In this document: piece after piece, positions 1-40,796 of the stretch
Layout: every line of letters starts with the position of its first letter
Numbering within the stretch: the stretch's first letter is position 1
IMG/VR virus record: IMGVR_UViG_3300023181_000019
Location: 1-40,796 of that record
Length of the DNA stretch: 40,796 nt
Strand: one strand, 5' to 3'
Source: a virus
Position numbers and translations under genes: made by a program
Notes under the pieces: generated by a model
The model's input: the letters and a program-made list of their open reading frames with translations, nothing else
What the model was told of the DNA's origin: nothing
Databases searched by the model: none

Positions 1-127
1 AATAACATAATCTTCGAATGTCATTAAAAATTCGCATTCATCCTGATACGTTGACAGTATAGGATTTTCAGGAATAAAATCAGACCCTTCAACAACGGTA
101 ACACCTTCATATGTTGTCTTTGCTTCG
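1..127. repeat. Terminal direct repeat, left copy (circular closure)
   Basis: These 127 bases are identical to 40670-40796. A gene reads in frame through the joint when the copies are merged, so the genome is circular or circularly permuted and this is one locus seen twice. A length of exactly 127 is a common maximum k-mer in short-read assemblers, so this is probably an assembly overlap rather than a biological terminal repeat. Confidence 0.95.
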
Positions 128-2328
128 GGATTGTTTTTATAAAGAGTTTTTTTAATAGGCTGCGTTTTTCTCCATAAATTTGCAGTAGCGAGAAATTGGC
201 TGAAATAATTAATAATATTTCTCTTTACAGTAAATCTCAAATTTGAAAAATTATTGCCGCTTGCGATATTTGATATTTCTGTAAATCCCTGATCAGTCCA
301 GTTTGTATATTTTACAGTTTCATTGCTTACATAATACTGAAATTGGGTGTCAGATTCTCCATTAAATGTTGGGTTTGTTCCTGTCAAAGGAGAAAGCTTT
401 ATCAGATTACCCGTAACTTCCAAAACATTGTATCTTCCTGAATTTTGACTTCCTGGCAATATCGTAAACACATCACCCAATGCTATTCCTAAAAGCTTAA
501 AACTGAAATTTGAAGTATTTTTTAATGTTAGAAAACCTTCTAAAATACTGTGCTGTAGAAAAGATGTTGTTATAAAGTTTCTTTCTCCTGCTGTCAGTAA
601 TCGACAGTCTAAAATAAATTTCTTATCATCATCCTGAGTGGCCGTCGTATCTGAAATGTCGTATGCTTTTACCCTGCTTTCTTCAATCAAGAAAGGATCT
701 CTTATAGATTTAATTTCTATTTCCCTTTTATTTTCAACCTTTTTATTTGCTAACAAAGTTTCTATTTCGCCATGAACCACATCGATTGTGTTTTCAATTT
801 CTTTTTCCTTTTGAGACTGATAAGGCTGTTTATATTTGAAGGTTATTAATTTATATTTTTCGTTAAAATTTCTTTCGTAACTTTCAAATTGAATGGCTTC
901 GATAACGCCCGCTTCTATGTCGGTATAAAAATCAGGGTAGTTTCCAAAAAAAACAGAATCATCTGTCTTTATCTGGAAATCAGCATCAGTTTCTTTTATA
1001 AGATTCTGTATTTCTTCAAAATTCATAGAAAATCCCTTATCGGTAATTCCTCTTAAGAAATTTCCAGTAAACAAAAACTGATCATAAAACTTTGCATTTG
1101 CCATATAATTTGGGGCATCTATTTCCATTCCTGAAACTGACTTGCAAATGTATCTCATGGCATCATAAAGCCTAATGGCAGGATTGACAGTGTTATAGGA
1201 TACAGAAGCTCCTGTAATTGAGATTTTTAGTTTGGTCAATGAAATTATTATAGCATAATAAGCAGGACTTCCTCCAACGGGCCCGTCCATTTCTGCAGAA
1301 GCATTTGGATTAAAATAAATCCAAACTCTTTGCCCTCTTTTAATTAATGGAATCGAAAGCTTTTGCATTTCAGAAGGAAAAGGGTTTGCTGTTCCTATTC
1401 CTGAATTGAAAGGTGTTCTTATGTAATTATAAGTTTTTGAATATAAATTATAAACAGTCGTTTGTGCGCTTTCAATATCAAATCCTACTCTTACCTGTAA
1501 AAATACAGTTCCCGAACCTCTTGTAATTATTGTAGGAGCGGTAGGCGAATTGAAGTTTATAACGTCCTGTCTTGAAAATCCAACTATATCTTTTATGCTT
1601 ATTTCGGCATTTAAAATATCATCCTGAGCTTCTAAAAAAGTAAAATTATCCCCATCATCAGGAATCCCGCCAAGAGAATTGATAAGGTTATATGTTGGAG
1701 AAATAAAGGAAAGTGTATCTTTCAAACCTTCCTTAACAACAACCTGTGCGTTGTTTGTTCCTGCTCTCGTCTTAAGATAAGGATCCATAAAGCTTCTACC
1801 TCTATAGTTTATCCTTGCAAATCCTTGGCTAGGTGTTGAAGTGCTTTCAAATTCGCTTATACCTACAATAGGTTTTGCTTTTATAAGTACATTTTCTATA
1901 GGACAAGGAATAATTGGATTTCCGTCTAAATCTTTATTTGATAGCAAATCTACATTAACGTCACTTCTCCTTTTTAAAAGTATCTGTTTTGATTTCTGAA
2001 CTGCCTTAAAAGTGATTTTTGTAAGCTGATCAGTTATCATAGATGCAAAATCAACATCATAAGTAAGATTATTTCCATTGTAGTCGATTATAAGCTCCAC
2101 TTCGGCTTCAAATCCATAACGCATACGGTAAACCTGCATAAGCTCGAAATGATGTTCAGGGCGTTGATATATTGAAAAATTAGATTCCCCGCCTGCAAAC
2201 ACTACATCTCTCCCATAACGGTTATTATCCTGCTCCAAAGAAAACTTTGAGGCATCAAATCCGGTAAGCTCTTGGATTTCTTTTTTTCCTTCGCCCTGCG
2301 TTATGAAATTGAAATAAAATTTTATCAT
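1..2328 (-). CDS. Large tail protein, N-terminal 776 residues (continues across contig end)
   Basis: The frame starts with ATG at 2326-2328, one base past the tape-measure stop (2330-2332), and has no stop down to base 1. It continues in frame at 40669 of the circle and ends at 40286, giving about 903 aa. The start reads MIKFYFNFITQGEGKKEI. No domain is recognised with certainty. Its place directly after the tape measure is where siphophages carry the distal tail or tail-associated (baseplate) protein, so a tail-tip role is inferred from position and size. The one-base gap to the tape measure suggests coupled translation. Because of the linear cut, an annotator of the raw contig would miss this gene or call only its last 135 residues. 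Confidence 0.85.
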   Translation of the reverse strand, partial: MIKFYFNFITQGEGKKEIQELTGFDASKFSLEQDNNRYGRDVVFAGGESNFSIYQRPEHHFELMQVYRMRYGFEAEVELIIDYNGNNLTYDVDFASMITDQLTKITFKAVQKSKQILLKRRSDVNVDLLSNKDLDGNPIIPCPIENVLIKAKPIVGISEFESTSTPSQGFARINYRGRSFMDPYLKTRAGTNNAQVVVKEGLKDTLSFISPTYNLINSLGGIPDDGDNFTFLEAQDDILNAEISIKDIVGFSRQDVINFNSPTAPTIITRGSGTVFLQVRVGFDIESAQTTVYNLYSKTYNYIRTPFNSGIGTANPFPSEMQKLSIPLIKRGQRVWIYFNPNASAEMDGPVGGSPAYYAIIISLTKLKISITGASVSYNTVNPAIRLYDAMRYICKSVSGMEIDAPNYMANAKFYDQFLFTGNFLRGITDKGFSMNFEEIQNLIKETDADFQIKTDDSVFFGNYPDFYTDIEAGVIEAIQFESYERNFNEKYKLITFKYKQPYQSQKEKEIENTIDVVHGEIETLLANKKVENKREIEIKSIRDPFLIEESRVKAYDISDTTATQDDDKKFILDCRLLTAGERNFITTSFLQHSILEGFLTLKNTSNFSFKLLGIALGDVFTILPGSQNSGRYNVLEVTGNLIKLSPLTGTNPTFNGESDTQFQYYVSNETVKYTNWTDQGFTEISNIASGNNFSNLRFTVKRNIINYFSQFLATANLWRKTQPIKKTLYKNNPEAKTTYEGVTVVEGSDFIPENPILSTYQDECEFLMTFEDYVI

Positions 2329-2329
2329 T

Positions 2330-5300
2330 TTAATTTTTGAATGTTAATCCTTTGCCTCTAACTTGGCTGTTCATCAATTTTACTCTTGAATTCCTTTTGG
2401 TAATTGAGGCTTCAAATCCATTTTTATCAAAGGTAAAATTATTTGTAGACAAATCAGAAAAATATTTACCCATGATTCCATCCATATCATCTTTGCTCAA
2501 TCCATTGCTTTCTAATTCGATATTTGGAACGCCTCCAAGCATCGCCCCGCTGTTTTTTAAGAAACTATTAAAATCAGGAAACACTTTCGATCCTTTTTCC
2601 AAATCTACCAATGTATCTGTTTTAGGTGTTACCGAAAATCCTTTAGACGGCTGATAGACGATTTCATTTTTACCGCCATCGCCTACAATTGCCAAACCTC
2701 CTGCGTGATTGTCTGTACCCATAGCGTATTCCGGTACTTGTTGGCTTGAAATCATTGCAATCTGTGCCGCTCCTAAAACACCCGCTAAAATTGCGCCTGC
2801 ATAATTTGCTTCTGCTAAAAATGCAGTAACAGCTTGTGCCGTATTGATGATAGCATTGAAAATAGCCGTTTCTTTCTGTGCTTTTGCTTTTCTTCTGTCT
2901 ATTTCACGTCTTCTTTCTTCATATTGGCGTTCTATTTCAGCTTTTGCAGTTGATGATTCCCCCGCAAATTCAATCGCCAAATCCTTTTCTTTTTCTAATC
3001 TTGCATACTGCGCATCGAAATAGGCTGTTTGATTTTGGTTCATGAATGCCAAAGTATCTTTTGCTATATCTCCGATAGCACTAAATGCAACAGCAAATTT
3101 CTGTTCTGTAGTTTCTGCCTGATCCCATAGCTTCTGAAAAGTAGAACCTGTTCTTGTTTCTATTTCTCCCATTGCATTTACAACCTGATAAGTTGTTTGG
3201 TCAAAGAACTTGCCTAAAGAAGAAAATCCCGAATCAGATAAAAAACTTTGCCCTATCGAACTTAAATATTCATTAGTTGCTTCTGCCATCTGCTGATAAA
3301 CTTCTTTGACAGATTCAGCACGTTTATTGTCAGATTCTATTAATTGCTGTTGTAGGTTTAATTCTTCATTCTTAAGCTCATTTAATGCTTCGTTATCTTT
3401 CGCTATCGTTTTTGATGATGATAATTGGCTTTTAATTCTTTCCTGATTGGCTAAATTTGTAGCCAAATCAATTCTTAATGATTGGTTTTTTCTTTCTTCT
3501 TCGCTGTTGGCTATGTCATTCAGCTTGTTTTCTAAATCAGCAAATTGTTTTAATGTTGTATTTCCGGAAATGTTTTTAAGATATAATCCGACCTGCCTTA
3601 AATCTTCAATGCTTCTTTGTGATATTATATTCTTTTGAGACTGGTCTGTAATGCTCATTAAAACGCCCTGCAATGCTTTGGCTTTTTCTATCGTAAGCTG
3701 ATTTGACCTATCTTCATACCTTGCTTTAATAATATTCTGCTCAATCAAAAACTGATTTTGCAACTGCGAAAGGTCTTGAAATTGGTCAGTTCCTTTTTCT
3801 ACAGAATATTCATATCTTTTTATATCGTTTTTTAATTTCAGCTTATTAAGCCTGTTCTCTTCCTCGAAAGCCATTTTTGCCTGAGTATTCAAGCCAAAAT
3901 AATAATTTTCCATTGCTTCGGCTCGGTCTTTGAAGTTCTGTTCTTCATCCTCCATAACCCGCTTGTCGTTGTTTGACAAAACCTCTGAATTAAGCTTTCG
4001 CAATTCATATATTTTAGCTTGGTAATCTATCTCGTCTTTTTGAAGCTTTACTTTTTTCTTTTTTTCTTCAGTATCTGCTTTTTCTTTTGGGTTTAGTTCA
4101 TCTAGGAATTTTGAAATAGCCTTTAACTGCCCTTCTCTAATACCTACTTGATAATTAAGACCTTGAATAGCCTTTGTATTAGCTATCTGTTCATCTGCTC
4201 TAGCCTGTGCACCATTCTTCCCAAATAAATCCAATTTATTACCTTCTGAATCTTGCGCTAATCCCGCAACAGATTTTAAATAAGCGTTTCTTTTAACTAA
4301 CCTATTATATTCAGACAAAGCACTATTTCTTAATGCAGAAATGCCCTCCTGTTCTGACAAAGCAAAAGACTTTCGATATTCATCATAATTTTTCTTAAAT
4401 TCCTCTTGTGTTTTATATACCCTTTTAGATATTTCTTTAAATTCTTCTGCCGATATGTTTAATTGAGTAGTTTCATCTTTAAAACCTTTTGAAAAACCCC
4501 TGCTCTGAAATTCCTTATCAGCTGATTCCTTGCTTTGGATTAATCTTCTGAATCCTTCTATAGAATCGCCTATTGCTGATATCGAACCTGACAAGAATTT
4601 TGCAAACGCTCCATCTCCTTCGTTTAGTGTTTTAATTAATTCAGTCCAAGTGTTTTTTAATCTTGTCGTTTCAGCATTTAAAGTTTCTACTCTTTCTAAA
4701 TTTTCAACGCCATAAGCCTTTTCTAGTTCTTTGGCGAAAGCAGGAAGAACTTCGGCAGCCAAAACTTTACCATCCTTAAGCATTTTATTCAATTGCTGTT
4801 CAGTAACGTTCATTGATTTTGCAAGAATTCCAAATGCGCCAGGTAATCTCTCTGCCAACTGCCCTCTGATTTCTTCAGCCTGAACAGTTCCTTTTGAAAT
4901 CATCTGTTGTAATGCAAGAAATGCCCCTTTCTGCTGTTCTACAGACAATCCCATTGCTCCGGAAGCTTTAGATACGCTTTCAAATATATTTTGGATCTGC
5001 TGTGCGGTTATTGCTCCAGAATCTATTGCATTTTTAGAGGCCGCATAAAAAGCAGTATAAGACTGTGTAAGTCCTATAAGCTCAATTCCGTATGCTTCTG
5101 ATATTCTAGATAAAAACTGCTGTGTACTTGCTACTTGTCCCACATTGCCTATTACTTGCGTTAATGCAAAATTCATAGACTGCAATTCACGTGTAGTATT
5201 GAAAATATCTTTTGCGATTGATGCAATTAATGCCGTGCCTCCAAGAATTCCAAATGCACCTATAAGGTCTTTCAATCCCCTTGCCGCTTGCATCGGATAA

Positions 5301-5800
5301 TTACCTACATTTCTATTGAACCTTCCTACAGCTCTATCAGCCGCTAAAACACGCCTGTTTAATGAGTCAAATTCTCTTTGCGCATTTCGTAATTCCCTGT
5401 TGTATTGTCTTTGTGTTTGTTCCGCTCGTCTTCCTCCTGCAATCAAATTTTGTAGGTTTCTAGCAGAAATTGCCTGCTGTGCTGATAATCTTTGGTATGC
5501 ACCGCCTAAAACGGAAACAGAACGTGCGTATTGATCTGCATTTTGCCTTAAAGTTCGTTGGTTTACTATTTCTGCAGCAGATAATTGATTCGCTCTTTCA
5601 CGAACGGTATTTAATCGCTGATTCTGTTGCGTAATTTGGTTTAAATTGTTCGCATTATCGCTTGGGAGTCTTGAATTATTAAGATTCCTGTTTATATTTG
5701 TAATTTCGGCAGCGATCTTTTTAAGGTTTTCGATTAACTCCTGAACCTTTTTGTAGGTTTCGCTTGATGCTATTTCAACTAATCCGTCGTTATTTGCCAT
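2330..5800 (-). CDS. Tail tape measure protein
   Basis: About 1,156 aa. It is the ruler that sets tail length and fills the tail tube. An N-terminal coiled coil precedes a conserved block (roughly residues 180-370 of the longest reading) matching the tape-measure N-terminal domain, with phrases such as AFLALQQMISKGTVQAEEIR and QLAERLPGAFG. Long charged coiled coils follow, then a hydrophobic Ala-rich segment near residues 1010-1050 and a Gly-rich C-terminal region. I chose the ATG at 5798-5800 (MANNDGLVEI), which follows GTAAAA and overlaps the upstream stop by 11 nt. An ATG at 5860 is in frame but would overlap the upstream gene by 71 nt. It is the largest gene after the junction-spanning tail protein's neighbours and marks a siphovirus-type tail. 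Confidence 0.95.
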   Translation of the reverse strand: MANNDGLVEIASSETYKKVQELIENLKKIAAEITNINRNLNNSRLPSDNANNLNQITQQNQRLNTVRERANQLSAAEIVNQRTLRQNADQYARSVSVLGGAYQRLSAQQAISARNLQNLIAGGRRAEQTQRQYNRELRNAQREFDSLNRRVLAADRAVGRFNRNVGNYPMQAARGLKDLIGAFGILGGTALIASIAKDIFNTTRELQSMNFALTQVIGNVGQVASTQQFLSRISEAYGIELIGLTQSYTAFYAASKNAIDSGAITAQQIQNIFESVSKASGAMGLSVEQQKGAFLALQQMISKGTVQAEEIRGQLAERLPGAFGILAKSMNVTEQQLNKMLKDGKVLAAEVLPAFAKELEKAYGVENLERVETLNAETTRLKNTWTELIKTLNEGDGAFAKFLSGSISAIGDSIEGFRRLIQSKESADKEFQSRGFSKGFKDETTQLNISAEEFKEISKRVYKTQEEFKKNYDEYRKSFALSEQEGISALRNSALSEYNRLVKRNAYLKSVAGLAQDSEGNKLDLFGKNGAQARADEQIANTKAIQGLNYQVGIREGQLKAISKFLDELNPKEKADTEEKKKKVKLQKDEIDYQAKIYELRKLNSEVLSNNDKRVMEDEEQNFKDRAEAMENYYFGLNTQAKMAFEEENRLNKLKLKNDIKRYEYSVEKGTDQFQDLSQLQNQFLIEQNIIKARYEDRSNQLTIEKAKALQGVLMSITDQSQKNIISQRSIEDLRQVGLYLKNISGNTTLKQFADLENKLNDIANSEEERKNQSLRIDLATNLANQERIKSQLSSSKTIAKDNEALNELKNEELNLQQQLIESDNKRAESVKEVYQQMAEATNEYLSSIGQSFLSDSGFSSLGKFFDQTTYQVVNAMGEIETRTGSTFQKLWDQAETTEQKFAVAFSAIGDIAKDTLAFMNQNQTAYFDAQYARLEKEKDLAIEFAGESSTAKAEIERQYEERRREIDRRKAKAQKETAIFNAIINTAQAVTAFLAEANYAGAILAGVLGAAQIAMISSQQVPEYAMGTDNHAGGLAIVGDGGKNEIVYQPSKGFSVTPKTDTLVDLEKGSKVFPDFNSFLKNSGAMLGGVPNIELESNGLSKDDMDGIMGKYFSDLSTNNFTFDKNGFEASITKRNSRVKLMNSQVRGKGLTFKN

Positions 5801-6383
5801 TTTTACGCATTGATTTTTTGTTGGCTTCTGATTTTTGCTTAGCAGATTTAACCGCTTCACGGAAATAAATTAAAGAAACATTGTCCGGCAATGGTCGCAT
5901 AAGAATATTTTCAACAGCTACCAAGTCAGATTCAAATGTTCTTTTTATGCTTTCCTGCTTTTTAGGTTCTGAAGCAATAAGCCTATTTAATTTGTTTTTC
6001 ATAATTCCTAAATCAGATTTAAGAACTCTATGGCATTCTTCTACAATGTCTTTTTTAATGTCAATTTTTACGCCCAATTCTTTCAATATAGTTGCTAGTT
6101 CTTCTTTTTGACTTTCAGAAGTTGTAGTGTAAAGCAGTACCTGCATATTATCTTTTATCGCTTGGATTTGAAGTTTTAAGTGTTCAGTCTTGCATTGCCT
6201 ATCCAAATACTGCTTAATTTTAGAATTCTCTGAAATCTCAAAATCTTCATCGACAATTTTAGACCACGCCTTTTCTCTTTGCTCGTCAGATTCCCCGCCT
6301 AATAATGATAAGTCATTAGTTTCAATAATCTTGAAGTAAATCTTTGCGGGTATTTCTGCGCTGTCCCAAATAAATGCACTCAT
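5790..6383 (-). CDS. Tail assembly protein, chaperone candidate
   Basis: 197 aa, mostly helical and charged, starting MSAFIWDSAEIPAKIYFKII. It has no membrane segment or signal peptide. It lies directly upstream of the tape measure, where siphophages encode tail assembly chaperones that coat the tape measure before tube polymerisation. Its start overlaps the upstream stop by ATGA (6380-6383), and its stop overlaps the preferred tape-measure start by 11 nt, so translation is probably coupled along this stretch. The function is inferred from position; I do not recognise the family. Confidence 0.8.
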   Translation of the reverse strand: MSAFIWDSAEIPAKIYFKIIETNDLSLLGGESDEQREKAWSKIVDEDFEISENSKIKQYLDRQCKTEHLKLQIQAIKDNMQVLLYTTTSESQKEELATILKELGVKIDIKKDIVEECHRVLKSDLGIMKNKLNRLIASEPKKQESIKRTFESDLVAVENILMRPLPDNVSLIYFREAVKSAKQKSEANKKSMRKNGK

Positions 6384-6841
6384 TGACCTATTCTTTTTTT
6401 AATTAGTTTCAGAAATTCAGGCTGATAGTTTGCCTTTGCAATCCTGTTAAAAGTGTTTTGATTAAGGCTTGCTATTCCTTCACCGTATTTTGAAAGCAAA
6501 TCATCGTGCTTGCTGTTTGAACTGTCAAATATTACCCTGTTGCTTTTTACGACTGGAAACAATGAATTCGACCATGCGCCAGTCAATATCAAATCGACGT
6601 TTCCAAATCCTGCCAATGGATTCTGATTATTCTTTTTAAAAGCGTAATCGTCGCTACGATAAGAGCCTATTTTTGTCCTGTCAGGGTTTAAACCAAATTC
6701 AAGTTCGTTAATCTTTGCTTTTCTTAAATTCCTTCCTTTGTCCTGCTCTATTAGGTCTTTTGCTTTCTTCTGCAGTTCCGATTCCGTTATTGTCTGAAGC
6801 CTCTTTATCATCTCCTGAACTGATATTCCCATGTGGCACAT
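6380..6841 (-). CDS. Tail morphogenesis protein (hypothetical)
   Basis: 153 aa. The C-terminal two thirds contain DLILTGAWSNSLFPV and then DLLSKYGEGIASL, which recall small tail or neck proteins with an 'L-TG-L-NS' motif, but the match is from memory and weak. The ATG at 6841 follows TTAAAA and overlaps the upstream gene by 134 nt. In-frame ATGs at residues 4 and 11 would shorten the overlap only slightly, so the overlap is real if both genes are. It ends in an ATGA overlap with the next gene. Confidence 0.75.
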   Translation of the reverse strand: MCHMGISVQEMIKRLQTITESELQKKAKDLIEQDKGRNLRKAKINELEFGLNPDRTKIGSYRSDDYAFKKNNQNPLAGFGNVDLILTGAWSNSLFPVVKSNRVIFDSSNSKHDDLLSKYGEGIASLNQNTFNRIAKANYQPEFLKLIKKRIGQ

Positions 6842-6977
6842 TTTTAAGTAAAACTTTTGCTCTTTCCTCGTCTTTCGGATTTAGCAGATTTGCTAATTTT
6901 TCAATCTGTTTTTCTTTGGTCAAGGTCTTGAAATTTTCAAATCCCTCTTTGCTGAATGATACGTTGTCGAATTTCAT
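6708..6977 (-). CDS. Small tail-region protein with long out-of-frame overlap
   Basis: 89 aa. Residues 1-46 (MKFDNVSFSKEGFENFKTL and onward) look like an ordinary helical protein. The last ~43 residues are Gly/Asn/Ser/Lys-rich and disordered, and are encoded by DNA that also codes the N-terminus of the next gene in another frame. It sits between the major tail protein and the tape measure, the usual place of G/GT-type chaperone pairs. No clear slippery heptamer was found, and the downstream frame has its own ATG, so I list two separate genes. Confidence 0.6.
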   Translation of the reverse strand: MKFDNVSFSKEGFENFKTLTKEKQIEKLANLLNPKDEERAKVLLKNVPHGNISSGDDKEASDNNGIGTAEESKRPNRAGQRKEFKKSKD

Positions 6978-6980
6978 AAT

Positions 6981-7205
6981 TTATTTTTTTTTAAGTTTTG
7001 CTTCTGCCATCATTTTATCTAATTTCTGCATAAACCTGCTTTTTGTGCTTACCATAGTGACATCAATTTTAACGTCATACTGTTTTAGTTTTTCATTTAT
7101 TGATTTTAACTCTGAATCTAAAACTTCTTTGTGTTCGTTTAAAATAGCCAATACTTTGGTTGTTTTTTCTATTCCATTAGTAATAACATCTACAAATTCA
7201 CTCAT
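6981..7205 (-). CDS. Small helical protein, tail region
   Basis: 74 aa, predicted mostly helical (TTKVLAILNEHKEVLDSELK) with a lysine-rich C-terminus. It is the first gene after the terminator that follows the major tail protein, and is spaced 3 nt from the next gene. No family is recognised. A role in tail assembly is guessed only from position. Confidence 0.7.
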   Translation of the reverse strand: MSEFVDVITNGIEKTTKVLAILNEHKEVLDSELKSINEKLKQYDVKIDVTMVSTKSRFMQKLDKMMAEAKLKKK

Positions 7206-7212
7206 ACTATGT

Positions 7213-7249
7213 TGTAATAAAAAAGGGCAGGCGATTAACCCACCCTTTT
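7213..7249 (-). terminator. Intrinsic terminator after major tail gene
   Basis: The arms AAAAGGG and CCCTTTT (7221-7227 and 7243-7249) form a 7-bp stem with an interrupted GG/CC extension inside, followed on the minus strand by six U and then AUUA. It lies 24 nt past the major tail protein stop and within an otherwise continuous late operon, so it probably lowers expression of the downstream tail-assembly genes relative to the tail tube gene. Confidence 0.8.
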
Positions 7250-7272
7250 AGGTTTATAATTTTTGTTTTGCT

Positions 7273-8220
7273 TTAAGCTACCGCTGTGATAATTGGAGAA
7301 ACACCTTTGTAAAACAAATTAGTTCCAACCATAGCCACGTTAACAGGAGGTGTAGCAGTTGCATCAAATGTCTCAACCACGTAAGTTGCCGCCAATGTTG
7401 GAGGCGTTGTAGTGTCGATAACATAAGTTCCTGGAGTTGTTCCTGCCGCAACAGTATCAATAGCTAAAACAGCATTTGTAACCATGTTTCTGATTCTGAA
7501 ATTTCCAACTCCTAAAGCTTCAATTCCGTAAATCGTATTGTTTACCGCATTTACTTCTACCGTGAATCCGTTTGCAACCGAAGCAGTACCTGTAATGCTT
7601 ACTCCAACAATCGGGTAAATGTCAGTATTGAAATCAATTCCTGACTGACCAACTGTAAGCAATGCCATTCTTGTATTGAATTGAGATTCACTGCCTAATT
7701 GAATATCGATAAGCGTTTTTGGCGTTTCATCGCCTGTTTTTGGCACATAAGTGTTTGTGTTATACATTGACATATTGAAGCCTGTAAAACTCAATCCGTC
7801 TCCTGTATATGCACCTACCAAAGTACCTGATTCATCGATTAGCAAAACGCTTTTTCCTGATTGGCTGTTTCTTGAATAAGCCGCTTTGTGATATCCTACA
7901 CCTTTATCGAATTCAAAACGATATTGAGGTTTTCCGTTACGGATAACTTTCATAATACCGCCCGTGTATTCTTTTGTGGTTGCATCCGGAGTGTTGTTTG
8001 TAAATTCAACAGATCCTAAAAAAGGTTCGAATGTTCCGTTTTGGATCAATGCCAAAACTTCTTCTAATCCAAATGAACCTGATACAATATCAGCTACGGG
8101 GATTTTCCAAGAATTGTCTACTGTTACGAATCCTGAAAACTCGCCTAACAGCGGTTCGCAGTCAACAGTACCTAAAGCAAATTGTTCTTTGTTGCAATTG
8201 ATTGCATTTAAATATGCCAT
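7273..8220 (-). CDS. Major tail (tube) protein
   Basis: 315 aa. Residues 1-~200 (MAYLNAINCNKEQFALGTVD) are beta-rich, as expected of a tail tube subunit. Residues ~200-315 form a Thr/Val/Ala-rich segment (SITGTASVANGFTVEVNAV) that looks like an appended surface domain of Ig-like type. The position, after the neck genes and before the chaperone slot and tape measure, and the strong terminator directly after it fit the most highly expressed tail gene. Identity is inferred from context and composition. Confidence 0.8.
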   Translation of the reverse strand: MAYLNAINCNKEQFALGTVDCEPLLGEFSGFVTVDNSWKIPVADIVSGSFGLEEVLALIQNGTFEPFLGSVEFTNNTPDATTKEYTGGIMKVIRNGKPQYRFEFDKGVGYHKAAYSRNSQSGKSVLLIDESGTLVGAYTGDGLSFTGFNMSMYNTNTYVPKTGDETPKTLIDIQLGSESQFNTRMALLTVGQSGIDFNTDIYPIVGVSITGTASVANGFTVEVNAVNNTIYGIEALGVGNFRIRNMVTNAVLAIDTVAAGTTPGTYVIDTTTPPTLAATYVVETFDATATPPVNVAMVGTNLFYKGVSPIITAVA

Positions 8221-8227
8221 AATTTTT

Positions 8228-8779
8228 TTAGTATTTAAACTCGCCTAAGCAAGTATTTCTTATTTTTAATCCTTTAAATTCTAATTTCAAAGCATCCCAA
8301 ATATCTATGGTAAAGTTTTTCTTGTCACTTTCGTTATTGTTTTCCCCTCCATAGTTTGGGTAAGTGGTCTTTCTAAATTCTCCATCCCAAACAAACATCT
8401 GAGATTTTTTGAATAGAGTTTCAATATTTTTAGCTAACGGCCAAAGGATATTCTGATAGCTCATCGCCCAGCGGTTTTCGTTAAGAGAATCAACTGCCTT
8501 ATTTCTAGTAGCAAGTATTAAAACTAAATCCGTAGTTGTATAATTTTTGCTAACATCATCAGAATCTGTGTTTGATATCTGATAAATCAAGGGATAAGGA
8601 ACAGTATTGTTCTTATTGAATAAAATAAGCTGCTTTATTAAATGCGCTTCATTTCCCCATTTGTAAACAGGTTGAAAAGCATCTACCGCAGGTGTTGGCG
8701 GTTCTTCTATTTCAGGATAACCTCCAAGCGTTGGTAATGTACCGAATGCCTTTGTTAGCTGTTCTTCAACAATAATCAT
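8228..8779 (-). CDS. Neck or tail-terminator-like protein
   Basis: 183 aa. It has a short proline-rich segment (EIEEPPTPAVDAFQP) near residues 24-38 and a mixed alpha/beta body. It starts in an ATGA overlap with the upstream neck gene (8776-8779) and lies directly before the major tail gene, where tail-terminator or tail-completion proteins are usually encoded. No sequence family was recognised with confidence. Confidence 0.7.
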   Translation of the reverse strand: MIIVEEQLTKAFGTLPTLGGYPEIEEPPTPAVDAFQPVYKWGNEAHLIKQLILFNKNNTVPYPLIYQISNTDSDDVSKNYTTTDLVLILATRNKAVDSLNENRWAMSYQNILWPLAKNIETLFKKSQMFVWDGEFRKTTYPNYGGENNNESDKKNFTIDIWDALKLEFKGLKIRNTCLGEFKY

Positions 8780-9378
8780 AATCCGAATCGATTAATGGGT
8801 TCGTATCTCTTGAGAAATTTAGTATCATAATCATCCGTGAAAGATGAAATATATTCCCTAAATGAAACATAAGAACTGTTATTTGGATTGTTCCAGTAAT
8901 CCCAACCTTCAAAATAAAATATAGGCTGTAAAAAGTACCAATCGCAATTACTAATTCCCTGATATGCCTCAATAAAGCAATTCCAAGATTCTACCAATTT
9001 TAAAGTAGGATTTACAGAAGTAGAGTTTTCCGAATCAGGTCTTTGAATCCCTGTAGTCGAATAAATACTTTTATCATTTTTAAGATAGTGGTAAAATATA
9101 AAAGGAATTGTTATTGATTTCAATCCTACCCAAATCTTATCATCGTACTCTTTGCCGTTTTTCAAGTCAAACCATTTTCCGCTGGTCTCGACATCGGAAA
9201 TAAGCTCATTGTATTGAACGATTCCCAAAGATTCTACCAACAAAATCTTTTCGTACTTTTCAATGAATAGGTCAATTTCCTGTGTCGCTGTTGGCGCACC
9301 TCCTATATTTGGCATTACTACCGCATTCGGAATGAAAAATTCCCCTTTAAAATCAGTATTTTTAGATATTGTTGGCAT
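8776..9378 (-). CDS. Head-tail connector (neck) protein
   Basis: 200 aa, starting MPTISKNTDFKGEFFIPNAV. Tyr/Trp-rich helical segments (IWVGLKSITIPFIFYHYLKN) resemble adaptor proteins of unknown-function families (I recall DUF6712) found between capsid and tail genes of Bacteroidetes phages; this was not verified. Position supports a head-completion or adaptor role. It overlaps the next gene by ATGA. Confidence 0.7.
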   Translation of the reverse strand: MPTISKNTDFKGEFFIPNAVVMPNIGGAPTATQEIDLFIEKYEKILLVESLGIVQYNELISDVETSGKWFDLKNGKEYDDKIWVGLKSITIPFIFYHYLKNDKSIYSTTGIQRPDSENSTSVNPTLKLVESWNCFIEAYQGISNCDWYFLQPIFYFEGWDYWNNPNNSSYVSFREYISSFTDDYDTKFLKRYEPINRFGL

Positions 9379-9393
9379 TGTCTTTTATTGCTT

Positions 9394-9639
9394 TTATTCT
9401 TTTACTCGTTCAGCTAAACCCTGCTTAATCAAAGCTTCTGCTTTAATTTTATGAGGCGAATATACTTTACCTTCTTTTTGGTAAACGGTATCTTTCAACA
9501 ATTTTACTTTAACACGTTCAGTATATTTGATTACTGTTTTTTTTTCTGCATTTTCAGAAATCATCGCCTTTGCATCGAACGTAGTTCCTTGTGCGTTTTG
9601 GTCTTCGGCTAATTTTTTAGCCTTTTCTTTATCTGCCAT
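9394..9639 (-). CDS. Small capsid-associated protein (hypothetical)
   Basis: 81 aa. A charged N-terminus (MADKEKAKKLAEDQNAQGT) is followed by a compact beta-like unit ending in KAEALIKQGLAERVKE. Short proteins with a 'K-A-LI-GLAE' tail often follow capsid genes in phages, so a decoration, head-stabilising or connector role is possible. It lies 10 nt after the capsid stop and clearly belongs to the head operon. Confidence 0.7.
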   Translation of the reverse strand: MADKEKAKKLAEDQNAQGTTFDAKAMISENAEKKTVIKYTERVKVKLLKDTVYQKEGKVYSPHKIKAEALIKQGLAERVKE

Positions 9640-9649
9640 ATTTTAAATA

Positions 9650-10906
9650 TTAAGGTATTACAGGTTCAGCAACTACCAAATCATCCTGAATGTCTGAAAT
9701 GTCTCCATAAAGGATAGATCCAGCATCCGAGCCTTTGATATAAGTTCCTAAGAAAGCTTCAAGTTTTCTTGATACCAAGTTTTTAGAGAAATCATCGTTC
9801 TCATAACCTTCATCGTACATGATGTTTTCAGCAAAAACAACATTGAATTTCTTCAAGTCTCCTACTACGATAGCATCATCAGCGATTTTGTTAGAAAACT
9901 TAACATTTACCGCACCAACTCTTGTTCCATCAGGAGACACGAAAGGCGCAACAATATAACGGTTTTCCAAATCTTTGATTCCTGCCATTTTCGCCATCCA
10001 AACAGTATTCAAGACAGCGGTAATTTGACCTTTAAAGTTAGACAATCTAACTCTTGTTGCCATTGCCATAATAACGTCATAGATGTTTGGTGCCTGGTAA
10101 TATCCAGCAAGTCCAGCAGGAACGATAAAAGCAGAAGCCAATTCTTCCAAACCTGCAAGATTATTTCCTGTGCCGTCTCCTTCCAAAATTTGATCGTCTA
10201 TTTTTTGCTCAACCAACTCTCTTGCATGTTCTTGGAAATCCTGAACAATTGCGGGAGCGTGCATCATCAGACGTTTTGTAAACTTCCAACGTACGGCAAC
10301 CTCTTTGATTGCGTGTTTAGTTGAAGTCCATTCTGCATCTGCCAATGGTTTCAATGCGCCTTCAGCAATAAAGGCCGCATCTCCTTCTTCGTTTACACGG
10401 TCAGAAGTCCAAATGTTCTCCGTTCCTGGCTGTGTCTTAACAGTTACTAAAGGCAACATGATGTTGTCAGGTTTTGGAACGTGACCAATTTCAGTATCGA
10501 TGTAATTACCGAACAATGGGGAGAAACCTCCCGCAACGTTTGGCGTAACATTCGCAGTAGTCATTAAGGCGGCTACTTTAATTACAGTCGAAGCACCATA
10601 ATGCTTGTCTGTTTCCGTGAATTTTTCAATATTCTTTTCAACGAAAGTAACAAACGTTCCTTTTTCAGCTTCGGCTTTCCCGTCTGCTTTTTCTAGCAAC
10701 TTGTTGTAGTCGTCCTTTAATTCCAAAAGCTGTTTAGCAATCTTTTCGAATTCGTTTTTTTGCTCGTCTTTCAAAGCATTAACTGCTTTTTCAATTTCGG
10801 CTTTTGTTGATTTTTCTTCAAAATCTCTTTTAGCCACTGTGTAAGCTTCCGCTTCTTCAGCCGTCATTTTATCAATTTCAGCCTGACTTTTGTACTTGAA
10901 ATCCAT
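9650..10906 (-). CDS. Major capsid protein, HK97 fold
   Basis: 418 aa. Residues 1-~85 are a Lys/Glu-rich coiled coil (EIEKAVNALKDEQKNEFEKI), as in the scaffolding delta domain of HK97-type capsids that the prohead protease removes. The body begins near TFVTFVEKNIEKF and contains TANVTPNVAGGFSPLFGNYI and an alternating beta/helix pattern typical of the family. The adjacent upstream protease and portal genes strengthen the call. Length is normal for a capsid precursor. Confidence 0.92.
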   Translation of the reverse strand: MDFKYKSQAEIDKMTAEEAEAYTVAKRDFEEKSTKAEIEKAVNALKDEQKNEFEKIAKQLLELKDDYNKLLEKADGKAEAEKGTFVTFVEKNIEKFTETDKHYGASTVIKVAALMTTANVTPNVAGGFSPLFGNYIDTEIGHVPKPDNIMLPLVTVKTQPGTENIWTSDRVNEEGDAAFIAEGALKPLADAEWTSTKHAIKEVAVRWKFTKRLMMHAPAIVQDFQEHARELVEQKIDDQILEGDGTGNNLAGLEELASAFIVPAGLAGYYQAPNIYDVIMAMATRVRLSNFKGQITAVLNTVWMAKMAGIKDLENRYIVAPFVSPDGTRVGAVNVKFSNKIADDAIVVGDLKKFNVVFAENIMYDEGYENDDFSKNLVSRKLEAFLGTYIKGSDAGSILYGDISDIQDDLVVAEPVIP

Positions 10907-10925
10907 CTGTTTTAGATTTTAATTG

Positions 10926-11720
10926 TTAAATAATTCTTCTTCTAGGTGTTGGAGTGACTTCAGTCGGCTCTTCTTTTGAAAGTGATTCTTCATCGGCTTT
11001 CATATTGTTTTCTAATGTTGGAGTTATCGTATTGCTACCCATAACTACCGCACTCCCTTCTACTAATTTCGCTTCTGTAACCGCCCAAAAATAACCCGCT
11101 TCATCTGCCCTTTCACTATTGGCTATTTCTTTGTAATACTTTTGCCAATTCTCGTAATACTGACCTGATCCGCTATCGTTTATACACAAGTACATTTTAA
11201 CGTATCTCATACCAACTGAATGATTCAATACATAACCGTCACGATATTGTTTAAACATAAACTCATTTCGGTTCTTGCCAATAGTTGCATCAAAAATAAG
11301 AGCTTCCGTTTTTCCGTTCATTGAAAGCCCTAACTGCTTCCAAGTATAATTCTGAACAAACGCATCTACCTCACTTGTGATGATCTTGTCGAACTTCATC
11401 TGATGCTCCTGCAGAAGATAAACAGTCTTTGTTTCCGTCAATGTTTTCCCCCATAATCCCGGAATGTGAACATCACCATGACTGTCTAGCCAATTGGTAG
11501 TGTTTATTACAAGTTTCGTTTTTAACGAACTTATATCTTCGTTTACAGGCTTATTGTTGATTGCCTTATATGAATCTTCATCTGTTAAAGAAAAATCTTT
11601 AGTGTAGCTGAAAGAATCAGCCTCTTTTACACTGTATTTTTTTTCCGCAATAAGTTCTTTTTCATTCTTGATAAGGAAATCAAACAAATCTGATTTTTCT
11701 GCAAACTGTGGTATTTTCAT
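10926..11720 (-). CDS. Prohead protease, HK97 family-like
   Basis: 264 aa. Features consistent with the prohead maturation protease are NTTNWLDSHGDVHIPGLW (N-terminal strand), a histidine in VYLLQEHQMKF, a serine in VLNHSVGMRY (the catalytic His/Ser pair of this fold) and LVEGSAVVMGSNTITP. It lies between portal and capsid, the standard position, and cleaves the capsid scaffold segment. The start overlaps the stop of an upstream 38-aa gene by ATGA. Confidence 0.85.
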   Translation of the reverse strand: MKIPQFAEKSDLFDFLIKNEKELIAEKKYSVKEADSFSYTKDFSLTDEDSYKAINNKPVNEDISSLKTKLVINTTNWLDSHGDVHIPGLWGKTLTETKTVYLLQEHQMKFDKIITSEVDAFVQNYTWKQLGLSMNGKTEALIFDATIGKNRNEFMFKQYRDGYVLNHSVGMRYVKMYLCINDSGSGQYYENWQKYYKEIANSERADEAGYFWAVTEAKLVEGSAVVMGSNTITPTLENNMKADEESLSKEEPTEVTPTPRRRII

Positions 11721-11833
11721 TTGTTTACTTTATTATCGTTAACCAAAGCTTCTTTCTTCTTCTCTAAATCCTTTTTCAGTTCGGGAGAAATATCTTTATT
11801 GGTCAACAGCTTATTAATTTCTTCAACTTTCAT
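11717..11833 (-). CDS. 38-aa protein between portal and protease
   Basis: The ORF MKVEEINKLLTNKDISPELK continues to a Lys-rich end, 38 aa in all. The ATG is two bases past the portal stop (11836), and its TGA overlaps the protease ATG as ATGA, a spacing that argues for a real, translationally coupled gene. It is predicted to be helical. The function is unknown; it may be a small head-assembly factor. Confidence 0.65.
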   Translation of the reverse strand: MKVEEINKLLTNKDISPELKKDLEKKKEALVNDNKVNK

Positions 11834-11835
11834 AG

Positions 11836-13062
11836 CTACGTGTTTAATATTGATTTAACCATTTCATTTGCTTCACTTTCATTTATACCACCTAAATCTT
11901 TTGCTTTTTGGATATTGTCTAATTGCAATCCTACCCTTTCTGCTCTTTCTTTTTCGAACACCTGGTTAAACATCAAATGCCCCCAGCTCATTCTAATATC
12001 TTGCAAACCGTACTGGCTTTCGAACCAATCTGTTAGCATCTGACCTTTTGGAGACATGCAATATTCTACCAATCTTGCCATTGCCTTTTCTTGATTCTCA
12101 TAAGTAGAGCCTCTTAAATTGGCTTCCAAAATATCACGTGGAATATTAAACATAGTTCCGAACATGAAATAATCATTGTAAAAGCTTTCATCAATCTTAA
12201 GATTTCCGATATTCTCAACAAATCTTTTAATGTCAATCATTGATTTGATTGCGTGGACTTGTTTTGGACCTCTTACTTTTGTCTCAATGTCTAGCTGTTC
12301 TGGTCCTGTCATGGGTATTTCAGTAACATCTTTTGGATCAGATTGCCCTGCAACTAAAAACTTCTGTGCAAATTCTAGATTAATAGCTTTTGCGTCTAAA
12401 GCTAATTCACTATTTCTTATTACCTTATACAAAGCATCTATTCTGCTATAGCCGTTTAAAGGGTTGTCAGTACCCGCATTTGTAAGATCATAGAAAGGAA
12501 CAATCTCATTTAATGAAATAAGCTTTGTCTGTCCGTTTTCAAATCTATATGTAATATTACTTTTAAGAACTTCCTTGTAACTTCCTCCTGAAAGGAATAT
12601 AGCTTTTAACTTGCTTATAACTGTTGAATCCCAAACGATATTGACAGGATTAAGCCATTGTATTGAATTTCTATCGCTTATCACTTTTGAATCATTAGGA
12701 TTATAAAGATAAGCTACTCCGAAGATATTTAGCCAAAATTTATAATCCCATAAAAACTGTGTCCAACTCTGCGTTATGTTTGGCTTTTTTGAAAGCGAGT
12801 ATAGAAAATCCCTTTCTTTTATCTTATCGTCTTTATACTTGTTAATTTTCCCTAGAGAAAAAATATCACAATCCAAAGAAATAACTTTCAATAACGCAGG
12901 ACTATTTGTAACAACTCTTAATTTTTCATTGTCCGGAATTACTTTTCCTAAAGCTGTGCTAGAACTGAACATCGTGTAAAATATATTACCCGCATTGTCC
13001 TGTTCAATTTTTAACGGTTCTCTTTGATTGCCGCCAAACCCAAAGCTGAAATGAAAACTCAT
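11836..13062 (-). CDS. Portal protein
   Basis: 408 aa. The middle reads like HK97-type portals: a Trp-rich block (WTQFLWDYKFWLNIFGVAYL), then NPLNGYSRIDALYKVIRNSE (the 'G-S-l-a' region before the crown), then MFNIPRDILEANLRGSTYEN and NQEKAMARLVEYCMSP, the usual 'ip-lLg-stysN-e-a' segment. It forms the dodecameric ring for DNA entry and exit. Length is within the normal range. Neighbours are terminase upstream and protease downstream. Confidence 0.9.
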   Translation of the reverse strand: MSFHFSFGFGGNQREPLKIEQDNAGNIFYTMFSSSTALGKVIPDNEKLRVVTNSPALLKVISLDCDIFSLGKINKYKDDKIKERDFLYSLSKKPNITQSWTQFLWDYKFWLNIFGVAYLYNPNDSKVISDRNSIQWLNPVNIVWDSTVISKLKAIFLSGGSYKEVLKSNITYRFENGQTKLISLNEIVPFYDLTNAGTDNPLNGYSRIDALYKVIRNSELALDAKAINLEFAQKFLVAGQSDPKDVTEIPMTGPEQLDIETKVRGPKQVHAIKSMIDIKRFVENIGNLKIDESFYNDYFMFGTMFNIPRDILEANLRGSTYENQEKAMARLVEYCMSPKGQMLTDWFESQYGLQDIRMSWGHLMFNQVFEKERAERVGLQLDNIQKAKDLGGINESEANEMVKSILNT

Positions 13063-13074
13063 TAATTATAAACG

Positions 13075-13111
13075 TAAAAAATCGCTGTCCTCAATGAAGA
13101 AGATAGCGATT
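13075..13111 (-). terminator. Terminator-like hairpin ahead of portal gene (attenuator candidate)
   Basis: A 7-bp stem AATCGCT/AGCGATT (13080-13086 and 13105-13111) is followed on the minus strand by six U, only 13 nt before the portal ATG. A TATATTTG box lies 50 nt upstream of the stem. The layout resembles promoter-attenuator-gene. It could also simply separate the terminase unit from the portal unit. Confidence 0.6.
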
Positions 13112-13160
13112 CGTTAATATTTTTCTCAAATCCTTGTTTCACAACAATAATTTATTTTAG

Positions 13161-13168
13161 CAAATATA
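13161..13168 (-). promoter_or_regulatory. Candidate promoter -7 box for portal operon
   Basis: CAAATATA on the plus strand gives TATATTTG on the minus strand, an exact match to the Bacteroidetes -7 consensus TAnnTTTG. No TTG is present at the normal -33 distance, so strength is uncertain. It is located between the 75-aa gene and the portal attenuator hairpin. Confidence 0.45.
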
Positions 13169-13187
13169 TGTAAATTTAATTTAGGTT

Positions 13188-13415
13188 TTACATTTTTTTT
13201 ATACTTATCATTTTGCCTGCTGTAGAAACAACATCTTGGCCTATAGAAAAAATAATATTTTCCCAATCTTGTTTTAATTGGTTTTCGTCTGCATCCCAAA
13301 ATATATTTTCATTAGGAGCACATAAAAATATACCATCCCTTACTTTTTCAATTGAAACTATAAGTTCCAAATTTACTAATACGTTTTTTTCGTTTACACT
13401 TTGAATAAATTTCAT
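13188..13415 (-). CDS. 75-aa hypothetical protein
   Basis: MKFIQSVNEKNVLVNLELIV opens a small beta-rich protein. It lies between large terminase and portal and has its own upstream spacer with palindrome and repeats. No family is recognised. The A-rich region before the ATG is a good start signal. Confidence 0.65.
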   Translation of the reverse strand: MKFIQSVNEKNVLVNLELIVSIEKVRDGIFLCAPNENIFWDADENQLKQDWENIIFSIGQDVVSTAGKMISIKKM

Positions 13416-13430
13416 AATTATTATTTTTTA

Positions 13431-13498
13431 ATTGTTTGAATTTTGCAATAAACTATAGTTTATTACCGTGTTTATAATTTAATATTGTTTGAATATTG
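13431..13498. promoter_or_regulatory. Palindrome flanked by direct repeats (operator candidate)
   Basis: A perfect 18-bp palindrome AATAAACTATAGTTTATT (13447-13464) lies between two copies of ATTGTTTGAATTTTG / ATTGTTTGAATATTG (13431-13445 and 13484-13498, one mismatch). The cluster fills the gap between large terminase and the 75-aa gene. Dyad plus flanking repeats suggests a regulator binding site, but no cognate protein is known. Confidence 0.45.
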
Positions 13499-13501
13499 TA
13501 A

Positions 13502-14953
13502 TTATATGTTTTTAATCAATCCTTCTTTTCTCCAGAACTCTGCTCCGTAACGGGCGGGATCCATAAGGTGGTTATCCGTATCTTCAGGTTCTTCCAAAAC
13601 AATTCCGTAACGGTCAACCTTTCTCGAATAGTTTTCCTGCTCGTATTTTAAATTTGCACTTGTTGAAGTATAATAAACATTCAAAGAGTTAAGCAAATCA
13701 ATTCCATCTATAACAGATCCTGCGCCTTTTGTTGCTGCAATAGCGTATTCAAATCCTGCACGCCTTAAAGCCAATATCTTCAACGGCCTGTTGCTATCGC
13801 ATACTATTACTTTTTCAGGATTAATACCCATCTTTCTGAACTTCCACATTATCAATCCTTCCTCTGTATTGTCAATCTGCAACAATTCAGTAGCGGTTAG
13901 TTTTTCCCTTATCTTGTTTTCGCTATCGTAGTTCATTTCGTGAAGGTACAACCCGCCGTCGTAATACTTCATGTGAAGTACTCCCATTGGGTCAACTGCT
14001 CCCCAATCCACCGTGTACAAATCCGGTGCTTTAATTGCATTGAAAACGTCTAACGGTATTTCAGTCCAATGGAATATTCTGTTAGGGCGTTCGGCTTTCT
14101 CTCCAAGTCCGTAAACCTGCCATTTGTATTCAGATGCAGTATTTATGGATTCGTTTAATTTGCATCGTGTAAGCTCATTTAAATGCTTTGATGAAAATTC
14201 TTTTGGATTTGATTCAATATCATATGTCTTTGCTTCTTCTTCTTTCAATAGTTTTGAAACAACAATATAGCATAGTTTTACTGGCTGATATGAAAGTATT
14301 TTCTTTTTAGCTTCTACAGGACAAAAAGGATTGTCTTTAAATGTAGAATGAATTGTGATTGTTCTAGGATGTTTTTCTATATCATCTATCCAAGTATCTT
14401 TTTTTGGATTAGAATCTATAAAAACAAAATCCGAAGTTCTTTGATCAACTTGGTCGAAAGTGTCTTTAGATATTTTGTATGGCTCATTAAACCAAGAACA
14501 ATCTTGAGTAAGTCCGTGTACTGTTTCTTCATCATCCGTACCGTGTATTTCGAAAGTTGAATCTGTATCGTAGGTAAAAATACTTTCGGTCTTGTTGAAG
14601 TTTTGACCTACTTTATAACGCCCTGTTTTCTTTAGCCTTTTTAACGTATCATTTAAAACAGTTTTTTTGCAATCAGTCTTAGTGTCTCTCCAAACAGTCA
14701 TACGTTTATTCTTGTATGCTCTAGCGTACGTATCAAACACATCAATCAATGAAACTGTCTTTGAACTTCTTGAAGATCCTTTATTGTTTATGTATCTATA
14801 ATATTTACCAGAACCTGGATGATTAATTGTAGTACCATCACCACACCAATTGCAACTAATGTTTTTTACTAATCCTGACCCATCACAAACATCACACTTT
14901 TTAAGTGTTGCGTTCCAATTTTTCTCATAAACTATAGTGGCTTCGAATTCCAT
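13502..14953 (-). CDS. terL: Terminase large subunit with inserted zinc knuckle
   Basis: 483 aa. It is the ATPase/nuclease motor for DNA packaging. The P-loop is GSSRSSKT (residues 59-66), a Walker-B-like stretch is CSWFNEPY, and RuvC-like nuclease acids lie in YTVDWGAVDP, VIVCDSNRPL and DTDNHLMDPARYG. Between the N-terminal FEATIVYEKN segment and the P-loop lies an insertion with C20-x2-C23-x-G-x-G and C34-x2-C37-G-x-G, like a DnaJ-type zinc knuckle. The start is two bases after the small-subunit stop. Confidence 0.93.
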   Translation of the reverse strand: MEFEATIVYEKNWNATLKKCDVCDGSGLVKNISCNWCGDGTTINHPGSGKYYRYINNKGSSRSSKTVSLIDVFDTYARAYKNKRMTVWRDTKTDCKKTVLNDTLKRLKKTGRYKVGQNFNKTESIFTYDTDSTFEIHGTDDEETVHGLTQDCSWFNEPYKISKDTFDQVDQRTSDFVFIDSNPKKDTWIDDIEKHPRTITIHSTFKDNPFCPVEAKKKILSYQPVKLCYIVVSKLLKEEEAKTYDIESNPKEFSSKHLNELTRCKLNESINTASEYKWQVYGLGEKAERPNRIFHWTEIPLDVFNAIKAPDLYTVDWGAVDPMGVLHMKYYDGGLYLHEMNYDSENKIREKLTATELLQIDNTEEGLIMWKFRKMGINPEKVIVCDSNRPLKILALRRAGFEYAIAATKGAGSVIDGIDLLNSLNVYYTSTSANLKYEQENYSRKVDRYGIVLEEPEDTDNHLMDPARYGAEFWRKEGLIKNI

Positions 14954-14955
14954 TT

Positions 14956-15441
14956 TTAATCTTCTTCCTCTTCTGGTTTTCTGATCGTTACTTTCAATTC
15001 GGTTGGAGTTGTTTTTAGTTCTCCCGATATTTCCTGTTGAATTTTATCCCCGTATTTTTTAGGGTTCATTTTTCCTATCATCCATCTTCTTGCATCGTAG
15101 CGAAGTCTGCTTCTTTGTATGTGTTCGTGATTTACTTTTTCTATCACTATTCCGTCCATGTCAATTTCTTCAACATCGTTTGTTCCGTCATCGACAATTT
15201 CAAGTATTTCCTCAAACAAATTATCTGCTCTTTCCTCGCATGCGCGTGCGTATCGTTTCGTTTTCTCTTTAGCTTCTTCTGTAAGATTACCTTCTTCGTC
15301 TTTTTCTTCTAGCCATTTATAAAAAGTAGAAGAACTAGGCATGTCGTAAATTGCTAGTACTTTTCTCAAAGGACTTCCGTTTTCAATTTCTGAAATGATA
15401 AGATTAAATTTTTCGTCCTTTTCTTCTTGACTGTAAGCCAT
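14956..15441 (-). CDS. terS: Terminase small subunit
   Basis: 161 aa. An N-terminal helix-turn-helix-like region (PLRKVLAIYDMPSSSTFYKW) recognises phage DNA. A charged middle region and RLRYDARRWMIGKMNPKKYG near residues 112-131 are typical of small terminase subunits, and the C-terminus is acidic. It forms a ring that delivers DNA to the large subunit, encoded directly downstream. Confidence 0.9.
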   Translation of the reverse strand: MAYSQEEKDEKFNLIISEIENGSPLRKVLAIYDMPSSSTFYKWLEEKDEEGNLTEEAKEKTKRYARACEERADNLFEEILEIVDDGTNDVEEIDMDGIVIEKVNHEHIQRSRLRYDARRWMIGKMNPKKYGDKIQQEISGELKTTPTELKVTIRKPEEEED

Positions 15442-15447
15442 AATAAA

Positions 15448-15705
15448 CTATTTACATTGGTATCTATACATATTTCCGTTTCCATCGCTTCTTAAAGCTT
15501 TATCCCCTGTGCATTTTGATTCGTCAGCGGGTTGATCGTAAAGAAACTGTATGCTGTTGTTATAAACTTCTTTTCTGCAGTTGCAGGTGTCGTTATCTGA
15601 AGAACATGATAAAATAAATACTAGGATTACAATAGCTAGAAATAGCCAAAGTGTGTTTTTTATTTTTCTTTCTCTTTTGTATCTTCTTTGAATAGTATTA
15701 TTCAT
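15448..15705 (-). CDS. Small phage-encoded lipoprotein
   Basis: 85 aa from the ATG at 15703-15705, which follows CACAATAAA. A basic N-terminus (RRYKRERKIK) precedes a hydrophobic helix (LWLFLAIVILVFILSC) ending in a lipobox with Cys34, then a short Cys-rich domain (SSDNDTCNCRKE). This is the form of an SPII lipoprotein with an unusually long n-region. Short phage lipoproteins often block superinfection at the outer membrane; here that is only a possibility. It precedes small terminase by 6 nt. Confidence 0.75.
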   Translation of the reverse strand: MNNTIQRRYKRERKIKNTLWLFLAIVILVFILSCSSDNDTCNCRKEVYNNSIQFLYDQPADESKCTGDKALRSDGNGNMYRYQCK

Positions 15706-15716
15706 TTTATTGTGTT

Positions 15717-16016
15717 TTAGCAAAAATTAGCGATGTTTTTTGTAATTATATAGTGAGATTTACATGGCATCTGAAAATTGCCAACACTTGGCGTAAATGA
15801 TATTTTATCATTAGGTTCTTTTATAAGTTTCCATCCTAAATCCTGTCCATCAATAATACAATCTATTGGAAGGATAGTTTTTCCACCACAACCACATAAA
15901 CAATTATGTACAGTTACGCCATATTTCTCTGAAATATAAATAATCTTTTCTTTTCTTTCTTCAGGAATAAACTCGACATATTCAAAGGTTATTTCTACTT
16001 TTTGTAATGTTTTCAT
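15717..16016 (-). CDS. DUF6527-like zinc-binding protein
   Basis: 99 aa from the ATG at 16014-16016. Conserved-looking features are CLCGCGG (residues ~41-47), a Trp in LGWKLIKE, FTPSVGNFQMPCKSHYII and a final Cys; together these match my memory of DUF6527, a small Cys/His protein found with bacterial ubiquitin-like systems and in phages. The zinc binding is inferred. It is the first gene after the 16054-16080 terminator and a TATATTTG box. Confidence 0.7.
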   Translation of the reverse strand: MKTLQKVEITFEYVEFIPEERKEKIIYISEKYGVTVHNCLCGCGGKTILPIDCIIDGQDLGWKLIKEPNDKISFTPSVGNFQMPCKSHYIITKNIANFC

Positions 16017-16019
16017 AAG

Positions 16020-16027
16020 CAAATATA
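16020..16027 (-). promoter_or_regulatory. Candidate late promoter -7 box
   Basis: TATATTTG on the minus strand, immediately downstream of an intrinsic terminator and 3 nt before the ATG of the DUF6527-like gene. The nearest TTG is too far (27 nt) for a standard -33 element. If used, the transcript would be nearly leaderless and would start the packaging/head operon. Confidence 0.4.
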
Positions 16028-16053
16028 GTTAATTATTTTTAATTTAATGTAAT

Positions 16054-16080
16054 ACAAAAAAGCGGGAACGACCCCGCTTT
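16054..16080 (-). terminator. Intrinsic terminator between early and late regions
   Basis: A perfect 8-bp stem AAAGCGGG/CCCGCTTT (16059-16066 and 16073-16080) is followed by six U on the minus strand. It closes the accessory-gene unit before the packaging genes. Confidence 0.9.
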
Positions 16081-16094
16081 GATGATCGTAAAAT

Positions 16095-16193
16095 TCATAC
16101 CGGATTTAAAAATTGTTTTAACTTCTCGGTGGGTGTTTTTTTTATCTTAATTTCATAATATATCTTTTTAGAGTTAATAATAATTGTTTTCAC
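16095..16193 (-). CDS. 32-aa ORF between two terminators (GTG start)
   Basis: GTG at 16191-16193 opens MKTIIINSKKIYYEIKIKKT and continues to TPTEKLKQFLNPV. Composition is coding-like and the ORF fills the gap between two hairpins. No ribosome-binding signal is obvious and the start is not ATG, so the call is tentative. The remainder of 16082-16231 holds only the two hairpins. Confidence 0.35.
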   Translation of the reverse strand: MKTIIINSKKIYYEIKIKKTPTEKLKQFLNPV

Positions 16194-16196
16194 CCG

Positions 16197-16223
16197 AAAA
16201 CCCCGCTTATTTCTAAGCAGGGT
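16197..16223 (-). terminator. Hairpin after 68-aa gene, weak terminator
   Basis: A 10-bp stem (16200-16209 with 16214-16223, one G-U pair) with a 4-nt loop starts 8 nt past the stop of the upstream gene. The U tract on the minus strand is only four, so termination may be partial. Confidence 0.6.
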
Positions 16224-16231
16224 GTTTGTTT

Positions 16232-16438
16232 TTAGTTATCGTACCAACTTACTGTAAGCTTTTCGTCTTTGAATAAATGGAAATCTTTCATTCCCATGTC
16301 AGGAGTTATTACTACCTTCATAAACGCATCTCCTTTTGATGTTTGTGTAGGAATGGCATAAGTGCCTGGCTCTACTTTTTCAACACTTCCAAACTTCTTG
16401 ATTAGGAACTGTTTTGCTTCCTCTAATTCTGCTAACAT
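16232..16438 (-). CDS. 68-aa hypothetical protein
   Basis: MLAELEEAKQFLIKKFGSVE is followed by a beta-rich half (GTYAIPTQTSKGDAFMKVVI). It is the last gene before the paired terminators. No family is recognised; composition and spacing look genuine. Confidence 0.65.
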   Translation of the reverse strand: MLAELEEAKQFLIKKFGSVEKVEPGTYAIPTQTSKGDAFMKVVITPDMGMKDFHLFKDEKLTVSWYDN

Positions 16439-16459
16439 ATTTTTACTTATTTTAAGTTA

Positions 16460-16603
16460 CTATTCGTTTTTAAGTGTTATTCCGTAATCTCTTTTTAATA
16501 TTTTAATCACATTCTTTTTATTTAATGAAGAAATATAAATGCAATTTTCTTTTTTTGTAATCTTTTTTTCAGCAGATATATTCCCATTCCATAATCTATC
16601 CAT
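16460..16603 (-). CDS. 47-aa basic protein
   Basis: MDRLWNGNISAEKKITKKEN opens a lysine-rich 47-aa ORF. The start overlaps the stop of the upstream gene by 8 nt, a coupling typical of this operon. Function is unknown. Confidence 0.6.
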   Translation of the reverse strand: MDRLWNGNISAEKKITKKENCIYISSLNKKNVIKILKRDYGITLKNE

Positions 16604-17024
16604 TTATAGTTTTAACTGCGTTTTCTGTGAGGGTTAAGCCTTGTTTTACGAGGTCTTCTATTTTTGTTAAAACAAAAGTGTTTTTTCCGTCATAATATTT
16701 AGGATTAGGCTTGTCAAAATATATATAATCGTAATTTTTATTGTAAATAGATTTATTTATTTCTTCAAATGTCCAACCTTCAAATAAAACATTTTTTTCT
16801 GCATCTAAAAACTGCTGATTATACCAATCGTCATGAAGTGGATCCTCTAACGGAACTTCATTTTCATCACAAACAATAAACATCGATAGCTTTAAAGGCT
16901 GTGATAGGAATTTAGCGTAGTTTTCAATTCGAGTCCCAAAAACGGAATCTCTTGACTCAAAACTTCTGTCGCGACAAAGTTCCAATACGTAATCCAAAAG
17001 CGGAATTAGTTTTTGTGTCTTCAT
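16596..17024 (-). CDS. 142-aa hypothetical protein
   Basis: It starts MKTQKLIPLLDYVLELCRDR. The middle is acidic and aromatic (EDPLHDDWYNQQFLDAEKNV) and resembles small accessory proteins common in Flavobacterium phages. There is no membrane helix or signal. It shares one base with the upstream stop at 17024. Confidence 0.7.
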   Translation of the reverse strand: MKTQKLIPLLDYVLELCRDRSFESRDSVFGTRIENYAKFLSQPLKLSMFIVCDENEVPLEDPLHDDWYNQQFLDAEKNVLFEGWTFEEINKSIYNKNYDYIYFDKPNPKYYDGKNTFVLTKIEDLVKQGLTLTENAVKTING

Positions 17025-17431
17025 TAGTAGATTGGTTTTGAGGGTTCTTTTATAAGTTGGTAATGTGTAATTCCTAAACTTTTATAGGTTTCTGAATAGT
17101 AGCAACCCGGTGCAAACCACCGTTTGTAATTTGAAATGTAATTCCCTATTTGAATTTTTCCATTCTGCATAATAAAACATTGCATATTTTCTTTTGGCAA
17201 ATCCTCATCTGAATTTATAACCGTCCAATTGTTGTTAGTTTCGATTCCTGAAAGTGATTTTGGTCTGCCTAATGGAAATTTTGAATCCATTTCAATTGGA
17301 ATTAAGATATTAGTATCTTTTGTAAATGTAAAGTCACACCACCCATTTTCATAAACATAATCTTTTACTATATCCCAATATTCCCCATAAGCCAACTCAA
17401 TAGCTTTTTGTTTGTTTTCTTGTATTTTCAT
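17024..17431 (-). CDS. DUF551-like protein
   Basis: 135 aa from the ATG at 17429-17431 (MKIQENKQKAIELAYGEYWD), two bases past the upstream stop. The C-terminal ~70 residues (NNWTVINSDEDLPKENMQC to THYQLIKEP) follow the DUF551 pattern 'W-s-eDlP ... G-i-iG-y ... THW-plP'. DUF551 proteins are frequent, uncharacterised phage accessory proteins. Confidence 0.7.
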   Translation of the reverse strand: MKIQENKQKAIELAYGEYWDIVKDYVYENGWCDFTFTKDTNILIPIEMDSKFPLGRPKSLSGIETNNNWTVINSDEDLPKENMQCFIMQNGKIQIGNYISNYKRWFAPGCYYSETYKSLGITHYQLIKEPSKPIY

Positions 17432-17433
17432 TT

Positions 17434-17679
17434 TTAAATTTTTTTGATTGTCATAATGCAATATCCTTTTTCAATTCCGAAATTACCGCCATTCAAAATA
17501 TGGGTTACTTCTACTATAATTTTATCGCCGGAATACTCTTCTAAATTTGGAAAATATTCTTTTAAAACCAAAGTATCGCCAATCTGATAATTTCTATCAT
17601 TTAATCGTATTTCCCAAGGCTTTAAGCCACGAACAACATTCTGATAATGTTCTGTCCAAGTTTTTAATTCGTGTACCAT
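17434..17679 (-). CDS. DUF3850 / ASCH-like RNA-binding protein
   Basis: 81 aa. MVHELKTWTEHYQNVVRGLK, then WEIRLNDRNYQIGDTLVLKE, then GGNFGIEKGYCIMTI matches the DUF3850 family (ASCH fold), short proteins proposed to bind RNA or nucleotides. The pattern 'HELKtW...G-K-wEiR-nDR-y-vGD-L-L-E' is clear across its length. Confidence 0.85.
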   Translation of the reverse strand: MVHELKTWTEHYQNVVRGLKPWEIRLNDRNYQIGDTLVLKEYFPNLEEYSGDKIIVEVTHILNGGNFGIEKGYCIMTIKKI

Positions 17680-17703
17680 TTGTTTAGTTTAAGTGGTTAA
17701 ATT

Positions 17704-18150
17704 TTACTTTTGTTTTAAAATTATAAGTTTTCCTTTGATTAGTTTTGATTCGTAGGATTGCCATTCTTTGTACTGTTCAGAAGTCCAAGAGTTTTCCGAA
17801 TCTCTTAATATGTTTGGGGTCTTTCCCATAGGATTTTTAAAGTAAATTTCATTAAACCGCAATAGACTTCGGAAGCTTTTTTCTTTTGTTTCGAAAAAAC
17901 CACTTTCAGGATTATTAAAATCTTTATAAACAGTTCTACCTACAAAATTTTTGTTTGGAAGCTCAACGTCAAAAGAAATTTCAGTATCTGTAACTTCGCC
18001 TATAATTTCAGAAGCAAAGAAATCTAAATGATACGCTCTTTTTCCGTTATCTTGATAAAAAATAAAAGTTCCAAATTCATTAATCCTAATATCTGTTGCG
18101 TCTTTCTGCACTTCCACCGCAATAAGATTTGTTGGGGTTAGCGTTTTCAT
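17704..18150 (-). CDS. 148-aa hypothetical protein
   Basis: The ATG at 18148-18150 (MKTLTPTNLIAVEVQKDATD) overlaps the upstream stop as ATGA, better than a start further upstream. It is beta-rich in the first half and helical with Trp near the end (SWTSEQYKEWQSYESK). No family is recognised. Confidence 0.7.
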   Translation of the reverse strand: MKTLTPTNLIAVEVQKDATDIRINEFGTFIFYQDNGKRAYHLDFFASEIIGEVTDTEISFDVELPNKNFVGRTVYKDFNNPESGFFETKEKSFRSLLRFNEIYFKNPMGKTPNILRDSENSWTSEQYKEWQSYESKLIKGKLIILKQK

Positions 18151-18401
18151 GGTTTTTCTAGTTCTGATTTCACTTCTTCCCAATATTTTATTTTATCAGT
18201 AGCATACACGAAGAAATGACTTGCAGGCGTTTCTAAATACTCTGCCATTATTTCATCTACCAAAATTTTAATGCAAAATTTCGCTTCTGAATCGCTTAAT
18301 TCGTATTCTTCAATCGGACTTAAAGAAGATCGTTGAAACGTAATTATTTTTTCTGACTGATATTTTTCTAATAATTCTTTTGCTTTTTCCTGTGGTGTCA
18401 T
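18147..18401 (-). CDS. 84-aa hypothetical protein
   Basis: A helical acidic protein, MTPQEKAKELLEKYQSEKII, with a C-terminal Trp (IKYWEEVKSELEKP). It overlaps the next gene by ATGA. Its style is typical of phage accessory proteins; the function is unknown. Confidence 0.7.
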   Translation of the reverse strand: MTPQEKAKELLEKYQSEKIITFQRSSLSPIEEYELSDSEAKFCIKILVDEIMAEYLETPASHFFVYATDKIKYWEEVKSELEKP

Positions 18402-18418
18402 AATTAATTATTTGTTAG

Positions 18419-18706
18419 TTATTCTGTTGCTGATTTGATTAACTCTTTTGCTCTTGAAATGGCATCTAATTTGCCTAATCCGTTTTCTTCTAATCTATCG
18501 ACTAAAAGCTTTACCATTTCCAAAAGTTCAGGAGCGTGTGCTATTAGTTTTGCGTTGGCGAAATCTTCCATATAGGTCATTTCAGAAGTTTCTACGCTAT
18601 ACACTTCATCACCTTCTCCATTGTCAGTTCCTACGTATATTTTTCGGTCGTTATCGTAATTATCTATAACCTCCCACTTTCCTTTTGTTCCTTTAAATTC
18701 ACTCAT
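18419..18706 (-). CDS. 95-aa phage accessory protein
   Basis: It begins FKGTKGKWEVIDNYD and carries NAKLIAHAPELLEMVKLLVD, a pattern ('GpW ... ANA-LI-aAPELLe-l') found in many short phage proteins of unknown role. The match is from memory. It is spaced 2 nt from its upstream neighbour. Confidence 0.75.
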   Translation of the reverse strand: MSEFKGTKGKWEVIDNYDNDRKIYVGTDNGEGDEVYSVETSEMTYMEDFANAKLIAHAPELLEMVKLLVDRLEENGLGKLDAISRAKELIKSATE

Positions 18707-18708
18707 AA

Positions 18709-18957
18709 CTAAACTTCTTTAATAATCGTTACATTTTTATTTTCCAATTTCTCCAATTGATTCTGAAGCTGGATTAACTTCTTTTCTTTGCGTTGTTCAG
18801 CGTCTTTGATTGCTTCTTCAATATTTTTAAAATGATCTCCTTTATTGAAATACCCATATTTAATACTATAAAGTATTGTATTTGATTCGAATTTATCTGT
18901 AACTTCCATCAACAAAATACCTCTTGTCAATGCGTACTTGGTTACGTAGACTTTCAT
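18709..18957 (-). CDS. 82-aa hypothetical protein
   Basis: MKVYVTKYALTRGILLMEVT followed by an aromatic segment (YSIKYGYFNKGDHF) and a C-terminal coiled coil (KKLIQLQNQLEKLENKN). The pattern is common in Bacteroidetes phage accessory regions. The start overlaps the upstream 55-aa gene by ATGA. Confidence 0.7.
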   Translation of the reverse strand: MKVYVTKYALTRGILLMEVTDKFESNTILYSIKYGYFNKGDHFKNIEEAIKDAEQRKEKKLIQLQNQLEKLENKNVTIIKEV

Positions 18958-19121
18958 AAATTATTAATTAATATTTTTAATTCATTTTCTGAACATTTAT
19001 GAATACCACCTTTATGCCTTATAACATAAGGTTTAGAAACATTTTTATCAGTAGCGAATGTTATTTTAGATTGTCCATAAATTTCATGTTCTACAAAGTC
19101 ACCTATTTTAAATTTAAGCAT
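18954..19121 (-). CDS. 55-aa SH3-like small protein
   Basis: MLKFKIGDFVEHEIYGQSKI reads as a small beta barrel ('GD-V-H-yG-ski ... V--K-G--k'), reminiscent of short KOW/SH3-like modules; this is inference. It ends in an ATGA overlap with the next gene and starts 2 bases past the regulator gene stop. This tight packing supports a real gene. Confidence 0.65.
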   Translation of the reverse strand: MLKFKIGDFVEHEIYGQSKITFATDKNVSKPYVIRHKGGIHKCSENELKILINNL

Positions 19122-19123
19122 AA

Positions 19124-19381
19124 CTACTCTTTTTTAGATTTTAAACACTCCTTTTCAACATTTTCTAAAGCTTGGTTTGTAACTATATTACTCAATGGTA
19201 CGTCCGGATTAATTCCGTTTGATTTGCACAAATGAATATAGTTTTCTAATGAAATAGACCTTCTACCATTTTTCCAGTCTGATAATTGCTCCTGAGGCAA
19301 ACCTGCATTAAGAGCAATTTGCCTTTGAGTCATCCCTGTTAGCTTTATAAGCTCTATAATTGCCTCTTGGTAATTTTTCAT
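19124..19381 (-). CDS. Cro/CI-like HTH regulator
   Basis: 85 aa. MTQRQIALNAGLPQEQLSDW, then KNGRRSISLENYIHLCKSNG form an HTH_3 fold (helix 2-turn-helix 3 near residues 17-38). It is a likely DNA-binding repressor or Cro homologue. The dyad GTAnnnnnnTAC over the promoters at 19857 and 31596 is a candidate target. A GC-rich hairpin lies in its leader. Confidence 0.85.
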   Translation of the reverse strand: MKNYQEAIIELIKLTGMTQRQIALNAGLPQEQLSDWKNGRRSISLENYIHLCKSNGINPDVPLSNIVTNQALENVEKECLKSKKE

Positions 19382-19395
19382 TTTATATTTAATTT

Positions 19396-19415
19396 GCCCC
19401 GAAATTAATCGGGGC
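19396..19415 (-). promoter_or_regulatory. Hairpin in leader of the HTH regulator gene
   Basis: A perfect 7-bp GCCCCGA/TCGGGGC stem with a 6-nt loop, 14 nt before the regulator ATG. There is no U tract on the minus strand, so it is more likely an RNA-stability or translation-control element than a terminator. Confidence 0.5.
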
Positions 19416-19423
19416 GTTAATAA

Positions 19424-19609
19424 TTATTTTTTTAACTGACTTTCTGCAAACTCAATAGAATCTGAAATTTCAGTAGCAGAATTATACCCATAAACCTCTG
19501 CAGGCTGTCCTTTTAACTTTAGCGTAACAGTCAGTTTATTAAATCTAATCTGTTCTACTACTTCTTTTTGAGTAAGAAGTCTAATTTGATCAAATGCGTC
19601 TTGTAACAT
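19424..19609 (-). CDS. 61-aa hypothetical protein
   Basis: MLQDAFDQIRLLTQKEVVEQ plus a short beta segment and a helical end (SDSIEFAESQLKK). No family is recognised. It is part of the unit transcribed from the 19857 promoter. Confidence 0.6.
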   Translation of the reverse strand: MLQDAFDQIRLLTQKEVVEQIRFNKLTVTLKLKGQPAEVYGYNSATEISDSIEFAESQLKK

Positions 19610-19667
19610 AATTTTTGGTTTGAAATTCTCGCCTACTCTATTCAGTTTTCGGCTTCCCTGTTTATAT

Positions 19668-19823
19668 TTACTCTTTATTTCTTAAAAATGCTTTCGACAC
19701 TTCAAGTAGAAATTTTTGAAAATCCTCGTAACCTAAATCTTTTGATACTACAAAAAGTCTATTTAAATTATCATCTATGATTTTTATATTTTCTTTTGCT
19801 GTTTGTATTTCTAAATTTGTCAT
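19668..19823 (-). CDS. 51-aa helical protein, first gene of its unit
   Basis: The ATG at 19821-19823 gives MTNLEIQTAKENIKIIDDNL. It is the first ORF after a good promoter (leader about 30 nt). Readings starting further upstream would begin at a non-ATG codon inside the promoter. Function is unknown. Confidence 0.6.
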   Translation of the reverse strand: MTNLEIQTAKENIKIIDDNLNRLFVVSKDLGYEDFQKFLLEVSKAFLRNKE

Positions 19824-19856
19824 AATATTAATTTTAATGTTGTTGTTATCTGAGTA

Positions 19857-19886
19857 CAAATATACGACTATATTTTAATTACACAA
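19857..19886 (-). promoter_or_regulatory. Early promoter with operator dyad
   Basis: On the minus strand TTG (19884-19886), 19 nt, then TATATTTG (19857-19864) fits the Bacteroidetes promoter. The -7 box sits in the dyad GTACAAATATAC, which also covers the promoter at 31596. It lies between a terminator and the first gene of the accessory unit. Confidence 0.75.
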
Positions 19887-19935
19887 TAGTTTAATATTAT
19901 ATTTTTGATGTATTTTAAAACTTTAACATTTACAA

Positions 19936-19964
19936 ATAAAAAAACCTAGCTGTTACGCTAGGTT
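19936..19964 (-). terminator. Intrinsic terminator overlapping methyltransferase stop
   Basis: A perfect 8-bp stem AACCTAGC/GCTAGGTT (19943-19950 and 19957-19964) is followed by seven U on the minus strand. The stem includes the last codons and stop of the methyltransferase gene, so coding and termination share sequence. Confidence 0.9.
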
Positions 19965-20594
19965 AGGGTGTTTAAATATTTGATCAATAACGTGAAGTCC
20001 TAGTTTTGGATGAACACAATTTCTCAATATCTGAACCGGACAATGATTTTTTTCATAATATATATTTTCTTCATAATAAATACCGAGCCAATCCATCATA
20101 GTTTTTTTTTGTCCAACAGTTGCTAAATTCATCATTCCTTTTGGGGATTTAGGCACTTCCTGCATTTGTTCTATTTCAAAATTACTCCAAAACAAATGTC
20201 TACCTATTTTTACGGGATTACCATAAGGTTGATAATACGGTACTACGTTTTCAACTACCCACTTTTTGTCTTTGCAATACTGTGTAAGAAATATTATTTC
20301 TTCAAATAAAGCACCATCAACATATCTTATCATATTGTGCCTGGTTGCTAAATTCATCTTTGAATGCTTTTGGCAAGGCCTTGAAGCCCAAATAATATCG
20401 TATTCTTTATAATTTTCCAATAAAAACTGATGAGCATCACAAACAATTACTTTTTGATTTGGTTTCCTTTTTTGAAGCACATTTGCTATTTTTGGATCTA
20501 ATTCAACATTAGTAATATCGAATTTGTCTTCGTCCAATAATTCTATATTACCGCCTAATCCGGCATATAGATTTAATAATTTTATTTTTTCCAT
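19953..20594 (-). CDS. DNA cytosine-5 methyltransferase (short form)
   Basis: 213 aa. Motif I is LNLYAGLGGN (residues 7-16), motif II acid is E31 in NVELDP, motif IV is WASRPCQKHS with catalytic Cys74, and motif VI is ENV (115-117). The C-terminal RNCVHPKLGLHVI may be a reduced motif IX/X. It is shorter than typical enzymes (300 aa or more), with little room for a target recognition domain. Probable role: methylating phage DNA against host restriction, S-adenosylmethionine being the donor. Confidence 0.85.
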   Translation of the reverse strand: MEKIKLLNLYAGLGGNIELLDEDKFDITNVELDPKIANVLQKRKPNQKVIVCDAHQFLLENYKEYDIIWASRPCQKHSKMNLATRHNMIRYVDGALFEEIIFLTQYCKDKKWVVENVVPYYQPYGNPVKIGRHLFWSNFEIEQMQEVPKSPKGMMNLATVGQKKTMMDWLGIYYEENIYYEKNHCPVQILRNCVHPKLGLHVIDQIFKHPNLA

Positions 20595-20598
20595 TTTT

Positions 20599-20940
20599 TT
20601 AGAATAATGTTAGTTGCTCAGGCTGTATAAATTGTTCAAGCGCTTTTAATGCTTTTTGATTGAAATCATATTTTTTGTGGTTATGCCGGTTAATGACTTC
20701 TTTTAACTTTTCTACGCCGGACAATAAACAATCTTCTTTTGTTTTAAAAGTATATCCGGATACGTTTTGAGATAGTCCACCTGTTTGATATCCATATCTT
20801 ATATGGCTGTTCCACATTCCGGAATAATTCATTGAAAAAAATATTTCAGCATAAAGAGAATAATGAGTTGAAAATATAAAATAAACATCTTCATTTATAC
20901 AAACATTGCAATCGTTGAATTTATATTTACCTAATTCCAT
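20599..20940 (-). CDS. 113-aa hypothetical protein
   Basis: It starts MELGKYKFNDCNVCINEDVY, is rich in Tyr/Ser/Gly through the middle (YAEIFFSMNYSGMWNSHIRY) and ends in a Lys/Gln helix. No family is recognised. It is 4 nt upstream of the methyltransferase and probably co-translated. Confidence 0.65.
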   Translation of the reverse strand: MELGKYKFNDCNVCINEDVYFIFSTHYSLYAEIFFSMNYSGMWNSHIRYGYQTGGLSQNVSGYTFKTKEDCLLSGVEKLKEVINRHNHKKYDFNQKALKALEQFIQPEQLTLF

Positions 20941-21073
20941 AATTAAACCAATTTATTATATTTTCCAATTCTTTAATCTCAATATCGTATTTGTCTGTCT
21001 TCTCTACTGAACGCTTTACTTTTAAATTGTTTAGCTTGGTTTGGGTTTCGGATATTGGATCTTTTTTAGACAT
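20927..21073 (-). CDS. 48-aa coiled-coil protein
   Basis: MSKKDPISETQTKLNNLKVK opens a helical ORF that ends overlapping the next gene start by 14 nt. Lys/Glu heptad-like spacing suggests a small coiled coil. Function is unknown. Confidence 0.55.
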   Translation of the reverse strand: MSKKDPISETQTKLNNLKVKRSVEKTDKYDIEIKELENIINWFNYGIR

Positions 21074-21104
21074 ATATTTTTAATTCTTGACAAGTGGTAC
21101 ACAT

Positions 21105-21815
21105 TTACACAGAATAAGACGCACTAATTTTTTGGATAAAATCTTCATGCTTAAAATCCCAAGCTTTAGTTTCTGTGCCTTTAATCAAAAATACAACATC
21201 ACCGTCATTGAAGATTTCAACCGATGAATAGTAACCTTTTATATTTTCAAACTTAATCATTATACCTCCGTCTTGAGTTGAATTCAGTTTTTCAAACTTT
21301 ACATGTCCGCTATTTAAAAAATCAATAAAATTTTTAGCATAGTGCATAACCAAATAATTATCTAAAGCCTTTCTTATATTTGGATATTTTTCTGAATAGT
21401 ACTCTATTTTTTTTCCATTCTTTAACCCTATCCATACTGTTCTAAAATCTATTTCCAGATTGTTTTCGTTTGAAATTTTCCTGAATGGTATTTTAATTCC
21501 TTTGTAAACAACCCAAAGCGTATTTCTTAAATTATATTTTTGTTCTGACAGAGGAATGTAGCAACAGTTTTCTGGACAATAGTCCTTGTTTACGTTTTTT
21601 CTTTCTATCGTCAAGCCTTTTTCCCATCCATTAGAAATGCTCCAGTCATAAAAAGATTTAAAACTTTTGTTCCATTCGTCACATACTTTTATTCCTAATG
21701 CTCCATAAGATTTATATCGATCTACATTTGGATTGTTACATCTTTTTTTCATGTCTGACCACTTTCTGTAAAGAGGATGCTTTATTAGCCCATGTTTTGT
21801 ATTATTTCCTGCCAT
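21105..21815 (-). CDS. HNH-type homing endonuclease-like protein (second copy)
   Basis: 236 aa from the ATG at 21813-21815. The first ~95 residues read KHPLYRKWSDMKKRCNNPN, then YKSYGALGIKVCDEW, then LTIERKNVNKDYCPENC, the pattern of phage HNH/AP2-like homing proteins. The C-terminal ~130 residues are variable. The kissing-hairpin leader lies immediately upstream, with its U-tract within 10 nt of the ATG. An upstream non-ATG start at 21836 would lie inside the leader stem and is less likely. Confidence 0.8.
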   Translation of the reverse strand: MAGNNTKHGLIKHPLYRKWSDMKKRCNNPNVDRYKSYGALGIKVCDEWNKSFKSFYDWSISNGWEKGLTIERKNVNKDYCPENCCYIPLSEQKYNLRNTLWVVYKGIKIPFRKISNENNLEIDFRTVWIGLKNGKKIEYYSEKYPNIRKALDNYLVMHYAKNFIDFLNSGHVKFEKLNSTQDGGIMIKFENIKGYYSSVEIFNDGDVVFLIKGTETKAWDFKHEDFIQKISASYSV

Positions 21816-21825
21816 AACGTAAAAA

Positions 21826-21899
21826 CCCGCAATCAAAAAGGTCGTCGTCTTTTATCCTGCGGGAATTTTAAAATATTTTTATTGTAGCGACGACTCTAC
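21826..21899 (-). promoter_or_regulatory. Kissing-hairpin attenuator leader of the 21815 HNH gene
   Basis: RNA order on the minus strand: hairpin 1 with stem GTAG/CTAC (21896-21899, 21884-21887) and loop AGTCGTCG; about 20 nt of A/U; hairpin 2 with stem CCCGCA/TGCGGG (21858-21863, 21826-21831) followed by five U. The hairpin 2 loop (21832-21857) holds CGACGAC (21841-21847), perfectly complementary to GTCGTCG of loop 1. The start codon is 10 nt after hairpin 2. It may control termination and ribosome access. Confidence 0.7.
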
Positions 21900-21904
21900 T
21901 AACG

Positions 21905-21912
21905 CAAATATA
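21905..21912 (-). promoter_or_regulatory. Candidate promoter of the HNH/methyltransferase unit
   Basis: TATATTTG on the minus strand, matching TAnnTTTG, 5 nt before hairpin 1 of the leader, so the transcript should begin at the hairpin. It lacks TTG at -33. Confidence 0.55.
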
Positions 21913-22488
21913 CTACTTAAATTCTTTAATTTTTATATCGTATTGCATTTTTTTAGCAATCAATTCTTCTTTGGTGTACTTGTAAACTCTTTTTGCATCA
22001 GAAATACTTTCCAGTTCCTCAATATAAGCCAATCCGTAGCGTTTAATCAATCCTTTACGGTATTCTGGTATATTTCCGTGAAAGAACACATTGCATTGCT
22101 TACACGCCTTATGTACGTTTTTCTCATTGAATATTAATCCTGAATATTTATTGCAGTCAAAATAATGTGAAGCGTGCCATTCAGTAGCTGTATTTGTACC
22201 GCATGAAATACATTCTAATTCTGCATCACGAAGCCTTATAAATTTTTGAAATGATTTTTTTGCTTCGGCTTCATATTCTGATAAAGTTTTCAACTTTTCA
22301 CGCAATACTTTAGTTTCTTCCCTTGAATTTTTTTCTTTTGAAAGCTTCACTTTCTCCATTGCTTTTTTAATCAAAATATTCTTTGCTTCTGTTCCTGCTT
22401 GTTTGCATTCAGGAGTAGATTCGCAAAATCTGTAGTTGAATATTTTTTGCTCGAATTTCTTTCTGCAGAATTTGCAATTAGCTATCAT
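21913..22488 (-). CDS. ninG: NinG-like recombination protein
   Basis: 191 aa. An N-terminal zinc ribbon is CKFCRKKFEQ, a helical Lys-rich linker follows, and the C-terminal domain has LECISCGTNTATEWHASHYF and NVHKACKQCNVFFHGN, the zinc-binding HNH-like core of NinG/Rap, which acts on recombination intermediates. It starts in an ATGA overlap with the upstream YopX gene and ends directly before a new promoter. Confidence 0.88.
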   Translation of the reverse strand: MIANCKFCRKKFEQKIFNYRFCESTPECKQAGTEAKNILIKKAMEKVKLSKEKNSREETKVLREKLKTLSEYEAEAKKSFQKFIRLRDAELECISCGTNTATEWHASHYFDCNKYSGLIFNEKNVHKACKQCNVFFHGNIPEYRKGLIKRYGLAYIEELESISDAKRVYKYTKEELIAKKMQYDIKIKEFK

Positions 22489-22859
22489 AATAATTCAGGA
22501 TTTTCGTAAATGTTTCCGATAATTTTTAATGCCCCGCAAGTTCTTGATAAGCGAATACTGCTATTATTTTTTTTCAAATAGTAAGCACCGTCTGCAAAAA
22601 TAACTTCGTGAGCATCATTTCCATATCCCTTTATTAAGTCTCCTTCATAAATGCTTATTCCATCTATGTCTTTTATTCCTGAAGACTGCATTAGTTTTAT
22701 GTTTCTGTTATCGGGATAATCGTTTTCAACTGATAAATACAATTCAAAATATCCTTCTGAAAAGGAAAAGAAAAAATCATTTCTATTATTATCCTTATCT
22801 GTGTAAAGCATTTCAGAACTATCAATGTCCCAAGCTCTAAATTTTATTTCTCTATTCAT
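22485..22859 (-). CDS. YopX-family protein (copy A)
   Basis: 124 aa, starting NREIKFRAWD and ending GNIYENPELL, the termini of the YopX family, small phage proteins of unknown function. The middle is divergent, with GDLIKGYGNDAHEVIFADGA. It is one of four paralogues here. Its last codons overlap the NinG start by ATGA. Confidence 0.88.
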   Translation of the reverse strand: MNREIKFRAWDIDSSEMLYTDKDNNRNDFFFSFSEGYFELYLSVENDYPDNRNIKLMQSSGIKDIDGISIYEGDLIKGYGNDAHEVIFADGAYYLKKNNSSIRLSRTCGALKIIGNIYENPELL

Positions 22860-22903
22860 AATACTATTTTTAAAAATTAGGGTTGCTTTTGTTGTTTACT
22901 TTT

Positions 22904-23095
22904 TTATAAATATTTAGATAATTTGTCTAAAATATAATTTGCATAAACAGACATTTTTTTATTAATTCCTCTTAAAGCTATTGCCATTTTATATCTTCCA
23001 ACAACAATAGGTGGTTGTTTATATAGCTTTGGATTTTTATAATAATCAATTATAACCATTCTTTCATAAAAATCGAATAATATTTTATTTTTCAT
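22904..23095 (-). CDS. 63-aa hypothetical protein
   Basis: MKNKILFDFYERMVIIDYYK is basic and aromatic. No family is recognised. It starts 5 nt past the DnaA-like gene stop. The start could instead be the Met at residue 13. Confidence 0.55.
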   Translation of the reverse strand: MKNKILFDFYERMVIIDYYKNPKLYKQPPIVVGRYKMAIALRGINKKMSVYANYILDKLSKYL

Positions 23096-23100
23096 AATTT

Positions 23101-23463
23101 CTAAATAAATGAGTTAGTATAGTTTTCTGCCATTTTCAATAAGTCGATGCTTTCCGGAATTAGCTTATTGCATTCGAAAAGCTTTGAAATAATTTCTTCT
23201 ATCTCTTTTTTTAATATTGGATAAATTGTCATTTCAATTTTGATCTTGTTTCTTCCGTGAAGATAGCTAGAATGTTCACGTTTTACCGTTTCGCTTATCT
23301 TTTCATTTGTGAGTTCCGTAAATTCCCCGCAAAGGTAAAAGTAAACGTGTCTTGCCTTAGCTATGTTTTTATTTCTTAAACTGCTTTTTATAAGCTTTTC
23401 TTCAATATAAAAATAACTGCAGACAGTATCTAAAATCTTAGTTGTTGGCAGATTAGGTTTCAT
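23101..23463 (-). CDS. DnaA domain IV-like DNA-binding protein
   Basis: 120 aa. NIAKARHVYFYLCGEFTELT followed by NEKISETVKREHSSYLHGRN parallels the DnaA C-terminal domain ('aR-i-myL-re-t--s---IG---gR-HstV-ha--ki'). It has no ATPase domain, so it is a stand-alone DNA-binding module, perhaps recognising an origin sequence. It overlaps the upstream replication gene by 11 nt. Confidence 0.65.
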   Translation of the reverse strand: MKPNLPTTKILDTVCSYFYIEEKLIKSSLRNKNIAKARHVYFYLCGEFTELTNEKISETVKREHSSYLHGRNKIKIEMTIYPILKKEIEEIISKLFECNKLIPESIDLLKMAENYTNSFI

Positions 23464-24310
23464 AAAATATATTTTCTTGGTTAGCCAATATCTTTGAAAC
23501 GAAAAATTCTTTTAGCACTAATTTTTTAGCTCGCAAAATAATTGAATTATCCGTTTTTTCTTCGATAGCCTTAAGATTTTCATTGAGGTTAAATAAATTT
23601 CCCTTATCCAATCCTAATTTGGCTTTATAAATTTCATTTTTCTTTTCAGCTATTAGTTCTTTTTGCGCTTCATAAATTTTTCTGTTGTAGTAAGCGTTAA
23701 GCTTTGGCGTGTTTTCGTTTGGAACTTTAATCAAAGCGTTTTCAACTAAAATTTCATAAATGTAAGTCAATCCATCGGGCAATGATTGTGATTCTTTAAA
23801 TTCATTGTAAACACGGTTTACTGCTTTTTTATTAATATCTTCTTTTGCTGAATTAGTAATTACTTCAAGTTTAGGTTTTTCAATTGATTCAGGAATATAA
23901 TTTATTAACTGATTATTACGATATTCGATATAAGAATAAAGAACTTCCCCAACAACAACACAATCAATCATTCTGAAAACTTTTACTTCAAATTGCTTTG
24001 CAACAAACATTCTAAAAGCCTCTTTTATTTCTTCTAAAGTAAGGAAGTGAAATTTATCGATAATAAAATTATAAATAAAAGCTAGATTTTTACCGTGTTC
24101 CTCTTCTGTTTCTCCAACACTTTTAACGCCGGTTATATCTAAAATAAAATTAATAGTTTCATCAACTTCACTCAAGTTCTGTATATTCCGTATCTTCAAA
24201 TAATTCTCCTTCAGTATTGCCAGTTTCGGCTTGTTGGTGTTTTTTGGCAAGATTTGAGAAGGTATCTCTGAATTTTTGCTTTGTTGCTGCTGTATTTTGT
24301 TGATTTCCAT
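23453..24310 (-). CDS. Replication-associated protein, DUF6633-like
   Basis: 285 aa. A block near residues 85-130 (FHFLTLEEIKEAFRMFVAKQ, then CVVVGEVLYSYIEYRN) is common in Bacteroidetes phage proteins encoded after replication initiators (I recall DUF6633; not verified). The C-terminal half is helical and Lys-rich. The ATG at 24310 gives a 143-nt overlap with the initiator gene in another frame; a TTG start near 24173 would largely remove it. Confidence 0.65.
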   Translation of the reverse strand: MEINKIQQQQSKNSEIPSQILPKNTNKPKLAILKENYLKIRNIQNLSEVDETINFILDITGVKSVGETEEEHGKNLAFIYNFIIDKFHFLTLEEIKEAFRMFVAKQFEVKVFRMIDCVVVGEVLYSYIEYRNNQLINYIPESIEKPKLEVITNSAKEDINKKAVNRVYNEFKESQSLPDGLTYIYEILVENALIKVPNENTPKLNAYYNRKIYEAQKELIAEKKNEIYKAKLGLDKGNLFNLNENLKAIEEKTDNSIILRAKKLVLKEFFVSKILANQENIFYET

Positions 24311-25085
24311 TTTGTAAATTTTTATTTTCTTTTATCCATTCCGCTTCAAATCCTTTCCAATCTTTTTCAATGCAGATTCTTAAAATTTGATTAATGTCTT
24401 TTCCTGATAAATAAACCTGTGAAATAAATTTGTCTAATGCAGTTTTGGTGTCGGTGGCGTTCTTTTTTTTTCTGACTTTGTTCCAGTCGTTTAACAAATC
24501 CTTTTCTGCACCTAATTTTTCTAATTCTTTGTAAAACTTAAAAATACTTTTTGTTTCTTTTTCTAAAAGAAATTCTTTTCTTTTCTTTTCTTCATCTTTT
24601 CTAATCTCATCTTCATCTTGTATTGTCTTTATATTATCTGCGATGTTTTGCGATGGTGGTGCGATTGGTATGCTATCGGTGTGCGATGCTGGTGCGATGG
24701 TTTTTGATAATTCTATTGCTTCTTCCAAAGATATTTCTTTTGCTTTAAAACGTTGATAAATAGGGTGATGCCACCTTTTTAAATTGCCAACAATGCCACT
24801 TGTGCTTTTATCTTTATAAACTTCTTTTATTTCTAAATTTTGCTCATCAAGGAATGAAATGTAAACATTTTTACTATCCTTTGTCAATATTTTTTTTGAA
24901 ATAAGAATTTCAAAGTGTTCTTGATCAATTTCAATAATTGAATCTTCAATTGATAATTCACAATCTTTATTCCAATACATACAGCATAGCCGTAAAAATC
25001 TTGCTTGTGTTATTTCAGGGCATCTTTGTATTTTTCCCATCATCCAATCACTAGGAGTAAATTTAAACCATTGCAGCTTATCCAT
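24168..25085 (-). CDS. Replication initiator / DnaD-like protein containing the origin
   Basis: 305 aa. The N-terminal winged-helix-like domain is WFKFTPSDWMMGKIQRCPEI, then TQARFLRLCCMYWNK. A low-complexity linker (residues ~130-165) is encoded by 11-bp iterons. The C-terminal helical domain is DWNKVRKKKNATDTKTALDK to DWKGFEAEW. The layout (DNA-binding N-terminus, iteron-coded linker, helicase-interacting C-terminus) parallels lambda O. The start overlaps the upstream gene by 8 nt. Confidence 0.75.
   Translation of the reverse strand: MDKLQWFKFTPSDWMMGKIQRCPEITQARFLRLCCMYWNKDCELSIEDSIIEIDQEHFEILISKKILTKDSKNVYISFLDEQNLEIKEVYKDKSTSGIVGNLKRWHHPIYQRFKAKEISLEEAIELSKTIAPASHTDSIPIAPPSQNIADNIKTIQDEDEIRKDEEKKRKEFLLEKETKSIFKFYKELEKLGAEKDLLNDWNKVRKKKNATDTKTALDKFISQVYLSGKDINQILRICIEKDWKGFEAEWIKENKNLQNGNQQNTAATKQKFRDTFSNLAKKHQQAETGNTEGELFEDTEYTELE
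24639..24703. other. Iteron array, candidate replication origin
   Basis: On the plus strand TGCGATG or close variants begin at 24639, 24649, 24660, 24671 (TGCTATC), 24682 and 24693: five spacings, four of exactly 11 bp and one of 10. The consensus is TGCGATGGTGG. The units are GC-rich in an AT-rich genome, with pyrimidine/AT-rich DNA on both sides (24518-24600 and 24700-24730) that could melt. They lie inside the initiator gene. Confidence 0.75.
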
Positions 25086-25323
25086 TTTCCACCTCCGAAC
25101 TTGTTATTTTATTTATTTCAGTACGAAGTGTTTTAGCGAACTTGATTGCTGTACTCTTGTCTAGATAAATAGCACTTGATCCCGTATATATATCACATAT
25201 TTCTATATAAATAATTCCTTCTGGAATATTTTTTCTTATAAAATTGTTTTCAGGATTCTCTCTTGTTACAGATATTGTAGATTCGTCTGTACAATCTAAA
25301 AATTTTAATTCAAATTTTGCCAT
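25078..25323 (-). CDS. 81-aa hypothetical protein leading the replication unit
   Basis: The ATG at 25321-25323 gives MAKFELKFLDCTDESTISVT. Beta-rich first half, helical end. It is the first gene after the leader at 25376-25459 and overlaps the initiator start by 8 nt. A reading extending upstream through the leader would start at a non-consensus position and is not favoured. Confidence 0.7.
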   Translation of the reverse strand: MAKFELKFLDCTDESTISVTRENPENNFIRKNIPEGIIYIEICDIYTGSSAIYLDKSTAIKFAKTLRTEINKITSSEVENG

Positions 25324-25375
25324 AATAAATAAAGGTTTTAAGTTCCAATAAACTATTAAGTTGATAAAAAAACAA

Positions 25376-25459
25376 AACTCCAATAAATCCCCGCTCATCA
25401 CTTCGGTTCATTATTGGAGTTGTTTAAGACTGAAGTTGGTATAATGTGATGAGCCAACT
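25376..25459 (-). promoter_or_regulatory. Kissing-hairpin attenuator leader of the replication unit
   Basis: The clearest of four. Hairpin 1: stem AGTTGG/CCAACT (25454-25459, 25434-25439) with a 14-nt loop. Hairpin 2: perfect 11-bp stem AACTCCAATAA/TTATTGGAGTT (25411-25421, 25376-25386), followed by UUG and seven U. The hairpin 2 loop contains GTGATGAG (25394-25401), complementary to CTCATCAC of loop 1 (25446-25453). The U-tract makes hairpin 2 an intrinsic terminator, 52 nt before the first ATG. Confidence 0.8.
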
Positions 25460-25465
25460 ACACAA

Positions 25466-25495
25466 CAAAAATACGATAATATTTGAAATACACAA
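25466..25495 (-). promoter_or_regulatory. Promoter of the replication unit
   Basis: Minus strand TTG (25493-25495), exactly 19 nt, TATTTTTG (25466-25473): a full Bacteroidetes-type promoter. Hairpin 1 of the leader begins 6 nt after the -7 box, so it should form the very 5' end of the RNA. Confidence 0.75.
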
Positions 25496-25693
25496 TCAAA
25501 TCATGTAATTTAATTTGCTTTCGATAATTTCAAATTTATATTTTTTGAAAAAAATTGAATCTATTATACAATGAAATTTATGACGTGATACGCCGGTTTT
25601 TTTTTGTATTTCAATTACAGTGTTTTCTTTTCCTGATAAATAGCAATCAGTTACCAAAACTATTTCTTCGTGGGTTAAAGTTGAGGTTGCCAT
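25496..25693 (-). CDS. 65-aa HTH-like protein
   Basis: ATG at 25691-25693 (TGATG overlap with the upstream stop). It reads LTHEEIVLVTDCYLSGKENT, then VIEIQKKTGVSRHKFHCIID, which looks like a small helix-turn-helix unit. The stop borders the replication-unit promoter. Function is unknown. Confidence 0.65.
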   Translation of the reverse strand: MATSTLTHEEIVLVTDCYLSGKENTVIEIQKKTGVSRHKFHCIIDSIFFKKYKFEIIESKLNYMI

Positions 25694-25953
25694 CACTCAA
25701 TATGGTTAATTGCGTTCTGTACTTCTGACGAGCTTAAGTTTGCATTTACAGAATCTTCGATAAGCTTGTTTTTCTTCGATGTAAGCGATTCATTTAGAAC
25801 CCTTCTAAGATTGTTCAGCACTTGTACCTTTTCAAGGTCTGTCAATTCATATTCTGTCTGTGAATTTAAGACAGCGAAAAGCTCTAAAGTTCTTCGGTTT
25901 ACTTTCTGTTCAGATGTTGGTACAGGAAAGAAATAGTTTAGTAGGTTTTTCAT
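25693..25953 (-). CDS. 86-aa helical protein
   Basis: MKNLLNYFFPVPTSEQKVNR, then a helical Leu/Asn-rich body (DLEKVQVLNNLRRVLNESL). It starts in an ATGA overlap with YopX copy B. No family is recognised. Confidence 0.65.
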   Translation of the reverse strand: MKNLLNYFFPVPTSEQKVNRRTLELFAVLNSQTEYELTDLEKVQVLNNLRRVLNESLTSKKNKLIEDSVNANLSSSEVQNAINHIE

Positions 25954-26336
25954 AATAATTCAGGGTTTTCGTGAATGTTGCCGATTACTTCCAAAGAATG
26001 CTTCCAATAATTTTTAAGATACATCCTTTGGGTTTCGTCATCTGATTTTATTTTTTCCAAGTCAAATCCTGCGTCTCCATATACAACTATACAATTGTTT
26101 GAAACACCCCCTTCTAGTTCTACTTTGCTAATTAAAATATCTCCTTCGTAAATATCGACACCGTTTTTGTCTTTCAATCCTGTGAACTGCATTAATTCAA
26201 AACTGTAAAATAAAGTGTTTATGGTTTCTTCAAAAGGAACGCATACCGTTTCTATTTCAGGAAATCCCCACATTGATGTTACTGTATTCATCGTTTTTGT
26301 GATCTGATCAAATACTCTAAATTTTATTTCTCTCAT
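25950..26336 (-). CDS. YopX-family protein (copy B, duplicated)
   Basis: 128 aa: MREIKFRVFDQITKTMNTVT to VIGNIHENPELL. It is nearly identical to the plus-strand gene 34038-34427 (six substitutions and one residue insertion; about 94% identical DNA), in inverted orientation. Homology stops at both gene ends. It overlaps the next gene by ATGA. Confidence 0.9.
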   Translation of the reverse strand: MREIKFRVFDQITKTMNTVTSMWGFPEIETVCVPFEETINTLFYSFELMQFTGLKDKNGVDIYEGDILISKVELEGGVSNNCIVVYGDAGFDLEKIKSDDETQRMYLKNYWKHSLEVIGNIHENPELL

Positions 26337-26384
26337 TTTTCAAATAAATTAAGTGATTGTTATTGTTTTCTGTTTTGTTGCTGA

Positions 26385-27059
26385 TTAAATCTTCCAGGTT
26401 TTAAATGTTCTTACAGAGTTTATTGCGCCTCTTGAAACATTATATATATCTGCTAGTTTTGAATTACTCATAACACCAACTGTTTCCCTAATGTGCTTTA
26501 CCTTATCATTATCTAATTTTGCACAAGGATGCATTACTCCTGATATAGGATTCATCAATCCTTCTTTATGCGCATGAATAGCATTTTCTGAATATGTACA
26601 CCATTCTAAATTTTCGATATTATTATCTGTTTTAATTCCACTCTTATGATTTACAACAGGTTTATTAGAATTGTTTTCTAAAAAAGCCATAGCTACTAAT
26701 CTATGCACGCTCAAAGTCTTTAAAATATTATTTTTATCTCTCAATACAACAGATGGATAGCCTACATTAGAAACCCATCCTTTTATCAATCTACTTTTTA
26801 AGAATATTTTTCGTTTTTTTATAGATATTCTTGAGCATTCTTTTGTTTTTACTCTACCCATGCTACTGACTTCATAAAATTCTTCATAACCAATAACATT
26901 TTTCCAAATTTCTCCTAAATTATTAATTGTTTCCGAATTCTTTTTTCTGGATAAACAATTTTTACACCGAGGAGTTAATCCCATATTTGCTTTCTTATGT
27001 ATTCTAAATTCTAATAATTCTTTGTATTGTAAACATTTAGAGCATTTTTTTGTTTTCAT
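26385..27059 (-). CDS. HNH homing endonuclease with NUMOD4 domain
   Basis: 224 aa. An N-terminal zinc ribbon (C6-x2-C9 and C32-x2-C35) precedes NUMOD4 (IWKNVIGYEEFYEVSSMGRV, 51-70), then the HNH core with LSVHRLVAMAFLE (His119), VVNHKSG (Asn137-His138) and NNIENLEWCTYSEN, and a C-terminal DNA-binding segment (ADIYNVSRGAINSVRTFKTW). It is a free-standing mobile endonuclease, not obviously inside an intron: no split gene was found. Its leader carries the kissing-hairpin element. Confidence 0.92.
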   Translation of the reverse strand: MKTKKCSKCLQYKELLEFRIHKKANMGLTPRCKNCLSRKKNSETINNLGEIWKNVIGYEEFYEVSSMGRVKTKECSRISIKKRKIFLKSRLIKGWVSNVGYPSVVLRDKNNILKTLSVHRLVAMAFLENNSNKPVVNHKSGIKTDNNIENLEWCTYSENAIHAHKEGLMNPISGVMHPCAKLDNDKVKHIRETVGVMSNSKLADIYNVSRGAINSVRTFKTWKI

Positions 27060-27072
27060 AATAAATAAAAAT

Positions 27073-27165
27073 GCCGAAAATTATTCAAGCGCATCTCAAC
27101 TCGCTATCCTAATAATCGGCTATAATGTTTTTAATGTTACTTTAATTGAGATGCTGTAACGTTAA
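27073..27165 (-). promoter_or_regulatory. Kissing-hairpin attenuator leader of the HNH gene at 27059
   Basis: Hairpin 1: stem TTAACGTTAC/GTAACATTAA (27156-27165, 27131-27140; 9 of 10 paired) with a 15-nt loop. Hairpin 2: GCCGATTATT (27111-27120) with AATAATTTTCGGC (27073-27085), 10 pairs and a 3-nt bulge, followed by AUUUUUAUUU. The loop of hairpin 2 contains TTGAGATGC (27091-27099), complementary over 9 nt to GCATCTCAA in loop 1 (27146-27154). The ATG is 13 nt after hairpin 2. Confidence 0.75.
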
Positions 27166-27166
27166 C

Positions 27167-27174
27167 CAAATATA
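27167..27174 (-). promoter_or_regulatory. Candidate promoter of the HNH/YopX unit
   Basis: TATATTTG on the minus strand directly before hairpin 1 of the leader. No TTG is present at -33, so it may need an activator or be weak. Confidence 0.5.
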
Positions 27175-27178
27175 ATAA

Positions 27179-27253
27179 TTATTTTCGATAAAAGCTAATA
27201 TTTCCAAGCTTAACGATTTCAATTGCTTCTTCTTTTGTTTGTGTCTTTTTCAT
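27179..27253 (-). CDS. 24-aa peptide after NinB
   Basis: MKKTQTKEEAIEIVKLGNIS plus four residues. It begins in an ATGA overlap with the NinB stop and ends just before the HNH promoter. The overlap supports translation, but the length makes it tentative. Confidence 0.4.
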   Translation of the reverse strand: MKKTQTKEEAIEIVKLGNISFYRK

Positions 27254-27693
27254 TCGTTGAAATTTAATGTTGTTTCAGTATTAGGATCTGGAATTATAAC
27301 ATTTAAAAATTCTGCGCTCCATCTTTGTATTTCTAAAATGTACTCCATAAATTCAGTAGTTGACATTTCGGAACTGCTTATTTTTTCAGAAATAACTTCG
27401 CCCGATTCTATATTTATCAATTCTTTTTCCGGAGCAAACATTTTTAAAAGTATGTTGTAATGTATGTTTTCCATTGTCCTGTATTCGCCTGTAGCTTCTT
27501 TTAAGCCGTTTTGAACTAAAGGAAGACAAACACCCCAGTAAAATTTATTTTGCTGATTAGAACGGTTCTTTTTGATTCGCTCAATTGTAAATAAACAATC
27601 CTTTCCTTCAAATCCTGAAACCGCATCAACAATCTGATTTATGTTTCTTTTGAATTTTCCATTAAGTACTGATGTTCTTATCTGTATTTTCAT
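27250..27693 (-). CDS. ninB: NinB/Orf-like recombination protein
   Basis: 147 aa. RIKKNRSNQQNKFYWGVCLP is the family signature ('k-RS-qQN-yyW---p'), with an otherwise divergent body. Orf/NinB proteins bind single-stranded DNA and support phage recombination. It lies beside the exonuclease and annealing protein and overlaps the exonuclease end by 32 nt. Confidence 0.82.
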   Translation of the reverse strand: MKIQIRTSVLNGKFKRNINQIVDAVSGFEGKDCLFTIERIKKNRSNQQNKFYWGVCLPLVQNGLKEATGEYRTMENIHYNILLKMFAPEKELINIESGEVISEKISSSEMSTTEFMEYILEIQRWSAEFLNVIIPDPNTETTLNFNE

Positions 27694-28303
27694 TGAAATA
27701 ATTTTTAAGTTCTTGGAATATTTTTGCTTTTTCCTTTATTTCGGAAATTACAAATTCATCACGATTTAATCTAAACTTAAAATACTCATTTGGTTTTATC
27801 TCTCTTATTTCGTTTTCTTCATCTTCATAAGTTTCTACCGAAAGAAAAACTAAATTTGCTTCTTTCAAATCCGAACAATACATTTGAATCATAATTTGCT
27901 CGTAGTTTTTCTTAAATTTCTTTTTCAATACTTCGGTATATTCTTTTTTAGACAATACCGTTAAAGGTTGAATAATAGATATGAAGTCAGTAAAATAAAT
28001 AGTTTTTAATTCATCAAAATCAACTATTTTTCCATTTTCAATTTTAGCAAAATCTATTGATGAGGTAAAAACATTCATTTCTTCAGAAGTTTCTTTCCAT
28101 TGGCAGAAGTAATCATTTGGCAAAATATTTAAATAATTTTTCTCCAAAATAGCGCCAGTCCTTAAAGCGTTTATAGGACTTGCTAAAGCATTATAATTAG
28201 GTTTATCATCAGACAAAAACTTTCTAATTAAATCTCTAAACCCTTGTGTTTCTTTTCCCATCATCAAAGATGAAATATCCCCACTTCCTAATACTAAATT
28301 CAT
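27662..28303 (-). CDS. YqaJ-like PD-(D/E)XK exonuclease
   Basis: 213 aa. Nuclease elements are GAILEKNYLN, then TSSIDFAKIENGKIVDFDEL followed by K (the D...ELK catalytic pair), then QIMIQMYCSDLKEANLVFLS as in YqaJ-type viral recombinases. Paired with the adjacent ERF protein, it would resect DNA ends to give single strands for annealing. Confidence 0.8.
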   Translation of the reverse strand: MNLVLGSGDISSLMMGKETQGFRDLIRKFLSDDKPNYNALASPINALRTGAILEKNYLNILPNDYFCQWKETSEEMNVFTSSIDFAKIENGKIVDFDELKTIYFTDFISIIQPLTVLSKKEYTEVLKKKFKKNYEQIMIQMYCSDLKEANLVFLSVETYEDEENEIREIKPNEYFKFRLNRDEFVISEIKEKAKIFQELKNYFNENTDKNIST

Positions 28304-28305
28304 AA

Positions 28306-28938
28306 TTAAATAAGTTTTTTATCTGTGTATGTCTTGTGAATTGTAGTTACTTGTGCATCTGTCAAGTCTGCCAAAACACCAACATTGAAATATTTCAATA
28401 TTTCCTGTAATACACTTAAGTTTGAATTAAGGTAATTTTCAATTGCAATTCTTTTTTCTGATATTGGTTTTCTTGCAGATTCCTCTTTTGATTTTTCTGC
28501 ATCCGGATCTTCGCCTGTTGCAATTTTATAAGCATTAAGCAATGCGTATTTTCTTGCGTATGTTGATGCTTTACCGAAACCTTTGTCTCCTGAATCTATA
28601 CCACGTCCAAAAGATTCTACTTCAATGAAACTTGTTACGTCATCTAAGTCAACTATTTTTAAAGTCAATTTAATTGTATCTACGTAAGTTATTCCTTCTG
28701 TATTGTCTTTTTTTAGTGTTTTTAAAATTTCTGAATTTATCAATTCCTGCTTTATCGGAACTGATGTAATTCTAAATTTAGTTTCTGCATCTTTTACAGC
28801 CAAAGTAACATCTATGTCGCTAATCGCTTTATAAGAATAATTACCAATTCCAACAGTCATTCCTTTAGATATATTTCTAATTTCATTTGATACTGATTGA
28901 ATCTTTTCGTAAATGTTTAATTTTATTTCTTCCGACAT
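28306..28938 (-). CDS. erf: ERF-family single-strand annealing protein
   Basis: 210 aa. MTVGIGNYSYKAISDIDVTL, SFGRGIDSGDKGFGKASTYA and RKYALLNAYKIATGEDPDAE are diagnostic of ERF recombinases. It anneals complementary single strands, probably during genome circularisation and recombination with co-infecting phages. It is followed two bases later by the exonuclease gene. The C-terminal tail is acidic/basic mixed as in the family. Confidence 0.92.
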   Translation of the reverse strand: MSEEIKLNIYEKIQSVSNEIRNISKGMTVGIGNYSYKAISDIDVTLAVKDAETKFRITSVPIKQELINSEILKTLKKDNTEGITYVDTIKLTLKIVDLDDVTSFIEVESFGRGIDSGDKGFGKASTYARKYALLNAYKIATGEDPDAEKSKEESARKPISEKRIAIENYLNSNLSVLQEILKYFNVGVLADLTDAQVTTIHKTYTDKKLI

Positions 28939-28940
28939 AA

Positions 28941-29210
28941 CTATATTTTATTTAATTTATGGTTAAAAAGTTCTCTTAATCTGATGTATTCACCAACACC
29001 TTCATATTCTTTTGGAGAACTCAAAGAAATAAAGTTTTCGTTGTAAATTCTCTGCATGTTTGAATTTATCCTTTGAAGTTCATTTATTGACATTCTTAAG
29101 TCTTGGATTTCTTTTTGCTCGTCGGTAAGTTCGATTACTTCGATTTCTTCTAAATTAGGAGGGAAAGCGGGGTTTTCATGTCCTAAATGTTCATTGTCAT
29201 AATTGCTCAT
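28941..29210 (-). CDS. 89-aa coiled-coil protein
   Basis: An acidic N-terminus (NPAFPPNLEEIEVIELTDEQ) precedes a coiled coil (IQDLRMSINELQRINSNMQR). It overlaps the upstream gene by 4 nt and precedes ERF by 2. No known family; an accessory recombination factor is possible from position. Confidence 0.65.
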   Translation of the reverse strand: MSNYDNEHLGHENPAFPPNLEEIEVIELTDEQKEIQDLRMSINELQRINSNMQRIYNENFISLSSPKEYEGVGEYIRLRELFNHKLNKI

Positions 29211-29428
29211 TTTTTATATTTTTTATTATATTCAATAGTTCCTTGTATTGCATTTCCTAATGCTGCACCCAAAGTCAGGGTAAAAAAAGAGATAACAATT
29301 ATTCCTATTCTTTTATCTATATCGTAATATGGTATTCTTAAAAATAAAAGTATGTCCCAATAAGCAAAACAAAAACCAAGATATACTAATACGAATAATG
29401 CAATTATTGTTGTTATTATAATTTTCAT
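29207..29428 (-). CDS. Two-helix membrane protein
   Basis: 73 aa. Two membrane segments: IIITTIIALFVLVYLGFCFA (residues ~3-22) and IGIIVISFFTLTLGAALGNA (~42-61). The function is unknown. It is encoded one base after the outer-membrane protein gene, so both may act in the envelope. Confidence 0.65.
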   Translation of the reverse strand: MKIIITTIIALFVLVYLGFCFAYWDILLFLRIPYYDIDKRIGIIVISFFTLTLGAALGNAIQGTIEYNKKYKK

Positions 29429-29429
29429 A

Positions 29430-29921
29430 TTATTTTAATTTATAGATTACATTAAAAAAAATGCTTGCTCTGAATTCTGTCTTTCCAGTATCGTACAAGT
29501 ATTTAATATCTTGTCGAAGCCTGTAATTTGCCTGTAAAGCAACCTGAACCTTTTTAGTTAGGTCATATCTTGGCTCGATGTTAAATCCGTAGTAAAGCCA
29601 GTTTGAATTTCCGTTTCTGATGATTGATCCTGTTTCAACTCCGATTGCCAAATCAACTTTATACATCGGATAAACTACCCTGTTATAACCAACTCCGTAT
29701 TGTTGGAAGTCTATTGTAGCGAAGTTTTCATACTGCATATACACTTCATTTGATTTATACGATGCGCCAACTCTGATTTGACCGTCAAGGCTTGCTTTGT
29801 TGTCCGTTGGTTTGCTTCCAATTGTAGCGTTTGCCAAATCAAATCCTAACGATACGAAAGGATAATTTTCTTGTGAAAATGCAGAGGTTGTAAATACCAA
29901 AGCGATTAATAGTTTTTTCAT
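29430..29921 (-). CDS. Outer-membrane beta-barrel protein
   Basis: 163 aa. Signal peptide MKKLLIALVFTTSAFSQ, then alternating amphipathic strands ending in aromatic residues (YGVGYNRVVYPMYKVDLAIG, EFRASIFFNVIYKLK), fitting a small eight-stranded barrel. It is encoded in the early region, away from virion genes. Phage-encoded barrels of this kind can alter the host surface or block other phages; that is inference. Confidence 0.75.
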   Translation of the reverse strand: MKKLLIALVFTTSAFSQENYPFVSLGFDLANATIGSKPTDNKASLDGQIRVGASYKSNEVYMQYENFATIDFQQYGVGYNRVVYPMYKVDLAIGVETGSIIRNGNSNWLYYGFNIEPRYDLTKKVQVALQANYRLRQDIKYLYDTGKTEFRASIFFNVIYKLK

Positions 29922-29925
29922 AATT

Positions 29926-30156
29926 TTATTTTTTATTTAGTATTAATATGTCTGAAAACCCGCAATATTTATAATCTTCGATAAATTTGTAGTTCATAAT
30001 TCCAAAAAAACCAATACTTCTGCGTAATTTTATTTTTCCCATATCAGGATAATTTTCTAAAACTTTTACTTTTCTTATTAAACCCATATCAATAAAAATA
30101 ACATCACCTTTTTTTAAGTTTTTTAGAAATTCAAATACCTCTTTACTTAATCTCAT
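29926..30156 (-). CDS. 76-aa basic protein
   Basis: MRLSKEVFEFLKNLKKGDVI, then VKVLENYPDMGKIKLRRSIG: basic, beta-rich, possibly SH3-like. Function is unknown. It is closely spaced in the early operon. Confidence 0.6.
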   Translation of the reverse strand: MRLSKEVFEFLKNLKKGDVIFIDMGLIRKVKVLENYPDMGKIKLRRSIGFFGIMNYKFIEDYKYCGFSDILILNKK

Positions 30157-30158
30157 AA

Positions 30159-30392
30159 TTACTGTTTTAAAAGTTCTTTGAATTGTTCTAGTGTTATTTC
30201 TTGATCTTCTTCTACTGTAATGCTTACATTGAAGTCTTTTTCGTTATCGAAATACAAAAAATTATAATAATCTTCTTTACACAACCAATAATCTGCACCA
30301 ATATTAAATCCAGAACCTAAAATTAATTTTTCCACTTCTTTAAGCATTTCTTCATCCTTGATGAACAATACCTTGTTTTCAAATTGTTTCAT
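30159..30392 (-). CDS. 77-aa acidic protein
   Basis: MKQFENKVLFIKDEEMLKEV is followed by an acidic C-terminus (VEEDQEITLEQFKELLKQ). It starts in an ATGA overlap with YopX copy C. Function is unknown; acidity would fit a DNA-mimic, but nothing else supports that. Confidence 0.6.
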   Translation of the reverse strand: MKQFENKVLFIKDEEMLKEVEKLILGSGFNIGADYWLCKEDYYNFLYFDNEKDFNVSITVEEDQEITLEQFKELLKQ

Positions 30393-30721
30393 AATAATTC
30401 AGGGTTTTCGTGAATGTTTCCGATGATTTCCATTTGGCTTACTAAAAAATCATTTATATAGACTACAGGCACATTTCTTCCTATAAAACCAAAACATCCG
30501 TCTCCGTAAATAAATACCCTGTTCTTTCCTTGATGAAACGCTATATCCCCCTCATAAACGTCAACTCCGTTTTTGTCTTTTAAGCCTGTGAACTGCATCC
30601 AAATGGCTTTTTCGCAACCAATATATGGGTTTAAAATACCTGAACTGCCCATGTAGTCGCATAGTTCATGAAAATACATTTTACCTTCTTGAAAAGTCCT
30701 AAATTTAATTTCTCTATTCAT
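30389..30721 (-). CDS. YopX-family protein (copy C)
   Basis: 110 aa, NREIKFRTFQEGKMYFHELC to EIIGNIHENPELL, with WMQFTGLKDKNGVDVYEGDI in common with copies B and D. The gene end repeats the same TTATTATGA junction as the other YopX genes. Molecular role is unknown. Confidence 0.9.
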   Translation of the reverse strand: MNREIKFRTFQEGKMYFHELCDYMGSSGILNPYIGCEKAIWMQFTGLKDKNGVDVYEGDIAFHQGKNRVFIYGDGCFGFIGRNVPVVYINDFLVSQMEIIGNIHENPELL

Positions 30722-30733
30722 AATTAATATTCT

Positions 30734-30880
30734 TTATAAAGGGTTAGACAATGGCAAATCAAAAACTTCATCAAACTGATTAATTTCGCTTTGCGTTTCT
30801 GTTGGTACTTCGTCGTTGATTAATCTTTCAGCCAACATTAAAAGATTTCTTTGGTTTAATTTTTCTAAAATATCGCTCAT
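30734..30880 (-). CDS. 48-aa acidic helical protein
   Basis: MSDILEKLNQRNLLMLAERL and an acidic tail. It starts one base past the HTH-like gene stop and ends 12 nt before YopX copy C. Coding-like composition and packing support it. Confidence 0.6.
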   Translation of the reverse strand: MSDILEKLNQRNLLMLAERLINDEVPTETQSEINQFDEVFDLPLSNPL

Positions 30881-30881
30881 T

Positions 30882-31118
30882 TTAAGTTATTTTAAGAGTT
30901 CCTGATATTTCGCAACCATAATCAAATCCATGAAATTCTACTGATTTTTCCCCTGTAAGCTTTGCGTATTTGCTTATCATTTCCAACCCGTTAGCACGTC
31001 TGTAATCACGGCTCAAAACGTCCTGCCTTACTCCTGCATATATTGCAAGTTCTTTTCTTTTGCCGAAAGGGTATTTTGCATCTACCCAATTTTGAAATGT
31101 TGTTTTTTTATCTGACAT
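30882..31118 (-). CDS. HTH-like small DNA-binding protein
   Basis: 78 aa from the ATG at 31116-31118 (MSDKKTTFQNWVDAKYPFGK), two bases past the upstream stop. KRKELAIYAGVRQDVLSRDY, then RRANGLEMISKYAKLTG suggests a lambda-repressor-like helix-turn-helix. It may regulate the early operon whose promoter lies just upstream. Confidence 0.65.
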   Translation of the reverse strand: MSDKKTTFQNWVDAKYPFGKRKELAIYAGVRQDVLSRDYRRANGLEMISKYAKLTGEKSVEFHGFDYGCEISGTLKIT

Positions 31119-31120
31119 AA

Positions 31121-31339
31121 TTACATTTTTTCCAAAATATTTATACATGATTCCATTTTTCTAGTAATATTTTTTTTAAAATAGTCTGAATCTAACAAGT
31201 TAGCCATAGAATATGAAGCTTCTAAAAAATTAATAATAGTTTCTTTTAATTCAATTTGGTTTGACCTTATTATTTCCTCTTTAACTGTATCGTTACTTAA
31301 CTCAATGCCCCAAGATGAAGTTCTTGTTTGTATTTTCAT
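31121..31339 (-). CDS. 72-aa helical protein
   Basis: MKIQTRTSSWGIELSNDTVK, then long helices (IELKETIINFLEASYSMANL). No family is recognised. It belongs to the first genes of the early unit. Confidence 0.6.
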   Translation of the reverse strand: MKIQTRTSSWGIELSNDTVKEEIIRSNQIELKETIINFLEASYSMANLLDSDYFKKNITRKMESCINILEKM

Positions 31340-31341
31340 AA

Positions 31342-31563
31342 TTATTTAGTATATGCGTTAATATAAAATTCTGAATTGTCACCTTTGTATTTTTTAACCA
31401 TTGTAGAGGCAAAAGCTATTTGTTTTGAATCTCCTAATATAATCAAAGAACTGAAAGTTTGTAAATCTTTATCGCCTTCAAGTTCCCAAATATTAATTAC
31501 ATTATCAATTTGTTTATCAGTAAATTCTAATGTTGTATTGTAAAGTTTTTCTAAAAAATTCAT
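31342..31563 (-). CDS. 73-aa protein, first early gene
   Basis: MNFLEKLYNTTLEFTDKQID, then NVINIWELEGDKDLQTFSSL. It is the first ORF after the promoter at 31596 and is therefore probably among the earliest expressed proteins, a position often used by host-takeover factors. No family is recognised. Confidence 0.65.
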   Translation of the reverse strand: MNFLEKLYNTTLEFTDKQIDNVINIWELEGDKDLQTFSSLIILGDSKQIAFASTMVKKYKGDNSEFYINAYTK

Positions 31564-31595
31564 AATAAATATATTTTTTTTGTTATTAACTTGTA

Positions 31596-31624
31596 CAAAT
31601 ATACAACTATTTATTAATTGTCAA
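31596..31624 (-). promoter_or_regulatory. Main early promoter with operator dyad
   Basis: Minus strand TTG (31622-31624), 18 nt, TATATTTG (31596-31603). The stretch TAGTTGTATATTTGTAC matches the 19857 promoter (TAGTCGTATATTTGTAC) at all but one base. The dyad TTGTA-N6-TACAA spans the -7 box. Confidence 0.8.
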
Positions 31625-31660
31625 ATTGTAAATATGTTAAAGTTTAAAATTAAAGCAAAC

Positions 31661-31693
31661 AAAAAACCCTAACACTTGTAAATGCTAGGGTTT
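31661..31693 (-). terminator. Intrinsic terminator after the spanin gene
   Basis: A perfect 8-bp stem AAACCCTA/TAGGGTTT (31664-31671 and 31686-31693) with six U on the minus strand closes the lysis unit just before the early promoter. Between the spanin stop (31722) and 31564 only this hairpin and the promoter are present. Confidence 0.9.
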
Positions 31694-31721
31694 AAGATTA
31701 AGATATTTTTGAATTGCTATC

Positions 31722-32204
31722 TTATTTTGATAAGTTTTTTGCTATTTCCGATATGGCTATGCTGTTTTTATTTATTGTTTTGTACATTAAAAATAAAGCG
31801 ATACCGCCTAAAATTGTGATCATTCCGAAACCGTATAAAATCCAGGTCGTGTTGACTTCTTCTTTTTTAACGGAATCCTTTTCTTTGATGAATTCTTTTA
31901 GTTCTCTGTTTTCCTTTTTAAATTCCTCTATAACCGATGCAAAGCAATCTATTGACTTTATCTGACCTTGTGTATTGTAAACGGTCTTTAAAGTAGTTCC
32001 CTGTCTGTTTGTGGTGTATATTGTAGTGTCTTTATAAGTTATTTTTGGAACTAGATAAGTAACCGTATCGCCTTTACGGAAAGTCTTTGTTTCAATCTGC
32101 TCTTTAAAGTCAGTATCTGTTTTTGACTTTGAAGACTGTTTGTAGATGTCGCAGGACTGAAACATTAAAGTTAAAACAAGTATTTTAAATATTGAGCTTT
32201 TCAT
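31722..32204 (-). CDS. Single-protein (unimolecular) spanin candidate
   Basis: 160 aa from the ATG at 32202-32204, in ATGA overlap with the upstream 42-aa gene. N-terminal lipoprotein signal KILVLTLMFQSC (Cys18), periplasmic domain with beta-rich then coiled-coil part (EEFKKENRELKEFIKEKDS, 93-111), and C-terminal membrane helix WILYGFGMITILGGIALFLM (121-140). This topology is that of u-spanins, which bridge outer and inner membranes and fuse them at lysis. Location after endolysin and holins agrees. Confidence 0.75.
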   Translation of the reverse strand: MKSSIFKILVLTLMFQSCDIYKQSSKSKTDTDFKEQIETKTFRKGDTVTYLVPKITYKDTTIYTTNRQGTTLKTVYNTQGQIKSIDCFASVIEEFKKENRELKEFIKEKDSVKKEEVNTTWILYGFGMITILGGIALFLMYKTINKNSIAISEIAKNLSK

Positions 32205-32329
32205 TTCTTGCAAAATTTAATTTTACGCCTTTCAGAACGATTTGGAATAGTGTTTTCTTTTAGGTCTTCGTGTTTTATAGTTAAATATTGAAGTCCTAGT
32301 ATTGGGTGGTAGTAGAAATTTGTTTGCAT
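32201..32329 (-). CDS. 42-aa basic protein in lysis block
   Basis: MQTNFYYHPILGLQYLTIKH then a lysine/arginine-rich end. It overlaps the spanin start as ATGA. It follows a promoter-hairpin leader (32351-32435). There is no membrane segment or lipobox, so it is not an Rz1-like partner. Confidence 0.55.
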   Translation of the reverse strand: MQTNFYYHPILGLQYLTIKHEDLKENTIPNRSERRKIKFCKK

Positions 32330-32350
32330 ATTTTTTTATTCAAATGTAAA

Positions 32351-32382
32351 CAAAAAACCTCACTAAATTAATAATGAGGTTT
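32351..32382 (-). terminator. Terminator hairpin before the spanin unit (attenuator candidate)
   Basis: An 8-bp stem AAACCTCA/TGAGGTTT (32355-32362, 32375-32382) is followed by UUUUUUG. It lies 46 nt from a TATGTTTG box and 25 nt before the 42-aa gene, the same layout as the portal leader, but loop-to-leader complementarity is not convincing here. Confidence 0.75.
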
Positions 32383-32427
32383 TGTAAAATTCAATGTTGT
32401 TTTGTTGATCACTAAATTTTTAAAAGA

Positions 32428-32435
32428 CAAACATA
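32428..32435 (-). promoter_or_regulatory. Candidate promoter for the spanin unit
   Basis: TATGTTTG on the minus strand, the same -7 variant used by the plus-strand cassette leader. No clear -33 TTG. It lies between two terminators, which makes an independent start plausible. Confidence 0.4.
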
Positions 32436-32445
32436 CATAAATAAT

Positions 32446-32473
32446 ATAAAAAACCCGATGTTGCTATCGGGTT
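32446..32473 (-). terminator. Intrinsic terminator downstream of endolysin
   Basis: A perfect 8-bp stem AACCCGAT/ATCGGGTT (32452-32459, 32466-32473) with a 6-nt loop and six U on the minus strand. It ends the holin/endolysin transcript after the 21-aa ORF. Confidence 0.85.
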
Positions 32474-32530
32474 AATTATTAACTCAAACCATTAAGTTAT
32501 GAAAAACAAATTCAAATATACAAATTATTT

Positions 32531-32596
32531 CTATACAGAAGTGCCTCCTAATTTATTTCCGTGAACTACATCACCGTACCAAGTGTAATTTTTCAT
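32531..32596 (-). CDS. 21-aa peptide ORF
   Basis: MKNYTWYGDVVHGNKLGGTS plus one residue. An A-rich start and a terminator shortly downstream suggest a tiny expressed peptide. In the remaining gap between endolysin and spanin (32214-32660) I see only this ORF, the 42-aa gene, two terminators and two TAnnTTTG boxes (32428 and 32513). Confidence 0.4.
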   Translation of the reverse strand: MKNYTWYGDVVHGNKLGGTSV

Positions 32597-32660
32597 TTTA
32601 TTTGTTTTTAAGTTTAACCTTCCAAAGAGTGACCTTTTTTATTTTTCATGTTTTTATTTA

Positions 32661-33086
32661 TTATTTCAATTCAAAATGGGCTGGATCAAAAAGACTTTTA
32701 AAATCCCCCCCCCAAGTAACTCCAATGCCTAAACATTTAGCAACTGCCTTGATGTGTACAGAGATTAATTTAAGTTTTGGAATTACTTCTTTATCCGATA
32801 ACTGTACTTTACCATCGTAAAATGGAAATAAGTCTACAGCGTGTCCGTAGCCGTCTGATTTCGCCTGATGATTTGATTTCTTCTTTACTCCATCCGCATT
32901 GGTTACAATTTTGCCTTTAGCCGTTCTTCCTTGTGCATATAGCGACTGCTGATATTGCGTAGTTCTTACACCTTGAACAATTGTAAAGTCAACAGGACTT
33001 TCTTTGATTGCTTCTGTCATTAGTTTAACCAAATCCGGATGAACGCCTTTTAAGGTATCTAAACTTCTTTGTGAAAATTTATTCAT
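32661..33086 (-). CDS. M15 peptidase endolysin (L-Ala-D-Glu type)
   Basis: 141 aa. Zinc-site motifs: SNHQ (His73), GHAVDL (Asp85) and DPAHFEL (His137), plus GVTWGGDF before the last motif, as in VanY/M15-type phage endopeptidases that cut peptidoglycan stem peptides. A run of nine C at 32705-32713 (G9 in the gene) encodes Trp-Gly-Gly; a one-base slip would remove the last zinc ligand. No signal peptide, so release depends on a holin. Confidence 0.93.
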   Translation of the reverse strand: MNKFSQRSLDTLKGVHPDLVKLMTEAIKESPVDFTIVQGVRTTQYQQSLYAQGRTAKGKIVTNADGVKKKSNHQAKSDGYGHAVDLFPFYDGKVQLSDKEVIPKLKLISVHIKAVAKCLGIGVTWGGDFKSLFDPAHFELK

Positions 33087-33088
33087 GA

Positions 33089-33451
33089 TTATTTACGTTT
33101 AAAAAAATTAACTATACTGTCCTGTGCCACATTTACCAATGAAGTAAGAAAGATGTCCACGTTAAATTTATAGATGATGAATCCCGCTATATCTTTGCTC
33201 AACATAGCAATTAAAGATAATACTCCAGGTACATATATTTCTTCGATGTGCTTATAAACTACCGCACTAAAAGCATAAACTATCCCTACTGCAATTATAA
33301 TTGAAAGCAGTACATTTATATATGATATTTTTTTATTTTCCCTTTGCATTTCTACAGCTATTTTTATACCGACGCCAATAATTGCGGGGACAATTATCTT
33401 TGTAAAAAAAGCTAAAAGCTCATTCGATAGGTTTTGTAGTCTTTCTGGCAT
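33089..33451 (-). CDS. Holin candidate, three membrane helices
   Basis: 120 aa. Hydrophobic segments KIIVPAIIGVGIKIAVEM, INVLLSIIIAVGIVYAFSAV and GVLSLIAMLSKDIAGFIIYK, with a basic end (NFFKRK). The position two bases before the endolysin and the three-helix layout with short basic tail match phage holins. It overlaps the upstream membrane protein by 32 nt, which could allow coupled expression of a holin and its regulator. Confidence 0.8.
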   Translation of the reverse strand: MPERLQNLSNELLAFFTKIIVPAIIGVGIKIAVEMQRENKKISYINVLLSIIIAVGIVYAFSAVVYKHIEEIYVPGVLSLIAMLSKDIAGFIIYKFNVDIFLTSLVNVAQDSIVNFFKRK

Positions 33452-33752
33452 ATCTAAGGTATGTTATAATTATCAAAATTAAGGCAAAAAAAGCCTCATT
33501 TAACCCAAATTTAGTATTATCGAAAATTGTTTCATCTAAGAAATTATTTAGAGATAAGCATAAAAGTACAAAACTAGCGACATATTTTTTATTATTCAAC
33601 CAAATAAAAAATGATAACAGTAAAAAAGCCAAAGAATTACCAAAATAATAAATCGGTATTCCCGTTTTTTCTTTTATAATATCCCAAAACATGAAAGCTA
33701 TTACCGAGACGATAATAGCTATCCATAGAATAATGTTATTTCGCTTATCCAC
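33420..33752 (-). CDS. Membrane protein, possible antiholin
   Basis: 110 aa with about four membrane helices (NIILWIAIIVSVIAFMFWDI, FGNSLAFLLLSFFIWL, VASFVLLCLSLNNF, NEAFFALILIIITYLRY). The start is GTG at 33750-33752, overlapping the previous stop by 8 nt. Overlap with the holin candidate suggests a paired role in lysis timing, by inference. Confidence 0.7.
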   Translation of the reverse strand: MDKRNNIILWIAIIVSVIAFMFWDIIKEKTGIPIYYFGNSLAFLLLSFFIWLNNKKYVASFVLLCLSLNNFLDETIFDNTKFGLNEAFFALILIIITYLRYARKTTKPIE

Positions 33753-33876
33753 GGTCTTTTGGTCGTGTTCCGATAAGTTCCAAGCCTACACGCCCTAAAA
33801 CTTCGTTTGCATCAGCGATAGCCTTATCAATTGCTAATTGGTCAATCTCATTTGGATCGGGTGTCGTTCCTGCCAT
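33745..33876 (-). CDS. 43-aa protein, first gene of lysis block
   Basis: MAGTTPDPNEIDQLAIDKAI, then ANEVLGRVGLELIGTRPKD. The start follows TTTAAA. It overlaps the GTG start of the next gene by 8 nt. Amphipathic and soluble; function is unknown. Confidence 0.6.
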   Translation of the reverse strand: MAGTTPDPNEIDQLAIDKAIADANEVLGRVGLELIGTRPKDRG

Positions 33877-33922
33877 TTTAAATATTTTTTAAGTTAGATG
33901 TAAAAGTAATGAAATTTATTTA

Positions 33923-33930
33923 TATGTTTG
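33923..33930 (+). promoter_or_regulatory. Candidate promoter of the plus-strand cassette
   Basis: TATGTTTG on the plus strand, 4 nt before hairpin 1 of the leader. No TTG at -33. It is in the divergent gap between the lysis block (minus) and the cassette (plus). Confidence 0.5.
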
Positions 33931-33934
33931 CAAT

Positions 33935-34024
33935 GTAGTTCACGACCTACGGAAAAATATAGCTAACTTTTTTAGCAATTAAAGAACCCTGCATCGTGTC
34001 GTGACTTTGCAGGGTTTCTTTTTT
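33935..34024 (+). promoter_or_regulatory. Kissing-hairpin attenuator leader of the plus-strand cassette
   Basis: Hairpin 1: stem GTAG/CTAC (33935-33938, 33947-33950), loop TTCACGAC. A small hairpin GCTAA/TTAGC follows. Hairpin 2: GAACCCTGCA (33984-33993) with TGCAGGGTTTC (34008-34018), then six U. The hairpin 2 loop holds GTCGTGA (33998-34004), complementary to TCACGAC (33940-33946) of loop 1. The hairpin-1 frame GTAG-8 nt-CTAC is the same as at 21884-21899. The ATG is 19 nt past hairpin 2. Confidence 0.7.
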
Positions 34025-34037
34025 AAATTATTTTATT

Positions 34038-34427
34038 ATGAGTAGAGAAATAAAATTTAGAGCATTTGATCAGATCACAAAAACGATGAATCCAGTAACT
34101 TCAATGTGGGGATTTCCTGAAATACAAACGGTATGCGTTCCTTTTGAAGAAACTATAAACACTTTATTTTACAGTTTTGAATTAATGCAGTTCACAGGAT
34201 TGAAAGACAAAAACGGAGTTGATATTTATGAGGGGGATATTCTAATTAGCAAAGTAGAATTAGAAGGGGGTGTCTCAAACAATTGTATAGTTGTATATGG
34301 AGATGCAGGCTTTGATTTGGTAAAAACAAAATCAGATGACGAAACCCAAAGGATGTATCTTAAAAATTATTGGAAGCATTCTCTAGAAGTAATCGGCAAC
34401 ATTCACGATAACCCAGAATTATTATGA
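34038..34427 (+). CDS. YopX-family protein (copy D, duplicated and inverted)
   Basis: 129 aa. MSREIKFRAFDQITKTMNPV to VIGNIHDNPELL. It differs from copy B (25950-26336, opposite strand) by six substitutions and one inserted Ser. Among the ~23 DNA differences most are silent, so the protein is under selection. Upstream and downstream sequences are unrelated. It is the first gene of the plus-strand cassette. Confidence 0.92.
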   Translation: MSREIKFRAFDQITKTMNPVTSMWGFPEIQTVCVPFEETINTLFYSFELMQFTGLKDKNGVDIYEGDILISKVELEGGVSNNCIVVYGDAGFDLVKTKSDDETQRMYLKNYWKHSLEVIGNIHDNPELL

Positions 34428-34528
34428 AATTCGACAAAAGATATGCCTACACAGTATTGCTAACAGCTTTTTTAATTTCTGTTTTAGTAGTGGGGTTTTT
34501 ATTAAAATGTAATTTAGAGAAAAGATGA
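34424..34528 (+). CDS. 34-aa membrane peptide
   Basis: MKFDKRYAYTVLLTAFLISV, then LVVGFLLKCNLEKR: one membrane helix (residues ~9-27) with basic flanks. ATGA overlaps at both ends (34424-34427 with YopX; 34525-34528 with the next gene) strongly support translation. Confidence 0.7.
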   Translation: MKFDKRYAYTVLLTAFLISVLVVGFLLKCNLEKR

Positions 34529-34878
34529 AAGCAGAAGAATTAAGAATTGGTAATTATGTTTATTTCAATGAAGAAATAGATTTAGTAGAATCAATATCGC
34601 ATAATATAATTCACGGAAAATTATTTAGCAACTATGAAATTTCCGAAATAAAACCAATACCGTTAACCGAAGAATGGCTATTTAAAATGGGATTTAATAA
34701 TTTTCTTTCTTCTAAAAATACATATGAAACACAATATTGTTTTGTTGACTTTATAGAAAAAGGATTATGTAGGGTATGCTATCCTGGCTATCCTAAAAAA
34801 GGCATACGTTACGTTCATGAGTTGCAAAATTATTACTATGTAAATAGTCTTAGATTTACAGAACTTATAATTAAATAA
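34525..34878 (+). CDS. 117-aa conserved phage protein
   Basis: MKAEELRIGNYVYFNEEIDL, PIPLTEEWLFKMGFNNF and VHELQNYYYVNSLRFTEL form a pattern ('ELRIGN-v ... PIpLteeWL-k-GF ... vHeLQNlyf') frequent in Bacteroidetes phages and prophages. Function is unknown. It is coupled to the 34-aa peptide gene. Confidence 0.8.
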   Translation: MKAEELRIGNYVYFNEEIDLVESISHNIIHGKLFSNYEISEIKPIPLTEEWLFKMGFNNFLSSKNTYETQYCFVDFIEKGLCRVCYPGYPKKGIRYVHELQNYYYVNSLRFTELIIK

Positions 34879-34920
34879 ACTAAAACCTTTGAAGTGATAT
34901 AGGGAACTTCTAAATTAATT

Positions 34921-35160
34921 ATGTCAAAATTAATTTACAATACAAAGCCTCCTAAAAAAGGATATGTTCACAATGAATCTTTCATGACTCACGTAGATTC
35001 AAAACCTTCATCTTTAATTAGAGAAGTTTATCCGTCTCAAGAAACTCAGAAAGAAGCTTGTGAACTTGTTGGAGACACAATGTATAAACTTATAAAAAAG
35101 CTTAATGAATTAGGCTACGACCAAACAAAAGTTAGATTTTCTATTCACTTTAAAGACTAA
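34921..35160 (+). CDS. 79-aa protein, last gene of plus cassette
   Basis: MSKLIYNTKPPKKGYVHNES, then helical ETQKEACELVGDTMYKLIKK. No family is recognised. It is followed at once by a strong bidirectional terminator. Confidence 0.7.
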   Translation: MSKLIYNTKPPKKGYVHNESFMTHVDSKPSSLIREVYPSQETQKEACELVGDTMYKLIKKLNELGYDQTKVRFSIHFKD

Positions 35161-35162
35161 AT

Positions 35163-35200
35163 AAAAAAATCCCCTGTCGAATCAACGCAGGGGATTTTTC
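35163..35200. terminator. Bidirectional terminator
   Basis: Stem AAAATCCCCTG/CAGGGGATTTT with A and U runs on both sides, so it works in either direction: it ends the plus-strand cassette (stop 35160) and the late minus-strand operon (stop 35221). Confidence 0.9.
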
Positions 35201-35220
35201 ATTTTAAACATATAAAATGC

Positions 35221-35430
35221 TTAATTCTTCTTTGACAATTCATTTATAGAATCATCTTTTGTTGCTGAACTTTTAGAACTTCCGAAATAATAACCCAAGA
35301 CAACGCTCATAAGCGAAAATAAGCCTATCCTGTCAGCATCATTTACTTTTGTGAAAGTAATTATAGACATTCCTCCAAGAACTACTATAACCGCTATTAC
35401 TGCCTGTATTTTTATTTCCGGAAACTTCAT
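35221..35430 (-). CDS. Small membrane protein at end of late operon
   Basis: 69 aa. Two hydrophobic segments: IQAVIAVIVVLGGMSIITF and IGLFSLMSVVLGYYFGSS, then a polar tail. It resembles small holins or virion-associated membrane proteins. It is the last gene before the bidirectional terminator. Confidence 0.65.
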   Translation of the reverse strand: MKFPEIKIQAVIAVIVVLGGMSIITFTKVNDADRIGLFSLMSVVLGYYFGSSKSSATKDDSINELSKKN

Positions 35431-35431
35431 A

Positions 35432-36316
35432 TCAATAAGTTATCTCAGTTCCTGTTATATAATTAACGCTTGCCGTTCCTGTTGTTGCCGTCCTGATTCT
35501 CACTAAAGCATTTGTTGGAATTACGCCCGTCAATGTGCCTGTCTGCGTATTTGTCAATTGTATCGCCACCGTTACGCCAACACCGCTTGAATTGCCGCTT
35601 TGAGAAGGGGTAAGCCAAGTTGTACCGCTGTTTAATGAATATTCCAAATAAGCCGTCGCAGTAGATGTGCCGATTAGCAACGGATTTGTTACAGTACAAG
35701 TTACGGAATAAGATACAATTGCGGGTTTTGTTGTCGAAATGGTAAAGTTTGAATTTAATACTTTAGATGTTACGACCGTTACCGTTGGCTGAACTACGGA
35801 TATAGTAAGATTTGGAGCAGTACCCGTTATTACTATTCCATTACCTGCGGTGTAGTTGTTTGCTACAGGAAGTGTTAAGCTATTTCCGTTTGTAATGCTT
35901 AATAAGTTTCCTGACAAAGAAAGGCTTTGCAGTTCGTTGGTAGGACTGTTATCGGCAACGGCAGGAAAGTTTTTAGGAACACCCAATCCGTCTAAATATT
36001 GGCTCGTTAATCCGTTTGGATTATTTAGTTTTAAAGACAATCCGGCATTTACAAAACTTTCAGAAGCAAAATAATTCCACGCACTTCCGTTGTTGTATTC
36101 AGGCTTTAGAGTTATGGAATTTATCTGAACCCTTCCTGTCAATCTCAAAGCTCCAAATATATTATTGTGATTTCTTACAGGAAGCAAAACGATAGAATCC
36201 CCGCCTACTCCGCCTCTATTTTGAGTATGTATATTCGGAGTGCCTATATTATTAATTGTTGTTGATTGGGAAAAGCAAATTAGGGGGAATAATAAGATAA
36301 ATAGTAATTTTTTCAT
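35432..36316 (-). CDS. Tail-fibre-like protein with signal peptide
   Basis: 294 aa. It begins MKKLLFILLFPLICFSQSTT, a typical Sec signal peptide. The body is Asn/Thr/Ser/Val-rich and repetitive (GNGIVITGTAPNLTISVVQP, VTNPLLIGTSTATAYLEYSL), like host-surface or fibre beta-structures. A signal peptide on a gene in the tail-fibre region is unusual. It ends one base before the small membrane protein gene. Confidence 0.75.
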   Translation of the reverse strand: MKKLLFILLFPLICFSQSTTINNIGTPNIHTQNRGGVGGDSIVLLPVRNHNNIFGALRLTGRVQINSITLKPEYNNGSAWNYFASESFVNAGLSLKLNNPNGLTSQYLDGLGVPKNFPAVADNSPTNELQSLSLSGNLLSITNGNSLTLPVANNYTAGNGIVITGTAPNLTISVVQPTVTVVTSKVLNSNFTISTTKPAIVSYSVTCTVTNPLLIGTSTATAYLEYSLNSGTTWLTPSQSGNSSGVGVTVAIQLTNTQTGTLTGVIPTNALVRIRTATTGTASVNYITGTEITY

Positions 36317-36317
36317 T

Positions 36318-36743
36318 TTAAATAGGTTTATAGGTTAATCTGAATTTGTCTCCTGCAGTCATCGGGAAATAAAGTTCCCCAGTAGTTTTGTTGTGTGAAG
36401 GACTTGGAAGCTCATTTATAGTGATACCTTCAACATTTAAGGTATAAATGTCAAAGTCTCCGATTAGTTCTTCTATGACCTGATTTCCTGTAACATTGGC
36501 AACAGAATCAAGTCCAAAAATCATTCTTGCTTTTACTTTTTCTGCTTCAAAATCATAATCAGGATAAATAGCGATAACATCTAATTTATATTGAGCTATA
36601 GCATTGTTCCTTTCAATCATGACATTTTCAGACATTTTTATACCTGTAAGCATTTCCTGAATTATAGGATTTGTAATGTAGTTTAGTTGGTCTATAAGAA
36701 GGTTTCTTCTTATCTCAATAAGGAGTTTTTGTTCGTCATTCAT
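36318..36743 (-). CDS. Tail-tip or fibre accessory protein
   Basis: 141 aa. A helical first half (QKLLIEIRRNLLIDQLNYIT) and beta second half (LPSPSHNKTTGELYFPMTAG). Located between the tail fibre and the signal-peptide protein, it may be a fibre-assembly or attachment factor; this is inference. No family is recognised. Confidence 0.65.
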   Translation of the reverse strand: MNDEQKLLIEIRRNLLIDQLNYITNPIIQEMLTGIKMSENVMIERNNAIAQYKLDVIAIYPDYDFEAEKVKARMIFGLDSVANVTGNQVIEELIGDFDIYTLNVEGITINELPSPSHNKTTGELYFPMTAGDKFRLTYKPI

Positions 36744-36768
36744 TTTTGTTTGTATTTAAGGTTAATTT

Positions 36769-38946
36769 TTAATCAGCTAAATATATTTTACATCTATAAA
36801 TATCAATTCCGCATGCAATTGCGCTTGCATTGTTGGTTTTCCAATTATAAAGTGTTAGTCCCGTATTGTTTATAAATGTAAAAGACCCTGTTGAATTAGC
36901 CAATGTTGAGGCGTTTGTGATGGAGTAGAAAACAGTTGTCGTATTTTCTAATCTGTAAAAAGTTACTATTAAATCATCCGTAGATGTTTTAGAAAAGGAA
37001 CTTCCTAAAGATATTTTAGTGTACAATCCAGTCGTAGTATTTGAATATCCTATATTTAAATTCACATCCGATGCATCTGCCATAAGTCCAAAACCTCTGT
37101 TTACTGCTGATGGATCTTGATTGGTAACTAAAGCGGTAGTCATAAATCCATAATGAACCCTACCGTCAGATATAGGAGAAGCATCAGAATTCTTGACCCG
37201 TTGATCCATGTAAAAACCTTTATTGCTAAAAAGCCTAGCAAAAGAACTTTCTCTAAAATAAACGATTTGTCCCGCAACATTTGTAGAAATGTATCTTACA
37301 GAACTGAATCCAGTAAGATTGCTGTAAATTTGAGAAGCAGATCCCTGAACTGAAACAGGATTAGTACCCGTTGTTGTCATTTGCGCGCCTGTTGCTTGAT
37401 ACCAGTGTAAAGTAGGCATATCCAACCATGGCTTAAGTCTATCATCAACATACTGTTTTACTGATCTTTGCGTTGGGTATAATGTAGTTGAAGTCCCTAA
37501 AGTTCCGGTGTCAGATTTGTTTGAAATCAATTCACGCAAATTTATAGCGGCAATATTATCCGTTATCTGTTTCTGAAGCTTTCCGAAAGCTCCTATTACA
37601 GTATCTAAAGCAGTTATGGCTACGCCTGATAAAAATGACAATCCAGTCAGTCCTGTTGCCAAAACTCTTGATTCTGTAAAGTATCTATTTACAGATCCTT
37701 CGGGTAATTCGTCAGTATTTGTTATACTGCTTCCTCCGCCTCCAAATGTCCCTAAGAAATCAAATTCTAATCCGTATTCCTTGAATTTAATTACTTGACC
37801 CGGCAATAAGATAAAATCTTCTCCATTATGGAAATTAAACCCCATCCCATTAGTTATTGGAACATTTGTTAGTTGGCTATTTCTTACCACTAATTCTTTG
37901 CCTTTGTAAAGCGAATAGGCTGAAGTAATGAATACGCTGTTTAACCTTGTAACTCCTGATACTAAATCTAAAGCGGAATTTATTCCGTTTAGTGGATAAT
38001 CAGTCAATATTCCGTCGCCAGTTCCATTAACTCCTTGGTATTGATATTCTACCTTATTAACATATATACCATCTGAAATAGGTATTGTAGGTTCTGAAAT
38101 ATTATCTTCGTAAATATTAATAGTAGTTAATAGCAGTTGTTGTGTATTTGGAACAGGAGAAACTGCAGAACCTTGACCTTCCGAAGGTAATCCCTGTATA
38201 AGCTCAAATGTACCATCATTATTTGCTACGATAATATCTACTCTTGAATCTCCTGTAGCTGCATCTTCAATTGGGAAATCATAATCTATTGAATTACCTA
38301 ATTGGATTCCGTCAATTATCCATAAATAACCTGTAGAAACGTTTACATCTGAACCCTCACGAGCAACCGTTCCTAATTGTATAAATCCGTTAGGTGGCGT
38401 GTTATCCTGAGTAGGAAAAGGAACGGCCGCCCATCTTTTTATTGTCTGGTCTCCTTCGATTATTGTAACAACCTGTAAAATATGCCCAGCAGGAATATTT
38501 TGTATTAATTCTAAATTAGTATCTCCTAACTGCGAAAGAAATTCATTATTTGCTATTGTTTTTGAATCAAGAACATTTCCATTGATATAGATTACCTGAT
38601 TGTTTCTGCCTGTAAAACTTGAAAAGGTGTCTGCAAGCTGTTTAAACGTGTCTGCTCCGCCACCTCCCGAAGAAACACTAGAATCGAAAAAACCGACTTC
38701 CTTTAATTTGGTATGCAATGATATTGCCGATGCGAAAGAAGAAACGCTTCCTCCCCCTGTTTCATCGATATAAGAAACCTCTGAAAAAGGAACGTTAGAA
38801 AATAACCTTGCGCCATTTTCTGATTTGAAATTAAATGCGCCATTGATGTTTGTGCCGCTCCATTTGCTGTCTGAAATCGCTTCGCCTCCGTCTTTGATTA
38901 TTTCAAAAACTCCTTGTGCTTTTTTGTAAATGATGTACTCTGCCAT
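36769..38946 (-). CDS. Tail fibre / receptor-binding protein candidate
   Basis: 725 aa. The N-terminus (MAEYIIYKKAQGVFEIIKDG) is likely the virion-attached part. Around residue 415 is DELPEGSVNRYFTESRVLAT, a motif found in many phage fibres. A helical stretch follows (GAFGKLQKQITDNIAAINLR, LYPTQRSVKQYVDDRLK), then a beta-rich C-terminal domain (~510-725) that may bind the receptor. Size and place at the end of the tail module fit the fibre. Confidence 0.82.
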   Translation of the reverse strand: MAEYIIYKKAQGVFEIIKDGGEAISDSKWSGTNINGAFNFKSENGARLFSNVPFSEVSYIDETGGGSVSSFASAISLHTKLKEVGFFDSSVSSGGGGADTFKQLADTFSSFTGRNNQVIYINGNVLDSKTIANNEFLSQLGDTNLELIQNIPAGHILQVVTIIEGDQTIKRWAAVPFPTQDNTPPNGFIQLGTVAREGSDVNVSTGYLWIIDGIQLGNSIDYDFPIEDAATGDSRVDIIVANNDGTFELIQGLPSEGQGSAVSPVPNTQQLLLTTINIYEDNISEPTIPISDGIYVNKVEYQYQGVNGTGDGILTDYPLNGINSALDLVSGVTRLNSVFITSAYSLYKGKELVVRNSQLTNVPITNGMGFNFHNGEDFILLPGQVIKFKEYGLEFDFLGTFGGGGSSITNTDELPEGSVNRYFTESRVLATGLTGLSFLSGVAITALDTVIGAFGKLQKQITDNIAAINLRELISNKSDTGTLGTSTTLYPTQRSVKQYVDDRLKPWLDMPTLHWYQATGAQMTTTGTNPVSVQGSASQIYSNLTGFSSVRYISTNVAGQIVYFRESSFARLFSNKGFYMDQRVKNSDASPISDGRVHYGFMTTALVTNQDPSAVNRGFGLMADASDVNLNIGYSNTTTGLYTKISLGSSFSKTSTDDLIVTFYRLENTTTVFYSITNASTLANSTGSFTFINNTGLTLYNWKTNNASAIACGIDIYRCKIYLAD

Positions 38947-38958
38947 TTTTTTTTATTA

Positions 38959-40284
38959 TTATTGTGCCAAAACGGTTATGCTTGATGAATATCCTACTCC
39001 CACATCTGATATTGTAAAAGTAACAGATTGATTAGTAGTTATGTTAATTGTCTTTTCTATGCCTGTGAAATTTCTTTCAGTCGTTACTTCTGTACCGCTT
39101 GGAGTGGTTGTCGTTAATGTCAATGTCTGTCTTGATCCTATTTCGGTAAAGAAAAGCATAAACTTATATTGTGTTTCTGATACCTTTTCCTGAATTAATC
39201 CAAAAAAATGATTGCCTGTTAAAATATTTGCCAAGTTTTTGGAATAGATTCCCAATCCTTCATGGAACAGTCTTAATCTATTGTAATTACCTGCTGTTAC
39301 TCCTAGATTTACAACTCTTGGAATATCGATACCGCCTGTATTAGAGACATAAGACCCGCCGTTTACGCTTGTCTGAATTGCCACATAGGTAGGTTCAAAA
39401 TTATCAAAAGTAAAAAACATGTCGTAATTGCCAGGCTGTCCGAAAGTCTTTCTTAAGAAAGTAATTTCCATAATAGGCGGGTTTTCAGGAACAGGTGGAA
39501 CGGGAGGTATTGGCGTAACGTAATTCGGATCGTAAACCTCTGATTGGTTAAAAGTAAAGCTTATGTCAGACTGCACGAAATTCTCTTTCCCTTCTATTCT
39601 CGGAATCTCCACAGGTTCAAATATCGAAGCTCTGACAAGATTAAGATAGGTAAATCTGAAATCAAACGATTCGATTATTTTAGCCAATATTAATTTATCA
39701 ATTACTTCGGTTCTGAAGATTTCAAACCGCTGTGATTTTATAGTATCTGTCTGCGTGTTTTTGGTAGAAACTTCCCAATATTGCGTGTATTCTTTAGAAA
39801 CGTCAAAATCATAGTAGTACATGTTTACCTGAACCGAATGCATGCTATCTGATGATTTTTCACGATAATCTATCCTTGAGGTAAATTCTGCTCCATCATT
39901 GGTAAGCATGAAAGGACTGCTATAAAAGGTTTCGCCAGTTTCCTGTTTTACTTCTAAATAAATCAACTGTTTTCCAAAATCAAAAGGAACTTCTAAAAGT
40001 TTCCAGGTAATTTGAGGCAATCCCGTATCAGGATCCTGGAAGTTATTTTCTACAAAGAAATAATCGGCAATATTAGCCAATGTTTCCCCGCACATCGATT
40101 TTACATTGACTTCGATATAATCTTCTAACTCGATTCCATCATTGCTTTTAGTGGTCTGCAAATAAGGATAGATGTTATTTGGCAATAGCTGTATTCCCCC
40201 AAAATCAAAATATGAAGTATCAGGCGATAATTTTTGATACATCGCCTTTTCCAAGCTATTTTCCAACCTTATGAATGCTTCCAA
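38959..40284 (-). CDS. Tail tip / baseplate protein
   Basis: 441 aa. Beta-rich, with a proline linker VTPIPPVPPVPENPPIMEI near residues 260-278 separating two parts; the C-terminal part (SVTFTISDVGVGYSSSITV) looks Ig-like. It is encoded right after the 903-aa protein with one base between. Assigned to the tail tip by position. Confidence 0.7.
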   Translation of the reverse strand: MEAFIRLENSLEKAMYQKLSPDTSYFDFGGIQLLPNNIYPYLQTTKSNDGIELEDYIEVNVKSMCGETLANIADYFFVENNFQDPDTGLPQITWKLLEVPFDFGKQLIYLEVKQETGETFYSSPFMLTNDGAEFTSRIDYREKSSDSMHSVQVNMYYYDFDVSKEYTQYWEVSTKNTQTDTIKSQRFEIFRTEVIDKLILAKIIESFDFRFTYLNLVRASIFEPVEIPRIEGKENFVQSDISFTFNQSEVYDPNYVTPIPPVPPVPENPPIMEITFLRKTFGQPGNYDMFFTFDNFEPTYVAIQTSVNGGSYVSNTGGIDIPRVVNLGVTAGNYNRLRLFHEGLGIYSKNLANILTGNHFFGLIQEKVSETQYKFMLFFTEIGSRQTLTLTTTTPSGTEVTTERNFTGIEKTINITTNQSVTFTISDVGVGYSSSITVLAQ

Positions 40285-40285
40285 T

Positions 40286-40796
40286 TTATAAGTTATTTAA
40301 AGATTGTTCAAGTAAAAATCTGTTTTCAAACAAGATGCCGTTTACGCTTACCCTGTCATATAAAGTCTTCGTAAATAGTAATAATCCTGTTTCGTCAAAG
40401 ATAAACAAATATCCCAATTCGTCAATCGTCCAATTGAAACTTAATTGATCTACGGATATAAAATCATTTATCCTGATTACGCCCGTTTCATTGTCTGAGA
40501 ATATTTTTAGTACTTCAGGATCATACTTGACTTCCATAGTGCAAGTTAGTAATCCGGTATCGTTCATCCTGTTTACAAATTCCATTTTAGAAGGATAGCC
40601 ACGTGTTACAACTCCATTTGCATCAATATACCGCACATACCCCCTTAAATCTCTTACATTATTCTCTAGAATAACATAATCTTCGAATGTCATTAAAAAT
40701 TCGCATTCATCCTGATACGTTGACAGTATAGGATTTTCAGGAATAAAATCAGACCCTTCAACAACGGTAACACCTTCATATGTTGTCTTTGCTTCG
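40286..40796 (-). CDS. Large tail protein, C-terminal part (continues from base 1)
   Basis: This is the final 170 codons (including duplicated bases) of the junction-spanning gene. In the circle it joins the reading at 1-2328 without a stop, and Met at 40691-40693 is internal (the context is CEFLMTFEDYV), not a start. The stop is at 40286. The domain is beta-rich with FISVDQLSFNWTIDELGYLF. See the entry at 1-2328 for the role. Confidence 0.85.
   Translation of the reverse strand, partial: EAKTTYEGVTVVEGSDFIPENPILSTYQDECEFLMTFEDYVILENNVRDLRGYVRYIDANGVVTRGYPSKMEFVNRMNDTGLLTCTMEVKYDPEVLKIFSDNETGVIRINDFISVDQLSFNWTIDELGYLFIFDETGLLLFTKTLYDRVSVNGILFENRFLLEQSLNNL
40670..40796. repeat. Terminal direct repeat, right copy
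   Basis: Identical to bases 1-127. Merging the two copies restores a continuous gene and a 40,669-bp circle. No other long direct repeat was seen in the window. Confidence 0.95.

Follow-up and report, generated by a model that had tools for sequence, protein, structure and literature searches.

Gene regulation in Bacteroidetes phages is, to our knowledge, poorly described, and the DNA analysed here (the window; 40,796 nt of IMG/VR virus record IMGVR_UViG_3300023181_000019, positions 1 to 40,796) raises the question of whether hairpin pairs recurring between a promoter and a gene are one kind of structured RNA, and what such an RNA might do. The sequence-only reading had proposed four of these leaders, and all four were found: leaders A (27073-27165), B (25376-25459) and C (21826-21899) on the minus strand, and leader D (33935-34024) on the plus strand. 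Each carries the element TAnnTTTG 4-6 nt 5' of a first hairpin (H1) and a T-run 3' of a second (H2), and the perfect complementarity of 7-9 nt claimed for the two loops (hereafter the kiss) is present in every case.

Four leaders in the window

Leader A, in which a -7 box (TATATTTG, 27167-27174) was identified from the sequence, has an H1 with a GTTAC/GTAAC stem and a 15-nt loop (27136-27160) and an H2 of terminator form (27073-27120; upper stem AGCG/CGCT) followed by a U-rich tail (27072-27067). Its kiss, of 9 bp, joins GCATCTCAA (27154-27146) to TTGAGATGC (27099-27091), and a NUMOD4/HNH_3 homing endonuclease gene lies downstream (26385-27059, minus strand; Pfam). In leader B the -7 box (TATTTTTG, 25466-25473), homologous in a sister phage, precedes an H1 with the stem AGTTGG/CCAACT (25434-25459), in which the kiss strand CTCATCAC (25453-25446) is followed by ATTATA. 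The H2 of leader B (25377-25420), of type II, comprises a lower stem ACTCCAATAA/TTTATTGGAGT, an internal loop UGAA/GGA(U), an upper stem CCG/CGG and the kiss strand GTGATGAG (25401-25394), with a U-tract at 25376-25366; the kiss is of 8 bp, or 9 if G25454 pairs.

Leaders C and D both have an H1 with a GTAG/CTAC stem and an 8-nt loop, and a kiss of 7 bp. In leader C (-7 box TATATTTG, 21905-21912) H1 (21884-21899), which Flavobacterium phages hattifnatt9-1 and mumin6-1 share without change, presents GTCGTCG (21894-21888) to CGACGAC (21847-21841) in an H2 (21826-21863) built of CCCGCA/TGCGGG and an upper stem AAAAG/CTTTT; a U-tract (21825-21821) and an HNH endonuclease gene (phrog_3377; 21105-21815, minus strand; PHROGs) follow. 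The -7 box of leader D (TATGTTTG, 33923-33930) is divergent from the upstream gene, and the kiss joins TCACGAC (33940-33946) in H1 (33935-33950) to GTCGTGA (33998-34004) in H2 (AACCCTGCA/TGCAGGGTT; 33985-34016), ahead of a U-tract (34017-34024) and a YopX-family gene (34038-34427, plus strand; Pfam). The spacer of leader D also contains a small extra hairpin.

The expected association with HNH, replication and cargo units therefore stands, except that leader B is not directly before the replication gene: a small conserved ORF (phrog_33177; 25078-25323, minus strand; PHROGs), starting about 50 nt after H2, intervenes between the leader and the gene for a primosomal/replication initiation O-like protein (24168-25085, minus strand; PHROGs).

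Unconstrained RNA folding recovered both hairpins in each of the four leaders, their loops remaining largely open (z = -2.2 to -3.9), and these leaders are four of the five top-scoring matches in the window to a combination of H1, terminator and kiss. A descriptor that also requires the promoter recovered three of the four, leader A failing its rule for GC in the lower stem; the full descriptor, promoter included, had no match on either strand of 60 Markov-shuffled windows, whilst a loose pattern without energy or promoter terms matched shuffled sequence as often as real.

Covariation of the stems and the kiss

All four helices, the kiss included, covary. Among type II leaders 94.8% of cells were paired, against 67.7% after shuffling, with a covariation score of 0.663 against 0.172, and for type I the score was 0.612 against 0.174, both alignments having been chosen partly for the kiss. 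With models blind to the kiss, its variable positions were nevertheless paired at 92-100% (type II) and 94-97% (type I), compared with 36-72% in shuffled controls, and an unsupervised mutual-information analysis ranked exactly H1, the kiss and the upper and lower stems at the top. Compensatory changes of the kiss (GTGAGACG/CGTCTCAC, GTGGAACG/CGTTCCAC and GTGAGAAG/CTTCTCAC) occur in orthologous leaders of isolated (moomin) phages. The earlier suggestion that the RNA covaries and keeps its loop-loop pair is thus supported by covariation, by the kiss-blind test and by isolates; this is a kissing RNA, with covarying pairs between two hairpin loops, and the RNA type is real because evolution keeps the pairing of the kiss while changing its letters.

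Relatives, leader types and cassette exchange

More than 100 distinct relatives were found on other phage contigs and in phage isolates, the latter including Flavobacterium FL-1, FCL-2, moomin and elemo phages and Polaribacter Freya. Leaders A and B are members of the same family (model R1; 49.3 bits for A, and 68.5 bits with E 3e-13 for B, both being in the training set), and the idea that stems and loops are unrelated in sequence between loci is therefore wrong for these two. Leader C, which was outside the training set, falls in a second family (model R2; 36.3 bits, E 1.4e-4).

The compared architecture runs, 5' to 3', from the promoter through H1 (the 5'-terminal hairpin of the transcript), an A/U-rich spacer, H2 and a U-tract to a start codon soon after; H2 consists of a lower terminator stem, in most subtypes a non-canonical internal loop, and an upper stem whose apical loop forms the conserved kiss of 7-9 bp with the loop of H1. 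On this comparison, the leaders appear to form a widespread class of cis-acting leader RNA, mainly in phages of Bacteroidetes. The internal loops are defined, as AGUA/GAA and UGAA/GGAU. GAGUA/GAAA is nearly invariant in 22 type I leaders, GAGTA..GAAAG having been part of the search pattern, and the AGTA/GAA variants in one leader (L386) were found independently of that pattern; the internal loop of the type I H2 may be a sarcin-ricin (loop E) motif. The leader types show no site for a ligand or protein that all of them would share.

Downstream genes among the relatives encode replication initiators, HNH and GIY-YIG homing endonucleases, methylases and YopX. Leader A and its NUMOD4/HNH_3 gene form one cassette, which is missing from the sister phage G001. 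At site B the sister phage retains the promoter and has a different kissing leader and a different gene in place of those seen here, and at site C it has a third leader type; the R1 and R2 models found no match in it because its leaders belong to other types. A spread to HNH genes in general was rejected, since no such leader was found at HNH loci of Enterococcus, Streptococcus, Lactococcus and Staphylococcus; none was found in a crAss-like phage. Bacterial-genome copies were found neither by protein query nor with the exact (narrow) type II pattern.

A terminator-form hairpin in one compatible fold

The conserved U-tract bears out the description of H2 as having the form of an intrinsic terminator: a GC-containing hairpin is directly followed by a U-tract, a T-run of at least 4 being kept in 81 of 82 type II leaders against a background of 12%, and transcripts would be expected to end there. 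Three type I leaders (L246, L264 and L326) keep the kiss with a broken U-tract. H1 begins 3-7 nt past the -7 box in most leaders, the distance from the kiss to the end of the U-tract is nearly constant across types, and an ORF lies within 60 nt downstream in 107 of 115 leaders, as against 107 of 307 other terminators. The F type has a Shine-Dalgarno-like AAGGAG of its own downstream of the U-tract, which is therefore not only a ribosome site; a purely translational role for the U-tract was rejected on this ground.

The proposed antiterminator-type switch fared less well. No alternative helix covaries in the mutual-information analysis, which yields one compatible fold only, the kiss being compatible with H2 and not competing with it; a classical two-state attenuator, which calls for a conserved, mutually exclusive antiterminator helix, is therefore unsupported, and no on-state fold is obvious. 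A ribosome-mediated attenuator was likewise rejected, there being no conserved leader peptide: the type II string ATG-AAN-NNG-AAG-TGA loses its stop in TTA/TCA members, is missing from leader A and shifts frame in leader B. Strict self-specificity of each loop pair, as had been supposed, is not supported either, since the type II kiss core UCUNAC is nearly invariant across leaders, so that pairing between one leader and another would be possible. In genomes with several leaders, cross-complementarity does not exceed 4 bp, and 0 of 30 pairs reach 6 bp or more against 6% expected, a difference that is suggestive and not significant; with close relatives often sharing a kiss, hypervariable and strictly orthogonal loops were discounted.

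Possible modes of action

With moderate confidence, we interpret the RNA as a kiss-locked terminator leader, that is, an attenuator that would limit how far transcription reads through into early genes and mobile ones; that termination occurs, that it is regulated and which way the kiss would act on it are all inferred. RNA polymerase starting at the TAnnTTTG promoter would make H1 and then the loop of H2. The terminator so locked could cap or time the expression of genes for early replication, as well as that of mobile cargo (homing endonucleases, methylases, YopX), the leader being swapped together with that cargo. More tentatively, the kiss between the 5'-terminal hairpin and the terminator hairpin might be the decision element itself, in a new principle of RNA regulation shared among phages; RNA polymerase, or a factor that binds the kiss, would recognise its shape rather than its sequence. 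Unrelated sequences could then converge, and cargo, including homing endonucleases, would carry a plug-in expression controller.

An unlikely alternative is a put-like element, in which the folded H1-kiss-H2 RNA would directly bind the polymerase from which it emerges, making it resist pausing and termination, first at its own H2, with readthrough of the early operon as the result. The single rigid conserved fold with no alternative helix and the defined internal loops are consistent with this, as are the position and gross form: in HK022 putL, too, an early transcript folds into two stem-loops from its very first nucleotides, and these have internal parts of a non-canonical kind (PMC9378689). 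However, that paper mentions no kissing or pseudoknot, the conserved U-tract points to real termination, and sequences unrelated across types make one contact site on RNA polymerase less likely.

We consider it improbable that H1 and H2 serve to protect the mRNA at its 5' end and to keep a U/A-rich ribosome landing site open before the start codon, the terminator look being incidental. H1 does stand at the transcript 5' end, start codons lie 3-27 nt past H2 in most leaders, and the type I leaders without a clean U-tract would suit such a role; yet end protection needs no kiss of 7-9 bp, and the U-tract is conserved in type II leaders, and also in the F type with its own AAGGAG.

Slighter still is the prospect that a terminated RNA of about 90 nt is itself the product, pairing in trans with other leader copies in RNA immunity or copy control, as P4 CI or P1 c4 RNA does, or forming a kissing dimer. 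Replication genes of P4 are controlled by RNA-RNA pairing and premature termination (PMC4825925), and the mutual non-complementarity of leaders within one genome would fit; against this, a gene nearly always lies close downstream, different phages share the type II kiss core, intramolecular kissing should win, and the narrow, exact type II pattern is unmatched in bacterial genomes, which therefore offer no hint of prophage immunity. Hairpins that lie near terminators by chance, for which the AT-rich genome and the matches of loose descriptors in shuffled sequence might speak, are already refuted by the comparative data (covariation and the many relatives) together with the empty full-descriptor controls.

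Relation to known RNAs

The view that no existing Rfam family covers these leaders is upheld: a cmscan comparison with Rfam 15, covering the window together with 13 loci from relatives (types I, II, III and F), gave no significant match over any leader, the best overlap (TEG147 on L278) being far below the gathering score. No prior description of kissing leaders was found in the literature, within a coverage that is thin for subscription journals, and the RNA type is apparently undescribed so far.

Among known systems, HK022 putL/putR resemble the leaders in being protein-independent candidates, in placing two hairpins where phage early transcripts begin and in having non-canonical internal loops, but no loop-loop pairing or U-tract is described for them and they act on distant terminators, whereas here H2 itself has terminator form and sequences vary widely. 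HK022 put RNA suppresses termination and binds RNA polymerase at the zinc-binding domain of beta-prime. P4 CI RNA and P1 c4 immunity similarly couple RNA-RNA pairing in a replication-operon leader to premature termination; there, however, the pairing is between seqA/seqC and a processed RNA that acts in trans, whilst the partners here are H1 and H2 of one leader, and no bacterial-genome copies were detected. Attenuators and riboswitches based on intrinsic terminators share the terminator hairpin and U-tract between promoter and start codon, from which the leaders differ in having no conserved antiterminator helix, common aptamer or conserved leader peptide. Kissing loops of the ColE1 RNAI/RNAII type likewise pair apical loops of about 7 nt over their full length (as in the F type and type I), whereas the present kiss is intramolecular, in a phage mRNA leader, with no Rop partner known. 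GOLLD and ROOL are phage RNAs whose structure is likewise kept together by kissing loops that covary (PMC12286853); unlike the leaders, they are hundreds of nucleotides long, form multimeric cages and are not mRNA leaders.

The leaders thus seem to constitute a widespread and hitherto undescribed class of structured RNA, one through which phages that infect a major bacterial phylum may control their mobile endonucleases and early replication genes. They occur in cultivable phages (hosts Flavobacterium sp. LMO6/LMO9 and BAL314, and F. columnare), for which the natural compensatory variants are ready-made test constructs; they could show in what way intrinsic termination is tuned by tertiary contacts within RNA, and they offer small kissing parts for synthetic expression control.

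The same phage carries another small cis-regulatory RNA, DUF805b (RF02914). It was rejected as the identity of the leaders because its match lies elsewhere in the window, coinciding with none of the four; it has a different structure and sits at 19662-19630.

Architecture of the leaders

Direct reading of the sequence gives the same order of elements in all four leaders of the window (A, 27073-27165, B, 25376-25459, and C, 21826-21899, on the minus strand; D, 33935-34024, on the plus strand): TAnnTTTG, 4-6 nt, hairpin 1 (H1), an A/U spacer, hairpin 2 (H2), a T-run and an ORF. The loop-loop complementarity (kiss) that the sequence-only reading had described within this shared architecture is likewise present in all four, as GCATCTCAA/TTGAGATGC in A, CTCATCAC/GTGATGAG in B, GTCGTCG/CGACGAC in C and TCACGAC/GTCGTGA in D, and minimum-energy folds calculated in ignorance of the kiss form H1 and H2 and leave most of the kissing sequence unpaired. 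The H1-H2 spacer of D contains an additional small hairpin (33961-33978), as do those of the relative loci L235 and L434 (site B of the sister contig, G001).

As a loose pattern scan gave as many matches in shuffled as in real sequence, a stricter descriptor was adopted; with the promoter included, this recovered three of the four leaders in the real window and nothing in 60 shuffled windows. An energy-ranked scan of the window placed all four within the top five.

Relatives, covariation and subtypes

Relative loci were collected by protein searches (HNH, replication and YopX genes) and by DNA patterns built from H2 parts only, or from H1 and the H2 internal loop, and were then checked for the leader architecture. 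Searching with the H2 pattern of type II yielded 99 distinct contexts, 84 with an upstream reverse complement of the H2 loop (at least 7 nt). The type I pattern, in which the kiss was unconstrained, gave 77 distinct matches, with an exact 7-nt complement in 25, against 1.1 expected (maximum 5) on re-pairing. The descriptor accepted a total of 115 distinct leaders, from 103 contigs; the few with no ORF behind them are probably false. Bacterial-genome searches using narrow queries found no leader copies.

Covariation is evident in H1, the kiss and the upper and lower stems of the type II alignment (48 sequences), and in the kiss and both stems of the type I alignment (22 sequences), where H1 was preset by the search pattern. 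Because both alignments were in part kiss-selected, the analysis was repeated on matches of covariance models lacking the kiss pairs: type II kiss positions 2 and 6 were paired in 66/66 distinct sequences (41% and 53% when shuffled) and position 1 in 92%, with type I positions paired in 94-97%. Structure-free mutual information ranked H1, the kiss, the upper stem and the lower stem highest and revealed no competing helix. Alignments, kiss-blind models and mutual information thus uphold the proposal of a covarying RNA with a conserved loop-loop pair.

In most subtypes H2 carries a defined internal loop. By inspection, that of type II, UGAA/GGAU, has tandem G-A pairs, and that of type I, GAGUA/GAAA, is sarcin-ricin-like, although GAGTA..GAAAG was included in the search pattern; type F has UCUAAAA/U. 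Type III leaders (L236, 32542-32616; L147, 1008-940; L109, 2283-2395; and G001 site C) have an almost invariant kiss, CCGCCAAG/CTTGGCGG, and the genes that they precede include a methylase and one with an MBL fold. A GUGAGA/UCUCAC kiss core is repeated across subtypes with either strand in H1 (L406, L407, L408 and L417 versus type II loci), which suggests a favoured kissing helix. Judging by their TATAAT promoters and AAGGAG sites, the F-type leaders (L083, L076, L112) probably derive from phages of other, Firmicutes-like hosts.

Among isolates, Flavobacterium phage FL-1 contains a type II leader (68.7 bits, E 9e-13), which was outside the training set; further leaders occur in FCL-2 and Polaribacter phage Freya_1. 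An orthologous leader, similar in the rest of its sequence, is shared by the moomin phages of Flavobacterium LMO6/LMO9 in three kiss versions (GTGAGACG/CGTCTCAC, GTGGAACG/CGTTCCAC and GTGAGAAG/CTTCTCAC). Close relatives of leader C in hattifnatt9-1 and mumin6-1 have an identical kiss and a lower stem that is entirely different yet paired.

Proposed function

The genes behind the leaders encode replication initiators, helicase loaders, DUF6291, NUMOD4-HNH, other HNH and GIY-YIG homing endonucleases, DNA methylase, ParB-like and YopX proteins, bearing out the HNH and replication units anticipated earlier. The U-tract is conserved (81/82 type II leaders, against a 12% background) and is retained in F-type leaders despite their own AAGGAG. 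Between the kiss and the end of the U-tract the spacing is nearly constant (23-25 nt in type II, mostly 21-24 in type I, 22 in F). The RNA footprint of RNA polymerase is usually ~14 nt; with this spacing, the emerging kiss would leave the polymerase shortly ahead of the termination point. The gene upstream of leader D is divergent, so the YopX gene behind D presumably relies on transcription through H2. From gene proximity, the U-tract, this spacing and the setting of D, we favour a terminator leader locked by the kiss.

The main rival is a role in binding RNA polymerase like that of the HK022 put antitermination RNAs (PMC9378689), in whose neighbourhood the leaders are placed, as they are in that of P4 CI RNA termination control (PMC4825925), membership being putative in both cases. 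A classical attenuator switch is not supported, since the antiterminator characteristic of such systems was sought in the leaders and not found. A free small RNA is disfavoured by the gene start lying within 60 nt of the leader in 107/115 cases (107/307 for other terminators on the same contigs), which argues for a cis leader. The kiss-locked terminator leader would belong to a known kind, phage leader RNAs acting at termination. Its structural class appears to be new: no Rfam family matches the leaders and no description was found in open-licence papers, in line with the earlier remark that no described class with this layout was known in Bacteroidetes phages.

Sister contig and other elements

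Leader D is unaltered in G001, from which the cassette of leader A and its HNH gene is absent; sites B and C there hold different genes with different kissing leaders. At site B the promoter is retained and homology ends 5 nt before H1 (window 25464). Entire promoter-proximal cassettes, leader and gene, are exchanged between the two phages at the same sites (window 25464 and 21058-22346).

Four YopX-like paralogues in the window, at 34038 (plus) and 26336, 22859 and 30721 (minus), have near-identical gene 5' ends, and the 34038 copy alone has a kissing leader. A weak, below-threshold match to SpF11 sRNA (32349-32417, minus) is probably an ordinary hairpin/terminator. A DUF805b RNA (RF02914; 19630-19662, minus; 39.5 bits, above the gathering score) lies ~20 nt ahead of a 61-aa ORF (19424-19609).
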